49,313 nucleotides of DNA from Acidobacteria bacterium RIFCSPLOWO2_12_FULL_67_14b. GTDB taxonomy: Bacteria; Acidobacteriota; Vicinamibacteria; Vicinamibacterales; UBA2999. The notes under the pieces were generated by a model. That model had not been told where the DNA came from. It saw only the letters and a list, made by a program, of their open reading frames with translations, and did not search any database. Made by a program: the position numbers and the translations under genes. Positions 1 to 49,313 of the stretch are shown piece by piece (position 1 is the stretch's first letter; the number at the start of each line of letters is the position of its first letter). The DNA lies in the NCBI GenBank assembly GCA_001768615.1, contig MELE01000092.1:1-49313 (forward strand), read 5' to 3'.

Positions 1-1262
1 AGACGCTCCGTCCTCACGACCTGCTCGCGGCCGGCGCCATCCACGGCCTTCGCGTCAACAGTCGCGTATTCGCGGTCGGTCAGCGCGGTCAGCCCGCCGA
101 AGGTCCAGCCCGAGGCCTTGCCCGTGACCTTGGTCGCGCCGAGGATGGTCGTCTGGTCTGGCTTCTCGATCAGCGTGTCGCCCTCCCGCAAGGCCAGCCG
201 GCCGGGCCGCTGTCCGATCCGCCGCGAATGGAACGTCGGCATCAATTGATACGGCGGCACCAGCGTCCGGCTGTCTTCGATGAAGAAGGGCCGCTTCTCG
301 GGAAAGAACGTCTCGAAGACCGAAAGGTTCAGCACGGCGGGATCCTGCTCGACCTGGCCGAAGTCGGGGTTTACTGTCGCCGAAAGTGTCGCGGAGGTCC
401 CCAGGCCGACGCGCATGTCGACGCCACCCGACAAGCCGTGATCGAACCCGGCGCCGGTGACGTGCGCCTCGCGGCCCAGCAGGAACGGCTGGATCTCGAG
501 CCGTCGCGGCGGCGCCGGCGGCCGGGCGAACGTCAGGTGGCCAAACCGCGACACGAAGCCGTTCACGCCGCGGGGCGTCGCCACCCAGCGATCGACCTCG
601 GCCCGCCCGACGATGTCGCGGCGAATGTTGAAGCCCCACACCGATTCCTGTCCGGGCGCGATGCTGAAGCGCATCTGCGAGAATGGAATGCGGAACTCCG
701 CGTTCCAGCCCTCCTTGGTCACCTCGGTGCGCACTTCCCACACCGCGTCGTAGTCCGAGCTGGAGCGCGTGTCGTCGAACCACGTCATGTCGCCCTGCAC
801 GCCGGAGGGGTTGGCGTCGAAGGTGTAGGCCGTCAGGTGATCGTGGCGCGGATCGAACGTGATCTTGATCGAGTCGCTGCGCGGGTTGGTGTCGCGCCGC
901 CCGAGGACGGTGGTGATCTTCGAGACGTCGGTCATGTAGAGGCGCGCCGCCACATAGATCGATCGGTCATCGTAGGCGACCTGGATCACCGTGCGCTCGG
1001 TGGGCGCGGTCATGTTGTCGGGATCGTTCTGGACCAGATCCTCGATGCGATCCGCGGCGTTCCAGATCTCGTCATCCAGGCGGCCGTCGATGCGCGGCGC
1101 CCTGTCGCCGACCGGATACGCTCGCAGCTCTTTGCCCTTCTTCTCGGGTACATCGGGCTCGGGCACCGCGGCGGGGCCCTGCGCCCGCACCGGACCGGCC
1201 ATCCCCAACACCGCCAACGCTACGCAAACCGTCAGGACTTTCAACCACAACCGCCGCGCCAT
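1..1262 (-). CDS. DUF5916 / CBM9-like outer-membrane protein (3' end outside window)
   Basis: About 420 residues are visible; the C-terminus lies beyond the window edge. An N-terminal signal peptide (basic MARRLWLK, hydrophobic core, cleavage near VRAQG) is followed by a CBM9-like module with the phrase APRIDGRLDDEIWNAA. Next comes the region typical of DUF5916 proteins: NPDFGQVEQD, then FFPEKRPFFIED. In this family the N-terminal module precedes a C-terminal outer-membrane beta-barrel; the ligand is unknown. The ATG at 1262-1260 was chosen because it gives the signal peptide. The gene is downstream of the broken kinase on the same strand, with a short palindrome between them. Two paralogues occur at 19.3-21.4 and 22.9-25.2 kb. 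Confidence 0.85.
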   Translation of the reverse strand, partial: MARRLWLKVLTVCVALAVLGMAGPVRAQGPAAVPEPDVPEKKGKELRAYPVGDRAPRIDGRLDDEIWNAADRIEDLVQNDPDNMTAPTERTVIQVAYDDRSIYVAARLYMTDVSKITTVLGRRDTNPRSDSIKITFDPRHDHLTAYTFDANPSGVQGDMTWFDDTRSSSDYDAVWEVRTEVTKEGWNAEFRIPFSQMRFSIAPGQESVWGFNIRRDIVGRAEVDRWVATPRGVNGFVSRFGHLTFARPPAPPRRLEIQPFLLGREAHVTGAGFDHGLSGGVDMRVGLGTSATLSATVNPDFGQVEQDPAVLNLSVFETFFPEKRPFFIEDSRTLVPPYQLMPTFHSRRIGQRPGRLALREGDTLIEKPDQTTILGATKVTGKASGWTFGGLTALTDREYATVDAKAVDGAGREQVVRTER

Positions 1263-1320
1263 GTGAAAGAACCTCGCGCCTTTAGACACCGCAAACGCCC
1301 GCTCGGCCTTGCACAGGGAT

Positions 1321-1346
1321 GGACAAACCTAAAGGCTTGTCCCCAC
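1321..1346 (-). repeat. GTGG-headed palindrome after the kinase stop
   Basis: On the minus strand this reads GTGG, then GGACAAGCC, TTT, AGGTTTGTCC: two near-complementary arms around a CTTTAG-like centre. It lies in the 114-bp gap between the kinase stop and the DUF5916 start. It has no run of T after the stem, so it is a weak candidate for an intrinsic terminator. It matches the layout of five other palindromes at gene ends in this window (head GTAG or GTGG, stem, CTTTAG/CTTCAG-like centre). Confidence 0.6.
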
Positions 1347-1376
1347 TTTCGTCGGGGTTGGTCCCCACCTCCGTCC

Positions 1377-2206
1377 CTAGTGTGCAGTTTCCTCGATCGA
1401 AACCACCGACGACGCACCGGCGCAGGGCAGCGGGCCCGTCAAATCCGGCAGGTGCGCCCGCCACCACGCCAGCGCATGGGTGCTGGACCAGCCCTTCGCC
1501 ATCTGGCCCGAGACAATCCGGTGCAGGATCTCGGTCGCATCCTTCGGCCGGTCGCCGGGGGCCTTCTTCAGGCACTGGAGCACCAGCTCGTCGACCTCGC
1601 GCGGAATGGCCTGGCCGGCCTTCCGGGACGGCGCCGCCGGCGCCGCGTGCACGTGATCGACCAGCGCCTGCATCGGCGTGCTGTCCTCGAACACCCGGCG
1701 GCCCGTGAGCAGGTAGTACGTCACGCAGCCGATCGCGTAGACGTCGGCGCGTCGATCCACGTCCTCACGACCCAGGATCACTTCGGGCGCCATATAGGCC
1801 GGGGTCCCGATCAGATGCTGCGCCGTGAGCATCGTCTCGGTGTCGGCCACGGCCGGATCGGCCTTGCGCCGAAGACGTTGAGCAGCATCAGCCCGAGGCC
1901 GGCGTCCACCTTGGCGCGCGGCGGGATCGGCGCATAACGCAACGTCACGAAGATCGTCAGCGTCACGATCACCGCAATCACGTCGACGACCAGGGCCGAC
2001 CGCGGCACGGTCGCGCCGAGGACCGCCGGGTAGGCCACGCCGTCCATCACCAGCCCGAACGACCACATGAACGCGCTGATGCCGCTGAACAGCCACACCC
2101 GCCTCACCTGCTCGTCGACGACATCGTCGGGCAGGCGCGCGGCGCCGTTGCCGCTGGCAGGCGTGGCCGGCGTCGGGAACCGCGGCGCGACGACGCGCTT
2201 GGTCAT
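1377..2206 (-). pseudogene. Membrane Ser/Thr protein kinase broken by internal deletion and frameshift
   Basis: Two frames carry parts of one protein. The start-side frame (2206 down to about 1870) begins MTKRVVAPRF and contains two hydrophobic segments (WLFSGISAFMWSFGLV and a VVDVIAVIVTLTIF stretch), reaching LGLMLLNVFG. The other frame (about 1870 to 1377) starts inside the kinase activation segment, with AKADPAVADTETM, HLIGTPAYMAPE (APE motif), DVYAIGCVTYYLLTG and a complete C-lobe. The ATP-binding N-lobe (glycine loop, VAIK lysine, HRD loop) is absent. The frames meet at TTCGGC near 1870-1875, where NVFG meets what would be DFGLAK. The ATG overlaps the amidohydrolase stop as ATGA. A catalytically dead remnant is likely; an assembly collapse is the alternative. 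Confidence 0.75.
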
Positions 2207-3684
2207 CGGGAGAGCACGCGCGTGGCCGGGAGCGCTTCCCGATCGATCACTTTCCCGTCGCGCATCACGGTGGAGAGCTTGCGGAGGTTCGAAATGTCGG
2301 CAGTCGGATCCGCATCGAGCACCAGCAGGTCGGCGCGTTTCCCGGCTTGGATGGTGCCGAACTCGCTCAGCCCCTTCGACGCGATGGCGCCGTTCTTCGT
2401 GGCCGCCACGATCGCCTGCGCGGGCGTCATGCCGAGCTCGACCAGCCCTTCGATGGCGATGATGCTGCCGATGCCGTGATTCTGCGCGTCGGGCTTGGTC
2501 CCGCCCCGTGTGAACTCCGGCGCGGCGGCCCAGTAGTTGTCGGTGCCAATCGTCACGAGGGCGCCGGCGGCGATCAGCTTCTGCGCGTTGCGGCGGCGCA
2601 TCTGCAGCTCGGCGGCCTCTTCGACGGCGCGCTGGCGCAACTCGGCGCCGGTGCGAGGACGCTGCGGCCCCTTCTGGCCCTTCTCGGCCTCGGCGCGCTT
2701 CGCCATGGCCTCGTCGCGGTCCTTCATCGCCTTCTTCCACGCCTCGCCCGTGATCGTGTTGGCCAGCATCGAGCAGATCACTTTCCTGGCGACGATCGTG
2801 CGCACCAGCGCGTCGGGCAGCTCGCGGGGACCGAGCAACTCGGGGTGCTGGACGAGGTCGATGCCGGCCGCCACCGACATCCGCAGTCCATCGGCCGTGG
2901 TCGCGTGCGTTTCCGCAACCTTGTTGCGCCGGTGCGCTTCCTCGACGAGGACCTTCTGGGCTTCCGCCGAGAAGCCGATGAACGCGGGCCGCGCAAAATG
3001 CGCGGTGCCGCCGAACTTGATGAAGTCGGGGCCCTTGTCGAGGTAGGCGCGAATCGCCGCCCGCAACTCGTCCGGCTCCATGTCGACGAGGTCTTCGCCG
3101 ACGCCCTGCGAGACCTCGTCGTTCACCTGTTCCTGGAACAGCGTCAGCCCCAGCTCGCGAATCAGGCTGAAGCTGATCGAATACGGCCCGCCCCACCCGA
3201 CGATGTTGCCGGCGGCGAGAATGCGCGGGCCGATGTCGCCGCCGGCGTTGATCCGATCGCGGACGGCGACCAGGGGCATGAGCAGGCCGTAGCTGTCACG
3301 AACCGTGGTGACACCATGCTTCAGCTGCAGTTGCGCCGCTTCGAGCACGATGTCGCGCTGCCGCGGGTGGTACTTCGCCAGCGTTTCATACCGCTCGCCG
3401 ATGCCGCCGTAGAGCGACAGGTGCACGTTGGTGTCGATCAGGCCGGGGACGAGGAACTTGCCCTTCGCGTCGATCGTGGTCGCGCCCGCCGGAACGGCGA
3501 CGGTCGGTCGCGAACCGGCGGCGGTGATGCGGCCACCCGCGATCACGACGACGGCATCGCTGACGGCGGGGCCGCCGTTGCCGTCAATCAGCGTGCCGCC
3601 GACGATGGCCGTTGCGGGCGCCGGCTGCGCCCGCAGCCCGATCGCCGCCGAGAGACACAGGATGGCAAGGACCGTGTGGCGCAT
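2203..3684 (-). CDS. Secreted amidohydrolase, imidazolonepropionase-like
   Basis: 493 residues of the metal-dependent amidohydrolase superfamily, with a signal peptide (cleavage near GLRAQ, residue 20), so probably periplasmic. Visible landmarks are GLIDTNVHL (84-88), IKFGG (candidate carbamylated lysine), ETHA, QHPELLG and TIGTDN (catalytic Asp). The usual DxHxH reads D-T-N-V-H, so Asn86 takes the place of the first metal-binding histidine. A charged coiled insert (EKGQKGPQRPRT region) lies before the TIGTDN strand. The start is supported by GGAGGA five bases upstream of ATG. The gene diverges from the threonine operon and is coupled by ATGA to the kinase remnant. The substrate cannot be read from the sequence; cyclic imides, dipeptides or similar compounds are possible. 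Confidence 0.85.
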   Translation of the reverse strand: MRHTVLAILCLSAAIGLRAQPAPATAIVGGTLIDGNGGPAVSDAVVVIAGGRITAAGSRPTVAVPAGATTIDAKGKFLVPGLIDTNVHLSLYGGIGERYETLAKYHPRQRDIVLEAAQLQLKHGVTTVRDSYGLLMPLVAVRDRINAGGDIGPRILAAGNIVGWGGPYSISFSLIRELGLTLFQEQVNDEVSQGVGEDLVDMEPDELRAAIRAYLDKGPDFIKFGGTAHFARPAFIGFSAEAQKVLVEEAHRRNKVAETHATTADGLRMSVAAGIDLVQHPELLGPRELPDALVRTIVARKVICSMLANTITGEAWKKAMKDRDEAMAKRAEAEKGQKGPQRPRTGAELRQRAVEEAAELQMRRRNAQKLIAAGALVTIGTDNYWAAAPEFTRGGTKPDAQNHGIGSIIAIEGLVELGMTPAQAIVAATKNGAIASKGLSEFGTIQAGKRADLLVLDADPTADISNLRKLSTVMRDGKVIDREALPATRVLSR

Positions 3685-3719
3685 GTTTTTCCTCCGGCCA
3701 TGGTAGCCTAGCGGAGCTC

Positions 3720-3797
3720 ATGTCTACATCCGGCACGGCAACCACCTCGATTTGCACTATGGGCGTCACCATGACCGGTGACGTGTCCAGCGGATGA
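3720..3797 (+). CDS. thrL: Threonine-rich leader peptide of the thr operon
   Basis: A 25-codon ORF reading MSTSGTATTSICTMGVTMTGDVSSG. Seven codons are Thr and one is Ile, the two amino acids made by the pathway of the downstream genes. GCGGAG lies just upstream of the ATG as a ribosome site. The stop is followed within 40 bases by a strong terminator hairpin, and 84 bases separate the stop from the aspartokinase start. Function inferred by analogy with enterobacterial thrL: the ribosome stalls at Thr codons when charged tRNA-Thr is short and so prevents termination. The small size means the call rests on composition plus context. Confidence 0.75.
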   Translation: MSTSGTATTSICTMGVTMTGDVSSG

Positions 3798-3845
3798 GGT
3801 GAGCTTTCCAACTCCCGGGCCTTTTTCCTAAGGGCCATCATCCGC
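3790..3845 (+). promoter_or_regulatory. Candidate antiterminator pairing in the thr leader
   Basis: GCGGATGA at 3790-3797, which includes the leader peptide stop codon, is perfectly complementary to TCATCCGC at 3838-3845, the loop-proximal part of the terminator 5' arm. A ribosome that reaches the stop would cover the first segment and let the terminator form. A ribosome stalled on the Thr codons upstream would leave it free to pair and block the terminator. The complementarity is seen in the sequence; the regulatory role is inference. Confidence 0.55.
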
Positions 3846-3870
3846 AGGGATGATGGCCCTTTTGCTTTTT
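3830..3870 (+). terminator. Intrinsic terminator (attenuator) before thrA
   Basis: AGGGCCATCATCC (3831-3843) pairs perfectly with GGATGATGGCCCT (3848-3860) around a GCAG tetraloop; A3830 and T3861 can add one more pair. TTTTGCTTTTT-like sequence follows at 3860-3870. This is a textbook Rho-independent terminator placed between a Thr-rich leader peptide and the coding region, ending just before the GGAG ribosome site (3871-3874) of the next gene. Confidence 0.88.
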
Positions 3871-3881
3871 GGAGATATCAG

Positions 3882-6374
3882 ATGAACGCGGGACTTGAAG
3901 TCTGGAAATTTGGGGGCGCCTCGCTGGCCGACGCGCGCGCCATTCAGAAGGCGGCGGATCGGATCGCCGGCCATCGCGGGCCGCTCGTCGTGGTCGCATC
4001 CGCGCTGGCGGGCGTCACCGATCTGCTGCTCGAGGGCAGCCCGCGGGCGGGCGAGGCCTTCCGGCGCCGGCATCAGCAGACCGCGCGGGCGCTTCTGGGC
4101 CGGGGGCCGGCGCTACGGCGCATCCTCGAACAGATCGACGCGTCCGCACGCGAGTACCGCGAGATGTGTGCCGCGGTCCAGGTGCTGGGCCATATGTCGC
4201 CGCGGGTGCAGGACCTGCTCGTCTCGCGCGGTGAACGCCTCTCGGCCACGCTGGTGGCGGCGGCGGTGCACCGCGCCCGGCGCCGGTCGCGCTACGTCGA
4301 CGCGATCGACCTCATCAGCACCGACGACGCCCATGGAGGGGCGGCGCCGAATCTCGACGAGACGGCGCGCCGCGCGCGGCGCGCGCTGGCGGCCGTGGTG
4401 GCCGCCGGGGTCGTTCCCGTGATCCCGGGGTTCATCGGCCGGGCGCCGGATGGCAGCCTGACGACGCTTGGCCGCGGCGGATCCGACCTCACCGCGACGC
4501 TGGTCGCGCGGGCGATGCGCGCGAAGCACGTCGTGCTGTGGAAAGACGTGCCCGGCATCCTGACCGCCGATCCCCGCCTGGTTCCGGATGCGCGGGTGAT
4601 CCCGCAGCTGCATCACCGGGAGGCGGCCGAAGTGGCCCACTACGGCGCGAAGGTCCTGCATCCGCGCGCGCTTATCCCGATCGCCGGCACGCGCATCACG
4701 CTGTCGGTGCGCTCGTTCGTCGACCCCGCCTTGCTGGGCACGGAAGTCTCCGCACGCCAGTCGCTGAAGGCCTATCCGGTGAAGGCGCTGGCGATGCTGC
4801 CGGCCCAGGCCGTCATCACCGTCGCCGGCAAGGGCATGGTCGGCGTGCACGGCATTGCGGCGCGCACGTTCGCCGCGGTCGATGCTGCGGGCCTGTCGGT
4901 GTCGACGATCTTCCAGGCCTCGTCGGAAAGCTCGATTGGGTTCACCGTCCCAGAGGATCAGGCCGAGCGAGCCGTCATCAGCGTCCGCCGCGGGCTTCGG
5001 CACGAGCTGGACCAGGGCCTGATCGACCGCGTCAGCGCGCGCACGCAGGTGTCCGTGATCGCGGTGGTGGGCGACGGCATGGCCGGCACGCCGGGCATTG
5101 CCGCGCGGGTGTTTACGGCCCTCGAAGCCGGCGGCATCAACGTGGTGGCGATCGCGCAAGGGTCTTCGGAGCGCAACATCTCGTTCGTCGTGTCGGCGGC
5201 CGATGCGCCCGACGCGGCGCGACGCGTGCACGCCGCCTTTCAACTGTCGAAGATCGGCGGCGGACGGGCGGTCGCGCGGCCGCACACGGATGTGGTACTG
5301 CTCGGGTTCGGCCGGGTGGGACGGGCGCTGTCGGACCAGATTGCCGCGGCCAACGGCCGCCTTCGCCCCAGGGCTTCGGCGAGCCAGGGCGAGGGCAACG
5401 TCCGCATTGTCGGCCTGCTGGATCGATCGGGCTACGTGTTCGACGCGCGAGGGCTATCGCGTTCGCGGCTGCTGCGTCTCGCGCGCGCAAAGGATGCGGG
5501 GGCGCTGCTCGCATCGCTCGGCGGCGCCCGGGCCGGCGCTCACGATGCGCTCGCGCTCATGGCCAGCCACGCCGTCTCGCGGCCCGTCGTCGTCGATGTC
5601 ACCAGCGACGACACCGCCGCGCTGCTTCACGCCGCCGTCGGACAGGGATTCGACGTGGTGCTGGCCAACAAGAAGCCCCTGGCCGGTTCGTGGAAGAGCT
5701 ACGCCCGGTTGCTCGACTCGTCGATCACGACCGGACGGCGCATTCGCTACGAGGCCACCGTGGGCGCCGGCCTGCCGATCATCGACACCTATCGCAAGCT
5801 CGCTGAAACCGGCGACCGCGTGCGGCGCATCGACGGATGCGTGAGCGGCACGTTGATGTACGTCCTGTCGGAGGTGTCGGCGGGCCGGCCGTTTTCGCAG
5901 GCCGTGCGCGAAGCGGTCGATCGCGGGTACGCCGAACCCGATCCGCGCGACGACCTGTCGGGTCGAGACGCGGCCCGCAAGGGGCTGATCCTCGCCCGCA
6001 TGATCGGCTACCGCGGGGCGGCGCCGGCCGCCGACGACCTGGTGCCGGCGGCCTATCGAACCCTGCCCATCGAAGGATTCCTCGATCGGCTGCCCGAGCT
6101 CGACGAGGCATGGCGTGCGCGCGCCGCGGCGCAGGCGGCGCACGGGCGGGTGCTGCGCTACGTGGTGTCGGCCACGCCGAAACGGGTGACCGCCGGCCTC
6201 GTGGCCGTACCCGCCTCGAGCCCGATGGGCGGCGCGGGCGGCACGCGCAACATCGTGACGTTCCACTCGCGCCGCTATCGGCGCGAACCGCTGGTGATCA
6301 GCGGGCCAGGCGCCGGCGCGGAAGTCACCGCGGCCGGCCTGCTCAACGACATCTGCTCTTTGGGGGCGTCATGA
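3882..6374 (+). CDS. thrA: Bifunctional aspartokinase / homoserine dehydrogenase
   Basis: 830 residues, close to the length of E. coli ThrA. The aspartokinase domain (about 1-270) carries KFGGAS at 9-14 and GRGGSDLTA. Two ACT-type regulatory modules follow (VITVAGKGMVGVHGIAARTF, then VSVIAVVGDGMAGTPGIAARVF), which in this family bind threonine for feedback control. The homoserine dehydrogenase domain begins with the dinucleotide-binding GFGRVGRA near residue 475. It continues with VLANKKPLAG, the catalytic stretch YEATVGAGLPIIDT and SGTLMYVLSE. The enzyme catalyses the first and third steps from aspartate to threonine, methionine and isoleucine. The start has GGAG seven bases upstream, directly after the attenuator. 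Its stop overlaps the ilvA start as ATGA. Confidence 0.96.
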   Translation: MNAGLEVWKFGGASLADARAIQKAADRIAGHRGPLVVVASALAGVTDLLLEGSPRAGEAFRRRHQQTARALLGRGPALRRILEQIDASAREYREMCAAVQVLGHMSPRVQDLLVSRGERLSATLVAAAVHRARRRSRYVDAIDLISTDDAHGGAAPNLDETARRARRALAAVVAAGVVPVIPGFIGRAPDGSLTTLGRGGSDLTATLVARAMRAKHVVLWKDVPGILTADPRLVPDARVIPQLHHREAAEVAHYGAKVLHPRALIPIAGTRITLSVRSFVDPALLGTEVSARQSLKAYPVKALAMLPAQAVITVAGKGMVGVHGIAARTFAAVDAAGLSVSTIFQASSESSIGFTVPEDQAERAVISVRRGLRHELDQGLIDRVSARTQVSVIAVVGDGMAGTPGIAARVFTALEAGGINVVAIAQGSSERNISFVVSAADAPDAARRVHAAFQLSKIGGGRAVARPHTDVVLLGFGRVGRALSDQIAAANGRLRPRASASQGEGNVRIVGLLDRSGYVFDARGLSRSRLLRLARAKDAGALLASLGGARAGAHDALALMASHAVSRPVVVDVTSDDTAALLHAAVGQGFDVVLANKKPLAGSWKSYARLLDSSITTGRRIRYEATVGAGLPIIDTYRKLAETGDRVRRIDGCVSGTLMYVLSEVSAGRPFSQAVREAVDRGYAEPDPRDDLSGRDAARKGLILARMIGYRGAAPAADDLVPAAYRTLPIEGFLDRLPELDEAWRARAAAQAAHGRVLRYVVSATPKRVTAGLVAVPASSPMGGAGGTRNIVTFHSRRYRREPLVISGPGAGAEVTAAGLLNDICSLGAS

Positions 6375-7894
6375 GTCCCGACGCCATGCTGCGCCTCATC
6401 CTGACCAGCCGCGTCTACGACGTCGCGCGGACGACGCCGCTCGATCGCGCTGCCCGGCTCTCGACCCGCACCGGCAACCACGTGTTCCTGAAGCGGGAGG
6501 ACCTTCAGCCGATCTTCACCTACAAGCTGCGCGGCGCCTACAACCGCATTGCGCACCTGGCGGCCGACGAGCAGGCCCGCGGCTTGATCACGGCCAGCGC
6601 CGGCAATCATGCCCAGGGCGTCGCCTTCGCCGCGCGGCACCTCGGCCTGAGCGCGCTGATCGTGATGCCGCAGACCACGCCTGAGATCAAGGTGGAGGGC
6701 GTGCGCGCGCTCGGCGCACAGGTCGAGCTGGCGGGCGACACGTTCGCCGACGCGAAGGCCCGCTGCGACGAGCTGGCCGCGGCCACCGGGCGCATCCTGA
6801 TTCATCCCTTCGACGATCCGCTGGTGATGGCTGGCCAGGGGACCATCGCGATGGAGATCGTCGGGCAGGCCCGCGACGACCTCACCGCGATCTTCGTCCC
6901 GGTGGGAGGCGGCGGGCTGATCGCCGGCATCGCCAGCTACATGAAGGCGGTCAGGCCGGAGGTGAAGGTGATCGGCGTCGAGCCGTTCGAGGCCGACGCG
7001 ATGTATCGCTCTCTCGAGGCCGGTCACCGCGTCGCGCTGAACCATGTCGGCATCTTTGCGGACGGCGTGGCGGTCCGTGAAGTCGGGGCACTCACCTTCC
7101 CGATCGTGCAGGCCTGCGTGGACCAAGTCGTGCGCGTCTCGAACGACCAGATCTGCGCCGCCATCAAGGACGTGTTCGACGATACGCGCGCCCTGATGGA
7201 GCCGGCCGGCGCGCTGGCGGTGGCGGGACTGCGTGCGTGGGCGGCGCGCACGGGCGCCGCCGGCCGCAGCCTGGTCGCGATCCTGAGCGGCGCCAACATG
7301 AACTTCGATCGGCTGCGCTTCGTGGCGGAGCGCGCGGAAGTCGGCGAGGCGCGTGAGGCCCTGTTCGGCGTCACGATTCCGGAGCGGGCCGGCGCCTTTC
7401 GCGAGTTCTGCGCCACCATCGGCCGGCGCGTCGTCACCGAGTTCAACTACCGGCTGAGCGGCCGTCATGAAGCCCACATCTTCGTGGGCATCGCGACCGA
7501 GTCACGACAGAACGCCGCAGACCTCGCGGCGCTGCTCGAGGGCCACGGCTATCGGACCGTCGACTTGACCGACGACGAACTGGCGAAGCTGCACGTGCGC
7601 TACATGGTCGGCGGGCGTTCGCCGGACGTCCGCAACGAGCGCTTGTACCGCTTCGAGTTTCCCGAACGTCCCGGGGCGTTGATGGAGTTCCTGGAACGGC
7701 TCGGCGGACGCTGGAACATCAGCCTGTTTCATTACCGCAATCACGGATCGGACTTCGGCCGGGTGCTCGCGGGTTTCGAGGTCCCGGACGGTGATGCCGT
7801 GGAGTTCGATCAGTTCCTGCGGACGCTTGGCTACTTCCATCAGCGCGAGAAGGACAACGCGGCCTACGACCTGTTCCTCGGGCGCGCGTCGTAG
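6371..7894 (+). CDS. ilvA: Threonine ammonia-lyase, biosynthetic type
   Basis: 507 residues, like the long two-ACT biosynthetic IlvA. The PLP domain has TYKLRGAYNRI (Lys52 as Schiff base), SAGNHAQG near 76-83 and the phosphate-binding GGGGL near 180. Two C-terminal ACT-like modules follow; the second reads YRFEFPERPGALMEFL, then WNISLFHYRNHGSDFGRV, the allosteric isoleucine/valine region. It deaminates threonine to 2-oxobutyrate, the first step to isoleucine. The ATG at 6371 overlaps the thrA stop, which indicates translational coupling; the open frame extends far upstream inside thrA but has no coding role there. With the Thr/Ile-containing leader, the operon makes threonine and commits it to isoleucine. 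Confidence 0.95.
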   Translation: MSPDAMLRLILTSRVYDVARTTPLDRAARLSTRTGNHVFLKREDLQPIFTYKLRGAYNRIAHLAADEQARGLITASAGNHAQGVAFAARHLGLSALIVMPQTTPEIKVEGVRALGAQVELAGDTFADAKARCDELAAATGRILIHPFDDPLVMAGQGTIAMEIVGQARDDLTAIFVPVGGGGLIAGIASYMKAVRPEVKVIGVEPFEADAMYRSLEAGHRVALNHVGIFADGVAVREVGALTFPIVQACVDQVVRVSNDQICAAIKDVFDDTRALMEPAGALAVAGLRAWAARTGAAGRSLVAILSGANMNFDRLRFVAERAEVGEAREALFGVTIPERAGAFREFCATIGRRVVTEFNYRLSGRHEAHIFVGIATESRQNAADLAALLEGHGYRTVDLTDDELAKLHVRYMVGGRSPDVRNERLYRFEFPERPGALMEFLERLGGRWNISLFHYRNHGSDFGRVLAGFEVPDGDAVEFDQFLRTLGYFHQREKDNAAYDLFLGRAS

Positions 7895-7979
7895 TCGAGG
7901 GCGCCGAGGCCGTCTTCCTGGTGGCGGAACAGACAATCCTGATCACCGTGACGATAGGCTTCTCCTGGCGTGTGATAGG

Positions 7980-8009
7980 TTGACGCCTTCATGCACGCCG
8001 CGTGACAAT
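7980..8009 (+). promoter_or_regulatory. Possible sigma70-type promoter
   Basis: TTGACG (7980-7985) is followed after 18 bases by GACAAT (8004-8009). It sits in the gap between ilvA and the small ORF before the nucleotidyltransferase. A transcript starting about seven bases downstream would begin near the GTG at 8016, so a leaderless start is possible. The call rests on motif match only. Confidence 0.3.
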
Positions 8010-8060
8010 GGCGGCGTGAGTACGCGAGTCGGATCGGTGACCGGGAGTGGGCAGGACTCC

Positions 8061-8243
8061 ATGACGCAAGCCCTCGCGGAAGCCGACGACTTGCTCCGAG
8101 AAGTGGCGGCTGCGCTCCAGCGCGATCCGGGGCTCGACCCGGACACGGTCCGCCACACTCTGGCGTTGCTTCGCCTGGACCCGCTGACCCGCCTCAATCG
8201 AAGCCTGCTTCGTGGCCGAACTGCCGCCGTTCACCGAACGTGA
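8061..8243 (+). CDS. Small hypothetical protein preceding nucleotidyltransferase
   Basis: A 60-residue ORF from ATG 8061 (MTQALAEADDLLREVAAALQ...), or 75 residues if the in-frame GTG at 8016 is used. It is predicted to be helical and mixed-charge, with a basic end (NRSLLRGRTAAVHRT). Its last 32 bases overlap the start of the nucleotidyltransferase gene in another frame, an arrangement that suggests coupled expression. I do not recognise a named family. By layout it could be the small partner of a toxin-antitoxin-like nucleotidyltransferase pair, but nothing in the sequence proves that. Confidence 0.5.
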   Translation: MTQALAEADDLLREVAAALQRDPGLDPDTVRHTLALLRLDPLTRLNRSLLRGRTAAVHRT

Positions 8244-8691
8244 GCTCCGCTTCGTGCGGGAGCTCGTCGGCCATCAGGTGCGCTTTCTGATTGTCGGGCT
8301 CTCGGCCGCAGCGTTGCAGGGTGCGCCGGTCGTGACGCAGGATGTCGACCTATGGTTCGCCAGCCTTGATGATCCCAACCTGACCGCAGCACTCAAGCAG
8401 GTCGGTGGCGCATATGTTCCGCCGACGGTCTACACGCCCCCGATGCTCGCCGGAGAGGGACTCGAGTTGTTCGACATCGTGCTCCGCATGCAGGGACTCG
8501 AGAGCTTCGATGAAGAATGGGCGAACGCGATCGAGTTGACGGTGGGCGATGTCGTGACCAGGGTCCTCCCCCTGACACGAATCCTGGCCAGCAAGCGAGC
8601 TGCGGATCGCCCGAAGGATCGGCTGGTCGTGCCGGTGCTTGAAGAGGTTGTCGCCCTGCAGGCCGCGCGGTCCGGCGGTACTGGCACCTGA
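8212..8691 (+). CDS. Minimal nucleotidyltransferase-like protein (DUF6036/AbiEii-like)
   Basis: 159 residues from a GTG start. The N-terminal part holds the nucleotidyltransferase pattern: a small-residue turn (IVGLSAAALQG) followed by TQDVDLWF, the D-x-D metal-binding pair. The rest (ELFDIVLRMQGLESFDEEWANAIEL, then VLPLTRILASKRAADRPKD) resembles the C-terminal part of DUF6036-type proteins, where a Lys and Asp near the end line the active site. Such genes usually act with a small upstream partner, as here. Actual targets (tRNA, nucleotide, partner protein) are unknown. An ordinary nucleotidyl transfer enzyme cannot be excluded. Confidence 0.7.
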   Translation: MAELPPFTERELRFVRELVGHQVRFLIVGLSAAALQGAPVVTQDVDLWFASLDDPNLTAALKQVGGAYVPPTVYTPPMLAGEGLELFDIVLRMQGLESFDEEWANAIELTVGDVVTRVLPLTRILASKRAADRPKDRLVVPVLEEVVALQAARSGGTGT

Positions 8692-8836
8692 GGTGATCGA
8701 TCTGCTCCTCGCCGAACTCCGCATCGTGATGCGGCAGACGCGAACCACGACGATCGATCAAATCGGCCCGCAGTTCGTGATGGAGGGGCGCGGCCCGATC
8801 ATGACCCGCCACAATGCACTGGGCTTCGGCCTCTAG
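8684..8836 (+). pseudogene. Probable C-terminal remnant of FMN-dependent alpha-hydroxy-acid dehydrogenase
   Basis: After the nucleotidyltransferase stop, another frame reads APEVIDLLLAELRIVMRQ, then TRTTTIDQIGPQFVMEGRG. This is the pattern of the last helices of lactate/glycolate oxidase-like enzymes (V-x-x-L-x-x-E-L-x-x-x-M-x-x-x-x-x-x-x-I-x-x-I). No barrel, FMN site or catalytic histidine is present upstream, so only a tail of about 45 residues remains. Its TAG overlaps the stop of the convergent gene. It may be debris from insertion of the preceding gene pair. Recognition is by eye from a short stretch. Confidence 0.35.
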
Positions 8837-9753
8837 CGCCCGCCCGTGGTGCGGGGGGCGTCGCTCCCGACCGTCACCTTGACGATGGCCGTCGTCCAGC
8901 AGCAGGCCGCGCCGCCGCCGCCGTTGCCGGAGTAGTCGTTCGCCGTGACGTGAAGCATGTACTCGCCGGGCTGACTGAACGTGACCGTCGTCGACGCCTT
9001 GCCGGAGAAGGGCTGGTCGGGCTTGCCGCCCTTGAGCGCCGTCATCTTCGCCCGCGGCTCCGCGATCGTCACCGCTCCGGGACCGCGGTACTTGGAAATG
9101 ACCAACTCCACGGGTGAGGGCGCGTTGTTCATCGGCGTGTTGGCGCCGCTCGAGTACTGAGCGTCGTCGTCGGCAGCCAGGTCCAGCGGCATCGGGATGC
9201 CGGCCGTCGCGGTCCGGGAGATGGCCTTCGCGATCGTCCCCAGCGGCCCGGTAAACGACGCGCCCTGCGGCTCGAAGCGCAGCACGGGCGGCAGGTTGTA
9301 GCCGTGCGGGCCCTGCTCGGACGCCTGCATCGGCGAGATGTTGTAGTCCGGGCTCATGTAGAACGGGACCTTCGACGTGACGCCGTTCACCGTGAGCGAC
9401 CAGGTCAGCTTCTGGGTCTTCGCGAATTCCTTCGGGACGGTGTAGACGAACATGCCATAGCGGCGGCCCGTCAGAAGATGCGTGGGCTGTCCCATGTCGG
9501 GGTTGCCGGGCGTGAACTGGTTGTTCGGCCCGAGCGGCACGTCGACTTCCGACGCGGTGTTGCGGTTGAAGTAGCCGATCAGGAACGTGTGCGTGCCGTC
9601 GGGGTTGTCGAACCAACCCTCGAAGGCCGGGGTCACGCTCGCGCCAAATCCCTTCGGTGGCGTGCTCGGCAACAACGTCTGGGCCGAGACCATCGCACCG
9701 CCGGCGGCGAGCGCCAGCAGGGCACAGAATCGCAGGACGCGTGGTCGGTTCAT
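8833..9753 (-). CDS. Secreted hypothetical protein paired with copper monooxygenase fusion
   Basis: 306 residues with a signal peptide (MNRPRVLRFCALLALAAGG, cleavage near VSAQ). No family is recognised with certainty. The body looks beta-rich: TPAFEGWFDNPDGTHTFLIGYFNRN, GPNNQFTPGNPDMGQPTHLLTGRR and FVYTVPKEF. The C-terminal part has an Ig-like flavour (TVTFSQPGEYMLHVTANDYSGNGG) and a CC pair (AACCWTT). The start ATG overlaps the stop of the cytochrome/copper monooxygenase fusion as ATGA, so the two are co-translated and likely work together in the periplasm. The open frame continues upstream, but the ATGA coupling and signal peptide fix this start. Confidence 0.75.
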   Translation of the reverse strand: MNRPRVLRFCALLALAAGGAMVSAQTLLPSTPPKGFGASVTPAFEGWFDNPDGTHTFLIGYFNRNTASEVDVPLGPNNQFTPGNPDMGQPTHLLTGRRYGMFVYTVPKEFAKTQKLTWSLTVNGVTSKVPFYMSPDYNISPMQASEQGPHGYNLPPVLRFEPQGASFTGPLGTIAKAISRTATAGIPMPLDLAADDDAQYSSGANTPMNNAPSPVELVISKYRGPGAVTIAEPRAKMTALKGGKPDQPFSGKASTTVTFSQPGEYMLHVTANDYSGNGGGGAACCWTTAIVKVTVGSDAPRTTGGR

Positions 9754-11144
9754 CGCTGTCTCTCCGTCGTGGCGGGCCTCTTGTGGTCCGCCAGCCACTG
9801 CTCGTACTCCGCGTCGGTCAGGTAGACCACGTTCATCCAGGCGTGCGCCATTTCGTCCACGGTACGGTCGCCGTAGCCGACCCATTGATCGGGATCGGGG
9901 TTGCTCTTGTTGTTCTTCGTGTTGTCGTACCACGCCGTCACGTGGATGATCGTCCCTTTCGGGAACGCCGGCGCCGCGTCGTCGGCGTAGATGTAGTTGG
10001 TCATCCAGTTGAAGTTGAAGTCCGACACGTAGCTGATGACCTGCGTCGACCCGTTCGACAGAATCGCTTCGACCATCATGGCCTTGCCGCGCAGGTGGAA
10101 ATGCGGCTGGAAGTTGGTGATGATCGTGTGCTCTCTCAGCACCGTGAAGCCTTCGGTGTGCGACACCTGGTTCGGCGGAATGTCGAGGGCGCCGGGGCCG
10201 TTCTTGAGGCCGCTGAACCCGATCAGGTAACTGCGCTTCTTCGGTTCCTGGCCTTTCGGATAGAGCCAGATGCCGAGCTCGGCGCCGGACGTAATGTCTT
10301 CGCCGGCGGCGTGGATGTGGTTGTCCCACGAGATCTTCTCGCCCGGCATGATCAGCTTGCCCGTGCCATCCATGAACCGGTCGTAGCCCTTGCCGATGGC
10401 CCACTCCATCAGCTGCTGACGGCGGTTGACGCGATCGTCCACCGTGGGGTTGGCGGCGACGCCGCCGAAGCCGCGGCCGGTGCCCGTGTTGACGGCGTCC
10501 ACGTTCTGCGGGCTGAGCACCTGGTAGGCGATCGAGTGGTGTAGGATTTTGCGGCCGGCGAGGTTGGACGGACGGATCTCCACCATCCGGACCCACCGCG
10601 GCTCCGTGATCGGGATGTCGACCAGCGGACGCCACCACGCGTCCTGGTGCAGGGCCGGCATCGTTTGATCCGGGGTCTTGATGACGAGGTCGGGCGGGCC
10701 GAAGCCGTCTCGTTCCGCCTGCCAATAAAGGCCCGCGGCCGGCGGCCGGATCGCGGGCATGTCGGCGGGGTTGCCCCGCGGCGCTCCCTGATCCACCCAG
10801 GTGGTGATGGTCTCGATCTCGGCGTCGCTGAGCGACATGTCGTTCTTGAACTTGCGGACGCCCACGCTCCGGTCGATGTGCCACGGCGGCATCTGGCGCG
10901 TCGACACGCGGGCGCGGATCGATTTCGCCCATGGACGCGCCTCGTCAAACGTCATGAGCGACATCGGCGCGATCGAGCCCGGCTCGTGGCACGACTGGCA
11001 CTTCGCCTGGAAGATCGGCGCGACGTGCTTCGAGAACGTGACGGTCTCCGGCGGCTCCGCGGCAATCGCCACGCCATGCATTTCGAGCAGCCCGCAGGCG
11101 GCCAGCGCCGCCAACCCCACGTGAAGCTTCCTTCCTGGCATCAT
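9750..11144 (-). CDS. Cytochrome c - copper type II monooxygenase-like fusion
   Basis: 464 residues. A signal peptide is followed by a cytochrome c domain with CQSCH near 48-52 and the phrases PMSLMTFDEARPWAKSI and MPPWH. The C-terminal part resembles the copper type II ascorbate-dependent monooxygenase (PHM/DBH) fold, with histidine-rich strands HHSIAY, HIHAAGE and HFHLRGK as candidate copper ligands. The substrate is unknown. The heme domain could deliver electrons in place of ascorbate (inference). The start is ATG-ATG at 11144/11141 after AAGGGAG. The stop is coupled to the next gene. A paralogue lies at 45.4-46.8 kb. Confidence 0.82.
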   Translation of the reverse strand: MMPGRKLHVGLAALAACGLLEMHGVAIAAEPPETVTFSKHVAPIFQAKCQSCHEPGSIAPMSLMTFDEARPWAKSIRARVSTRQMPPWHIDRSVGVRKFKNDMSLSDAEIETITTWVDQGAPRGNPADMPAIRPPAAGLYWQAERDGFGPPDLVIKTPDQTMPALHQDAWWRPLVDIPITEPRWVRMVEIRPSNLAGRKILHHSIAYQVLSPQNVDAVNTGTGRGFGGVAANPTVDDRVNRRQQLMEWAIGKGYDRFMDGTGKLIMPGEKISWDNHIHAAGEDITSGAELGIWLYPKGQEPKKRSYLIGFSGLKNGPGALDIPPNQVSHTEGFTVLREHTIITNFQPHFHLRGKAMMVEAILSNGSTQVISYVSDFNFNWMTNYIYADDAAPAFPKGTIIHVTAWYDNTKNNKSNPDPDQWVGYGDRTVDEMAHAWMNVVYLTDAEYEQWLADHKRPATTERQR

Positions 11145-11291
11145 GAGCTCCCTTCGCAGCACGGATGGACGTTGACGGACCCGAATTGCTACCGGCAGCA
11201 AGCAAATCTTGTGCCGCGTGATCTCAAGGAGGCGAGCGGGAATGCTGGGAAACCCATGCGTGGGCCGCGAGATTTCTCGCAGGCGTGCGGA

Positions 11292-12395
11292 TTATTTCCC
11301 GAGCGACGCCTGGAATTCCGCGAAGGAACGCTGGATGCGATGCACGAACGCGGCCTCGAAGTCGATGCCCTCCCCGAGATCGCGCAGCAGGTTGGCCACC
11401 GCGGCGCCGCCGGCCTCGTCGAGCAGCGCGCGAGCCGCGAGCGCGCTCGCCGCGTACGCCACTGTCGCGTCGTTGCCGTTCAACTTTCCGAAAGGGCCGG
11501 CTAGCACCGTCAGGGAGGGCACCGACCTGGCCTTCGCCACCCGCTGCTGAGCCCAGGAAAGGTCGTCGCTTTCGAGCACGGCGGCCAATCCTTCGTTCAA
11601 CCAGGTTGGCAGGCTCCGCGTCGCCAGCGATCGGATCAGCGCGTGCGCGAACTCGTGCGCGAGCACGCGGTCGAGCTCCTCGCCCTGGTCGAGCGCGCCG
11701 CGCATCGGCACGCGGATGGTGCCGTCGTAGGCGCCGGCCGCCCACGACGGCGACCGCGTGATGTCGCGGAACTGCTCGCCGCTGTACAGCACGACCGGGA
11801 CCGACCTGGTCGGGAACGCGCCGAACACATCGCAGATGCGCCAGAACGCGCGGTCGAGCGCCTCGAGCGCCTTCGACGCCATGTCGGCGTCTTCGGGCCC
11901 CTCGAACGACACCGTGAAGTGATCGCCGACGGCCAGCCGCATGCGCTCATGCAGCTCCATCTCCCGCTTCCACCGCGCAAGCGTGTCGCGCACCGCCGGA
12001 TCCTCCGGCCACTCGGCGACGACCACCTCGAAGAGGCTGATGGCGCCCTGGAAGTCCTGCTGGCGCCGCAGGACCTGCGCCAGTTGCGCCCGCGCCGCGG
12101 TGAGTCGCGGATCGAGGGCGAGTGCCTGTTCGAGCGCGGCCTTCGCATCGGCATCACGACGTTGCAGGAACGCGGCCAGCCCGGCGCCGAAATGGAGCCG
12201 CGCGTTTTTCGGATCGAGCACGATGGCGGCCTTGAACGTATCGGCGGCCGCCTGCGCCTGCCCGGCCTTGATGGCCGCCCAGCCGTCCTGCTCCAGCATC
12301 CCGGCTCGGGGGCTGTTCTGGGCGGCGGCGGGCCCCGAGCCCAACACCAGGACGGCGGCCACTGCGAGAGACGAACGAATCATGAGGCCCATCAT
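11292..12395 (-). CDS. TPR protein with gluzincin (peptidase MA-like) domain
   Basis: 367 residues. Signal peptide (LAVAAVLVLGSGPAAAQ), then about three TPR-like helical pairs (residues 30-135; AAADTFKAAIVLDPKNARLHF and following). A C-terminal zinc peptidase-like domain has HEFAH near 244-248 and the downstream glutamate in WLNEGLA, the arrangement of peptidase MA/gluzincin proteins. It is probably a periplasmic metallopeptidase or a peptidase-like scaffold; the target is unknown. Several ATGs are possible (12395, 12392, 12383); none has a strong ribosome site, and the gene begins only eight bases after the MutS-like gene stop, suggesting co-transcription. Confidence 0.8.
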   Translation of the reverse strand: MMGLMIRSSLAVAAVLVLGSGPAAAQNSPRAGMLEQDGWAAIKAGQAQAAADTFKAAIVLDPKNARLHFGAGLAAFLQRRDADAKAALEQALALDPRLTAARAQLAQVLRRQQDFQGAISLFEVVVAEWPEDPAVRDTLARWKREMELHERMRLAVGDHFTVSFEGPEDADMASKALEALDRAFWRICDVFGAFPTRSVPVVLYSGEQFRDITRSPSWAAGAYDGTIRVPMRGALDQGEELDRVLAHEFAHALIRSLATRSLPTWLNEGLAAVLESDDLSWAQQRVAKARSVPSLTVLAGPFGKLNGNDATVAYAASALAARALLDEAGGAAVANLLRDLGEGIDFEAAFVHRIQRSFAEFQASLGK

Positions 12396-12402
12396 AAATG
12401 CA

Positions 12403-14199
12403 TCACACGTCGAGGCCGATCATCCGCATCAGCTCGAGCGCGTTGCTGTGCGTGATGATCCCGTCGCGGATCTTGTAGTCGAACCGCATCTGGCCGTCTT
12501 CCACATGATCCTGCAGGTGGACGTTGCGGACCTCGCCCGGAAACATCGCGGCAATCTCGGTAAGCGCGAGGTCGTGGGTCGTGATCATGCCGATGGCCCG
12601 TCTCGCCAGCAACATGCGGACCAGGCCCTCCGCCGCAATGCGGCGGTCCTTCGAGTTGGTGCCGCTCAAAAGCTCGTCGAAGAGGAAGATCACGCGCCTT
12701 GGGCTGTCGAGCAGGTCGCAGACGAGCCGGAGGCGCAGCGCTTCGGTATAGAAACCGGATCGTCCTTCGCGCAGCGAATCGGTGTGACGCAGGCATGTGC
12801 CCACCGACACGGGCGTGAGCCGCAATCGCGACGCGAGCACGGGCGCGCCGGCGAGCGCCAGCACGGTGTTGAGCCCCACCGTCCGCATCAGCGTGCTCTT
12901 GCCGGACATGTTGGAGCCGCTGACGATCAGTACCGACGCATGGCCTGGCCCCAGGCCGACGGTGTTGGCGACCGCGGTCGCGGCAGGGATGAGCGGGTGG
13001 GCGAGATCGACGCCGTCGAAGATGGCGTCGCCGCCCTCGACGAACTCCGGGAATGGATCCGCGGGATGCTCGAACGCATAGCCGGCAATCGAGAGGAGCG
13101 CCTCCATCTCCCCGACCGCATCGACCCAGCCGCGAACCTGCGCGCCATGACGGGCCTTCCACGATTCCGCCGCGAACGCCACCTGCAGCGTGAACAGCGC
13201 GGGGATCTCGAGCAGCCGCGCGAAAACGTTGTGCCGGGAATCGGTCCAGTCCGACACACGTGCCAGCCGGGCGACACCCACCGATGCCGCCGCCGCGTTC
13301 CCGCCGCCGTTCAATCGCGCGGCGAGCGCCGACAGGGCCGCGTCGTCGAACCGTTCGCGTTCGATCTCGGCGATCACCCGCCACAACAGGTCCAGGCCCG
13401 CCGACTCGGTGGCCGACGACAGTCCGTCGACGACGGCGTTGGCGGGCTTGAAGAGCCACCAGAGGACTGCGAGATCGATCGGGGCGAGGAAGGCCATCGG
13501 CAGCGCGCTGCCGCCGAACAGAACGACAACCACCGTGGCGGCAAACGCCAGTGCCAGCAGCACGGCGATCGGCCTGACCCACCGCGGCACCGCGGACCGC
13601 GCCTCGGCCCACGCGATCAGCCGATCGGCCTCGATCCGCCGATGCTCGCCGGCGTTGACCACGGCGATGCGTTCCCGGAGATCGATCCGGGGCCGCAGTC
13701 CGACAATGCGCGCGTGCCGTTCGCGGATCGCGGGCGGCTCGCCGGCCGACGACAGCCACGACGCCAGCCGGGCCTCGCCCATCGGCGTCCGCGCGCCCGA
13801 CAAGAGCTGAAACAGGCTGCCACGGCCGAACACGTCGAGGTCGTCGGCATACGGATGGTCGCTGTTGCGGAAGCGATCGCCGGTGGCGCCGGTGGTGCCC
13901 ACCCAGCGGTCCTCGATGCGCGCGATGCCGTCGGCATAGAACCGCACGGCCGCCTCGGCGCGGGTCATCGCCCGGATCGTCAGCTCGTGCCACACCGCGA
14001 GCGCGAGGTATGCCGCCACCAGGGCCACCCAGACCGTCAGGCTGGGATCGCCGCCGAGCGTGACCGCGCCATAGACAATCGCGCCGAGGAAGATCGCGAC
14101 TTTCGCGTTGCCGAGGCGAACGTGCACGCGCTCGCGTTCGGCGACCATGGTTTGCCGCTGCGCGAGCCGCTCAGAGTATGCCTCGACTGGTGATGACAC
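12403..14199 (-). CDS. Membrane-anchored MutS-like ATPase
   Basis: 598 residues from GTG. The C-terminal third is a MutS-family ABC ATPase: Walker A GSNMSGKST near 428-436, FLFDELLSGTNSKDR (Walker B with the following signature) and ITTHD. The mismatch-recognition domain of true MutS is missing. Instead the N-terminal half has hydrophobic pairs (VAIFLGAIVYGAV, VWVALVAAYLALAV, then IAVLLALAFAATVVVVL and a second stretch), so it is a membrane protein. The middle keeps the lever/clamp-like helices (LLEIPALFTLQ). This matches the MutS-related membrane proteins seen in many bacteria, whose role is not known; classical mismatch repair is unlikely. Confidence 0.85.
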   Translation of the reverse strand: MSSPVEAYSERLAQRQTMVAERERVHVRLGNAKVAIFLGAIVYGAVTLGGDPSLTVWVALVAAYLALAVWHELTIRAMTRAEAAVRFYADGIARIEDRWVGTTGATGDRFRNSDHPYADDLDVFGRGSLFQLLSGARTPMGEARLASWLSSAGEPPAIRERHARIVGLRPRIDLRERIAVVNAGEHRRIEADRLIAWAEARSAVPRWVRPIAVLLALAFAATVVVVLFGGSALPMAFLAPIDLAVLWWLFKPANAVVDGLSSATESAGLDLLWRVIAEIERERFDDAALSALAARLNGGGNAAAASVGVARLARVSDWTDSRHNVFARLLEIPALFTLQVAFAAESWKARHGAQVRGWVDAVGEMEALLSIAGYAFEHPADPFPEFVEGGDAIFDGVDLAHPLIPAATAVANTVGLGPGHASVLIVSGSNMSGKSTLMRTVGLNTVLALAGAPVLASRLRLTPVSVGTCLRHTDSLREGRSGFYTEALRLRLVCDLLDSPRRVIFLFDELLSGTNSKDRRIAAEGLVRMLLARRAIGMITTHDLALTEIAAMFPGEVRNVHLQDHVEDGQMRFDYKIRDGIITHSNALELMRMIGLDV

Positions 14200-14250
14200 A
14201 CCTGCATCATACCCATCAACCGTTGGCGGCCGGGCGACACAAGGCGGGCT

Positions 14251-14275
14251 GCGGAGGCCAGTACCTGGCCTCCGC
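14251..14275 (-). repeat. Perfect hairpin between lipoprotein and MutS-like genes
   Basis: GCGGAGGCCAG (14251-14261) and CTGGCCTCCGC (14265-14275) form an 11-bp perfect stem with a three-base loop, 16 bases past the stop of the minus-strand lipoprotein gene. No T-run follows on the minus strand. It may pause or end transcription or be a dispersed palindrome. Confidence 0.6.
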
Positions 14276-14290
14276 CCGTATAAGGAGGGA

Positions 14291-15097
14291 CTATCTCGTG
14301 CGGATGATGAGCGGGTCTGTCAAAGACACTTTCAACGTGCGTCCGGACGCGAGACGGATCTCGTCGCCATCTGTGGCCAGCACCACGGCGGTTCCGCCGC
14401 CGGCGCCAACCGCAGTTCCAATAGCGGCGCCCTTCTTGCCGCCCGTAATCGCGCCCACAATCGCGCCGGCCGCCGCGCCGATGCCGATCTTCACGGCATC
14501 CTCTTTCTTCGTGCCCTCGGCGCGATAGAAGAACGGCTTTGTGGAAATGTCGTAGGTGACCGGTCCGACCTGCAGGCGCGTGAACGCGAAGCCCAGCTCG
14601 GCGCGGCCCTTGATCTTTCCGGATTCCTGGACGCTCGTCACGTGGCCGAGCAGCGTGCTGCCCGCCGGGACCACCGTGACCTCGTCGATGACGACGGGAG
14701 ACGACACCGTGCCGCGCACCGCATCCTCGACGCGGCTCGTGTCGGACGCGAGCGACGTGTTCAGCTCGACGTCGAGGCTCGTGCTGTCCGGAATCGTGAG
14801 GGTCCGCGCGCGCGTGGCTGCCGCCGGCGCATCATCCGCGGGCGTGACGCGTTTGACTTCCTTCACGCTGGTGCGCGCGATCTCGGTCCTCGCGGTCCCG
14901 CGATCGCCGGTGAGCGTGATCAGTTCGGGTTCAACCTTGGCGATCTTGCCTCGCACCAGCGTGCCGTCCTGCGTGACGACGGTCACCTCGGTGCCTTCCG
15001 GCATCTTCTCGACGGCCTCGGTCCGGGTGCAGGCCAGGCCCATCAGGGCGGTGAGCGCGCAGCCGGTCAGAAACAGTCCCATTCGTGTTGCTGTCAT
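14291..15097 (-). CDS. Glycine-zipper envelope lipoprotein
   Basis: 268 residues. The N-terminus has a signal peptide with a canonical lipobox L-T-G-C (Cys13) and a second candidate cysteine at GLACT, so a lipoprotein is likely. The middle is beta-rich and starts with TEVTVVTQDGTLVRGKIAKV, a small SH3-like pattern. The C-terminal part contains a glycine zipper (AAAGAIVGAITGGKKGAAIG, then TAVGAGGG) typical of membrane-inserting or stabilising segments. The start at 15097 is supported by GAGG upstream; the open frame extends further but without signal. Divergent from the sortilin-like gene, with 159 bases between them in which I see no clear promoter. Function unknown. Confidence 0.78.
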   Translation of the reverse strand: MTATRMGLFLTGCALTALMGLACTRTEAVEKMPEGTEVTVVTQDGTLVRGKIAKVEPELITLTGDRGTARTEIARTSVKEVKRVTPADDAPAAATRARTLTIPDSTSLDVELNTSLASDTSRVEDAVRGTVSSPVVIDEVTVVPAGSTLLGHVTSVQESGKIKGRAELGFAFTRLQVGPVTYDISTKPFFYRAEGTKKEDAVKIGIGAAAGAIVGAITGGKKGAAIGTAVGAGGGTAVVLATDGDEIRLASGRTLKVSLTDPLIIRTR

Positions 15098-15256
15098 GAA
15101 TGCCTCGCCCCATCCAACAGCAAGGGCCATGCCGGGATTTCTGTGTCGGAAACCTCGGGACTTGGCATTCGCCGCCTCACCTGAGCCGGCAAACAACCCT
15201 AACTGTGAAGAATCATTCCCTCTTTGATAGACTTTCGTTTTTGGGAGGTTTCCACC

Positions 15257-18200
15257 ATGACGCTCCTGCGCTCGCGGTTTCGGCTCCTCTCGGCGTCCGC
15301 CGCCCTCTCAGCTCTGCTGTTCACCGGTCATGTCGACGCGCTAGTGGCGACGCTCCGGGCCCAGACCGCGACCATCAATCCGGCGCTGCTCGACGCCTAT
15401 CGCTGGCGCAGCATCGGGCCCAACCGCGGCGGGCGATCGATCGCCGTTGCGGGCGTCAAGGGCCGTCCGCGCGAGGCCTACTTCGGCGCCGTCGGCGGCG
15501 GGCTCTGGAAGACGACCAACGCCGGCAACGACTGGGCGCCGGTCACCGACGGGCTCATCACCAGTTCCTCGGTCGGCGCGGTGGCCGTCTCCGAGTCGAA
15601 TCCCGACGTCGTCTATATCGGGATGGGCGAATCCTGCATCCGCGGCAACATCATGCCGGGCGACGGCGTCTACAAGTCCAGCGACGCGGGCAAGACGTGG
15701 AACCACGTCGGCTTCCGCAACTCGGATGCGATTGCGAAGATCCGCATCCACCCCACCAACCCCGACATCGCCTACGTGGCGAGCTTCGGTGTGTACTACG
15801 GGCCAAGCGAAGAGCGCGGCGTCTTCAAGACCACCGACGGCGGCAAGACGTGGAAGCGCACGCTGTTCAAGGACACCAAGACCGGCGCGGTTGACATCGC
15901 GATCGACACGAAGAACCCGAATGTGCTGTTTGCCGCCCTGTGGGAGGCGTACCGCCTCGAGTACCAGATGTCGAGCGGCGGCCCCGGCAGCGGCCTTTAC
16001 AAGTCGACCGACGGCGGCGAGACCTGGACCGACATCACGCGCAACCCGGGCATGCCGCAGGGCATGGTCGGCCGCATCGGTGTGGCGCTGACGGCCGCGG
16101 ATTCCACCCGCGTCTACGCCCTGATCGAGAACGAGAACGGCGGCCTCTTCGTGTCGGACGACGCCGGCGCCTCGTGGAAGCTGATGAACCCGTCACGCAC
16201 GATTCGTCAACGCGCGTTTTACTACACGCACGTCTTCGGCGATCCCAGCAACAAGGACGTCGTCTACATGCAGAACACGGGGCTCTTCCGATCGAGCGAT
16301 GGCGGCAAGACCACCGCGCCGGTCGGCCAGGGGACCCACGGCGACCATCACGACCTGTGGGTCGATCCGGACGATCCCAACCACCTCGTCGACGGCAACG
16401 ACGGCGGCGGCGCCATCACCTACAACGTCAACGAGCGCGTGCCGAACTGGAGCGCCGAGGACTTCCCGACCGCCCAGTGGTATCACGTGATCACGACCGC
16501 GCACCTGCCCTTCCATGTGTGCGGCTCGCAGCAGGACAACAGCACGCTGTGCGTGCCGAGCAACACCAATCTTGGCGGCGGCGGGGGCGGCGGTAACGCG
16601 CCGGTGGCGCCATATCCGGCCGGCGGCGGCGAGCCCGGTTACATCGCGCCGCATGCGACGGACCCTGACGTCTTCTTCGCCGGCACCAACAACGGTTCGT
16701 TCCTGACGCGGCTGAACCGCCGCACCGGCGAGTACAAGGAAGTGGGCGCCTACCCGCGCTTCTTCTCGGGCGAGGCGTCGAAAGACGTGAAGGAACGCTG
16801 GCAGTGGACCTATCCGATTATCTTCTCGTACGTCGATCCGAACGTCCTCTACGCCAGCTCGCAGCGCGTGTGGAAGACCATCAACGGCGGCGATACCTGG
16901 GAGGCAATCAGCGGCGACCTGACCCGTCACGATCCGAAGACCATGCAGGATTCGGGCGGCCCGATCACGCACGACATGAACAGCCCCGAGATCTACGCCA
17001 CAGTGTTCGCGCTGGCGCCCGGCAAGAAGGACGTCAACGTGATTTGGGCGGGATCGGATGACGGCCTCGTGCACGTGACGCGCGATCACGGCAAGTCGTG
17101 GGTCAACGTCACGCCGGCGGAGATGCCCGACCTCGGACGCGTGAGCCAGCTCGATGGCTCGTCGTTCGACAACGGCGCGGCCTACATGGCGGTCAAGAAG
17201 ATGCTGCTCGGCGATCGATCGCCGTACATCTTCCGCACGAAGGACTACGGGAAGACGTGGACGAAGATCGTCAACGGCCTGCCGGCCGGCGACTACGTGC
17301 ACACCGTCCGCGAAGACACCGTACGCCGCGGCCTGCTCTACGCCGGCACCCAGCACGGCGTCTACATTTCCTACAACGACGGCGACCAGTGGCTGAAGTT
17401 CAGCAGCGGGCTGCCCGACGTGCCGATCGCCGATTTGGTGGTCGAAGACAACGCGCTTGCGATCGCGACGCACGGCCGATCCTTCTACGTGATGGACGAC
17501 ATTGCCGCGCTGCGGCAGTTCGGCCTGGCGCCGCTCACCGACGTGGCGGTGTTCAAGCCTGCGAATGCGACGCGCGGGCTCGATCGCCCGATCGTCAGCT
17601 ACTTCCTGAAGTCGCAGCCCAGGACGCTGACCATCGACTTCCTCGATGCGAAAGGTCAGGTGGTGCGATCGATCAACGGCCAGCCTCCCCCGGCGGCCGG
17701 CGCCGCGCCCGCGGGCGGCGGTGGTGGCGGTGGCGGCGGTTTCGGCGGCCCGCAGAGTGCGCCGATGGAGGCCGGACTGAATCGCTACACGTGGGACCTC
17801 AACTCAACGGGCGTGGTCACGTTCCCGGGGATGATCCTGTGGGGCGCCACGCAGAACGGCCCCACCGTGCTACCGGGCGGCTACCAGGTGCGGCTGACGG
17901 CCGACGGGGTCACGCAGGCGCAGTCGTTCCAGGTCCTGAAGCACCCGCTCCGTCCGATCAGCGACGCGGACCTGCAGTATCAGTGGACCCTGGCCGGCCG
18001 CATCCGCGACAAGGTGAATGAGGCGAACCTGGCGGTGATCAAGATCCGGCGCATCAAGACCGACATTGCCGAGCGCATCAAGGACGCGCCGGCGGAAGTC
18101 CGGTCAGCGGGCGAGCAGCTGACGAAGGCGCTCGTGGCGGTGGAGGAAGAGGTCTACCAGGTGAAGAACCAGAGCGGCCAGGATCCGCTGAACTTCCCGA

Positions 18201-18409
18201 TCAAGACCAACAACCGCCTGGCCTCGCTGCTGCGCGTGGCGGTGTCGGGTGAAGGGCGGCCGACGGGGAACGTCGAGCCGATCTTCAACGAGCTGGTGCA
18301 GGAGCTGAAGGCCGAGACGGATCGGCTGGACCAGACGCTGTCGGATCAGCTGCCGGCGTTCAACCTGATGCTGCAACGGATCAAGAAGGATCCGATCAAG
18401 AACCAGTAA
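15257..18409 (+). CDS. Sortilin/VPS10-like BNR-repeat secreted protein
   Basis: 1050 residues. Signal peptide (residues 1-36), then WRSIGPNRGGRSIAVAG and a series of BNR/sortilin-type Asp-box repeats: LWKTTNAGNDW, VYKSSDAGKTW, VFKTTDGGKTW, LYKSTDGGETW and later VWKTINGGDTW. Two glycine-rich linkers occur near residues 440 and 820. The last 200 residues are helical, with coiled-coil character. The family is annotated as glycosyl-hydrolase-like beta-propellers but the active-site set of sialidases is not evident, so a binding or degradative role is open. The start ATG has GGGAGG upstream and gives a clean signal peptide. It is convergent with the coiled-coil gene. Confidence 0.88.
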   Translation: MTLLRSRFRLLSASAALSALLFTGHVDALVATLRAQTATINPALLDAYRWRSIGPNRGGRSIAVAGVKGRPREAYFGAVGGGLWKTTNAGNDWAPVTDGLITSSSVGAVAVSESNPDVVYIGMGESCIRGNIMPGDGVYKSSDAGKTWNHVGFRNSDAIAKIRIHPTNPDIAYVASFGVYYGPSEERGVFKTTDGGKTWKRTLFKDTKTGAVDIAIDTKNPNVLFAALWEAYRLEYQMSSGGPGSGLYKSTDGGETWTDITRNPGMPQGMVGRIGVALTAADSTRVYALIENENGGLFVSDDAGASWKLMNPSRTIRQRAFYYTHVFGDPSNKDVVYMQNTGLFRSSDGGKTTAPVGQGTHGDHHDLWVDPDDPNHLVDGNDGGGAITYNVNERVPNWSAEDFPTAQWYHVITTAHLPFHVCGSQQDNSTLCVPSNTNLGGGGGGGNAPVAPYPAGGGEPGYIAPHATDPDVFFAGTNNGSFLTRLNRRTGEYKEVGAYPRFFSGEASKDVKERWQWTYPIIFSYVDPNVLYASSQRVWKTINGGDTWEAISGDLTRHDPKTMQDSGGPITHDMNSPEIYATVFALAPGKKDVNVIWAGSDDGLVHVTRDHGKSWVNVTPAEMPDLGRVSQLDGSSFDNGAAYMAVKKMLLGDRSPYIFRTKDYGKTWTKIVNGLPAGDYVHTVREDTVRRGLLYAGTQHGVYISYNDGDQWLKFSSGLPDVPIADLVVEDNALAIATHGRSFYVMDDIAALRQFGLAPLTDVAVFKPANATRGLDRPIVSYFLKSQPRTLTIDFLDAKGQVVRSINGQPPPAAGAAPAGGGGGGGGGFGGPQSAPMEAGLNRYTWDLNSTGVVTFPGMILWGATQNGPTVLPGGYQVRLTADGVTQAQSFQVLKHPLRPISDADLQYQWTLAGRIRDKVNEANLAVIKIRRIKTDIAERIKDAPAEVRSAGEQLTKALVAVEEEVYQVKNQSGQDPLNFPIKTNNRLASLLRVAVSGEGRPTGNVEPIFNELVQELKAETDRLDQTLSDQLPAFNLMLQRIKKDPIKNQ

Positions 18410-18410
18410 C

Positions 18411-18436
18411 GTGGGGGTCCGGCTTCAACCGGACCT
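18411..18436 (+). repeat. GTGG-headed palindrome between convergent genes
   Basis: GTGGG, then GGTCCGG (18416-18422), CTTCAA loop, CCGGACC (18429-18435). It starts two bases after the sortilin-like stop and covers the last codons and stop (18425) of the convergent coiled-coil gene. It could serve as a two-way transcription end, though no T-run is present. It has the same layout as the palindromes at 1.3, 27.1, 32.8, 38.7 and 48.4 kb. Confidence 0.55.
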
Positions 18437-19201
18437 CACGGCGTCAAGCTCCCGGCGGAACCGATCGAACTCGTCGCTCTCGAGGCGACGGGTCGATTCG
18501 GTGACGGCGGCGAGTTCCTGTCGGCACTCGTCGACCACCTTCCTCGCATCGTCCAGCGCCGACAAGCTGCTGTTCAGCACGCGCTCCGCCGTGGCGACCG
18601 CGGCCCTGAGGGCGACGTCCGCGAGGCGCACCGCGTCGGCGTAGGCGCGGTCCGCCTCGCGGGCCGCGCGCCGATCGTTGGCCACGGCGCCAACGACTGC
18701 GCCCTGGTACCCGGACTGGGCAGCGGCCACAGCCTCCGCATACGCCCTCTGCGCCGCCTCCAGTTCCGCGCGCCGCACCCGCTCGGCGTCTCTGGTCACC
18801 TTCACACGCTCGGTCAGCGCCGTCGTAGCCGAGAGGGCCGAAATCGCGTCCCGGTATTTCCGCTCCGCGGCGGCCTCGGCCTTCTGGCGCGCCTCGATGG
18901 CCGCCAGGTCGGCGGCGCGCCTGGTGGCATCCGCGCCCTCGAGACCCTCGCCCCGCGCCTCGATGGCGCCGTCGAGCGCGGCGACTCGGGCGGCGGCCGC
19001 CTTTTGTTCGGTGGCGGCCCGTTTCTCGCGCGCCGAGGCCATGTCCTCGTCAAACTGCGCGTAGGCCTTCGACGTCGACGGGAGCGCCCGCAGCTCGACG
19101 TCGCGCTGCAGCACGGCCTCGGCGGCCTGGGCTTCACGGGCCTTGTGAATCTCGGACAGACGGCGCGAATGCGCCAGCGTGACGTCCTGAAGCGTCGGCA
19201 T
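18425..19201 (-). CDS. Coiled-coil hypothetical protein
   Basis: 258 residues, almost entirely Ala/Glu/Arg-rich helix (EKRAATEQKAAAARVAALDG, AYAEAVAAAQSGYQG and similar), predicted as long coiled coils. There is no signal peptide and no membrane segment, so it is probably cytoplasmic. I do not recognise a family. Alanine- and arginine-rich helices can arise from biased composition, but the frame is long, has a sensible start after GGATCGC and fills the gap exactly. A period-7 repeat array separates it from the DUF5916 gene upstream. Confidence 0.6.
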   Translation of the reverse strand: MPTLQDVTLAHSRRLSEIHKAREAQAAEAVLQRDVELRALPSTSKAYAQFDEDMASAREKRAATEQKAAAARVAALDGAIEARGEGLEGADATRRAADLAAIEARQKAEAAAERKYRDAISALSATTALTERVKVTRDAERVRRAELEAAQRAYAEAVAAAQSGYQGAVVGAVANDRRAAREADRAYADAVRLADVALRAAVATAERVLNSSLSALDDARKVVDECRQELAAVTESTRRLESDEFDRFRRELDAVRSG

Positions 19202-19219
19202 GCGATCCTCCAGCTGCCA

Positions 19220-19261
19220 GCTTTCGGCTTTCGGCTTTCGGCTTCCGGGGCCCGGAGCCCG
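19220..19261 (+). repeat. Period-7 array, 6 units
   Basis: Six consecutive heptamers: GCTTTCG three times, GCTTCCG, GGGCCCG, GAGCCCG. The array ends exactly at the base before the stop codon (19262) of the DUF5916 gene. The units drift from GCTTTCG to GAGCCCG in the same way as in the longer array at 46.8 kb. Confidence 0.85.
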
Positions 19262-21445
19262 TCAGAAACGCTTGGTATACACCGCCTTCGCCGCGGCGCG
19301 GCGGTCGAGCGTCACAAACCGTGCAGACGCGTCGGCCGGGTCGATCCAGTTGTGGGTATAGACGACGAAGATGTCGTTGCCGGGCGTGAGGATCCAGCGG
19401 AATCGCGACTGCCAGCCGAGCACGCGGCTGACCGAATCGAACTGCACGTTGTTGACGAGGTACATGAACGGGCTGAACTGCGTGTCGGCGACGAGGCGGT
19501 ACAGCCGGGTCTGGAATCGGCCCTCGGCCAGGTCGACGTGGTTCCACTCGTAGGCGAGGTTGAGCGTGACGCCCGGCCTGGGACGCACGCCCACGCCCAT
19601 CACGGCCTCGGTGCGCGTGCCCGACAGGAAGTGGCCCCACTCGATCCGCGGCTGCACCGAGACCACCCGCTTGTTGGCGGTCTGACCCGACACCCGGAAC
19701 CTGGTGAACGAGTAGCCGGTGCCGGCCGGCAGGGTGATGCCGGGCGAGATCTCGAAATCCTCCTCGAGATGCTCGTAGCTCGGCACGACGCCCGCCTCGA
19801 TGTTGTCGCCGCTATGGAGCTCGAGGCGGGCGGCCGTGAAGTCGAACTCGCGGGTCACCAACCGGTTGCGCGTGTCGGTATAGATGTCGAGGTCGCCGCC
19901 AAACCCGAGCCGCCGGATCCAGCGGTGGGTCGGCCGCGGATTGTAGCGCAGGGCCGGCTGATAGCGGCGATAGTCGCGCCGCGGCAGGAACCCGACCGCC
20001 GGGTTCACGTTTTTCTGCACTTCCTGGAACCCCAGGCTCCCCTCCCAGATGTCGTTCGGGTAGGCGAGCCGCAGGCCGTACGAGAGGTTGTCGCCGATGC
20101 CGTCCGACGGCGAGGTCGCGGCGAAGAAGCCGCTCGCCTCGAGGTTCTTGTTGCCGCGGAAGGCCGACGTCGCCAGCCGGAAATCGACGCCCGCGGTCGA
20201 CCGCGTCGGCACGACGGACTGATCGCGCGTCGCCCGGCCCGTATACAGCGCGCCGATGAACGACTGCCGGAAGACCCGCCGCCGCACCCGCGCGACGAGA
20301 AAATCCTCACCCGGCACGTCGTGGTCTTCGCCGGTGCGGACGTAGAGGCCGCCGACGTCGAAGCGGCCCGCCTGCCCGGTCAGCTTCGCGCCGCCAAGCA
20401 CGCGCTGGGGCTGGCCGTTGGCGTCGAGGCCGATGCGGCGCGAAAAGAACGCCGGCACGTGGAAGTCGAAAAACGTCGCGCCGTCGAGGAAGAAGCCGCG
20501 CTTCTCAGGAAAGAACAGCGGAAAACGCGTCAGGTTCACCCGCCGCGTATCCACTTCGGTTTCGGCAAAGTCGGTGTTGATGGTGCCGACGGCCCGCAGG
20601 CTCGGCGTGAGGTTGTAGGTGATCTCGCCGCCGATGTCGCCGGTGCCTTCGCGAGCGACCTCGGGCACGCGGCCCGGCGCGTCGGCGAAGGTGCCCGCGA
20701 CGTACGGCTTGATCTCGAGGCCGCGGCCCTGGGTCACGTCGGTCAGGCCGACCAGCAGGCCCGCGTTCGACATGCGGCGCAGGCCCTGGTTCCGCTCGTG
20801 CCCGGTCCACACGGTTTCCTCGTTCTTGCGGCGCACCGTGCGCTGGAAGTTCACACCCCACGCCGGCGCCTTGGGATCGAACGCCAGCGTGCGGAATGGA
20901 ATGTCGATCTCGATGGTCCAGCCCACCTCGCTGCGGCGGACCCGCGCGTTCCAGATGCCGTCCCACTCGCGGCTGTTGGTTCCGCCCGGCCCCATCAACG
21001 AGTCGGCCATCAGCCCCGACGGGTTCATCTCGAAGAAGTACCCGGTCTGCTGGTTGAGGAACGTGTCCATGGTCCACATGAAACGGTCGTCCGCGCTCAG
21101 GAACTCATCGCGCTTCCGGGTGTTCCCCTTGAGCTTGTCCGGTTCCGAGTCGTGGCAGACGACGCCGATGTAGAGGTGGTCCTTGTTGAACACGACACGA
21201 ATGTCGGTCGGCTCGGTCGGCTTGTCCCCAAGCACGGGGTCCTGCATGATGAACTCGCCCGCCGAGACGGCCCGGGTCCACGCCGGCTCGTCGAGCACGC
21301 CGTCCAGCGTCACGCGCTCGCCGGCGCGCAACCGCTCGGCGGTGAGGGTGCGGCGGCCGGAATTCATGATGTCGGTGGTCTGGGCGTGGAGCACAGCCGC
21401 CGGCCCGGTCAGGATCAGGACGGCGAGGAACCCGGCGTGACGCAT
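19262..21445 (-). CDS. DUF5916 / CBM9-like outer-membrane protein
   Basis: 727 residues. Signal peptide (cleavage near VLHAQ), CBM9-like module (VTLDGVLDEPAWTRA at about 45-59, IDIPFRTLAFDPKAPAWGVN), then the DUF5916 barrel part: INTDFAETEVD, RFPLFFPEKRGFFLDG and many alternating strands. It ends in TKRF, a C-terminal aromatic residue as in outer-membrane barrels recognised by the BAM complex. It probably sits in the outer membrane and binds or admits an unknown ligand. It lies between the coiled-coil gene and the aminotransferase, all on the minus strand. Similar in plan to the genes at 1 kb and 23-25 kb. Confidence 0.88.
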   Translation of the reverse strand: MRHAGFLAVLILTGPAAVLHAQTTDIMNSGRRTLTAERLRAGERVTLDGVLDEPAWTRAVSAGEFIMQDPVLGDKPTEPTDIRVVFNKDHLYIGVVCHDSEPDKLKGNTRKRDEFLSADDRFMWTMDTFLNQQTGYFFEMNPSGLMADSLMGPGGTNSREWDGIWNARVRRSEVGWTIEIDIPFRTLAFDPKAPAWGVNFQRTVRRKNEETVWTGHERNQGLRRMSNAGLLVGLTDVTQGRGLEIKPYVAGTFADAPGRVPEVAREGTGDIGGEITYNLTPSLRAVGTINTDFAETEVDTRRVNLTRFPLFFPEKRGFFLDGATFFDFHVPAFFSRRIGLDANGQPQRVLGGAKLTGQAGRFDVGGLYVRTGEDHDVPGEDFLVARVRRRVFRQSFIGALYTGRATRDQSVVPTRSTAGVDFRLATSAFRGNKNLEASGFFAATSPSDGIGDNLSYGLRLAYPNDIWEGSLGFQEVQKNVNPAVGFLPRRDYRRYQPALRYNPRPTHRWIRRLGFGGDLDIYTDTRNRLVTREFDFTAARLELHSGDNIEAGVVPSYEHLEEDFEISPGITLPAGTGYSFTRFRVSGQTANKRVVSVQPRIEWGHFLSGTRTEAVMGVGVRPRPGVTLNLAYEWNHVDLAEGRFQTRLYRLVADTQFSPFMYLVNNVQFDSVSRVLGWQSRFRWILTPGNDIFVVYTHNWIDPADASARFVTLDRRAAAKAVYTKRF

Positions 21446-21488
21446 AGCTCATTAGGATACTGGCACATCATGAGGCCTCGAAGCGCTT

Positions 21489-22865
21489 CTACAAAGCGTT
21501 GACCTGCTCGCGGGCAGCGCTGAGGACCGCGGGAATGGTGTCGCGCACCGTGTCGACGATCCGATCGATGAGCGCATCGCTCGTGACCAGGGGCGGAGCC
21601 AGGCAAATGCAGTCCATGGCCACGCGAGTGTAGAGGCCACGCTCGAGCAGGGCGTCGGTCAGCTTCTGGGTGAGGGCGACCTGCGCGGGGAACAGTTGCT
21701 TCGTCGCCTTGTCCGCCACCACTTCGACCGCTGCCATCAGCCCCTGGCCGCGCACGTGTCCCACGCCGTCCATGGCTTCAAGACCCCGCAGCTTCTCGAG
21801 CAGCCTGGCTCCCGCGACCGCGGCGCGCTCCACCAGATGCTCGCGCTCGAGGATGTCAATGTTGCGAAGGGCCACGGCGCAACAGGTCGGGTGCCCCGAA
21901 TAGGTATAGGCGTGCATCCAACGCTTGCCCGCAGGCACGCCGTTAATGACCTCTCGAATCGTGTCGGACACGCCAATGCCGCCGAGCGGCACGTAGCCGC
22001 TCGTGATCCCCTTGGCAAACTGCATGATGTCGGGCTCGACGCCGTAATGCTCGAGCCCGAACCAACGGCCCGTCCGTCCAAACCCCGTGATCACATCGTC
22101 TGCAATCAACAACACGGCGTACTGATCGCAGATTTTGCGGATGCGGGCGAAGTAATCCGCCGGCGGCACGATGACGCCGCCCGCCCCCTGCACCGGCTCG
22201 GCAATGAACGCCGCCACGGTGTCGGGGCCCTCGCGCAGGATCGCCTCTTCCAGCTTGTTGGCCGCCGCCACACCCAGGCTGAGGTTCGGGTCGGGGTTGT
22301 TGAAGCGATAGGGATCGGGCGCATCAATATGAAGAAAGCCGGGCGTGCGGGGCTCGAACATCGGCCAGAACGCCGGGAGGCCCGTGGCGCTCATGGCGGC
22401 CAGGGTGAGCCCATGGTACGCCCGGTGGCGTGAGATGACCTTGAACTTGTCGGGCTTGCCGAGCGCCTTCCAGTAGAACCGCGCGGTCTTGAACGAGCTC
22501 TCGGAGGCCTCGGCGCCGCCGCTCGTGAAGAAGAACGTGTTGATCGAAGGATAGACCAGCGCGCTCAGGCGTTCGGCCAGGGCGATCGCGGGCTTGTTGG
22601 TGGCGCCGGCGTAGGCCGAGTGGAAGGCCAGCGTGGCCATTTGTTCCCGCGCGGCATCGGCGAGCTCCTGACGTCCGTGGCCGACGTTCACGTTCCACAG
22701 ACCGGAGAGGCCGTCAATGTACTCGCGTCCCGTTGAGTCCTTGATGAGGGCGCCGTCGCCTGACACCCACACCCGCGTCGCCGCATGGGCCGACGGGTGG
22801 TGCAAGGGGTGAAGCAAGTGCGCCTGATCAGTATCGAGAGCAACGCGGCTGGTCATGCCCAACAT
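21489..22865 (-). CDS. Class III aminotransferase (omega-amino acid:pyruvate type)
   Basis: 458 residues, PLP fold type I. Visible motifs are FTSGGAEASESSFKTAR, SRHRAYHGLTLAAMSATG, EPVQGAGGV, IADDVITGFGRTG and FAKGITSGYVPLGG with the PLP lysine. In most relatives the cofactor segment reads ADEV; here it is ADDV, keeping the Asp that contacts the pyridine nitrogen and changing the next residue. It is cytoplasmic and transfers an amino group from an omega-amino acid or amine to pyruvate; substrate choice cannot be read. The first ATG (22865) or the one three codons later may be the start. Not obviously linked to its DUF5916 neighbours. Confidence 0.88.
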   Translation of the reverse strand: MLGMTSRVALDTDQAHLLHPLHHPSAHAATRVWVSGDGALIKDSTGREYIDGLSGLWNVNVGHGRQELADAAREQMATLAFHSAYAGATNKPAIALAERLSALVYPSINTFFFTSGGAEASESSFKTARFYWKALGKPDKFKVISRHRAYHGLTLAAMSATGLPAFWPMFEPRTPGFLHIDAPDPYRFNNPDPNLSLGVAAANKLEEAILREGPDTVAAFIAEPVQGAGGVIVPPADYFARIRKICDQYAVLLIADDVITGFGRTGRWFGLEHYGVEPDIMQFAKGITSGYVPLGGIGVSDTIREVINGVPAGKRWMHAYTYSGHPTCCAVALRNIDILEREHLVERAAVAGARLLEKLRGLEAMDGVGHVRGQGLMAAVEVVADKATKQLFPAQVALTQKLTDALLERGLYTRVAMDCICLAPPLVTSDALIDRIVDTVRDTIPAVLSAAREQVNAL

Positions 22866-22927
22866 CCTACGTCAGATGCCGACGGAGGTTCCTCACGGAG
22901 GTTCTGGAACCCGCGTGGGGAACGGGG

Positions 22928-25243
22928 TCAGAATCGGAACAACCGCGTCATCTTGACGACGAACGCGCGGTTCTTCAGGGCGATGCGGCCGCGGCTCGGC
23001 TCCAGCGGATGCGTGTCCTGCTCGTCGGTCCACACCACGAAGAACTCGCTGCCGGGCCGGTACTCCCAGCGGAAGCGGACGTTGCTGCTGAAGGTGCGGT
23101 CCGCCGAGCTGTACTGCAGCAGCGCGCTGGCGAACATCCGCGGCGAAAAGGCGTAGTCGCTGCGCACGCCGAACTGCTTCGTCGTGAAGGCACCGGACGG
23201 CAGCTCGATGCGGTTGAGCGTGACCCGCGGCTCCACCGACAGCTGCTTGAGGATCGAGAAGCGGCCCTGCGAGAACGTCAGCCCCGTGATGGTGCCGTCG
23301 TAGTACTCGCCCAGCTGCAGCCCGACATTGCCCGAGAGCCGCCGCTGCTGCCCCATGTTGTACGAGAGGCTTACGTCGTTGTAGTGATAGCCGCCCGAGG
23401 GTACGATCGCGCCCGCCGCCGGCGAGAACGGCACGACCAGCAGGTCGTAGTTGGCATTGGCCTCGATGTTGAGGACGTCGCTGTTGTCGAGCTCGACGTT
23501 GAAGCGGCCGGTCTGCTGGCGCGACTCGACCGCGCCGGCGCCGTTCTCGTAGTACTCGAACAGCCCCTCGAACGTGAACTTGCGCACGCGGCGCATCGAC
23601 CGCGGCCGCGGGCTGAATCGCGCCGACGCGAACGAGCGCGTGAAGTCCGTGCGCCGCAGGAAGCCCACCTCCGGATTGAAGTCCTTCCCTACCTTCAGGA
23701 CCTCGGCGCGCACGCCGTAGCGGTCCGGCACCCAGTCGAACTTGCCCTGGAAGCTCTCGGCATCGCCGCCAAGGCCGGTGGTCTCAGTGCGCGCGTAATA
23801 GCCGCCGAGGCTGACGTTCTGGTAGAAACCGAATGCCGCATCCACCCCGTACGCCTGGTTCGACCCGCCCGCCGTCAGGCTCGACTGGTTACGATTGGTG
23901 AACATCGCGCCGATGGTGCTGCGCCGCAAGATGTCCCGCTTGGCGCGCACCACGGTGAAGTTGGTGCCCGGCGTGGCCGACACCGACTCATCGCCGGCCT
24001 GGATGTTCATCACGCCGATGCCGTAGCGGCCGAGCTTGCCGGTGAGCCGGCCGCCGACGTCGATCGGCACGACCCGGCCGCGGTTGAGGCCGATGCGCCG
24101 GCTGTAGAACAGGTAGGGCTGGTCGCTGGACCCGCCGAACCCGCCGGGGCCGCCGCCGCCCCCCGCACCCGCGCCGCCCCTGGCGAAATCGAACAGGCCC
24201 CGGCCCTCGAGGAAGAACTCGCGCTTCTCGGGCAGGAACAGGTTGAAGCGCGTCAGGTTGACCTGCTGTTCGTCGATCTCGACCTGGGCGAAGTCGGTGT
24301 TCACCGTCAGGTCCGCAGTGAGGTTGGCGGTAACACCGTACTTGAAGTCGCCGCCGACGTCGCCGTCGCGATCGTTCGAGGTCGCCGGCTGCTGCAGCCG
24401 GTCGGTGGTCATCTTGCCGAGGGCGTACGACTTGATCTCGATGTTGCGCCCCGCCGGCGGCAGGTCGAGGCCCACCACGGTGCCGTACGACGACACACGA
24501 TTGAGCGCCATCGGGCCCTGCATGTTCTGCGGCACCGGCGTCCAGTAGGTCCACTCGTTCTTGTGACGGATCGACCGGCGGAACTGGATGCCCCACACCT
24601 GGCCGGGCCCGGAGGTGTAGCGCAGCGACTTGAACGGGATCGCCATCTCCACCGTCCAGCCGCCCTCGAACCGGCCGGTGCGCGAGCTCCACACCGGGTT
24701 CCAATCGCTGTTCGGCTGCCCTTCGTCGACGATTGAGTAGTCGGAGAAGCCGCCGATCGGATTGGCGTAGAACATGAACCCGCTGCGGCGATCGTAAAAG
24801 GTGTCGAACCCGACCCCGAAGTGGTCGTTGTTGCGCATCTGGTTGGTGTCGCGGCGCATTTCGTTGGCGATCCACTTGCCGGGCTCGGCCGCATCCCAGC
24901 ACCGGGCCGCGACGTAGATGTAGTCGCCGTCGAACATCACCCAGATCTCGGTCTTCTCGGACGAGGGCTGGCCGTAGCGGGGTGCGATCTGCAGCATGCC
25001 GCCAAAACCCGGCGCGGTCTTGTAGACCGCCTCGTCCAGTGCTCCATCGAGGCGCAGCGGCTCGGCCAGCTTGATGGCGCGGAGCGTCGACTTGCCGTCG
25101 GCGTCGCGCGCCATCTCGCCCGGAGTCGGGGGCGGCGGCGGGCCGTCAATGACCTGCGAAGCCGCAGGCCCGGAGGCCTGCGGTGCGGCGAAGACGGCGG
25201 GAGTCGAGAGGAAAAGGAGGAAGAAACCTAACAGGACACGCAC
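22928..25243 (-). CDS. DUF5916 / CBM9-like outer-membrane protein at the end of the triad array
   Basis: 771 residues from GTG. Signal peptide (FFLLFLSTPAVFAA), Pro-rich linker (PPPPPTPGE), CBM9-like module (LRLDGALDEAVYKTA; MAIPFKSLRYTSG), then the DUF5916 barrel with VNTDFAQVEID and RFNLFLPEKREFFLEG. A glycine-rich loop (GGAGAGGGGGPGGFGG) precedes YSRRIGL. It ends TRLFRF, an outer-membrane-type C-terminal aromatic. The first 16 bases overlap the end of the ankyrin gene, across the codons of its CxxC tail, so translation is probably coupled. Context suggests it is the outer-membrane partner of the upstream DUF1592/DUF1552/ankyrin system. Confidence 0.87.
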   Translation of the reverse strand: MRVLLGFFLLFLSTPAVFAAPQASGPAASQVIDGPPPPPTPGEMARDADGKSTLRAIKLAEPLRLDGALDEAVYKTAPGFGGMLQIAPRYGQPSSEKTEIWVMFDGDYIYVAARCWDAAEPGKWIANEMRRDTNQMRNNDHFGVGFDTFYDRRSGFMFYANPIGGFSDYSIVDEGQPNSDWNPVWSSRTGRFEGGWTVEMAIPFKSLRYTSGPGQVWGIQFRRSIRHKNEWTYWTPVPQNMQGPMALNRVSSYGTVVGLDLPPAGRNIEIKSYALGKMTTDRLQQPATSNDRDGDVGGDFKYGVTANLTADLTVNTDFAQVEIDEQQVNLTRFNLFLPEKREFFLEGRGLFDFARGGAGAGGGGGPGGFGGSSDQPYLFYSRRIGLNRGRVVPIDVGGRLTGKLGRYGIGVMNIQAGDESVSATPGTNFTVVRAKRDILRRSTIGAMFTNRNQSSLTAGGSNQAYGVDAAFGFYQNVSLGGYYARTETTGLGGDAESFQGKFDWVPDRYGVRAEVLKVGKDFNPEVGFLRRTDFTRSFASARFSPRPRSMRRVRKFTFEGLFEYYENGAGAVESRQQTGRFNVELDNSDVLNIEANANYDLLVVPFSPAAGAIVPSGGYHYNDVSLSYNMGQQRRLSGNVGLQLGEYYDGTITGLTFSQGRFSILKQLSVEPRVTLNRIELPSGAFTTKQFGVRSDYAFSPRMFASALLQYSSADRTFSSNVRFRWEYRPGSEFFVVWTDEQDTHPLEPSRGRIALKNRAFVVKMTRLFRF

Positions 25244-27039
25244 TTATGGTTGTTCTTTGCTCCGAGCTTTTCCAGGAGGGCGATGGTCTCGGGAAACGGT
25301 TGAATGCGCTGCACGGGCCCGTTGGCCATGTCGACGGTCGTTCGCCCCTCGCGATCGACGGCCTTGACGTTGGCGCCCTTCGACACCAGGTAGAGAATCA
25401 TCTCGTTGTCGCCGCGCGCGGCGGCATGGTGCAGCGCGGTGTTGCCTTCGTGGTCGGCGGCATTGACGTCGGCACCGAGCTCTTCGACCAGGTACTTCAC
25501 CGCCGCCATCATGCCCGTGGGCGCGAAGCGGTGCGAGTTGGCGCCGAAGCCCTCCCCGTAGCCGGCGCCCGCGGCGGCGTGCAGCGGCATCACCGACGGA
25601 CCGCCGATCGGCACCTCGGGCAGGCCGGAGAGATCGCGCACTTCACGCTGCTCGAGCATGTCGCCGAAGCGCGCCCGGCCCGCCGGCTTCATCGTCGGCA
25701 GGTTCGGATCGGCGCCAGCCGCCACGAGCAGCCGCATGGCGGCAACGTCGCTCGCGTAGGCGGCGCGCCAGAACGGCGTCGCCCCGATCTCGTCCACGCC
25801 GGAGAGGTCGAAGCTGTAGCCCGAGTACCACACCTTCATCTTCAGGCGGGCGTTGGGGTCCACCCCCTTGTCGATCAGCTGCTTCATCAGGTCGAGGTAG
25901 CCGAGCTGCTGCTGCATGTGCGCGCGCGGCTGCGGATAGAGCGCCTTGGGCGCCCACTCGACGTTGAGCACGGCGTAGAGCGGCGACACGCCGTTCTCGC
26001 TCCTCGCGTTCGGGTTCCCGCCCGTGTCGAGCAGCGTCTTCGCCACGTCGAAGTGGCCGTTGATGATCGCCAGCAGCAGCGGGCTCGTCTTGTCGCCCGC
26101 CGACACCTGGTTGACGTCGGCGCCGGCCCTGACGAGCGCGTTCACCGATTCGGCATAGCCCTGGCGCACGGCAAACAGGAGCGGGGTCAGGCCGCCGTGG
26201 GCGGAGATCAGCTCGTTGAGCTGGTAGTTCCGATCGATGCCGGGCATCGGCGCGCGCCGCGCGCCGGCCGCGCCCGCCGGACCCGGAAGCGCCTGCGGCC
26301 GCCCTGGCGGGCCGGCCGGGGCGGCGGCTCCCGGCGCCGGGGCGCCGGGAACCTGCGGGTTGCCGCCGAAGCCCATCCCCTCGCGCGACAGGCTCGACAG
26401 GTCAGTGACCCGGCTCGTGAGCTTGAGGTCGGCGCCCTTGGCGACGAGCAGCTCGATCACCGCGGCGCGGTTGGCCGCGGCCGCGTACATGATCGGCGTC
26501 TGCCACCGCACGCCGTCCCTGGCGTTGACGTCGGCGCCGTTGTCGATCAACACCTTCACCGCGTCGACCTTGCCGGCCTGCGCCGCCGCCATCAGCGGCG
26601 TGGTTCCGTTGACCGTTGCAGCCGTCGCGTCGGCGCCGGCCTTGACGAGCGCCTCGATCACCGCGGCGTGGCCCTGCTGGCTGGCCAGGTAGAGGGGCGT
26701 GTAGGTGCCGATGCGCGTGGTGGCCCTGACGTTGGCGCCCGCATACACGAGCATCTGCGCCAGCTCGGCGTCGCCGCTCATGGCGGCCCAGTGCAACGCC
26801 GTCATACCGTCGCCCTGGGCGGCGTTGACGTCCGCCGCCTGCTTGATCAACGCCCGCACCGCCGCCTTGTCACCGCGTTCGGCCGCCTCCGCAACCAGGG
26901 CACTCTGAGTTGCTTCGGCGAGCCCCGCCGAAGCGGCTACGCCGCGAAGGCGGGCGGCGTCGGCCACCGGCGAAGACGACGCGAAGAGAACGGCCGACAA
27001 ACCAAGCGCCCCAATCAAAGCCCCAATCGCTGTGCGCAT
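25228..27039 (-). CDS. Exported ankyrin-repeat protein 1 with HKCxxC tail
   Basis: 603 residues. Signal peptide at 1-28, then about ten ankyrin repeats (TALHWAAMSGDAELAQMLVYAG, TPLMAAAQAGKVDAVKVLID and others). They are split by a Pro/Ala/Gly-rich linker (near 225-265) and by a region with PFWRAAYASDVAAMRLLVAAG. The protein ends KNNHKCVSC-stop. Ankyrin repeats bind proteins; export to the periplasm is inferred from the signal peptide. The N-terminal segment ARLRGVAASAGLAEATQ is encoded by a GC-rich palindromic repeat. It is the third gene of the last triad and overlaps the DUF5916 start. Start: GAGG precedes ATG 27039. Confidence 0.88.
   Translation of the reverse strand: MRTAIGALIGALGLSAVLFASSSPVADAARLRGVAASAGLAEATQSALVAEAAERGDKAAVRALIKQAADVNAAQGDGMTALHWAAMSGDAELAQMLVYAGANVRATTRIGTYTPLYLASQQGHAAVIEALVKAGADATAATVNGTTPLMAAAQAGKVDAVKVLIDNGADVNARDGVRWQTPIMYAAAANRAAVIELLVAKGADLKLTSRVTDLSSLSREGMGFGGNPQVPGAPAPGAAAPAGPPGRPQALPGPAGAAGARRAPMPGIDRNYQLNELISAHGGLTPLLFAVRQGYAESVNALVRAGADVNQVSAGDKTSPLLLAIINGHFDVAKTLLDTGGNPNARSENGVSPLYAVLNVEWAPKALYPQPRAHMQQQLGYLDLMKQLIDKGVDPNARLKMKVWYSGYSFDLSGVDEIGATPFWRAAYASDVAAMRLLVAAGADPNLPTMKPAGRARFGDMLEQREVRDLSGLPEVPIGGPSVMPLHAAAGAGYGEGFGANSHRFAPTGMMAAVKYLVEELGADVNAADHEGNTALHHAAARGDNEMILYLVSKGANVKAVDREGRTTVDMANGPVQRIQPFPETIALLEKLGAKNNHKCVSC
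26911..26954 (-). repeat. GC-rich palindromic element inside ankyrin gene 1
   Basis: GCTTCGGCG (26912-26920), AGCCC, CGCCGAAGC (26926-26934): perfect 9-bp arms, followed by GCCGCGAAGGCGGGC-like sequence. It is translated as part of the N-terminal segment just after the signal peptide. The same element occurs in ankyrin gene 2 at 32.66 kb. Confidence 0.65.
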
Positions 27040-27054
27040 ATCGCCTCGTCACTC

Positions 27055-27080
27055 GGGCGGGTCTAAAGACCCGCCCCTAC
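27055..27080 (-). repeat. GTAG-headed palindrome, triad 1
   Basis: On the minus strand: GTAG, then GGGCGGGTCT, TT, AGACCCGCCC, a perfect 10-bp stem. It lies between the DUF1552 stop and the ankyrin gene 1 start region, that is, upstream of DUF1552 gene 1 stop on the map and 16 bases past the ankyrin ATG. The same slot in the other two triads also holds a palindrome with different stem sequence. Confidence 0.75.
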
Positions 27081-27107
27081 CCTGCTCGTTACTGGATCAA
27101 CTCGTGG

Positions 27108-28514
27108 TCAGTCGGCCGCGACCGTCGTGGCCGGCACGGTATTGAGATCGAATGCGCTCGTGCTGTCGCCGAACGACGTGAAGTCGTCCATGCCCAGCAG
27201 GTGCGTCAGCGACAGCATCACGTTGGCCATCGGCGTGCCGTCGGCCGCCCTGAGGTGCCGGCCGCCCTTGAGCGCGCCGCCGGCGTGGCCGGCGAGGAAC
27301 AGCGGGCAGCGCTTGTGGTTGTGCACGTTCGAGTTGCCCATCGGCGATCCGTAGACCACCAGCGTGTTCTCGAGCAGGTTGCTCTCCCCATCAGGCGTGT
27401 CCTTCAGCTTCGACAGGAAGTAGGGAATCATGCTGATGTGGTACTTGTTGATCTTCGCGAAGTCGGTGATGCGCTCGTCGCGATCCTGGTGGTGCGACGC
27501 CGAGTGGAACGCCGCCTTGTAGCCGCTGTCGGGATAGACGCGGTTCGACGCATCGCGGCCCAGCTTGAACGCAAACACGCGGGTCGTGTCCGACGCAAAC
27601 GCCAGCGCCTGCAGGTCGAACATCAGCTTCACGTGCTGCTCGAATGAATCGGGCACGCCGACCGGCGCGCCGGGCAGCTCGCGCTGCTCGCCGGTGCGGT
27701 TGACCGCCTCGACCTGCTGGATGCGGCGCTCGATCTCGCGCACGTCTTCGAGGTAGTCGGCCAGGCGCGCGCGATCGGCCGCGCCCAGGTTCTTGTTGAG
27801 GCGCGCCACCGCGGTGCCGAGCCAGTCGAGGATGCTCTTGTCTTCGCTGCGCCGTTCCTGCCGCTCCGCCGGCGTGGCGCCGACGCCGAACAGCTGGTCG
27901 AATACCGTCCGCGGGTCGCGGATCATCGGCAGCGGCTGGTTCGGCGCTGCCCAGCTGATCGAGTCGGTGTACGTGCACGAGTAGCCGTAGGAGCAGCCGC
28001 CCGCCTGGTCGACGTTCTCGATGCACAATTGCATCGACGGTATCGCCGTCGTCTGGCCGTGCCGCTGCGCGTAGTACTGGTCGAGCGACGTGCCGACGTG
28101 CACGTCCGAGCCCTGGGTCTGCTTCGGGTGCATCTGCGTCAGGAACACCGCGCTCGAGCGGAAGTGATCGCCGCCGATTTCCGGCGCCGTAAAGGCTTCG
28201 GCGTTCCGCACGTCGGTGTTGCTGACGATGGTGATGTCGTTGCGGAAGGGCTCGAGCGGCGCGAGGCTGCTCGGCGTGAGGTCGAAGTCACGCCCCACCG
28301 CCGCCGGCGCCCACATGTTCTTCTTGATGCCGAACGCCGTGCTGCCGGCGGAGCCGTGCACCATCTCGATGGCGGCGAAGCGAATCTTGCCGCGGGCGGC
28401 CTGCGCGTGCGCGGCGCGCGCCGGCACCATCGCCTCGAGGAACGGCAGCGCCATGGTGACGCCGACGCCCTTGAGCACGGTGCGGCGGGAAATGTGCTTC
28501 TGCGTGATGTACAT
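27108..28514 (-). CDS. DUF1552 (HxxSHH) Tat-exported protein 1
   Basis: 468 residues of the HxxSHH/DUF1552 family. The N-terminus has a twin-arginine signal (ISRRTVLKGVGVTMALP). The family motif is visible as HSASHH near residue 335. Also seen are FAAIEMVHGSAGSTAFG, NTDVRNAEAF and VVYGSPMGNSNVHNHKRCPLFLAG. These proteins are distantly like the alkaline-phosphatase-type DUF1501 group; the reaction is unknown. They are almost always next to DUF1592 cytochromes, as here. The start is ATG 28514 after AGGAGAG, which overlaps the DUF1592 stop codon (TAGGAGAG), so the pair is co-translated. Confidence 0.9.
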   Translation of the reverse strand: MYITQKHISRRTVLKGVGVTMALPFLEAMVPARAAHAQAARGKIRFAAIEMVHGSAGSTAFGIKKNMWAPAAVGRDFDLTPSSLAPLEPFRNDITIVSNTDVRNAEAFTAPEIGGDHFRSSAVFLTQMHPKQTQGSDVHVGTSLDQYYAQRHGQTTAIPSMQLCIENVDQAGGCSYGYSCTYTDSISWAAPNQPLPMIRDPRTVFDQLFGVGATPAERQERRSEDKSILDWLGTAVARLNKNLGAADRARLADYLEDVREIERRIQQVEAVNRTGEQRELPGAPVGVPDSFEQHVKLMFDLQALAFASDTTRVFAFKLGRDASNRVYPDSGYKAAFHSASHHQDRDERITDFAKINKYHISMIPYFLSKLKDTPDGESNLLENTLVVYGSPMGNSNVHNHKRCPLFLAGHAGGALKGGRHLRAADGTPMANVMLSLTHLLGMDDFTSFGDSTSAFDLNTVPATTVAAD

Positions 28515-28522
28515 CGTCTCTC

Positions 28523-31042
28523 CTAGCGCTTGTCGGCTTCCGCCGCACGCCGTTCCTTACTGGTTTCGACCAGGCCCATCCTGAAGCCGGGGCTGTTGAC
28601 CACTCCGAGCACGAACGCCGACATCTTGTTGCCGCGCTTGCCGGCGTCGCGCACCACACCGCGAATCGCCGGCATGTCGGTGTGTTCCACCCGACGGCCG
28701 AGCGCGTAGGTCATGAGGCTCTCGGTGAAGCCGGTGAGGAACACGTCCGAGTGCTTCAGCAGCGCCTGGCGCAGGCCCGCGGGGCCGTCCATCCGCGTGC
28801 CGTCGTAGAGATCGCCGACCACGTCGACCGGCACCTCGTTGTCCTTGATCCGCCACGCCCCGGTGACGTCGAAGTTCTCGAGCGCGAGGCCCAGCGGATC
28901 GATCACCCTGTGGCACGACGTGCACGACGGGTTCTTGCGGTGCTCTTCCATGCGCTCGCGGGTCGACAGCATCTTGCCGCCCTCGTTGGCCTTGACCGAA
29001 TCATCCAGCGAGGGCACGTTCGGCGGCGGCGGCGGCGGCGGCGACGCCAGCAGCACCTCCATCACCCATTTCCCGCGCTGCACCGGCGAGGTCCGATCGG
29101 CCACGGAGGTCAGCGTCAGGATGCTGCCCTGCCCCAGCAGCCCGCGGCGATACGCCGGCAGCGTGACGCGCTGGAACGCGCTGCCGCTCACGTTGGGGAT
29201 GTGGTAGTGCTTGGCCAGCCGCTCGTTCACGAACGAGTAGTCGGCCGTCAGCAGGTCGGTCACGCTGCGGTCTTCGCGGACGATGCTGTCGAAGAAGAGC
29301 TCGGTTTCGCGCTTCATCGCCTGCGCGAGCGTGTCGTCGTACTGCGGATAGAGCAGGTAGTCGGGGAAGATCTTGTCGAGGTCCTGCAGCCGCAGCCACT
29401 GCGATCCGAACCGGGTGGCCAGGGCTTCCGATCGCTTGTCGGCCAGCATGCGGCGGACCTGCTTCTCGACGCCGGCGGGCGTCTTCAGCAAGCCGACGGC
29501 CGCGGCCTTCACCAGCTCGGCGTCGGGCACGGTGCCCCACAGGAAGAACGACAGGCGCGACGCGATGTCTTCGTCGGCAATCCGGTAGGTCGTCGACGAC
29601 GCGCGGACGACGGCGGGTTGTTGCTCGAGACGGAAGAGGAAACGCGGGCTCATCAGGATCGACTGCACCGCCATCCGGATGCCGGGCTCGAAGCCGCCCT
29701 TCTTCCGTCCCTGCTCGTAGAAGCCGAGCGCGTCCTGCAGGTCGGCCGCCGAGGGCGCCCCGCGGAACGCCTGCGTCGACAGGCGCTTGACGATCTCGGC
29801 CGCGCAGGATTCCTCTTCGGCCGCGCTCGTCGGGCGGCAGGAGAAGACCTTCAGGCGGCTCGGCGTGTCGGAGACGCCGGTGACATCCGACGGCCCCTGC
29901 ACGGTGAAGTCGCGCAGGTGCGGCAGCATGGTGATGCCGAAGGTGATGCTGACGTCGGCCAGCGTGTTCTCGAGCGGCATCAGCAGGTCGTCGACCGGCC
30001 CGTCGAGCCGCTGCACGAAGGCCGCGGTCACGCGCTGCGGCCCGGCCTTGATGTGCACGGGCGGCGTCTGCAGGTCGAGGTTGTTCTTCGGATCGGTCTC
30101 GCTCATGCGGGTATTGAGGTCGACAATCGCCACGCGCTCGCCGTTGACCGAGAACTCCACCTGCTCGGTCAGCCCGAACGCCGTCATCGAGTTGCGGCCC
30201 ACCAGGCCGCCCAGCGGCTCGTAGTGCAGCGAGGTCTTCAGGATGTAGTGGCCGTCGGCCGGGAACGTGTGGATCACCGAGATGCCGCCGCGCGTGCCCA
30301 TCGGCGCGCCGTCGACCCGCCGCATCTGCGACGACGAGCGGGGGATCTTGTAGGTCGAGGACGTCGCGCTGGCGGAGCGATCGCCCACGGCGAGGCGGCT
30401 GATCTGGCTGGCGGCGCGGAGGTAGCCGTCCATCAGGGTCGGCGAGAAGGTCTGCGCGTCCGCCACGTTGTCGAACCCGTGGCTGATTGTGTCGGGCGGC
30501 AGGTACGCCGTCACCTCGATGTCGACGTCGAGCAGGTCCTTGACCGCGGCGGCGTACTCGGCGCGATTGAGGCGCTGGAACGGGCGCGAGCCCGGATTCG
30601 GCCTTAGCGCCGCCGCCTTGTCCATCCGCGCCTCGAAGGCGGCCGCCATCTCGGTGAGGACCGTGCCCTCGGGCCGGCGCGCGCCCGACGGCGGCATCAT
30701 GCCGGCGCGGAGCTTGCGGATCATCTTCTCGGTGACCTCGCCATGCGCCTCGACCTTCGCCGCGTCGAAGGTCGTGAACGTCAGGCCGCCGGCGCGCTCC
30801 TTGCCGCGATCGTTGTGGCAGGTGGCGCAGTACTGCTTGACCACGGCGGTCTGCTCGTCCGGCAGCATCGTCTTGACGGCCGGCGCATGTGATGCCTGTG
30901 GCGACAAACCTTTCTTGTCCGCCGAAGCGCTTGGCGCGGAGGCGGAAGGTTTGTCGGCCGCGGCCGGCGACGGCGCCTGGCCACTGCCCGCCGCCGACAT
31001 CGAGATGACGAGCGTGCCCAGCGCCCCAATCGTGAGTTTCAT
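28523..31042 (-). CDS. DUF1592-family cytochrome protein 1
   Basis: 839 residues. Signal peptide and low-complexity Ala/Ser/Pro linker, then a c-heme site CATCH near 71, DUF1587-like LNRAEYAAAVKDLL, YLPPDTISHGFDNVAD, a carbohydrate-module-like middle (HIKAGPQRVTAAFVQRLDG), DUF1595/1592 (SPRFLFRLEQ, RLSFFLWGTVPDAEL), a DUF1588 segment with a second c-heme site CTSCH near 707, and DUF1585 (GPAGLRQALLKHSDVFLTGF). Periplasmic c-type cytochrome; substrate unknown. The ATG at 31042 follows the ankyrin gene 2 stop by two bases (upstream ATGs at 31060 and 31051 are possible). It is the first gene of the triad with DUF1552 gene 1. Confidence 0.88.
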   Translation of the reverse strand: MKLTIGALGTLVISMSAAGSGQAPSPAAADKPSASAPSASADKKGLSPQASHAPAVKTMLPDEQTAVVKQYCATCHNDRGKERAGGLTFTTFDAAKVEAHGEVTEKMIRKLRAGMMPPSGARRPEGTVLTEMAAAFEARMDKAAALRPNPGSRPFQRLNRAEYAAAVKDLLDVDIEVTAYLPPDTISHGFDNVADAQTFSPTLMDGYLRAASQISRLAVGDRSASATSSTYKIPRSSSQMRRVDGAPMGTRGGISVIHTFPADGHYILKTSLHYEPLGGLVGRNSMTAFGLTEQVEFSVNGERVAIVDLNTRMSETDPKNNLDLQTPPVHIKAGPQRVTAAFVQRLDGPVDDLLMPLENTLADVSITFGITMLPHLRDFTVQGPSDVTGVSDTPSRLKVFSCRPTSAAEEESCAAEIVKRLSTQAFRGAPSAADLQDALGFYEQGRKKGGFEPGIRMAVQSILMSPRFLFRLEQQPAVVRASSTTYRIADEDIASRLSFFLWGTVPDAELVKAAAVGLLKTPAGVEKQVRRMLADKRSEALATRFGSQWLRLQDLDKIFPDYLLYPQYDDTLAQAMKRETELFFDSIVREDRSVTDLLTADYSFVNERLAKHYHIPNVSGSAFQRVTLPAYRRGLLGQGSILTLTSVADRTSPVQRGKWVMEVLLASPPPPPPPNVPSLDDSVKANEGGKMLSTRERMEEHRKNPSCTSCHRVIDPLGLALENFDVTGAWRIKDNEVPVDVVGDLYDGTRMDGPAGLRQALLKHSDVFLTGFTESLMTYALGRRVEHTDMPAIRGVVRDAGKRGNKMSAFVLGVVNSPGFRMGLVETSKERRAAEADKR
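30902..30956 (-). repeat. Inverted repeat within DUF1592 gene 1 linker
   Basis: CGACAAACCTT (30902-30912) and AAGGTTTGTCG (30946-30956) are perfect 11-bp arms around 33 bases that include CCGCCGAAGCG and GGAGGCGG. It encodes the low-complexity ADKPSAS...ADKKGLS linker after the signal peptide. The arm shares GACAAACCT with the palindrome at 1321. Confidence 0.6.
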
Positions 31043-31044
31043 CT

Positions 31045-32808
31045 TCAGCATGTGATGCACTTGTGGTTGTTCTTCGCGCCGAGTTTCTCGAGCAGCTTGA
31101 TGGTTTCCGGATACGGCTGTGTGCGCTGCACCGGGCCGTTGGCCATGTCCACCGTGGTATTGCCTTCGCGGTTCACGCGCATGACGTCGGCGCCCTTCGA
31201 GACCAGGAACAGAATCGACTCATTGTCGCCCCGCGACGCCGCCAGGTGGAGCGGGGTGTTGCCCTCGTGATCCGACGCGTTCACATCCATGCCCAATTCC
31301 TCGACCAGGTACTTGATCGCGGGCAGGAAGCCGGTGGGCGCATAGCGATGCGAGTTGGCGGCGAACCCTTCGCCGTAGCCGACGCCCGAGGCGGCGTGCA
31401 GCGGCAGGATGCCGGGACCGCCGTACGGCACCGGCGGCACGCCCGACAGGTCCTGCACCTGCCGGATGCCTTCGCCGGTGAACGGCCGGCCGGCGGGCTT
31501 CATCGTCGGGATGTTCGGATCGGCGCCGTGGGCGACGAGCAGCTTCATCGCCGCAACGTCGCTGGCGTAGGCGGCGCGCCAGAACGGCGTCGCACCCGCC
31601 TCGTCCAGACCGGCGTAGTCGGAGTTGTAGGCCTGGTACCAGACCTTGCGTCCGACGCGCGCGTTCGGGTCGGCGCCCTTGTCGAGCAGCGCCTGCATCA
31701 TGTCGAGGTAGGTCGTCTTCTGCTGCTGATACGCCTTCGGGCTCGGATACAGCGACTTCGGCGCCCACTGGATGTTCAGCACCGCGAAGAGCGGCGTCAC
31801 GCCGTTGAACGCGGGCACGCGCGGGTCCGCGCCCTTCTCGAGCAGGTACTTCGCCAGGTCGAAATGACCGTTGATGATCGCCATCAGCAGCGGGCTCGTC
31901 TGGTCGCCGGCGTTCAGCTGGTTGATGTCGGCGCCACCTTCGACGAGCGCCATGACCGTAGCGGTGGAGCCCTGCCGCGTCGCAAACAGCAGCGCGGTGA
32001 GCCCGCCCTGGGTGCTGATCAGCTCGTTGTAACGGAACCCGCGGGTCGCGCCGGCGACGTCGGCGGGGCGGTTGCCCGGCTGGCGTGCGACGCCGTTGCC
32101 ACCGGCGCCGCGCGCCATCGCCTCTTCTTCCGGCGCGGTGAGCGCGAACAGATCGACCACCTTCGTCGTGGCCGCGTGATCGGCGCCGCGCGCGAGCAGC
32201 AGCTTCACCGCCTCGGCGCGGTTGAAGCCGGCGGCGAACATCAGCGGCGTTTCGCCCTTGGCGGCGTCCCTGGCGTTGATCTCGGCGCCGTTCTCGACCA
32301 GGTTGGTGATGGTGCGCGTGTCGCCCGCCGCGGCGGCGATCATCAGCGGCGTGGTGCCGTTGCTGGTCACGGCCTTCACGTCGGCGCCGGCCGACAGCAA
32401 CGCCGCCACCACCGCCGAATGCCCGCCCTTGGCGGCGAGATACAGCGGCGTGTAGGCGCCCAGCCGGGTCGTCGCGCGCAGATTGGCGCCGGCATAGATC
32501 AGCATTTGCGCGAGCTCGGCGTCGCCCTTGATGGCGGCCCAGTGCAGCGCGGTCGTGCCGTCGCCCTGCGCCGCGTTGACGTCGAGGCCCTTCTTGAGCA
32601 ACGCCCGCACGCCGTCACGGTCGCCCCTGCTGGCCGCCTCCGCAACGGGAGCATCCTGCGTTGCTTCGGCGAGCCTCGCCGAAGCGGCGCCGTATGCGAA
32701 TGCGCCGCGAAGGCGGGCCGCCTCCGCAACCGGGGCGTCCTGCGTCGCGGCCGCGACGGCCACCGACAGCAGGACGACACCGCACAACCGCAAACCGAAA
32801 CGTTTCAT
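31045..32808 (-). CDS. Exported ankyrin-repeat protein 2 with HKCxxC tail
   Basis: 587 residues. Signal peptide (MKRFGLRLCGVVLLSVAVAA), ankyrin repeats (TALHWAAIKGDAELAQMLIYAG, TPLMIAAAAGDTRTITNLVENG and others), a Gly/Pro linker shorter than in its paralogues, and the PFWRAAYASDVAAMKLLVAHG segment. The end is KNNHKCITC-stop. Close in plan to the other two copies. The N-terminal segment contains a direct duplication: ATQDAPVAEAA occurs twice, flanking RLRG...SARLAE, the translation of a palindromic element. GGAGAG precedes the ATG. Its stop lies two bases before the DUF1592 gene 1 ATG. Confidence 0.88.
   Translation of the reverse strand: MKRFGLRLCGVVLLSVAVAAATQDAPVAEAARLRGAFAYGAASARLAEATQDAPVAEAASRGDRDGVRALLKKGLDVNAAQGDGTTALHWAAIKGDAELAQMLIYAGANLRATTRLGAYTPLYLAAKGGHSAVVAALLSAGADVKAVTSNGTTPLMIAAAAGDTRTITNLVENGAEINARDAAKGETPLMFAAGFNRAEAVKLLLARGADHAATTKVVDLFALTAPEEEAMARGAGGNGVARQPGNRPADVAGATRGFRYNELISTQGGLTALLFATRQGSTATVMALVEGGADINQLNAGDQTSPLLMAIINGHFDLAKYLLEKGADPRVPAFNGVTPLFAVLNIQWAPKSLYPSPKAYQQQKTTYLDMMQALLDKGADPNARVGRKVWYQAYNSDYAGLDEAGATPFWRAAYASDVAAMKLLVAHGADPNIPTMKPAGRPFTGEGIRQVQDLSGVPPVPYGGPGILPLHAASGVGYGEGFAANSHRYAPTGFLPAIKYLVEELGMDVNASDHEGNTPLHLAASRGDNESILFLVSKGADVMRVNREGNTTVDMANGPVQRTQPYPETIKLLEKLGAKNNHKCITC
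32632..32748 (-). repeat. Palindromic element flanked by 33-bp direct repeats in ankyrin gene 2
   Basis: Two 33-bp copies (32632-32664 and 32716-32748, four mismatches; both begin GGCCGCCTCCGCAAC) flank an element with GCTTCGGCG (32663-32671), AGCCT, CGCCGAAGC (32677-32685) and then GCCGCGAAGGCGGG. The unit is 84 bp, a multiple of three, so the frame is kept. It looks like an in-frame insertion with duplication of the target or a tandem duplication. Confidence 0.7.
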
Positions 32809-32829
32809 ATTCTCTCCGCGGCCTTCAAC

Positions 32830-32858
32830 GTAGGGCCCCCCTTAAAGGGGGGCCCTAC
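32830..32858 (-). repeat. GTAG-headed palindrome, triad 2
   Basis: GTAGGGCCCCCCTT and AAGGGGGGCCCTAC are perfect 14-bp arms around one central base, with GTAG at both ends. It lies between the DUF1552 gene 2 stop (32868) and the ankyrin gene 2 start (32808). Confidence 0.8.
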
Positions 32859-32867
32859 AGGTAACTG

Positions 32868-34268
32868 TCAAGCCACTGTCGATCCGGGCAGCGCCGTGAG
32901 GCCGAACTCGTCGGTGCTGTCGCCGAACGTGTGCACGTCGTCGAGGCCAAGCGCGTGGATGGCCGTGAGCAGCGCGTTGGCCATCGGCGTGCCGTCCGGC
33001 GCCTTGAGGTGCAGGCCGCCCTTGAGGTTCCCACCCGCCTTGCCGGCGAAGAACAGCGGGCAGCGCTTGTGGTTGTGGATGTTCGAGTCGCCCATCGGCG
33101 ATCCGTAGATCACCATCGTGTTGTCGAGCAGGTTGCTGTCGCCGTCGGGCGTGTCCTTCAGCTTCTTGAGGAAGTACGGCAGCATGCCGACGTGGTACTT
33201 GTTGATCTTGTTGAACTCGAGGATGCGGTCTTCGCGGTCGCCGTGGTGCGACGCCGGGTGGAAGCCCGTGGTGACGCCACTCGACGGATAGACGCGGCTT
33301 GACGCGTCGCGGCCCATCTTGAACGAGAAGACGCGGGTCGAATCCGAGGCAAACGCCAGCACCTGCAGGTCGAACATCAGCGCGACGTGCTCGTCGAACG
33401 AGTCGGGCACGCCAATCGGCGCCGCCGGCATCTCGCGCACCTCGCCGCTCTTGTTGTAGGCCTCGACCTTCTGGATGCGGCGCTCGATTTCGCGGACCTC
33501 GTCCATGTAGCTCGCCAGGCGCACGCGGTCGGCGGCGCCCAGTTCCTGGTTCAGCCGGCTCAACTGCCCGCTGATCAGGTCGAGGATGCTCTTGTCTTCG
33601 GCGCGGCGCGCGGCCCGTTCCTGCGGCGTGGCGCCGACGCCGAACAGCTGGTCGAAGGCCAGGCGCGGGTCGCGGATCATCGGCAGCGGCGAGTTGGGGC
33701 CGGCCCAGCTGATCGTGTCGGTGTAGACGCACGAGTACCCGTAGGAACAGCCGCCCGCCTGATCCACGGCTTCGATGCACAGCTGCATCGACGGGATCGG
33801 CGTTTCCTGGCCGAACTTCCGCGCGTAGACCTGGTCGAGCGAGATGCCGGCGCGGACGCCCGACCCCTGCGTCTGCAGCGGGTGCGACTGGGTCAGGAAC
33901 ACCGAGCTCGATCGGAAGTGATCGCCGCCGATCTCGGGCAGCTCGAACGCCTCGGCATTGCGCACGTCGGTGTTGCTGACGATGGTGAGGTAGTCGCGGA
34001 ACGGCTCGAGCGGCGCGAGCGCGGTCGGCGCGAGGTCGAAGTCGCGGCCGACGGCCGCGGGCGACCACAGGTTCTTCTGGAGGCCGAACTTGGTGGCCCC
34101 GGCCGATCCGTGCACCATCTCGATGGCCGCCAGGCGGACCCTGCCGCCGGCCGTCTTGGCAAACACGGTACGCGCGGGCACCATCGCCTCGAGCAGCGGC
34201 AACGCCATCGTCACACCCATTCCGCGCAACACGGCGCGACGGGAAATGTGCTTCTTGGTGATGAACAT
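32868..34268 (-). CDS. DUF1552 (HxxSHH) Tat-exported protein 2
   Basis: 466 residues, paralogue of the other two DUF1552 genes. Twin-arginine signal ISRRAVLRGMGVTMALP; family motif HPASHH near 337; conserved LAAIEMVHGSAGATKFG, SNTDVRNAEAF and VIYGSPMGDSNIHNHKRCPLFFAG. Probably exported folded across the inner membrane with a bound cofactor or metal (inference from the Tat signal). AGGAG precedes ATG 34268, which begins 15 bases after the DUF1592 gene 2 stop. Confidence 0.9.
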   Translation of the reverse strand: MFITKKHISRRAVLRGMGVTMALPLLEAMVPARTVFAKTAGGRVRLAAIEMVHGSAGATKFGLQKNLWSPAAVGRDFDLAPTALAPLEPFRDYLTIVSNTDVRNAEAFELPEIGGDHFRSSSVFLTQSHPLQTQGSGVRAGISLDQVYARKFGQETPIPSMQLCIEAVDQAGGCSYGYSCVYTDTISWAGPNSPLPMIRDPRLAFDQLFGVGATPQERAARRAEDKSILDLISGQLSRLNQELGAADRVRLASYMDEVREIERRIQKVEAYNKSGEVREMPAAPIGVPDSFDEHVALMFDLQVLAFASDSTRVFSFKMGRDASSRVYPSSGVTTGFHPASHHGDREDRILEFNKINKYHVGMLPYFLKKLKDTPDGDSNLLDNTMVIYGSPMGDSNIHNHKRCPLFFAGKAGGNLKGGLHLKAPDGTPMANALLTAIHALGLDDVHTFGDSTDEFGLTALPGSTVA

Positions 34269-34283
34269 CAGCCTCTCCTGTGG

Positions 34284-36830
34284 TTACCGACCCGCGGCAG
34301 CCGTCGTTTCCGCGGCGGCCACCCGACCCATCCGAAATGCGCCGCTGTTGGCGACGCCGGCAATAAACGACGAGAACCGGTAGTTGTGCCGCCCGGCGTC
34401 GCGGATGATCGCGCGCACGGCCGGCATGTCGTAGGACTCGACGCGACGGCCCAGCGCATACGTCATCAGGCTCTCGGTAAAGCTGAGCATGATCACGTCC
34501 TGGTGCGTCAGCAGCGCGCGGCGCAGCGCGGCGGGCCCATCGAGCTTGGTGCCGTCGTAGAGGTCGCCGACCGGGTCCACCGGCACGCCGTTGTCCTTGA
34601 TGCGCCACACGCCGGTGACGTCGAAATTCTCGAGCGCGAGGCCGAGCGGATCGATCACCCGGTGGCACGACGAACAGGCCGCGCTCTTGCGGTGCTCTTC
34701 CATGCGCCCGCGCGTCGATAGCAGCTTGCCGGCATCGACCGCCTTGGTCTCTTCCAGCGTCGGCACGTTGGGCGGCGGCGCCGGCGGCGGCGATCCGAGC
34801 AGCACTTCCATGACCCACTTGCCGCGCAGGACCGGCGAGGTGCGATCGGCGATCGAGGTCAGCAGCAGCACGCTGCCCTGCCCGAGCACGCCGCGCCGGT
34901 TCGGGTCCGCAATCGTGACGCGGCGGAACTCGTCGCCGAGGATGTTCGGGATGCCGTAGTGCTTGGCGAGCCGCTCGTTGACGAACGTGTGATCCGCCGT
35001 CAGCAGGTCGGTCACCGGCCGATCGGCGCGGATCAGGCTGTCGACGAAGAGCTCGGTCTCGCGGACCATCGCCCTCGAGAGCGTCGTGTCCCAGTACGAG
35101 TAAAAGTGATGATCGGGCCGGACCTTCTCGACGTCCTGCAGCCGGAGCCACTGCGAAGCAAATCGCGACGCCAGCGCTTCGGATCGCGGGTCGGCCAGCA
35201 TGCGCTTGAGCTGCCGATCGAACACCGCCGGGGTCTGCAGCGTGCCCTGGGTCGCCGCCTTCAGCAACTCGGCGTCGGGCACCGAGCCCCAGATGAAGAA
35301 CGACAGCCGCGAGGCGAGGTCGAGATCCGTGATGCGATAGGTCTGGCCGGCCTTGAGCGCGGCGGGCGTCTGCTCCAGGCGGAACAGGAAGCGCGGGCTC
35401 GCCAGGATGGCCTGCACCGCCAGGCGGATGCCGCTTTCGAAGTCGCCCGCCTCCGCTCGCGAGTTCTCCAGCGAGCTATGGCGGGGCTCCGCCGTAGCGG
35501 CCTCCGGCCGCGAAGGCGAGCCGTTCTTGCGGCCCTTCCCGTAGAACGCCAGCAGATCCTTGAGGTCGTCGGCGTGCACGGGGCCGCGATAGGCCTGCCC
35601 GGCCAGGCGTCGCACGATGGTCGACGCGCACGTCGGCTCTTCCGCGGCCGTGATCGGCCGGCAGACGAACACGCGGCGCCGGCTCTCCGTGTCGGACACC
35701 CCCGTGACCGCCACCGGCCCGGTGACGGTGAAGTCGCGTAAGTGCGTGAGCGCCGTCGTGCCGAACACCTCGCCGATGTTGGTGTCGGCGAGCGTGTGCT
35801 CGATCGGCATGATCAGGTCGTCGGCCGGGCCGTCGAACCGCTGCACGAACGCCGCGGAGACGCGCTGCTGGCCGGCCTTGATGTGGACCTTCGGCGTCTG
35901 CATGGTCAGGCCGTTCGGGTCCTGCTCGTTCATGCGCGGGTTGATGTCCATCAGCGCCACGCGCTCGCCGTTGATCGACACCTCGATCTGCTCGCCGCGA
36001 TACGGGCCGCCGAACAGGTCCCCGGTCGGGCCCATGTGCAGCATGATCTTGAAGAGGTAGTCGCCGTCGGCCGGGAACACGTGCAGCACCGACAGGCCGC
36101 CGCGGGTGCCGAGCGGCGCGCCCTCGACGTGCCGCATCTGCGACGCGGTGCGCGGCATCTTCCACGTGGTCGAGCTGGCCGAGGCGTGGCGATCGCCCAC
36201 GGCCAGGCGGCTGATCTGGCTCGCCGCGCGCAGGTAGCCTTCCATCAGCGTCGACGAAATCGTCTGCGAGTCCGCGATGTTGTCGAAGCCGTCGCTGATC
36301 GTGTCGGGCGGCAGGTAGGCCGTCACGTCGACGTCGATGGCGAGCAGATCGCGCACGGCGCGCGCGTACTCGGCGCGGTTCAGCCGCTGCGAGGGGCGCG
36401 ACCCGGGATTGGGACTGACGGCCGCGGCGCGATCGATCCGCGACTCGAACGCGTCCACCAGCGCCGCGATCGCCGCCGCCTCGGGTCGGCGGGCGCCGAC
36501 GGGCGGCATCATGCCGGCCCGCAGCTTGCGGATCATCTTTTCGGTGGTCTCGGCGTGATCGACCACCTGCGCGGCGTCAAACGCCGCGAGCGAGAGGCCG
36601 CCGGCCTTGCCGCGATCGCTGTGGCACCCGGCGCAATATTGCGTGACCAGGGCCGTCTGCTCCGCGGGCAGCATGACCGCTGGGGCATGCGATGCCACCG
36701 GTTTCGGGCTCGGAGTGGTCGGGCCCTGGCCCGCCGAAGCGGGCGCGGGCTTCGCGGCCGCCCGCGAAGGCGGCTGGGCGGCCAGCGCAACCGGGGCGCA
36801 GATGAGCACCGCGACGACGACCCGCTTCAT
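34284..36830 (-). CDS. DUF1592-family cytochrome protein 2 with a unique insert
   Basis: 848 residues. Same order as its paralogues: signal peptide, Ala/Pro linker, c-heme site CAGCH near 65, LNRAEYARAVRDLL, YLPPDTISDGFDNIAD, the middle module, SPRFLFRLEQ, RLSFFIWGSVPDAEL, a second c-heme site CSSCH near 718 and the DUF1585 tail. Between GRKNG and GDFESG it carries about 24 extra residues (SPSRPEAATAEPRHSSLENS...), absent in the other two copies and encoded by a palindromic repeat. The start ATG 36830 is preceded by GAGGGG, 11 bases after the ankyrin gene 3 stop; the longer open frame upstream is shadow sequence. Confidence 0.88.
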   Translation of the reverse strand: MKRVVVAVLICAPVALAAQPPSRAAAKPAPASAGQGPTTPSPKPVASHAPAVMLPAEQTALVTQYCAGCHSDRGKAGGLSLAAFDAAQVVDHAETTEKMIRKLRAGMMPPVGARRPEAAAIAALVDAFESRIDRAAAVSPNPGSRPSQRLNRAEYARAVRDLLAIDVDVTAYLPPDTISDGFDNIADSQTISSTLMEGYLRAASQISRLAVGDRHASASSTTWKMPRTASQMRHVEGAPLGTRGGLSVLHVFPADGDYLFKIMLHMGPTGDLFGGPYRGEQIEVSINGERVALMDINPRMNEQDPNGLTMQTPKVHIKAGQQRVSAAFVQRFDGPADDLIMPIEHTLADTNIGEVFGTTALTHLRDFTVTGPVAVTGVSDTESRRRVFVCRPITAAEEPTCASTIVRRLAGQAYRGPVHADDLKDLLAFYGKGRKNGSPSRPEAATAEPRHSSLENSRAEAGDFESGIRLAVQAILASPRFLFRLEQTPAALKAGQTYRITDLDLASRLSFFIWGSVPDAELLKAATQGTLQTPAVFDRQLKRMLADPRSEALASRFASQWLRLQDVEKVRPDHHFYSYWDTTLSRAMVRETELFVDSLIRADRPVTDLLTADHTFVNERLAKHYGIPNILGDEFRRVTIADPNRRGVLGQGSVLLLTSIADRTSPVLRGKWVMEVLLGSPPPAPPPNVPTLEETKAVDAGKLLSTRGRMEEHRKSAACSSCHRVIDPLGLALENFDVTGVWRIKDNGVPVDPVGDLYDGTKLDGPAALRRALLTHQDVIMLSFTESLMTYALGRRVESYDMPAVRAIIRDAGRHNYRFSSFIAGVANSGAFRMGRVAAAETTAAAGR
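35446..35523 (-). repeat. Palindromic element inserted in frame in DUF1592 gene 2
   Basis: Contains GCTCGC/GCGAGC arms (35455-35460, 35471-35476), GGCGGGGCTCCGCCGTAGCG and ends CCGCGAAGGCG. It corresponds to about 24 residues missing from both paralogues, and the frame is intact on both sides. The GGCGG...CCGCCGTAGCGGCCT part is shared with the element in ankyrin gene 3. Confidence 0.72.
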
Positions 36831-36841
36831 GCCCCTCGATC

Positions 36842-38704
36842 TCAGCACGAGACGCACTTGTGGTTGTTCTTCGAGCCGAGCTTTTCGAGCAGCTTCAACG
36901 TCTCGGGCCAGGGCTGCACGCGCTGGACCGGCCCGTTCGCCATGTCGGCCACGGTGTTGCCTTCGCGGTTCACGACGGTCACATCCGCGCCCTTCGACAC
37001 GAGATAGAGGATCGACTCGTTGTCGCCACGCGCCGCCGCATGATGCAGCGCGGTGTTGCCGTCGTGATCGCGTTGGTTCGGGTCGGCGCCGGCCACTTCG
37101 ATCAGGAACTTGATGCCGGGCAGGAAGCCTGCCGGCGAGTGGATGTGCGAGTTGGCGGCGAAGCCCTCGCCGAAGCCGACGCCGGCGGCGGCCTGCAGGG
37201 CCGGCACGCCGGGACCGCCGATCGGCAGCGGCGGCAGGTTCGCGATCTCTTTGACCTCGCGCGCGCCCGAGTCGCCCACCCGCGGCCGGCCCGCCGGCTT
37301 CATCGTCGGGATGTTCGGATCGGCGCCGAAGTCCATCAGCAGCTTCATGGCCGGCACGTCGCCGGCGAACGCGGCGCGCCAGAACGGCGTCGCGCCGATT
37401 TCGTCCACGCCCGCCAGGTCGAAGTTGTATTCGGTGTACCAGACCTTGCGCGTGAGGCGCACGTTCGGCTGCGCGCCCTTGTCGAGCAGCGCCTTCATGT
37501 AATCGAGGTAGGTCAGCTGCTGCTGCTGGAAGGCGCGCGGCTGCGGATAGAGCGCGCGCGGCGCCCACGTCACGTTGAGGGCGGCGTAGAGCGGCGTGAC
37601 GCCGTTGGCCGAGGCCGCATTCGGGTCGCCGCCCTGATCGAGCAGCCACGTCGCAAGATCGAAATGGCCGTTGATGGTGGCAATCAGGAGCGGGCTGGTC
37701 TGGTCGCCGGCGCTCACCTGGTTCACATCGGCGCCGCCCGACACGAGCAGCTTCGCGGCGTCGACGTAGCCGCCGCGCGCGGCAAACAGGAGGGGCGTGA
37801 TGCCGCCCTGCGTGCCGACGAGCTCGTTATAGAAGTAGGGGCGATCGATCCCGGCCTTGCCGCCGCCGCCGAAGCGCCCGCCGCCGCCCGGCCTGCCGCC
37901 CTGGCCCTGCCCCTGAGCGGCCGCGTCCTGGGCGCCCGGCACCACGGCCGCGGTGCCCGGGCCGTTGCGGATCTGGCCATTGCCGCCCGGCTGCCCGCCG
38001 CTGCCGGAGGCCGCGAGCACCGCGTCCTGCTCGACGCTGCTCAGGTTGCCGACGTTGTTGACCTTCGACGACAGCTTCACGGCGGCGCCCGCCTTCAGCA
38101 ACGCGGCGACCGCGTCGACGCGGTTGGTGCCGGCCGCGAACATCAGCGCCGTCTGCCCCATCGACGTTTCCTTGGCGTCGACCTCGGCGCCGTTCTCGAC
38201 GAGCATCGTCACCGACCTGGCGTCGCCGGACAGCGCCGCGAGCATCAGCGGGGTCGTGCCCGTCGCGTTGGCGGCCTTGACGTCCGCCCCCGCCGCCAGC
38301 AGCGCCGCGATCACCGCCGCGTGTCCCTGTTCGGCGGCCATCATCAACGGCGTGTACGCGCCCAGGCGCGTCGTCGCCTTCACGTTGGCCCCGGCGTAGA
38401 GCAGCATCTGCGCGAGGTCGACGTCACCGCCGCGCGCCGCCCAGTGGAGCGCCGTCATGCCGTCGCCCTGCGCGGCGTTGACGTCGGCGCCGCCTTTCAG
38501 CAACGTGCGGACGGCGTCCTTGTCGCGCCTGGCGGCCGCCGCCGCGACCGGGAATTTCTCGGTCGCTCTGGCGGGCCCCGCCGTAGCGGCCTGGGCCTCC
38601 ACGCCGCGCAGGCGGGCGTCGGCGACCTGGGCCGGCCCCGCGGCCGTCACCAGCACCGGCAACACGACGGCGAACACGCCGCCCGCGATCGTCACTCTTC
38701 CCAT
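36842..38704 (-). CDS. Exported ankyrin-repeat protein 3 with HKCxxC tail
   Basis: 620 residues. Signal peptide (MGRVTIAGGVFAVVLPVLVTAAG), ankyrin repeats (TALHWAARGGDVDLAQMLLYAG, TPLMLAALSGDARSVTMLVENG and others), a long Gly/Gln linker (GQGGRPGGGGRFGGGGKAG) and PFWRAAFAGDVPAMKLLMDFG. It ends KNNHKCVSC-stop. Start 38704 has AGGGGC upstream. The N-terminal segment VADARLRGVEAQAATAGPARATE is again encoded by palindromic repeat sequence. First ankyrin gene transcribed in the array. Confidence 0.88.
   Translation of the reverse strand: MGRVTIAGGVFAVVLPVLVTAAGPAQVADARLRGVEAQAATAGPARATEKFPVAAAAARRDKDAVRTLLKGGADVNAAQGDGMTALHWAARGGDVDLAQMLLYAGANVKATTRLGAYTPLMMAAEQGHAAVIAALLAAGADVKAANATGTTPLMLAALSGDARSVTMLVENGAEVDAKETSMGQTALMFAAGTNRVDAVAALLKAGAAVKLSSKVNNVGNLSSVEQDAVLAASGSGGQPGGNGQIRNGPGTAAVVPGAQDAAAQGQGQGGRPGGGGRFGGGGKAGIDRPYFYNELVGTQGGITPLLFAARGGYVDAAKLLVSGGADVNQVSAGDQTSPLLIATINGHFDLATWLLDQGGDPNAASANGVTPLYAALNVTWAPRALYPQPRAFQQQQLTYLDYMKALLDKGAQPNVRLTRKVWYTEYNFDLAGVDEIGATPFWRAAFAGDVPAMKLLMDFGADPNIPTMKPAGRPRVGDSGAREVKEIANLPPLPIGGPGVPALQAAAGVGFGEGFAANSHIHSPAGFLPGIKFLIEVAGADPNQRDHDGNTALHHAAARGDNESILYLVSKGADVTVVNREGNTVADMANGPVQRVQPWPETLKLLEKLGSKNNHKCVSC
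38569..38617 (-). repeat. GC-rich palindromic element inside ankyrin gene 3
   Basis: GGCGGGCCCCGCCGTAGCGG, followed by CCTGGGCCTCC and GCCGCGCAGGCGGGCG. The core GGCGGG-CCCGCC is an inverted repeat. Related to the element at 35.48 kb and placed like those in ankyrin genes 1 and 2, immediately after the signal peptide. Confidence 0.55.
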
Positions 38705-38726
38705 ATCTGCCCCTGTCGCGATCAAC

Positions 38727-38750
38727 CGCGGACCTGAAGGTCCGCGCTAC
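38727..38750 (-). repeat. GTAG-headed palindrome, triad 3
   Basis: Minus strand: GTAG, CGCGGACCT, TC, AGGTCCGCG; perfect 9-bp stem with a CTTCAG centre. It lies between the DUF1552 gene 3 stop (38770) and the ankyrin gene 3 start (38704), the same slot as in triads 1 and 2. Confidence 0.75.
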
Positions 38751-38769
38751 ACCGCACTACCGGTAACCG

Positions 38770-40167
38770 TTATTCCGCCACCGTGGACGCCGGCACGGTC
38801 TTCAGCTCGAAGCGGCCCGTGCTGTCGCCGAAGCTCGTCATGTCGGTGACGCCGATGTCGTTCAGCAGCGACAGCATGACGTTGGCCATCGGCGTGCCGT
38901 CGGCCGCCTTCAGGTGCAGGTTGCCCCGGAGCGCCCCGCCCGCCTTGCCGGCCAGGAACAGCGGGCACCGCTTGTGGTTGTGCACGTTCGAGTTGCCCAT
39001 CGGCGACCCGTAGACGACCAGCGTGTTGTCGAGCAGGGTGCCGTCGCCATCGGGCGTCGCCTTCAGCTTGCCGAGGAAGTACGGAATCATGCTCACGTGG
39101 TAGCGGTTGATCTTCATGAAATCGGTGACGCGATCCTCGCGCTCGCCGTGGTGCGAGGCGGGGTGGAAGGCGCTGCGGACGCCGCTCTCGGGATAGACGC
39201 GCGCCGAGCCGTCGCGGCCCATCTTGAACGAGAAGACGCGGGTCACGTCCGAGGCAAACGCCAGCACCTGCAGGTCGAGCATCAGCTTGACGTGCTCGTC
39301 GAATGAATCGGGCACGCCGATCGGCGCTTCGGGCAGTTCGCGCGCCTCGCCGGTGGCGTTGTGGGCTTCGACGCGCTGGATGCGGCGCTCGACCTCACGG
39401 ACCTCTTCGAGATACGCGCCGAGGCGCCGGCGGTCGTCGGCGCCCAGGTCCTTCTGCAGCCGCGCCACCTCGCCGGTCACCCAGTCGAGGATGCTCTTGT
39501 CGGTCTGGCGATGCGCGGCGCGCTCGGCCGGCGTCGAGCCGACGCCGAAGAGCGAGTCGAAGGCGGCGCGCGGGTCGCGGATCATCGGCAGCGGCTGCGT
39601 CGGCGACGCCCAGCTGATGCTGTCGGTGTAGGCGCAGCTGTAGCCGTAGGCGCAGCCGCCGGCCTGATCCACCGTCTCGATGCTCAACTGCATCGACGGA
39701 ATGGCGGTGTCCTGCCCGAACCGCTGCGCGTAGATCTGATCGAGCGAGGTGCCGGCGTGCACGTCGGACCCCTGCGTCTTCTTGGGATGCGACTGCGTCA
39801 GGAACACGGCGCTCGACCGGAAGTGGTCGGCGCCGATTTCCGGCAGCGAGAACGCCTCGGCGTTCCGCACGTCGGTGTTGCTGACCACGGTCAGGTAGTC
39901 GCGGAAGGGCTCGAGCGGCGACAGCGCGCCCGGGCTGAGGTCGAACGCGGTGCCCACTGCGGCCGGCGACCACATGTTCTTCGACAGGCCGAACACCGTG
40001 GCGCCAGCCGATCCGTGCACCATTTCGATAGCCGACAGCCGGACCTTGCGCGCGGCGGCCGCCCGGGCAAAGGCCGGCGTCATCGCCTCGAGGAACGGCA
40101 GCGCCACCGTGACGCCGAGGCCGCGCAGGACCATGCGGCGGGAAACGTGCTTCTTCGTGATCATCAT
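38770..40167 (-). CDS. DUF1552 (HxxSHH) Tat-exported protein 3
   Basis: 465 residues. Twin-arginine signal VSRRMVLRGLGVTVALP; HPASHH near 332; LSAIEMVHGSAGATVFG, SNTDVRNAEAF, VVYGSPMGNSNVHNHKRCPLFLAG. The C-terminal half is the most conserved part among the three copies by eye. The start is a double ATG at 40167/40164, 12 bases after the DUF1592 gene 3 stop, with GGAG upstream. Confidence 0.9.
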   Translation of the reverse strand: MMITKKHVSRRMVLRGLGVTVALPFLEAMTPAFARAAAARKVRLSAIEMVHGSAGATVFGLSKNMWSPAAVGTAFDLSPGALSPLEPFRDYLTVVSNTDVRNAEAFSLPEIGADHFRSSAVFLTQSHPKKTQGSDVHAGTSLDQIYAQRFGQDTAIPSMQLSIETVDQAGGCAYGYSCAYTDSISWASPTQPLPMIRDPRAAFDSLFGVGSTPAERAAHRQTDKSILDWVTGEVARLQKDLGADDRRRLGAYLEEVREVERRIQRVEAHNATGEARELPEAPIGVPDSFDEHVKLMLDLQVLAFASDVTRVFSFKMGRDGSARVYPESGVRSAFHPASHHGEREDRVTDFMKINRYHVSMIPYFLGKLKATPDGDGTLLDNTLVVYGSPMGNSNVHNHKRCPLFLAGKAGGALRGNLHLKAADGTPMANVMLSLLNDIGVTDMTSFGDSTGRFELKTVPASTVAE

Positions 40168-40179
40168 CGCGCCTGTCTC

Positions 40180-42651
40180 CTATCGTTCAACCGTCGTCTC
40201 AACCGCTTCCGCCCGGCTCATCTGGAACGCCGGGCTCGTGACCACGCCCATCACGAATGCCGAGAAGCGGTTGTGGCTCCTCGCCGCGTCGCGCATGATC
40301 GCGCGAATCGCGGGCATGTCGTAGGACTCCACTCGCCGGCCCACCGCGTAGGTCATCAGCCGTTCCGTGAAGCTCAGGATGAAGGCGTCCTGGTGCTTGA
40401 GCAGCGCCGCGCGCAGCCCGGCCGGCCCGGCCATCTTCGTGCCGTCGTAGAGGTCGCCCGCCGAATCCACCGGCGCGCCGTTGTCGCGAATGCGCCAGCG
40501 GCCGGTGACGTCGAAGTTCTCGAGCGTGAGGCCCAGCGGATCGATCACGCGGTGGCACGACGTGCACTGCGGATTGGCCCGGTGCTGCTCCATGCGCTGG
40601 CGCGTCGTCAGCTGGCGGTCGCCCGATTCGATCTTGGTCTCGTCGAGCAACGGCACATTGGGCGGCGGCGCCGGCGGCGGCGAGCCGAGCAGCACTTCCA
40701 TGATCCACTTGCCGCGCAGCACGGGCGAGGTGCGGTCCGCCACCGAGGTGAGCGCGAGCACGCTGCCGTGGCCGAGCAGCCCGCGGCGGTTGTCGTCGGC
40801 CAGGGTGACGCGCTGGAACTCGTAGCCGTTGATGTTGGGAATGCCGTAGTGCTTCGCCACGCGCTCGTTGACGAACGTGTAGTCGGCCGTCAGCAGGTCG
40901 AGGATGCCGCGGTCTTCCTTGACGATGCTGTGGAAGAAGAGCTCGGTTTCGGTCCTGAGCGCGTCCGACAGATGGTGGTCGTAGTACGGGAAGAGCAACG
41001 CGTCGGGATGGATCTTCTCGAGGTCCTGCAGGCGCAGCCACTGCGACGCGAAACGCGTGGCCAGCGCTTCCGACTTCGGATCCGCGAGCATGCGCTTGAC
41101 CTGCGCGGCCAGCACCGTGGGCGTCTTCAGCGTGCCCTGGCCCGCGACCTTCACCAGCTCGGCGTCGGGGCCGGTGCCCCAGAGGAAGAACGACAGGCGC
41201 GAGGCCAGATCGCGGTCGGCGATGCGGTAGTTCTGGCCGGGCCGGGCCGTGGCCGGCGGATGCTCGAGACGGAACAGGAAACGCGGGCTGGCCAGGATCG
41301 CCTGCAGCGCCATGCGGATGCCCGATTCGAAGTCACCGCCGTCCTTGCGCCCCTCGGCGAAGAACTGCTGAAGACCCTCGACGTCCTGAGCGCTGAGCGG
41401 GCCGCGGTACGCCTGCGTCGCCAGGCGGCGGATGATCTCGGACGCGCACGCCGCCTCGTCGGCCGCCGAGGTCGGGCGGCAGGTGAAGATCTTGCGGCGG
41501 CTCGGCGTGTCGGAGACGCCGGTCACCTTGAACGGCCCGCCGATCGCAAACTCGCGCAGGTGCGGCAGCGTCGTGATCCCGAAGCCCGCGCCGATCTGGG
41601 TGTCGGCCAGCGTGTGATCGATCGGCGCCATCAGGTCGTCCACCGGCGCGTCGAACCGCTGGATGAACGCCGCCGAAACACGCTGCGTCCCGGCCTTGAC
41701 GTGGATCCGCGGCGTCACGATGTTCATGCCGTTGGCATCGGCCTCGCTCATCCGCGGGTTGATCTCGAGCACCGCCACGCGATCGCCGTCGATCGACACT
41801 TCGATCAGCTCGCCCCTCACGGTGCTGCCGAACAACTGGCCCGTGGGGATCGAGTGCAGCTGCATGCGGAAGCTGTATTCGCCGTCGGCCGGGAACGTGT
41901 GCATCACCGAGATGCCGCCGCGCGTGCCGAAGGGCGCGCCCTCGACGTGCCGCATCTGCGACGCGGTGCGCGGCACCTTGACGGTGACTTCGGCGGCGCC
42001 CGCCCGCGGGTCGCCGACCGCCAGGCTGGCAATGCGGCTCGCCGCGCGCAGGTAGCCTTCCATCAGGGTGGCCGAGAAGCGCTGCACGTCGGCGACGTTG
42101 TCGAACCCGGCGCTGATCGTGTCGGGCGGCAGGAAGGTCGTCACGTCGACATCGAGCGACAGCAGGCCCTGCACGGCGCGCTCGTACTCGGCGCGATTGA
42201 GCCGCTGGAACGGCCGGCGGCCAGGATTCGGGCTGAGCGCCGCGGCGCGATCGAGCCGCGTTTCCATCGACTCGGCGAACGCAATCAGGGTCGCCGCGTC
42301 GGGGCGACGGGCGCCCGGCGGCGGCATCATCCCCAGTCGCAGCTTGCGGATCATCTTCTCCGCCGTCTCGGCGGCAAGCGCGTCGGGCCCGACCTTCGCC
42401 GCATCGAAGAGGGCCAGCGTGAGGCCGCCGGCGTTGTCCTTGGTGCGATCGTTGTGACAGCCTGTGCAGTACTGCTTGACGAGCGCGGTCTGCGCCTCGG
42501 TCGCGGCGGCGGGCGCGTGCGCCACCGCCATCGCCGGAGATTTCGTGGTGGATGCCGCGGGCGTGCGAGCAGCCGGCGACTGGTCGGCGAACACACGCAG
42601 ACCGAGTCCCAACACGAGGGCAAAATGGGCAACGACCGAATGTCTCTTCAT
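40180..42651 (-). CDS. DUF1592-family cytochrome protein 3, first gene of the array
   Basis: 823 residues from ATG 42651, chosen because it yields the signal peptide MKRHSVVAHFALVLGLGLRVFA; upstream in-frame ATG codons lie in the promoter region. Domains as in its paralogues: c-heme site CTGCH near 61, LNRAEYERAVQGLL, YLPPDTIS-type region (FLPPDTISAGFDNVAD), SPRFLFRLEH, RLSFFLWGTGPDAEL, second c-heme site CTSCH near 694, DUF1585 tail. It is the promoter-proximal gene of the three-triad array and has 44 bases between its start and the candidate -10. Confidence 0.88.
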   Translation of the reverse strand: MKRHSVVAHFALVLGLGLRVFADQSPAARTPAASTTKSPAMAVAHAPAAATEAQTALVKQYCTGCHNDRTKDNAGGLTLALFDAAKVGPDALAAETAEKMIRKLRLGMMPPPGARRPDAATLIAFAESMETRLDRAAALSPNPGRRPFQRLNRAEYERAVQGLLSLDVDVTTFLPPDTISAGFDNVADVQRFSATLMEGYLRAASRIASLAVGDPRAGAAEVTVKVPRTASQMRHVEGAPFGTRGGISVMHTFPADGEYSFRMQLHSIPTGQLFGSTVRGELIEVSIDGDRVAVLEINPRMSEADANGMNIVTPRIHVKAGTQRVSAAFIQRFDAPVDDLMAPIDHTLADTQIGAGFGITTLPHLREFAIGGPFKVTGVSDTPSRRKIFTCRPTSAADEAACASEIIRRLATQAYRGPLSAQDVEGLQQFFAEGRKDGGDFESGIRMALQAILASPRFLFRLEHPPATARPGQNYRIADRDLASRLSFFLWGTGPDAELVKVAGQGTLKTPTVLAAQVKRMLADPKSEALATRFASQWLRLQDLEKIHPDALLFPYYDHHLSDALRTETELFFHSIVKEDRGILDLLTADYTFVNERVAKHYGIPNINGYEFQRVTLADDNRRGLLGHGSVLALTSVADRTSPVLRGKWIMEVLLGSPPPAPPPNVPLLDETKIESGDRQLTTRQRMEQHRANPQCTSCHRVIDPLGLTLENFDVTGRWRIRDNGAPVDSAGDLYDGTKMAGPAGLRAALLKHQDAFILSFTERLMTYAVGRRVESYDMPAIRAIMRDAARSHNRFSAFVMGVVTSPAFQMSRAEAVETTVER

Positions 42652-42694
42652 TGCTCGCCTTGTCCCCGACCCGGGGACCGTTTTCACTAGCGAC

Positions 42695-42723
42695 GTTTTA
42701 CCACTAACAAGTAGGATTATCAA
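42695..42723 (-). promoter_or_regulatory. Candidate sigma70-type promoter of the triad array
   Basis: On the minus strand TTGATA (42723-42718), 17 bases, TAAAAC (42700-42695). The surrounding stretch 42685-42745 is clearly richer in A and T than the rest of the window. It is correctly placed for DUF1592 gene 3 and the genes after it. The call is by motif match and composition. Confidence 0.5.
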
Positions 42724-42741
42724 CGACTTAGAGGGATTTTA

Positions 42742-42761
42742 TTGTCACCGCTTGTCACCGC
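42742..42761 (-). promoter_or_regulatory. Perfect tandem decamer upstream of array promoter
   Basis: TTGTCACCGC occurs twice back to back (42742-42751, 42752-42761); on the minus strand it reads GCGGTGACAA twice. It begins 19 bases upstream of the candidate -35 box, where activator sites usually lie. Half-sites one helical turn apart fit a protein bound on one face of the DNA. Role inferred. Confidence 0.5.
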
Positions 42762-42785
42762 CATGATAGGCTCCCGCTGGAAATC

Positions 42786-42875
42786 GGATGATTGGGGACA
42801 GGCCCCCAAAGTCACACTTTTTACGGTATTTCGACTAGAACTCGTGTGATTTTGGGGGCCTGTCCCCGATCATCC
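42786..42875. repeat. Long inverted repeat upstream of soxC
   Basis: Arms of 32 bases (42786-42817 and 42844-42875) match at 30 positions; the core is GGGGACAGGCCCCCAAA. The 26-base loop is AT-richer. Its right end is 15 bases before the soxC-like ATG, so the transcript could fold over the ribosome site region. The sequence resembles dispersed GGGGACAGG-type repeats of environmental bacteria, from memory. It lies between the divergent array promoter and soxC. Confidence 0.8.
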
Positions 42876-42890
42876 CTCCAGGGAGGGCGC

Positions 42891-44138
42891 ATGGAACGGG
42901 CGAAAACCATCACCCGGCGGCGCGTCTTGGCCGCCGGAACCGCGGGAATCATGGGCGCGGCGCTGCCCATCGCCGGCCAGAACGCCGACCAGGCGGCCCG
43001 ACCGAAGGTGCCTGCCGACCCCACCAAGGTGCAGGGTCCGCTGGCCACCGACGTCGGCGGGCGGTCGCCGTTCGAGCGGCCCAGGCGCGTGTCGTTCAGC
43101 GATCGGCGCACTTCGAGCCTCAGCCCGCTCCAGGATCTGGACGGCATCATCACGCCATCCGATCTCCACTTCGAACGGCACCACGGGGGCGTGCCGGCGA
43201 TCGATCCCAGGCAGTACACCCTCCTGATCCACGGCCTGGTCGACCGGCCGCTGGTCTTCACGCTCGAGGATCTCCGCCGCTTCCCCGGGCGCTCGATCAT
43301 CCGGTTCATGGAGTGCTCGGGCAACGGCGGCCGCGCCTATCGCCGCGAAGGCAACCAGACCGACGTCACGCCGCAGCAGATCGACGGCCTGACGAGCACG
43401 AGCGAGTGGACGGGCGTGCCGCTGGCCACGCTGTTCCGCGAGGTCGGCGCGTCACCGAAGGCGAAGTGGTTCCTCGCCGAGGGCAGCGACGCCGCCGTGA
43501 TGACGCGCAGCATCCCGATCGAGAAGGCGTTCGACGATGCGCTGATCGCGTACGGGCAGAACGGCGAGCCGCTGCGCCCCGAGCAGGGCTACCCGGCGCG
43601 GTTGTTCCTGCCGGGCGTCGAAGGCAACGCGAGCGTCAAGTGGCTGCGCCGCATCGAGCTCGCCGATCAGCCGTTCATGACGCGCGAGGAAACCTCGAAG
43701 TACACCGATCCGCTGCCCGACGGCACGGCGCGCATCTTCAGCCTCGACATGGATGCGAAGTCGCTCATCACCGAGCCGTCGTTCCCCGACCAGCTGACGG
43801 GCCCGGGCTGGTGGGAAATCCGCGGCCTCGCCTGGACGGGACGCGGCAGGATCACACGCGTCGACATCAGCGCCGACGGCGGCCGGACGTGGCAGCCGGC
43901 GACGCTCGACGACCCGGTGCTGCCGAAGTGCCACACGCGCTTCCGCCTGCCGTGGCAATGGAAGGGCGGCGAGGCCACGCTGATGAGCCGCGCGACCGAT
44001 GAAACCGGCTATACGCAGCCGACCCTCGACGTACTGATGGCCGCGCGCGGGCCGTCGACCGCGTATCACTTCAATCACATCCGCGCGTGGAAGGTGAACC
44101 CGGATGGGACGGTGAAATTCGCAGGAGGTGGGGCGTGA
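42891..44138 (+). CDS. soxC: SoxC-like molybdopterin sulfite/sulfane dehydrogenase
   Basis: 415 residues of the sulfite oxidase family. Twin-arginine signal (TRRRVLAAGTAGIMGAALP), molybdopterin domain with FMECSGNGGRAYRREGNQ (Cys near 142 as molybdenum ligand), LPGVEGNASVKWLRRIEL, and a C-terminal Ig-like dimerisation domain (VDISADGGRTWQPATLDDP). It oxidises sulfur intermediates or sulfite in the periplasm and passes electrons to a cytochrome. GGGAGGG lies five bases before ATG 42891; the longer open frame from 42792 is the inverted repeat. The next gene, a SoxD-like cytochrome, overlaps by four bases (GTGA). No soxXYZAB genes are in the window. Confidence 0.88.
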   Translation: MERAKTITRRRVLAAGTAGIMGAALPIAGQNADQAARPKVPADPTKVQGPLATDVGGRSPFERPRRVSFSDRRTSSLSPLQDLDGIITPSDLHFERHHGGVPAIDPRQYTLLIHGLVDRPLVFTLEDLRRFPGRSIIRFMECSGNGGRAYRREGNQTDVTPQQIDGLTSTSEWTGVPLATLFREVGASPKAKWFLAEGSDAAVMTRSIPIEKAFDDALIAYGQNGEPLRPEQGYPARLFLPGVEGNASVKWLRRIELADQPFMTREETSKYTDPLPDGTARIFSLDMDAKSLITEPSFPDQLTGPGWWEIRGLAWTGRGRITRVDISADGGRTWQPATLDDPVLPKCHTRFRLPWQWKGGEATLMSRATDETGYTQPTLDVLMAARGPSTAYHFNHIRAWKVNPDGTVKFAGGGA

Positions 44139-44710
44139 AGGCTTGGGGCCTGAGGCTTGTGGCTTGCGGCCTGCCGCTGTTTCTGGTCGTCGCTGTCACT
44201 GCCCAAACACAAAGATCACAACCGCGATTCGGAATTGGTCGTCCGGCGACGCCGGACGAGATCAAGGCGATCGACATCGACGTCATGCCTGATGGCCGCG
44301 GTCTGCCGCCGGGCCGCGGCACCGTACAAGAGGGTGCCTCCCTCTACGCTCAGAAGTGCCAATCGTGCCATGGTGTCAATGGCCAAGGAGCTTCGGCGGA
44401 GCGATTGGTCGATCGCGAATCGGGTAAGAACTGGGACTTCGCCATCAACCCGAAGCTGGTGAAGACGGTCGGCAACTACTGGCCCTACGCGACCACGCTC
44501 TTCGACTACACCTCTCGCGCGATGCCGTTCATGCAGCCGGGCACGCTCGCGCCCAACGAAACCTACGCGCTCGTCGCCTACATCCTCGCGCTCAACAAGA
44601 TCGTGGCCGAGGACGCCGTGATGGATCCGGCAACGCTGCCGAAGGTCGTGATGCCGTCGCGCGACAAGTTCGTCATCGATAACCGCAAGGGCGGGAAGGT
44701 CATAAAGTAA
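44135..44710 (+). CDS. soxD: SoxD-like periplasmic cytochrome c
   Basis: 191 residues from GTG 44135, which overlaps the soxC stop (GTGA) and follows AGGAGG by six bases. Signal peptide (LRLVACGLPLFLVVAVTAQ), then IGRPATPDEIKAIDIDVMPDGRGLP, a SoxD-type start, and the c-heme site CQSCH at 75-79. The sixth ligand is probably a methionine in MPFMQPGTL. Single-heme, short for SoxD (which often carries a longer C-terminal part), so it may instead be a SorB-like partner. It accepts electrons from the SoxC-like enzyme. Confidence 0.82.
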   Translation: MKAWGLRLVACGLPLFLVVAVTAQTQRSQPRFGIGRPATPDEIKAIDIDVMPDGRGLPPGRGTVQEGASLYAQKCQSCHGVNGQGASAERLVDRESGKNWDFAINPKLVKTVGNYWPYATTLFDYTSRAMPFMQPGTLAPNETYALVAYILALNKIVAEDAVMDPATLPKVVMPSRDKFVIDNRKGGKVIK

Positions 44711-44746
44711 GGTGCGTGCGGTGCGTACGGTGCCTCAAGTGCCTAC
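44711..44746. repeat. Period-9 array filling a convergent gap
   Basis: Four nonamers: GGTGCGTGC, GGTGCGTAC, GGTGCCTCA, AGTGCCTAC. It begins at the first base after the soxD stop and runs through the stop codon (44743-44745) of the convergent Skp-like gene, so it makes up the whole 32-bp gap. Confidence 0.65.
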
Positions 44747-45282
44747 GGGGTTGCGTCAAGTCGTTTGACGACCTCGTCGGAGATATCGAGTGAGGGGTTC
44801 CACCAGATGATCGGCGCCTGCTCCAGGCCGAACACGAAGTGGAGCCCCTTCTCTTTCGAGATCTGATCGACGACCGGCATCAGCTTCAACCGGAACTCCG
44901 CTTCGAACTGCGTCTGCATTCCCTGCAGCTCCGCTTGCGCGTCCTGCTGGAAGCGCTGGAAGTCGATGCGACCCTTTTCGAAGGCCTTCTGCAGATCGGC
45001 CAGGGCGCGCGCGCTCATCACGCTGCCCCGCTGTTGCAGTTCGACTTGTTGCGTCTCGAGCTCGGCGGCCTTGATCGCGGCCTCCGCTGCCTTCTTCTTG
45101 CCGGCTTCCTCGAGTCGCGCGAGCGCGGCCTTGCCGGCTCTACTCGATTGCGCGACGTACGACAGGTTCACCGCGGCGATGCGGACCTGATCGACGGCTT
45201 GCGCGGCGAGCGGCGCGTTCGATGCGGCGGCGACGAGCGCGGTGATGGCAACGGCGCGGACAATTCGGCTGGCGTACAGCAT
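44743..45282 (-). CDS. Skp/OmpH-like periplasmic chaperone
   Basis: 179 residues. Signal peptide (cleavage near LAAQA), a short strand VRIAAVNLSYVAQSS, then two long antiparallel helices (KKKAAEAAIKAAELETQQVE; KGRIDFQRFQQDAQAELQ), and the closing strand GLHFVFGLEQAPIIWWNP. This is the fold plan of Skp/OmpH, which holds unfolded outer-membrane proteins in the periplasm; the many predicted barrels in this window are possible clients (inference). No lpxD or bamA is next to it, unlike in Proteobacteria. It starts at ATG 45282 and is convergent with soxD. Confidence 0.82.
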   Translation of the reverse strand: MLYASRIVRAVAITALVAAASNAPLAAQAVDQVRIAAVNLSYVAQSSRAGKAALARLEEAGKKKAAEAAIKAAELETQQVELQQRGSVMSARALADLQKAFEKGRIDFQRFQQDAQAELQGMQTQFEAEFRLKLMPVVDQISKEKGLHFVFGLEQAPIIWWNPSLDISDEVVKRLDATP

Positions 45283-45326
45283 TCTGGCCTCCCGCGCTTT
45301 TGACGCAAGAGGCCAGATATTGGCCT

Positions 45327-45368
45327 TGAAAGCCGAAAGCTGAAAGCTGAAAGCTGAAAGCTGAAGGC
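45327..45368 (-). repeat. Period-7 array, 6 units
   Basis: TGAAAGC, CGAAAGC, then TGAAAGC three times and TGAAGGC. On the minus strand the units read GCTTTCA/GCTTTCG, the same heptamer as at 19.2 and 46.8 kb. It ends on the first base of the stop codon triplet (45368-45370) of the cytochrome/copper monooxygenase gene and lies between it and the Skp-like gene. Confidence 0.85.
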
Positions 45369-46801
45369 TACTGTCTCTGCTGCGTGACCGGCTTGAGGAT
45401 CGTGAGGTCCTGCGAGTCGACCGAGTATTCGGTGAACGGCTGGTACATCTCGTCCCAGCTCTGCTCCGACCAGTAGACCTCGAGCTGCGGTCCCGGGTTC
45501 CATTTGTTGCGGACCGAGTTGTCGTAGACGCCGATGCCGCTGATCTTGCTGCCCGCCGGAATTTTCAGCGGCTCGGCCAGCTCGTAGTTGAACTGCCAGT
45601 TGAAGTCGAACTTCGGCACGTTGAGGATCACCTGCTCGCGCCCGTCGGGATAGGTGACGACCCACTTCAGGCTCTTGCCGCGCAAGTGCATGTGCGGCGA
45701 CATCGCGTAGAGCGTGATGTCTTCGGTGACCGGCGTGATGCCGGTGAGCTTCCAGTTCTCGGCGTAGGGCGGGATGTTCGGCGTCGTGCGGCTGCGGCGC
45801 GTGCTGCCCGGGTCCGCCTTGTATTCCGTCTCGCGGCCTTCGGCGCGATAGATCGACAGGCCACCCTTGGTCGTGGCCAGCGGATCGCCGGCCTGGCGGA
45901 TCAGCACCTCGTGCGTCACCGGCACCTTGTTGAACCAGATGCCCAGCTTCGTCCGATCTTTCTGCGGCGTGCCGGTCGGGTTGTAATGCATCTGCCAGCT
46001 CACGTACTTGCCGGCGGGAATGCGCTTGCCGATGTTCGGGCGGTGACGATCGAGACCACGGCCGGGCACCCACGACAGCAGCTTGCTCGATCCGGGCAGG
46101 CCGCTATCGGTCGACGGCAATCCGCGCGAGCCACGGTCGCTGATGACCTTGCCGTTCTCATCGACGATGCGACCGTTGACCAGCCGCGTGCCTTCCGGCA
46201 GGTCGACGAAGTAGATGCCGGCGTGATGCAGCACCGAACGATTGCTCGGGTGCAGCTCGACGACCTCGGCGAAACGGTCCTCGCTCCACGGCACCTTCGA
46301 ATAGAACATCTGCACGCCGACTTCGCCTTCCGCCGGGATGTCGAACTCCACCGGCATCTCGAGCACCGCGTCAGGCTCGGTCCCGTAGGTCCAGCCCGAG
46401 GCGAGCGATGGCACAGCGGGCATGTCGGCCATGTTGCCCTTCACGGCCCCGCCATCGACCCAGGCGGCGATGGTGTCGATCTCCTTTTGCGTGAGGCTGA
46501 CGTCGTTGCGCATCGGCAGCGTCTCTGTCATGTCCGCGCCCCACGGCGGCATCTCGCGCGCCACGACCTTCGACTTGATCGCCTTGGCCCACGGCCGCGC
46601 GTCTTCGTACGACAGCAGCGCCATCGGCGCCACTTCGCCGGGGCGATGGCAGTTCGCGCACTTGTTGAACATGATCGGCGCGACGTCTTTGGCAAACGTC
46701 GGCGCCTTGGCAGCGGCCCTGGCGGGCGTTGGCGATTGTGCGGTGGCCGTGAACGAAGTCAGGGTTGCCACGCCGACAACGACGAGCAGCAGACGCTTCA
46801 T
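45368..46801 (-). CDS. Cytochrome c - copper type II monooxygenase-like fusion 2
   Basis: 477 residues. Signal peptide (MKRLLLVVVGVATLTSFTATAQ), cytochrome c domain with CANCH near 47-51 and PMALLSYEDARPWAKAI, MPPWG. The C-terminal PHM-like part has HHAGIYF, WQMHYNPTG and SPHMHLRGKSLKW as candidate copper-binding histidines. Paralogue of the gene at 9.8-11.1 kb but more typical, since HMHLRGK is the commonest form of this motif in bacterial copies. Periplasmic; substrate unknown. Flanked on both sides by period-7 arrays. Confidence 0.83.
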   Translation of the reverse strand: MKRLLLVVVGVATLTSFTATAQSPTPARAAAKAPTFAKDVAPIMFNKCANCHRPGEVAPMALLSYEDARPWAKAIKSKVVAREMPPWGADMTETLPMRNDVSLTQKEIDTIAAWVDGGAVKGNMADMPAVPSLASGWTYGTEPDAVLEMPVEFDIPAEGEVGVQMFYSKVPWSEDRFAEVVELHPSNRSVLHHAGIYFVDLPEGTRLVNGRIVDENGKVISDRGSRGLPSTDSGLPGSSKLLSWVPGRGLDRHRPNIGKRIPAGKYVSWQMHYNPTGTPQKDRTKLGIWFNKVPVTHEVLIRQAGDPLATTKGGLSIYRAEGRETEYKADPGSTRRSRTTPNIPPYAENWKLTGITPVTEDITLYAMSPHMHLRGKSLKWVVTYPDGREQVILNVPKFDFNWQFNYELAEPLKIPAGSKISGIGVYDNSVRNKWNPGPQLEVYWSEQSWDEMYQPFTEYSVDSQDLTILKPVTQQRQ

Positions 46802-46808
46802 CCTGTTC

Positions 46809-46892
46809 CCTTTCGGCTTTCGGCTTTCGGCTTTCAGCTCTCGGCTCTCGGAGCCCGGAGCCCGGAGCCCGGAGCCCAGAGCCCGGAGCCCG
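46809..46892 (+). repeat. Period-7 array, 12 units
   Basis: Twelve heptamers without a break: CCTTTCG, GCTTTCG twice, GCTTTCA, GCTCTCG twice, GAGCCCG three times, GAGCCCA, GAGCCCG twice. The shift from GCTTTCG through GCTCTCG to GAGCCCG shows one evolving array rather than two. It lies in the 114-bp gap between the cytochrome fusion and the small secreted protein gene. Confidence 0.9.
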
Positions 46893-46915
46893 AATCAAGT
46901 TCCCGGGATAGTAGC

Positions 46916-47287
46916 CTATTTCGGCGCGCTTGACGCGCAGGACGCGACGGCCTCGACGATGGAGGTCATGTTGAGGCGGCTGACCGGCGTGGCCTTGATG
47001 AACAGGCCCCTGACCACCACCGTGCGATCGCGAAGCGTGGGCAGGCTGAACTCGCCGACGCCCAGCAATCTGAACGAGTTCTTGCCGTCGGGCGGCGTCT
47101 TGGGGATGTCGGCGCCCTGGGCCTGGTTGGCAATGCTGGGCACCGGATCGGTGGCGGCCACCACCATCCAGTTGCCGGCGCCCTGCTCGCGGAGGCACCC
47201 GGTCACGCTCACGATCTCCACCTTGGCAGGCGCCGGCGTTTGTACCACCGCCGTCAGTAGGAGGACGAGCGCAGACCAGGCATTCAT
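46916..47287 (-). CDS. Small secreted hypothetical protein
   Basis: 123 residues. Signal peptide (MNAWSALVLLLTAVVQTPAPA), then a beta-rich body: VEIVSVTGCLREQGAGNWMVV, NSFRLLGVGEFSLPTLRDRTVVVRGLFI, with two cysteines (CLREQ and SCASS) that could pair. The pattern V-x-G-C-L at the N-terminal strand is common in small Acidobacteriota secreted proteins with an OB-like fold. Function unknown. Its ATG is part of a 15-bp palindrome shared with the divergent HupE gene. Confidence 0.65.
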   Translation of the reverse strand: MNAWSALVLLLTAVVQTPAPAKVEIVSVTGCLREQGAGNWMVVAATDPVPSIANQAQGADIPKTPPDGKNSFRLLGVGEFSLPTLRDRTVVVRGLFIKATPVSRLNMTSIVEAVASCASSAPK

Positions 47288-47299
47288 ACGGGCCGTATG
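47285..47299. repeat. Palindrome spanning two divergent start codons
   Basis: CATACGG-G-CCGTATG. The first three bases are the complement of the small secreted protein ATG and the last three are the annotated ATG of the HupE-like gene, leaving nine bases between divergent starts and no room for ribosome sites. Either the messages are leaderless or at least one start lies further in. Confidence 0.5.
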
Positions 47300-48427
47300 A
47301 TACCCGACGTGGTCCTTCGACTCGATGGACTTCGTAAACGAAGTCCATCTCGCTCAGGACGATTGGCGCTCGCGATCTGGGCGATCCTCGTCGCCACGCT
47401 CGCGCCAATCGCGCACGAGGCCGAGCGCACGCGGGTCACGCTGTCGTTCTCGGCCGACGGCCGCTTCGTCCTGGAGGTCGCCAACGATCCGCTGTGGCTG
47501 CTGATGCGGCTCGAGACGTTTGCCGGCGGCCTGGTGCCGGCGAACATGGCGCCCGCGGCGCGCGACGCCCGCCTCGCGCAACTGGGTGCGGTGTTCGCGG
47601 ATCGGATCGTGTTGTTCGTGGACGGGCACGAAGTGCGAGCCGAGTCCGTGGCGTATTTGCCCCCCGCGGAATCCGATGCGCTGGCCGCGTTCAGGTTGCA
47701 CGGAAGAATGCCGCGAAGCGCCTCCACTCTGCGTTGGCTGTACGGCCTCGTCGCCGATCCCTACCCGCTGGAGATCCGCCAGGCCGGCGGCTCCTCGGCC
47801 ATCGAATGGATCCACGGCACCAACTGGAGCAGCGTGATCGATCTCACGCGGAGCTTGCCGCGCCAGACGCGCTGGGCGATCGCGCGGGAGTACCTCTGGC
47901 TCGGTTACACGCACATCCTGCCGAAGGGCCTGGATCACATCCTGTTCGTGCTCGGCCTCTTCCTGTTGAGCCCGAGGCTGAAGCCGATGCTGCTGCAGGT
48001 CACCGCCTTCACGATCGCCCACTCGATCACGCTCGGCCTGTCGATCTACGGCGTCGTCTCGCTGCCCTCGCGCGTAGTGGAGCCGCTGATCGCGTTGTCG
48101 ATCGCCTACGTCGCGATCGAGAACCTGTTGACCCGCGAGCTGAAGCCGTGGCGCCTCGCGCTCGTGTTCATGTTCGGATTGCTGCACGGGCTGGGCTTCG
48201 CCGGCGTGCTCCGGGAGCTCGGACTGCCGCGCGAGGAGTTCCTCACGGGCCTGCTCACGTTCAACCTGGGTGTGGAAGGCGGCCAGCTGACCGTGATTGC
48301 CATCGCGACGCTCGTCGCGTGGCCGGCGATGACACGAGGCTGGTACCGCCACCGTGTGGTGATACCAGCCTCGTTGGTGATTGCCGCGATCGGGCTCTAT
48401 TGGACGATCGTGCGGAGCGCAGCGTAG
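47297..48427 (+). CDS. HupE/UreJ-family membrane protein
   Basis: 376 residues. A signal-like hydrophobic stretch near 25-40 (LALAIWAILVATLAPIAHE) precedes a soluble periplasmic N-terminal domain (about 40-195). Then come about six membrane helices with the HupE/UreJ_2 histidine signature: GYTHILPKGLDHILFVLGLF, TIAHSITLGLSI, FMFGLLHGLGFAGVL, NLGVEGGQ. Members are linked to nickel or cobalt uptake, but proteins with this long N-terminal domain are of unproven role. The first 22 residues are partly encoded by a palindrome, so TTG 47363, with AGGA upstream, is an alternative start. Confidence 0.82.
   Translation: MIPDVVLRLDGLRKRSPSRSGRLALAIWAILVATLAPIAHEAERTRVTLSFSADGRFVLEVANDPLWLLMRLETFAGGLVPANMAPAARDARLAQLGAVFADRIVLFVDGHEVRAESVAYLPPAESDALAAFRLHGRMPRSASTLRWLYGLVADPYPLEIRQAGGSSAIEWIHGTNWSSVIDLTRSLPRQTRWAIAREYLWLGYTHILPKGLDHILFVLGLFLLSPRLKPMLLQVTAFTIAHSITLGLSIYGVVSLPSRVVEPLIALSIAYVAIENLLTRELKPWRLALVFMFGLLHGLGFAGVLRELGLPREEFLTGLLTFNLGVEGGQLTVIAIATLVAWPAMTRGWYRHRVVIPASLVIAAIGLYWTIVRSAA
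47324..47349 (+). repeat. Perfect palindrome in the HupE gene start region
   Basis: GATGGACTTCGT (47324-47335), AA, ACGAAGTCCATC (47338-47349), with outer GTCCT (47312-47316) pairing AGGAC (47356-47360). The flanks TCCTTCGACTCG and CTCGCTCAGGA match a dispersed repeat frequent in GC-rich bacteria (from memory). Confidence 0.75.
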
Positions 48428-48440
48428 GGTCAGACCCCTA
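48424..48440. repeat. GTAG-headed mini-palindrome between convergent genes
   Basis: GTAGGGTCAGACCCCTA. It covers the HupE stop (48425-48427) and the stop of the NHL gene (48438-48440). Short GGGTC-A-GACCC stem; it may mark a transcription end for both genes. Confidence 0.45.
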
Positions 48441-49313
48441 TTTCGCGAACTTCTGAATGCGCTGGCCGTAGGTGTCGGCGGCGTAGACCGCGCCCTTCGA
48501 GTCGACGACGATGCCGTGCACCCAGTCGAACTCGCCGGGGCCGAGGCCCTGCTTGCCCCAGGTGGCGACGACCTTGCCGTCCTTCAACGACAGTTTGTGC
48601 ACGCGCTCCAGCGCGTGATCCGCGATGAACGCGAAGCCATCGTCGCCCTTGCGTGAAATGCCGATGTCCCAGGGGTTCCAGCCCTCGACCTTGATCTCGC
48701 GGAGGTAATTCAGGTTCTTGTCGTAGACCTGCAGGCGATGGCCCTCGCGGTCGATGATGTAGAGGTTCTCCTGCGCGTCGACCGCGAGCTTGTGCGGCAG
48801 GACCCACTCGCCGGGACCGTTGCCCTTGTCGGTCGGGCCGCCCGCTCCCTTGCCGACCTGCTTGAGGAACTTGCCAGCCTTGTCGAATATCGCCACGCGG
48901 TTGTTGCCATAACCGTCGGTGACGACGATGTTGCCGTTCCTGAGCACGGCGATGCCGGAGGGCAAGTCGAAGTGCGTGGCGTCGTTGCCTTTTTCACCGG
49001 TGGTCCCGAGCTGCATCAGGAACTTGTCGAGCTTCGGGCTGAGCTTCACGATGCGATGGGCATCGCGCTCGATCATGTAGACGTTGCCCTCCCAGTCGAC
49101 GGCGCCTGAGTGCTGCCAGTTCGGGTTGAGCGTCTTGCCGTTGATCTCCTGATCGCCGCCGGCCATCACGAGGTTGCCTGCGGCATCGAACACCATGATC
49201 GGCTTGGCGCCGCGGTTGAACACGTAGATGCGATCTTGCGCGTCGATGGCGAGCCCGGAGATGCCGGGCTGGTTGGTCGGGCCGGCAGCGTTGCCGCCGC
49301 CGCCGCCACCCGC
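48438..49313 (-). CDS. NHL-repeat beta-propeller protein (5' end outside window)
   Basis: About 292 residues are visible; the N-terminus lies beyond the window end, where the sequence is a Gly-rich stretch (GGGGGNAAGPTNQPG). NHL-type blades are seen one after another: GLAIDAQDRIYVFNRG, VDWEGNVYMIERDAHRIVKL, GIAVLRNGNIVVTDGYGNNRVAIFD, KLAVDAQENLYIIDREGHRLQVYD and GIVVDSKGAVYAADTYGQRIQKF. The fold is a six-bladed propeller as in peptidyl-alpha-hydroxyglycine alpha-amidating lyase-like and NHL proteins; a lyase-type active site cannot be checked on this fragment. It is probably secreted. Convergent with HupE. Confidence 0.85.
   Translation of the reverse strand, partial: AGGGGGGNAAGPTNQPGISGLAIDAQDRIYVFNRGAKPIMVFDAAGNLVMAGGDQEINGKTLNPNWQHSGAVDWEGNVYMIERDAHRIVKLSPKLDKFLMQLGTTGEKGNDATHFDLPSGIAVLRNGNIVVTDGYGNNRVAIFDKAGKFLKQVGKGAGGPTDKGNGPGEWVLPHKLAVDAQENLYIIDREGHRLQVYDKNLNYLREIKVEGWNPWDIGISRKGDDGFAFIADHALERVHKLSLKDGKVVATWGKQGLGPGEFDWVHGIVVDSKGAVYAADTYGQRIQKFAK

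What the first reader, a model, noticed from the sequence alone, without database searches (positions are those of the whole stretch)
25228..42651. Three tandem DUF1592 - DUF1552 - ankyrin triads feeding into a DUF5916 gene
Nine consecutive minus-strand genes form the same three-gene unit three times, with each DUF1592-DUF1552 gap only 8-15 bases and ankyrin-to-DUF1592 gaps of 2-11 bases. Each unit supplies a predicted periplasmic diheme c cytochrome, a Tat-exported HxxSHH protein and an exported ankyrin protein; the last ankyrin gene overlaps a predicted outer-membrane barrel gene. DUF1592 and DUF1552 proteins are known neighbours of unknown function. Addition of a periplasmic ankyrin partner and threefold amplification suggests a redox system with paralogue-specific targets. 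Inference: the ankyrin proteins dock the cytochrome/HxxSHH pair or present its substrate.
Basis: partly seen in the sequence, partly recalled or inferred. Interest (0 to 1): 0.8.

Follow-up and report, generated by a model that had tools for sequence, protein, structure and literature searches.

The report
Cytochrome–DUF1552–ankyrin triad with cysteine tail
Three neighbouring copies of a conserved three-gene module encode a two-heme cytochrome, a protein with a sulfatase-like fold and an ankyrin protein ending in a nearly invariant pair of cysteines, which points to an unstudied three-part exported enzyme system in soil and freshwater-type bacteria.

Summary
In detail: three DUF1592–DUF1552–ankyrin units lie in tandem. 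The triad is a conserved unit: in a scan seeded on the ankyrin protein, 85 of 89 ankyrin genes with enough upstream DNA follow a DUF1592–DUF1552 pair, mainly in Acidobacteriota and Gemmatimonadota MAGs. The three copies are old paralogues. Partners stay matched: swapping them within a locus never reached the observed tree agreement (0 of 999). Tailed ankyrins accompany one DUF1552 clade whose usual Y-x-P-N-G loop reads E-x-V-H-G; none of 17 complete ankyrins beside other DUF1552 genes has the tail. DUF1552 models as a sulfatase-type fold; DUF1592 holds a jelly roll. Best reading: a three-subunit periplasmic enzyme whose ankyrin lends a dithiol arm. Complex, substrate and tail chemistry are untested. 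DUF5916 is a local neighbour, not core.

The parts
40180..42651 (-). DUF1592-family diheme cytochrome, unit 3; CxxCH at about 42454-42468 and 40552-40566
   Evidence: Pfam PSD3/PSD5/PSD4/PSCyt3/PSD2; CTGCH and CTSCH
38770..40167 (-). DUF1552 (HXXSHH), twin-arginine leader, unit 3
   Evidence: PF07586 E 8.8e-87; HPASHH
36842..38704 (-). Ankyrin protein, unit 3 (start uncertain: ATG 38704 or TTG 38725)
   Evidence: Ank E 6.4e-60; starts
36842..36865 (-). Codons of the ank3 tail NHKCVSC and stop
38727..38746 (-). Intergenic hairpin, 8-bp stem, between DUF1552 and ankyrin of unit 3
34284..36830 (-). DUF1592-family diheme cytochrome, unit 2 (ATG 36830); CxxCH at about 36621-36635 and 34662-34676
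32868..34268 (-). DUF1552, unit 2
   Evidence: PF07586 E 4.8e-86; HPASHH
31045..32808 (-). Ankyrin protein, unit 2
   Evidence: Ank E 1.9e-61
31045..31068 (-). Codons of the ank2 tail NHKCITC and stop
32830..32858 (-). Intergenic hairpin, 13-bp stem, unit 2
28523..31042 (-). DUF1592-family diheme cytochrome, unit 1 (ATG 31042 or 31051, or GTG 31060); CxxCH at about 30815-30829 and 28910-28924
   Evidence: AF2 model pLDDT 89.5, pTM 0.90
27108..28514 (-). DUF1552, unit 1
   Evidence: PF07586 E 3.7e-87; AF2 model pLDDT 82.2, pTM 0.88; sulfatase-type fold
25228..27039 (-). Ankyrin protein, unit 1
   Evidence: Ank E 2.8e-63
25228..25251 (-). Codons of the ank1 tail NHKCVSC and stop
27055..27076 (-). 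Intergenic hairpin, 9-bp stem, unit 1
22928..25243 (-). DUF5916 gene overlapping ank1 by 16 nt: a local neighbour, not part of the core unit
   Evidence: PF19313; overlap; distribution

Best explanation
The block is three old paralogous copies of one conserved module that encodes a three-subunit periplasmic enzyme system. Shown: gene order, co-inheritance, subtype and tail. Predicted: folds. Inferred: the rest. DUF1552 is a metal-dependent enzyme of sulfatase/alkaline-phosphatase fold, exported folded by Tat. DUF1592 is the electron-carrying partner, with two c-hemes and a jelly-roll domain that may hold a glycan-like ligand. The ankyrin protein is a dedicated scaffold subunit whose mostly cysteine-free body places a C-terminal CxxC arm at or near the DUF1552 active site, where the dithiol acts as a redox pair or a metal ligand and couples the chemistry there to the DUF1592 hemes.
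For: 85 of 89 ankyrin ORFs with at least 2.4 kb upstream follow DUF1592-DUF1552 in order. Partner trees agree (r 0.926, 0.900, 0.881 over 105 triads; 0 of 499 permutations), and swapping partners within a locus reached the observed value in 0 of 999 trials for each pair of families. 101 of 101 tails are CxxC within 0-3 residues of the end, 93 exactly at the end. 96 of 121 bodies have no other Cys, 11 have one, 14 have two. The tail pattern has 114 hits in 99 genomes against 8 for the reversed control; 30 of the 114 were fetched and 30 of 30 are ankyrin C-termini. Tailed partners are confined to the DUF1552 clade with E-x-V-H-G, while heme motifs are about equally kept in both types (C-terminal CxxCH 1.0 and 1.0; His of the N-terminal one 0.88 and 0.95). 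66 of 90 tail genes have no DUF1592/DUF5916 gene close behind, so an overlapping start does not explain the tail. DUF1552 fold: best Foldseek E 3.1e-6, probability 1.00.
Against: No complex was predicted or measured; co-inheritance of a cassette does not prove contact. One of the 89 ankyrins (L198) has the tail but no pair in 7.6 kb upstream, and one (L173) has no DUF1552 match before it. In one genus a pair of this type has no ankyrin of its own, though tailed ankyrins lie in the same block (L088-L090). The deepest member, L110, has NNCRSDQC and a longer end. Tail and loop change sit on one long branch, so the link may be shared ancestry. The usual-type sample is 21 rows, all from the window's order. 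In the DUF1552 model one invariant cysteine lies in, and the other next to, a segment with pLDDT under 50; active-site residues were not mapped. Fold TM-scores are modest (0.27-0.44). The jelly roll has no match at E <= 0.001; matches at E 0.003-0.07 include carbohydrate modules and BcsB but also PorU, phage fibre, viral capsid and cerebellin domains, so a glycan ligand is weakly supported.
Confidence: 0.35

Rival explanations
1. The ankyrin is a maturation partner of the cytochrome: it carries heme, or keeps the CxxCH cysteines of DUF1592 reduced, much as periplasmic ankyrins help catalases.
For: A review says ankyrin proteins interact with and promote catalases in other bacteria, with proposed roles in conformation or heme binding, citing AnkB-KatB and Cj1386-KatA (PMC10294975, passages read). 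The partner here is a diheme protein. DUF1592 has positions special to the tailed type.
Against: DUF1592 proteins paired with the other DUF1552 type keep the heme motifs about equally, but none of the 17 complete ankyrins beside such pairs has the tail.
Confidence: 0.2
2. The tail is a metal-binding handle (copper, zinc or iron) that loads or completes the metal site of the E-x-V-H-G type of DUF1552.
For: The tail and an active-site loop change that adds Glu and His occur in the same clade. CxxC pairs often bind metals (recalled).
Against: The two residues before the first cysteine vary (H, N, D or G, then K, R, N or G), so no fixed third ligand is seen. The metal content of DUF1552 is unknown.
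Confidence: 0.2
3. The tail forms intermolecular disulfides: it anchors or dimerises the ankyrin protein and has no part in catalysis.
For: In 96 of 121 ankyrins the only cysteines of the body scored are the two of the short C-terminal tail.
Against: A CxxC pair is an odd choice for anchoring (judgement); 93 of 101 tails keep both cysteines with exact spacing at the very end.
Confidence: 0.12
4. The tail is a substrate: the cytochrome/DUF1552 pair modifies it to make a peptide-borne cofactor.
For: Near-invariant end at a fixed position on a protein that otherwise diverges to 51-71% identity; partners encoded side by side. Diheme enzymes that modify partner proteins exist (MauG, recalled).
Against: No modification is known; Foldseek gave no match at E <= 0.001 for DUF1592, and those listed are mostly for a jelly roll, so likeness to such enzymes is not shown.
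Confidence: 0.08
5. The tail is conserved only because its codons overlap the start of the next gene.
For: In the window the next gene can start inside the tail codons, by 7-16 nt.
Against: 66 of 90 tail genes with at least 1.5 kb downstream are not followed by a DUF1592 or DUF5916 frame within 200 nt; other gene families were not checked there. Tail codons vary synonymously.
Confidence: 0.03

Closest known systems
PSCyt3 genes beside a family of unknown genes in freshwater Verrucomicrobia (PMC5615132; passages read; the listing counts DUF1552 three times, but the passage search found it 0 times in the main text)
   Same: PSD and PSCyt3 domains and a side-by-side partner gene; function stated to be unknown; carbohydrate-binding modules occur on some such proteins
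   Different: No ankyrin partner or tail in the passages I read
[quoted passage not shown] PMC8981238, passages read)
   Same: DUF1587 plus c-type heme domains and a carbohydrate-binding module; suggested electron donor in polysaccharide oxidation
   Different: Other domains (X158, X183, X132, CBM2, FN3); no DUF1552 or ankyrin partner in the passages read
Periplasmic ankyrin-catalase pairs (AnkB-KatB, Cj1386-KatA; cited in PMC10294975, passages read)
   Same: Ankyrin protein that works with a heme protein
   Different: Partner is catalase; no CxxC tail in the passages read; no DUF1592/DUF1552
Sulfatases, phosphonate monoester hydrolases and lipoteichoic acid synthases (alkaline phosphatase superfamily)
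   Same: Predicted fold of DUF1552
   Different: 8-13% identity in the listed Foldseek alignments; nucleophile and metal ligands of DUF1552 not mapped; twin-arginine leader and HxxSHH motif

Membership tests
DUF1592 (planctomycete-type) cytochromes | PSD3, PSD5, PSD4, PSCyt3 and PSD2 domains in order | tested here: met
   Three of three proteins over the curated cut-offs
DUF1592 (planctomycete-type) cytochromes | c-type heme motifs | tested here: met
   Two CxxCH in each of three proteins
DUF1552/HXXSHH | PF07586 match and HxxSHH motif | tested here: met
   Three of three
DUF1552/HXXSHH | Y-x-P-N-G-like loop seen in the other DUF1552 proteins sampled here (my own observation, not a published definition) | tested here: not met
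   The window copies read E-x-V-H-G; 21 rows of the other type have the usual loop or near variants
Alkaline phosphatase superfamily | Fold | tested here: met
   52 PDB matches at E <= 0.001, 50 listed; best 3.1e-6; TM-scores modest
Alkaline phosphatase superfamily | Catalytic nucleophile and binuclear metal ligands | not tested
   No coordinates or residue-level alignment to a solved enzyme available
Periplasmic catalase-partner ankyrins (AnkB/Cj1386 type) | Catalase gene next door | tested here: not met
   No catalase among the 30 window ORFs scanned with Pfam
LPMO electron-donor system (Cbp2D type) | LPMO gene nearby | tested here: not met
   None among the 30 window ORFs scanned; the rest of the genome was not searched for LPMOs
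LPMO electron-donor system (Cbp2D type) | c-type cytochrome joined to a carbohydrate-binding domain | tested here: inconclusive
   Jelly roll resembles CBM6/35 at E 0.01-0.03, and other jelly rolls about as well

The most novel reading that the evidence does not exclude
A separately encoded ankyrin subunit delivers a C-terminal dithiol into the active site of a sulfatase-fold enzyme, turning a hydrolase scaffold into a metal- or thiol-dependent oxidoreductase that passes electrons to a dedicated diheme cytochrome: a new three-component periplasmic redox enzyme.
Probability: 0.22. Interest if true: 0.85.

Novelty: new variant of a known kind. Interest (0 to 1): 0.6.

Why it matters
DUF1592/DUF1552 pairs are numerous (up to 41 first-look DUF1552 candidates in one relative genome, 20 of them scored), and the papers found give them no tested function. 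The triad gives a handle: one clade with a fixed third subunit, a defined active-site change, and a tail of four key residues that can be removed or altered. If the arm works at the active site, it would show what these proteins do, and would be a new way to build an active site from two chains.

Tried and rejected
Recent tandem amplification: rejected. The three copies fall in three separate DUF1552 groups with same-genus orthologues, and the block order is kept in same-genus genomes. G002, of the same genus, has only one DUF1552 match and one triad.

DUF5916 and the divergent molybdopterin oxidoreductase/cytochrome as core parts: rejected. They are kept in the genus, but at the clustering used no neighbour family outside the triad occurs in more than 9 of 75 loci (loci differ in length).

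Tail as a general protein tag: rejected. 30 of 30 fetched hits among relatives are ankyrin C-termini (84 of 114 hits were not fetched). In a phylum sample 25 of 297 genomes have hits. At the ten loci returned by that call the open frame at the hit is 1-88 residues and shows no ankyrin. I then took five stretches of four more genomes whose hits looked real: four ankyrin ORFs with the tail in G139, G151 and G173 (two), nothing recognised in G346. The single hit in G196 and the further hits of G131 and G143 were not looked at.

A tail-matched cysteine pair special to the tailed type of DUF1552: not found; its two invariant cysteines are shared by both types.

Hairpins as a conserved part of the unit: not convincing. 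All three window gaps have one, but perfect stems of 8 bp or more occur in 20 of 138 DUF1552-ankyrin gaps, against 2 of 138 coding controls, 10 of 176 stretches after DUF1592 and 19 of 158 after ankyrin genes.

Searches without result: solved structures by sequence (one hit at E 0.07; one at E 0.48; neither credible); NCBIfam has no name for DUF1552, DUF1592 or DUF5916 here, and for the ankyrins only hits far below cut-off. Papers: 0 hold both DUF1592 and DUF1552; 2 hold two of five related terms; 2 hold DUF1552; 9 on periplasmic ankyrins (one read in passages); on PSCyt1/DUF1501/DUF1549/DUF1553; 3 hold any of DUF1592, DUF1588, DUF1587, DUF1595, DUF1585, PF07631; 0 hold ankyrin, Vicinamibacter and cytochrome; 0 on C-terminal CXXC arms.

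Dropped rows: identical DUF1552 rows removed before counting types (178 to 153). In one search tailed rows were thinned to 70 and L077 was left out as partial. Triads with short or cut partners were left out of the tree comparison (106 kept, 105 distinct).
Full report
What is in the window. Nine minus-strand genes between 25228 and 42651 form the unit DUF1592-DUF1552-ankyrin three times, in that order of transcription. Each DUF1592 protein has the domains PSD3, PSD5, PSD4, PSCyt3, PSD2 and two CxxCH motifs; each DUF1552 protein has an HxxSHH motif and a twin-arginine leader (SRRTVLKG, SRRAVLRG, SRRMVLRG); the ankyrin proteins begin with a hydrophobic leader (leaders read by eye, no predictor was run). 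Gaps inside the DUF1592-DUF1552 pairs are 8, 15 and 12 nt.

All three ankyrin proteins end in NNHKC(V/I)(S/T)C. A DNA pattern for this end with its stop codon has 114 matches in 99 relative genomes (35 genomes have one), against 8 for the same pattern read backwards (sums made by hand from its table). Thirty of the 114 were returned as loci, and 30 of 30 are ankyrin C-termini; in one (L143) the open frame upstream is only 31 residues.

The triad is a unit. The two peptide patterns used lie inside the protein, not in the tail. In these loci I found 101 ankyrin ORFs over 300 bits. Of 89 with at least 2.4 kb upstream, 86 have DUF1552 directly upstream and 85 have DUF1592 then DUF1552. Of the four exceptions, L147 has the ankyrin ORF split in two, L195 has DUF1552 in two pieces, L173 has no DUF1552 match before that ankyrin, and L198 has no pair at all in 7.6 kb. 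Record titles name mostly Acidobacteriota (some Vicinamibacterales) and Gemmatimonadota; some say Gammaproteobacteria, but the three such rows in the tree nest among Gemmatimonadota rows, so label or transfer is open. The window is probably from an uncultured Vicinamibacterales-like acidobacterium (inference from the nearest named records).

The tail. 101 of 101 ankyrin ORFs end in CxxC with 0 (93), 1 (5), 2 (2) or 3 (1) residues after it. The two residues before the first cysteine vary; the cysteines do not. In 121 distinct triads with the tail, 96 ankyrin bodies have no other cysteine in about the last 536 residues before it, 11 have one and 14 have two. 66 of 90 tail genes with at least 1.5 kb downstream are not followed within 200 nt by DUF1592 or DUF5916.

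In the window's own genome. Seven DUF1552 and six DUF1592 genes are found. Six DUF1552 genes lie in triads: three here and one each on C54, C160 and C117, where the ankyrin is cut by the contig end. The seventh, on C22, is cut by the contig end and is followed by an ankyrin gene without the tail.

Two types of DUF1552. I compared tailed triads with DUF1552 loci chosen by DUF1552 score alone in relative genomes. In 30 such loci with 1.5 kb flanks, 28 show DUF1592 next door and 11 an ankyrin frame. I fetched longer stretches for 20 of these 30: ten of the eleven with an ankyrin already visible and ten of the other nineteen. 17 of 20 have an ankyrin gene beside the pair (7 of the 10 not visible before): downstream, upstream, between the two genes, or divergent; L224, L225 and L237 have none. 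Eight ankyrins (seven of this sample and the one on C22) were checked with Pfam and eight are ankyrin-repeat proteins; the other two proteins of that call, an esterase in L237 and one without match in L219, were downstream neighbours. So an ankyrin neighbour is common for such pairs in this order, but 0 of the 17 complete ankyrins in the sample ends in CxxC, and an eighteenth is cut by a contig end. The partner DUF1552 proteins differ in the loop after the first strand: E-x-V-H-G with the tail, Y-x-P-N-G or near variants without; further differences are F-H against H-H before the xxSHH motif and a Lys against mostly Met. In a tree of 101 rows the 21 usual-type rows are one side of a branch (support 100) and the 80 E-x-V-H-G rows the other (support 100). 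DUF1592 proteins also have positions special to the tailed type, including a His at reference position 386 (0.96 against 0), an Arg and an Asp; this is a result against placing the tail at DUF1552 alone. Ten E-x-V-H-G rows had no tail recorded: four are cut by contig ends (L076, L084, L101, L188); in L087 and L195 the tail is present but a gene is in pieces; L088, L089 and L090, all one genus, have a pair with no ankyrin of its own inside a block that has tailed ankyrins; L110, the deepest branch, has NNCRSDQC and a longer end.

Co-inheritance. For 105 distinct complete triads, patristic distances agree between families (r 0.926, 0.900, 0.881; 0 of 499 permutations each). In 22 loci with more than one triad (46 triads), exchanging partners inside the locus lowered the agreement, and 0 of 999 exchanges reached the observed value for any pair of families. 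The window copies are old: each groups with its own same-genus orthologues (60 rows). The oxidoreductase and cytochrome genes upstream of the block are present in 6 of 6 same-genus genomes whose upstream flank I fetched; in three same-family genomes (G036, G041, G017) the block has two triads and the oxidoreductase was not found in the flank fetched. G002, of the same genus, has no block.

Structures. AlphaFold2 on window DUF1552 unit 1 (87 rows): pLDDT 82.2, pTM 0.88; residues 132-142 are below 50, with one of its two invariant cysteines inside and the other at the edge. Foldseek: 52 PDB matches at E <= 0.001; 50 were listed, and where the titles name an enzyme they name sulfatases, phosphonate monoester hydrolases, lipoteichoic acid synthases or an alkaline-phosphatase-superfamily protein. 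Window DUF1592 unit 1 (82 rows): pLDDT 89.5, pTM 0.90; no PDB match at E <= 0.001. The listed matches cover mostly 130-250 columns and are largely jelly rolls: BcsB and PorU first (E 0.003-0.006), then CBM35 and CBM6 (E 0.01-0.03), but also phage fibre, viral capsid and cerebellin domains. I place this domain at about residues 175-340 of the model from its strand pattern (inference). By sequence neither family has a solved relative.

Papers. PMC5615132 (passages read): PSCyt3 genes usually sit next to a family of unknown genes, function unknown, with hints of carbohydrate use. PMC8981238 (passages read): Cbp2D carries DUF1587 and c-type heme domains; its X183 domain passes electrons to LPMOs in vitro. 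PMC6004670 (one passage): a DUF1592 protein with CBM2 in a table of proteins of a lignocellulose-degrading community. PMC10294975 (passages read): ankyrin proteins that assist catalases. PMC2754498 (passages read): a secreted DUF1552 protein in a gene table, labelled 'regulatory mechanism', and related PSD1/PSC2 domains said to suggest redox function. PMC7789669 (one passage): DUF1587, 1588, 1592 and 1595 in a table of domains to add for an anaerobically respiring Pseudomonas, from domain comparisons.

Mechanism. Shown: unit, matched partners, tail, subtype link. Predicted: folds. Inferred: complex, tail chemistry, substrate, electron path. Heme motifs are about equally conserved with and without a tail, while the DUF1552 loop changes with the tail, so I place the tail's work at DUF1552 first; the type-special His of DUF1592 keeps the other choice open. 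The link rests on one deep branch and may be common ancestry.

Verdict. A real, conserved three-gene version of a known but unexplained gene pair, with an unusually fixed C-terminal dithiol. Not found in print by the searches.

Noticed in passing
window 27055-27076, 32830-32858, 38727-38746: A perfect hairpin with a short loop lies in each of the three DUF1552-ankyrin gaps, with different sequences; stems of 8 bp or more occur in 20 of 138 such gaps overall.
   Followed up: partly
window 42792-44710 (+): Divergent molybdopterin oxidoreductase (sulfite-oxidase-like) and c-type cytochrome genes, kept beside the block in 6 of 6 same-genus genomes examined.
   Followed up: partly
window 45368-46801 (-): Gene with weak, below-cut-off matches to a cytochrome domain and to a copper monooxygenase C-terminal domain, conserved next to the block in the genus.
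   Followed up: no
window 3-1328 (-) and 19265-21448 (-): Two further DUF5916-like frames, at the window's left edge and beyond the block.
   Followed up: no
L088, L089, L090: One genus has a DUF1592-DUF1552 pair of the tailed type without its own ankyrin inside a block of triads.
   Followed up: partly
L110 7808-10801 (-): The deepest ankyrin of the tailed clade ends NNCRSDQC plus further residues instead of a terminal CxxC; possibly an earlier form of the tail.
   Followed up: partly
L226 2560-4329 (+): An ankyrin gene lying between DUF1592 and DUF1552.
   Followed up: no
L198: A tailed ankyrin gene with no DUF1592/DUF1552 pair in the 7.6 kb held upstream.
   Followed up: no
DUF1592 reference position 386 (unit 1 numbering): A His kept in DUF1592 proteins of tailed triads and absent from the other type: a second candidate site for the tail.
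   Followed up: no
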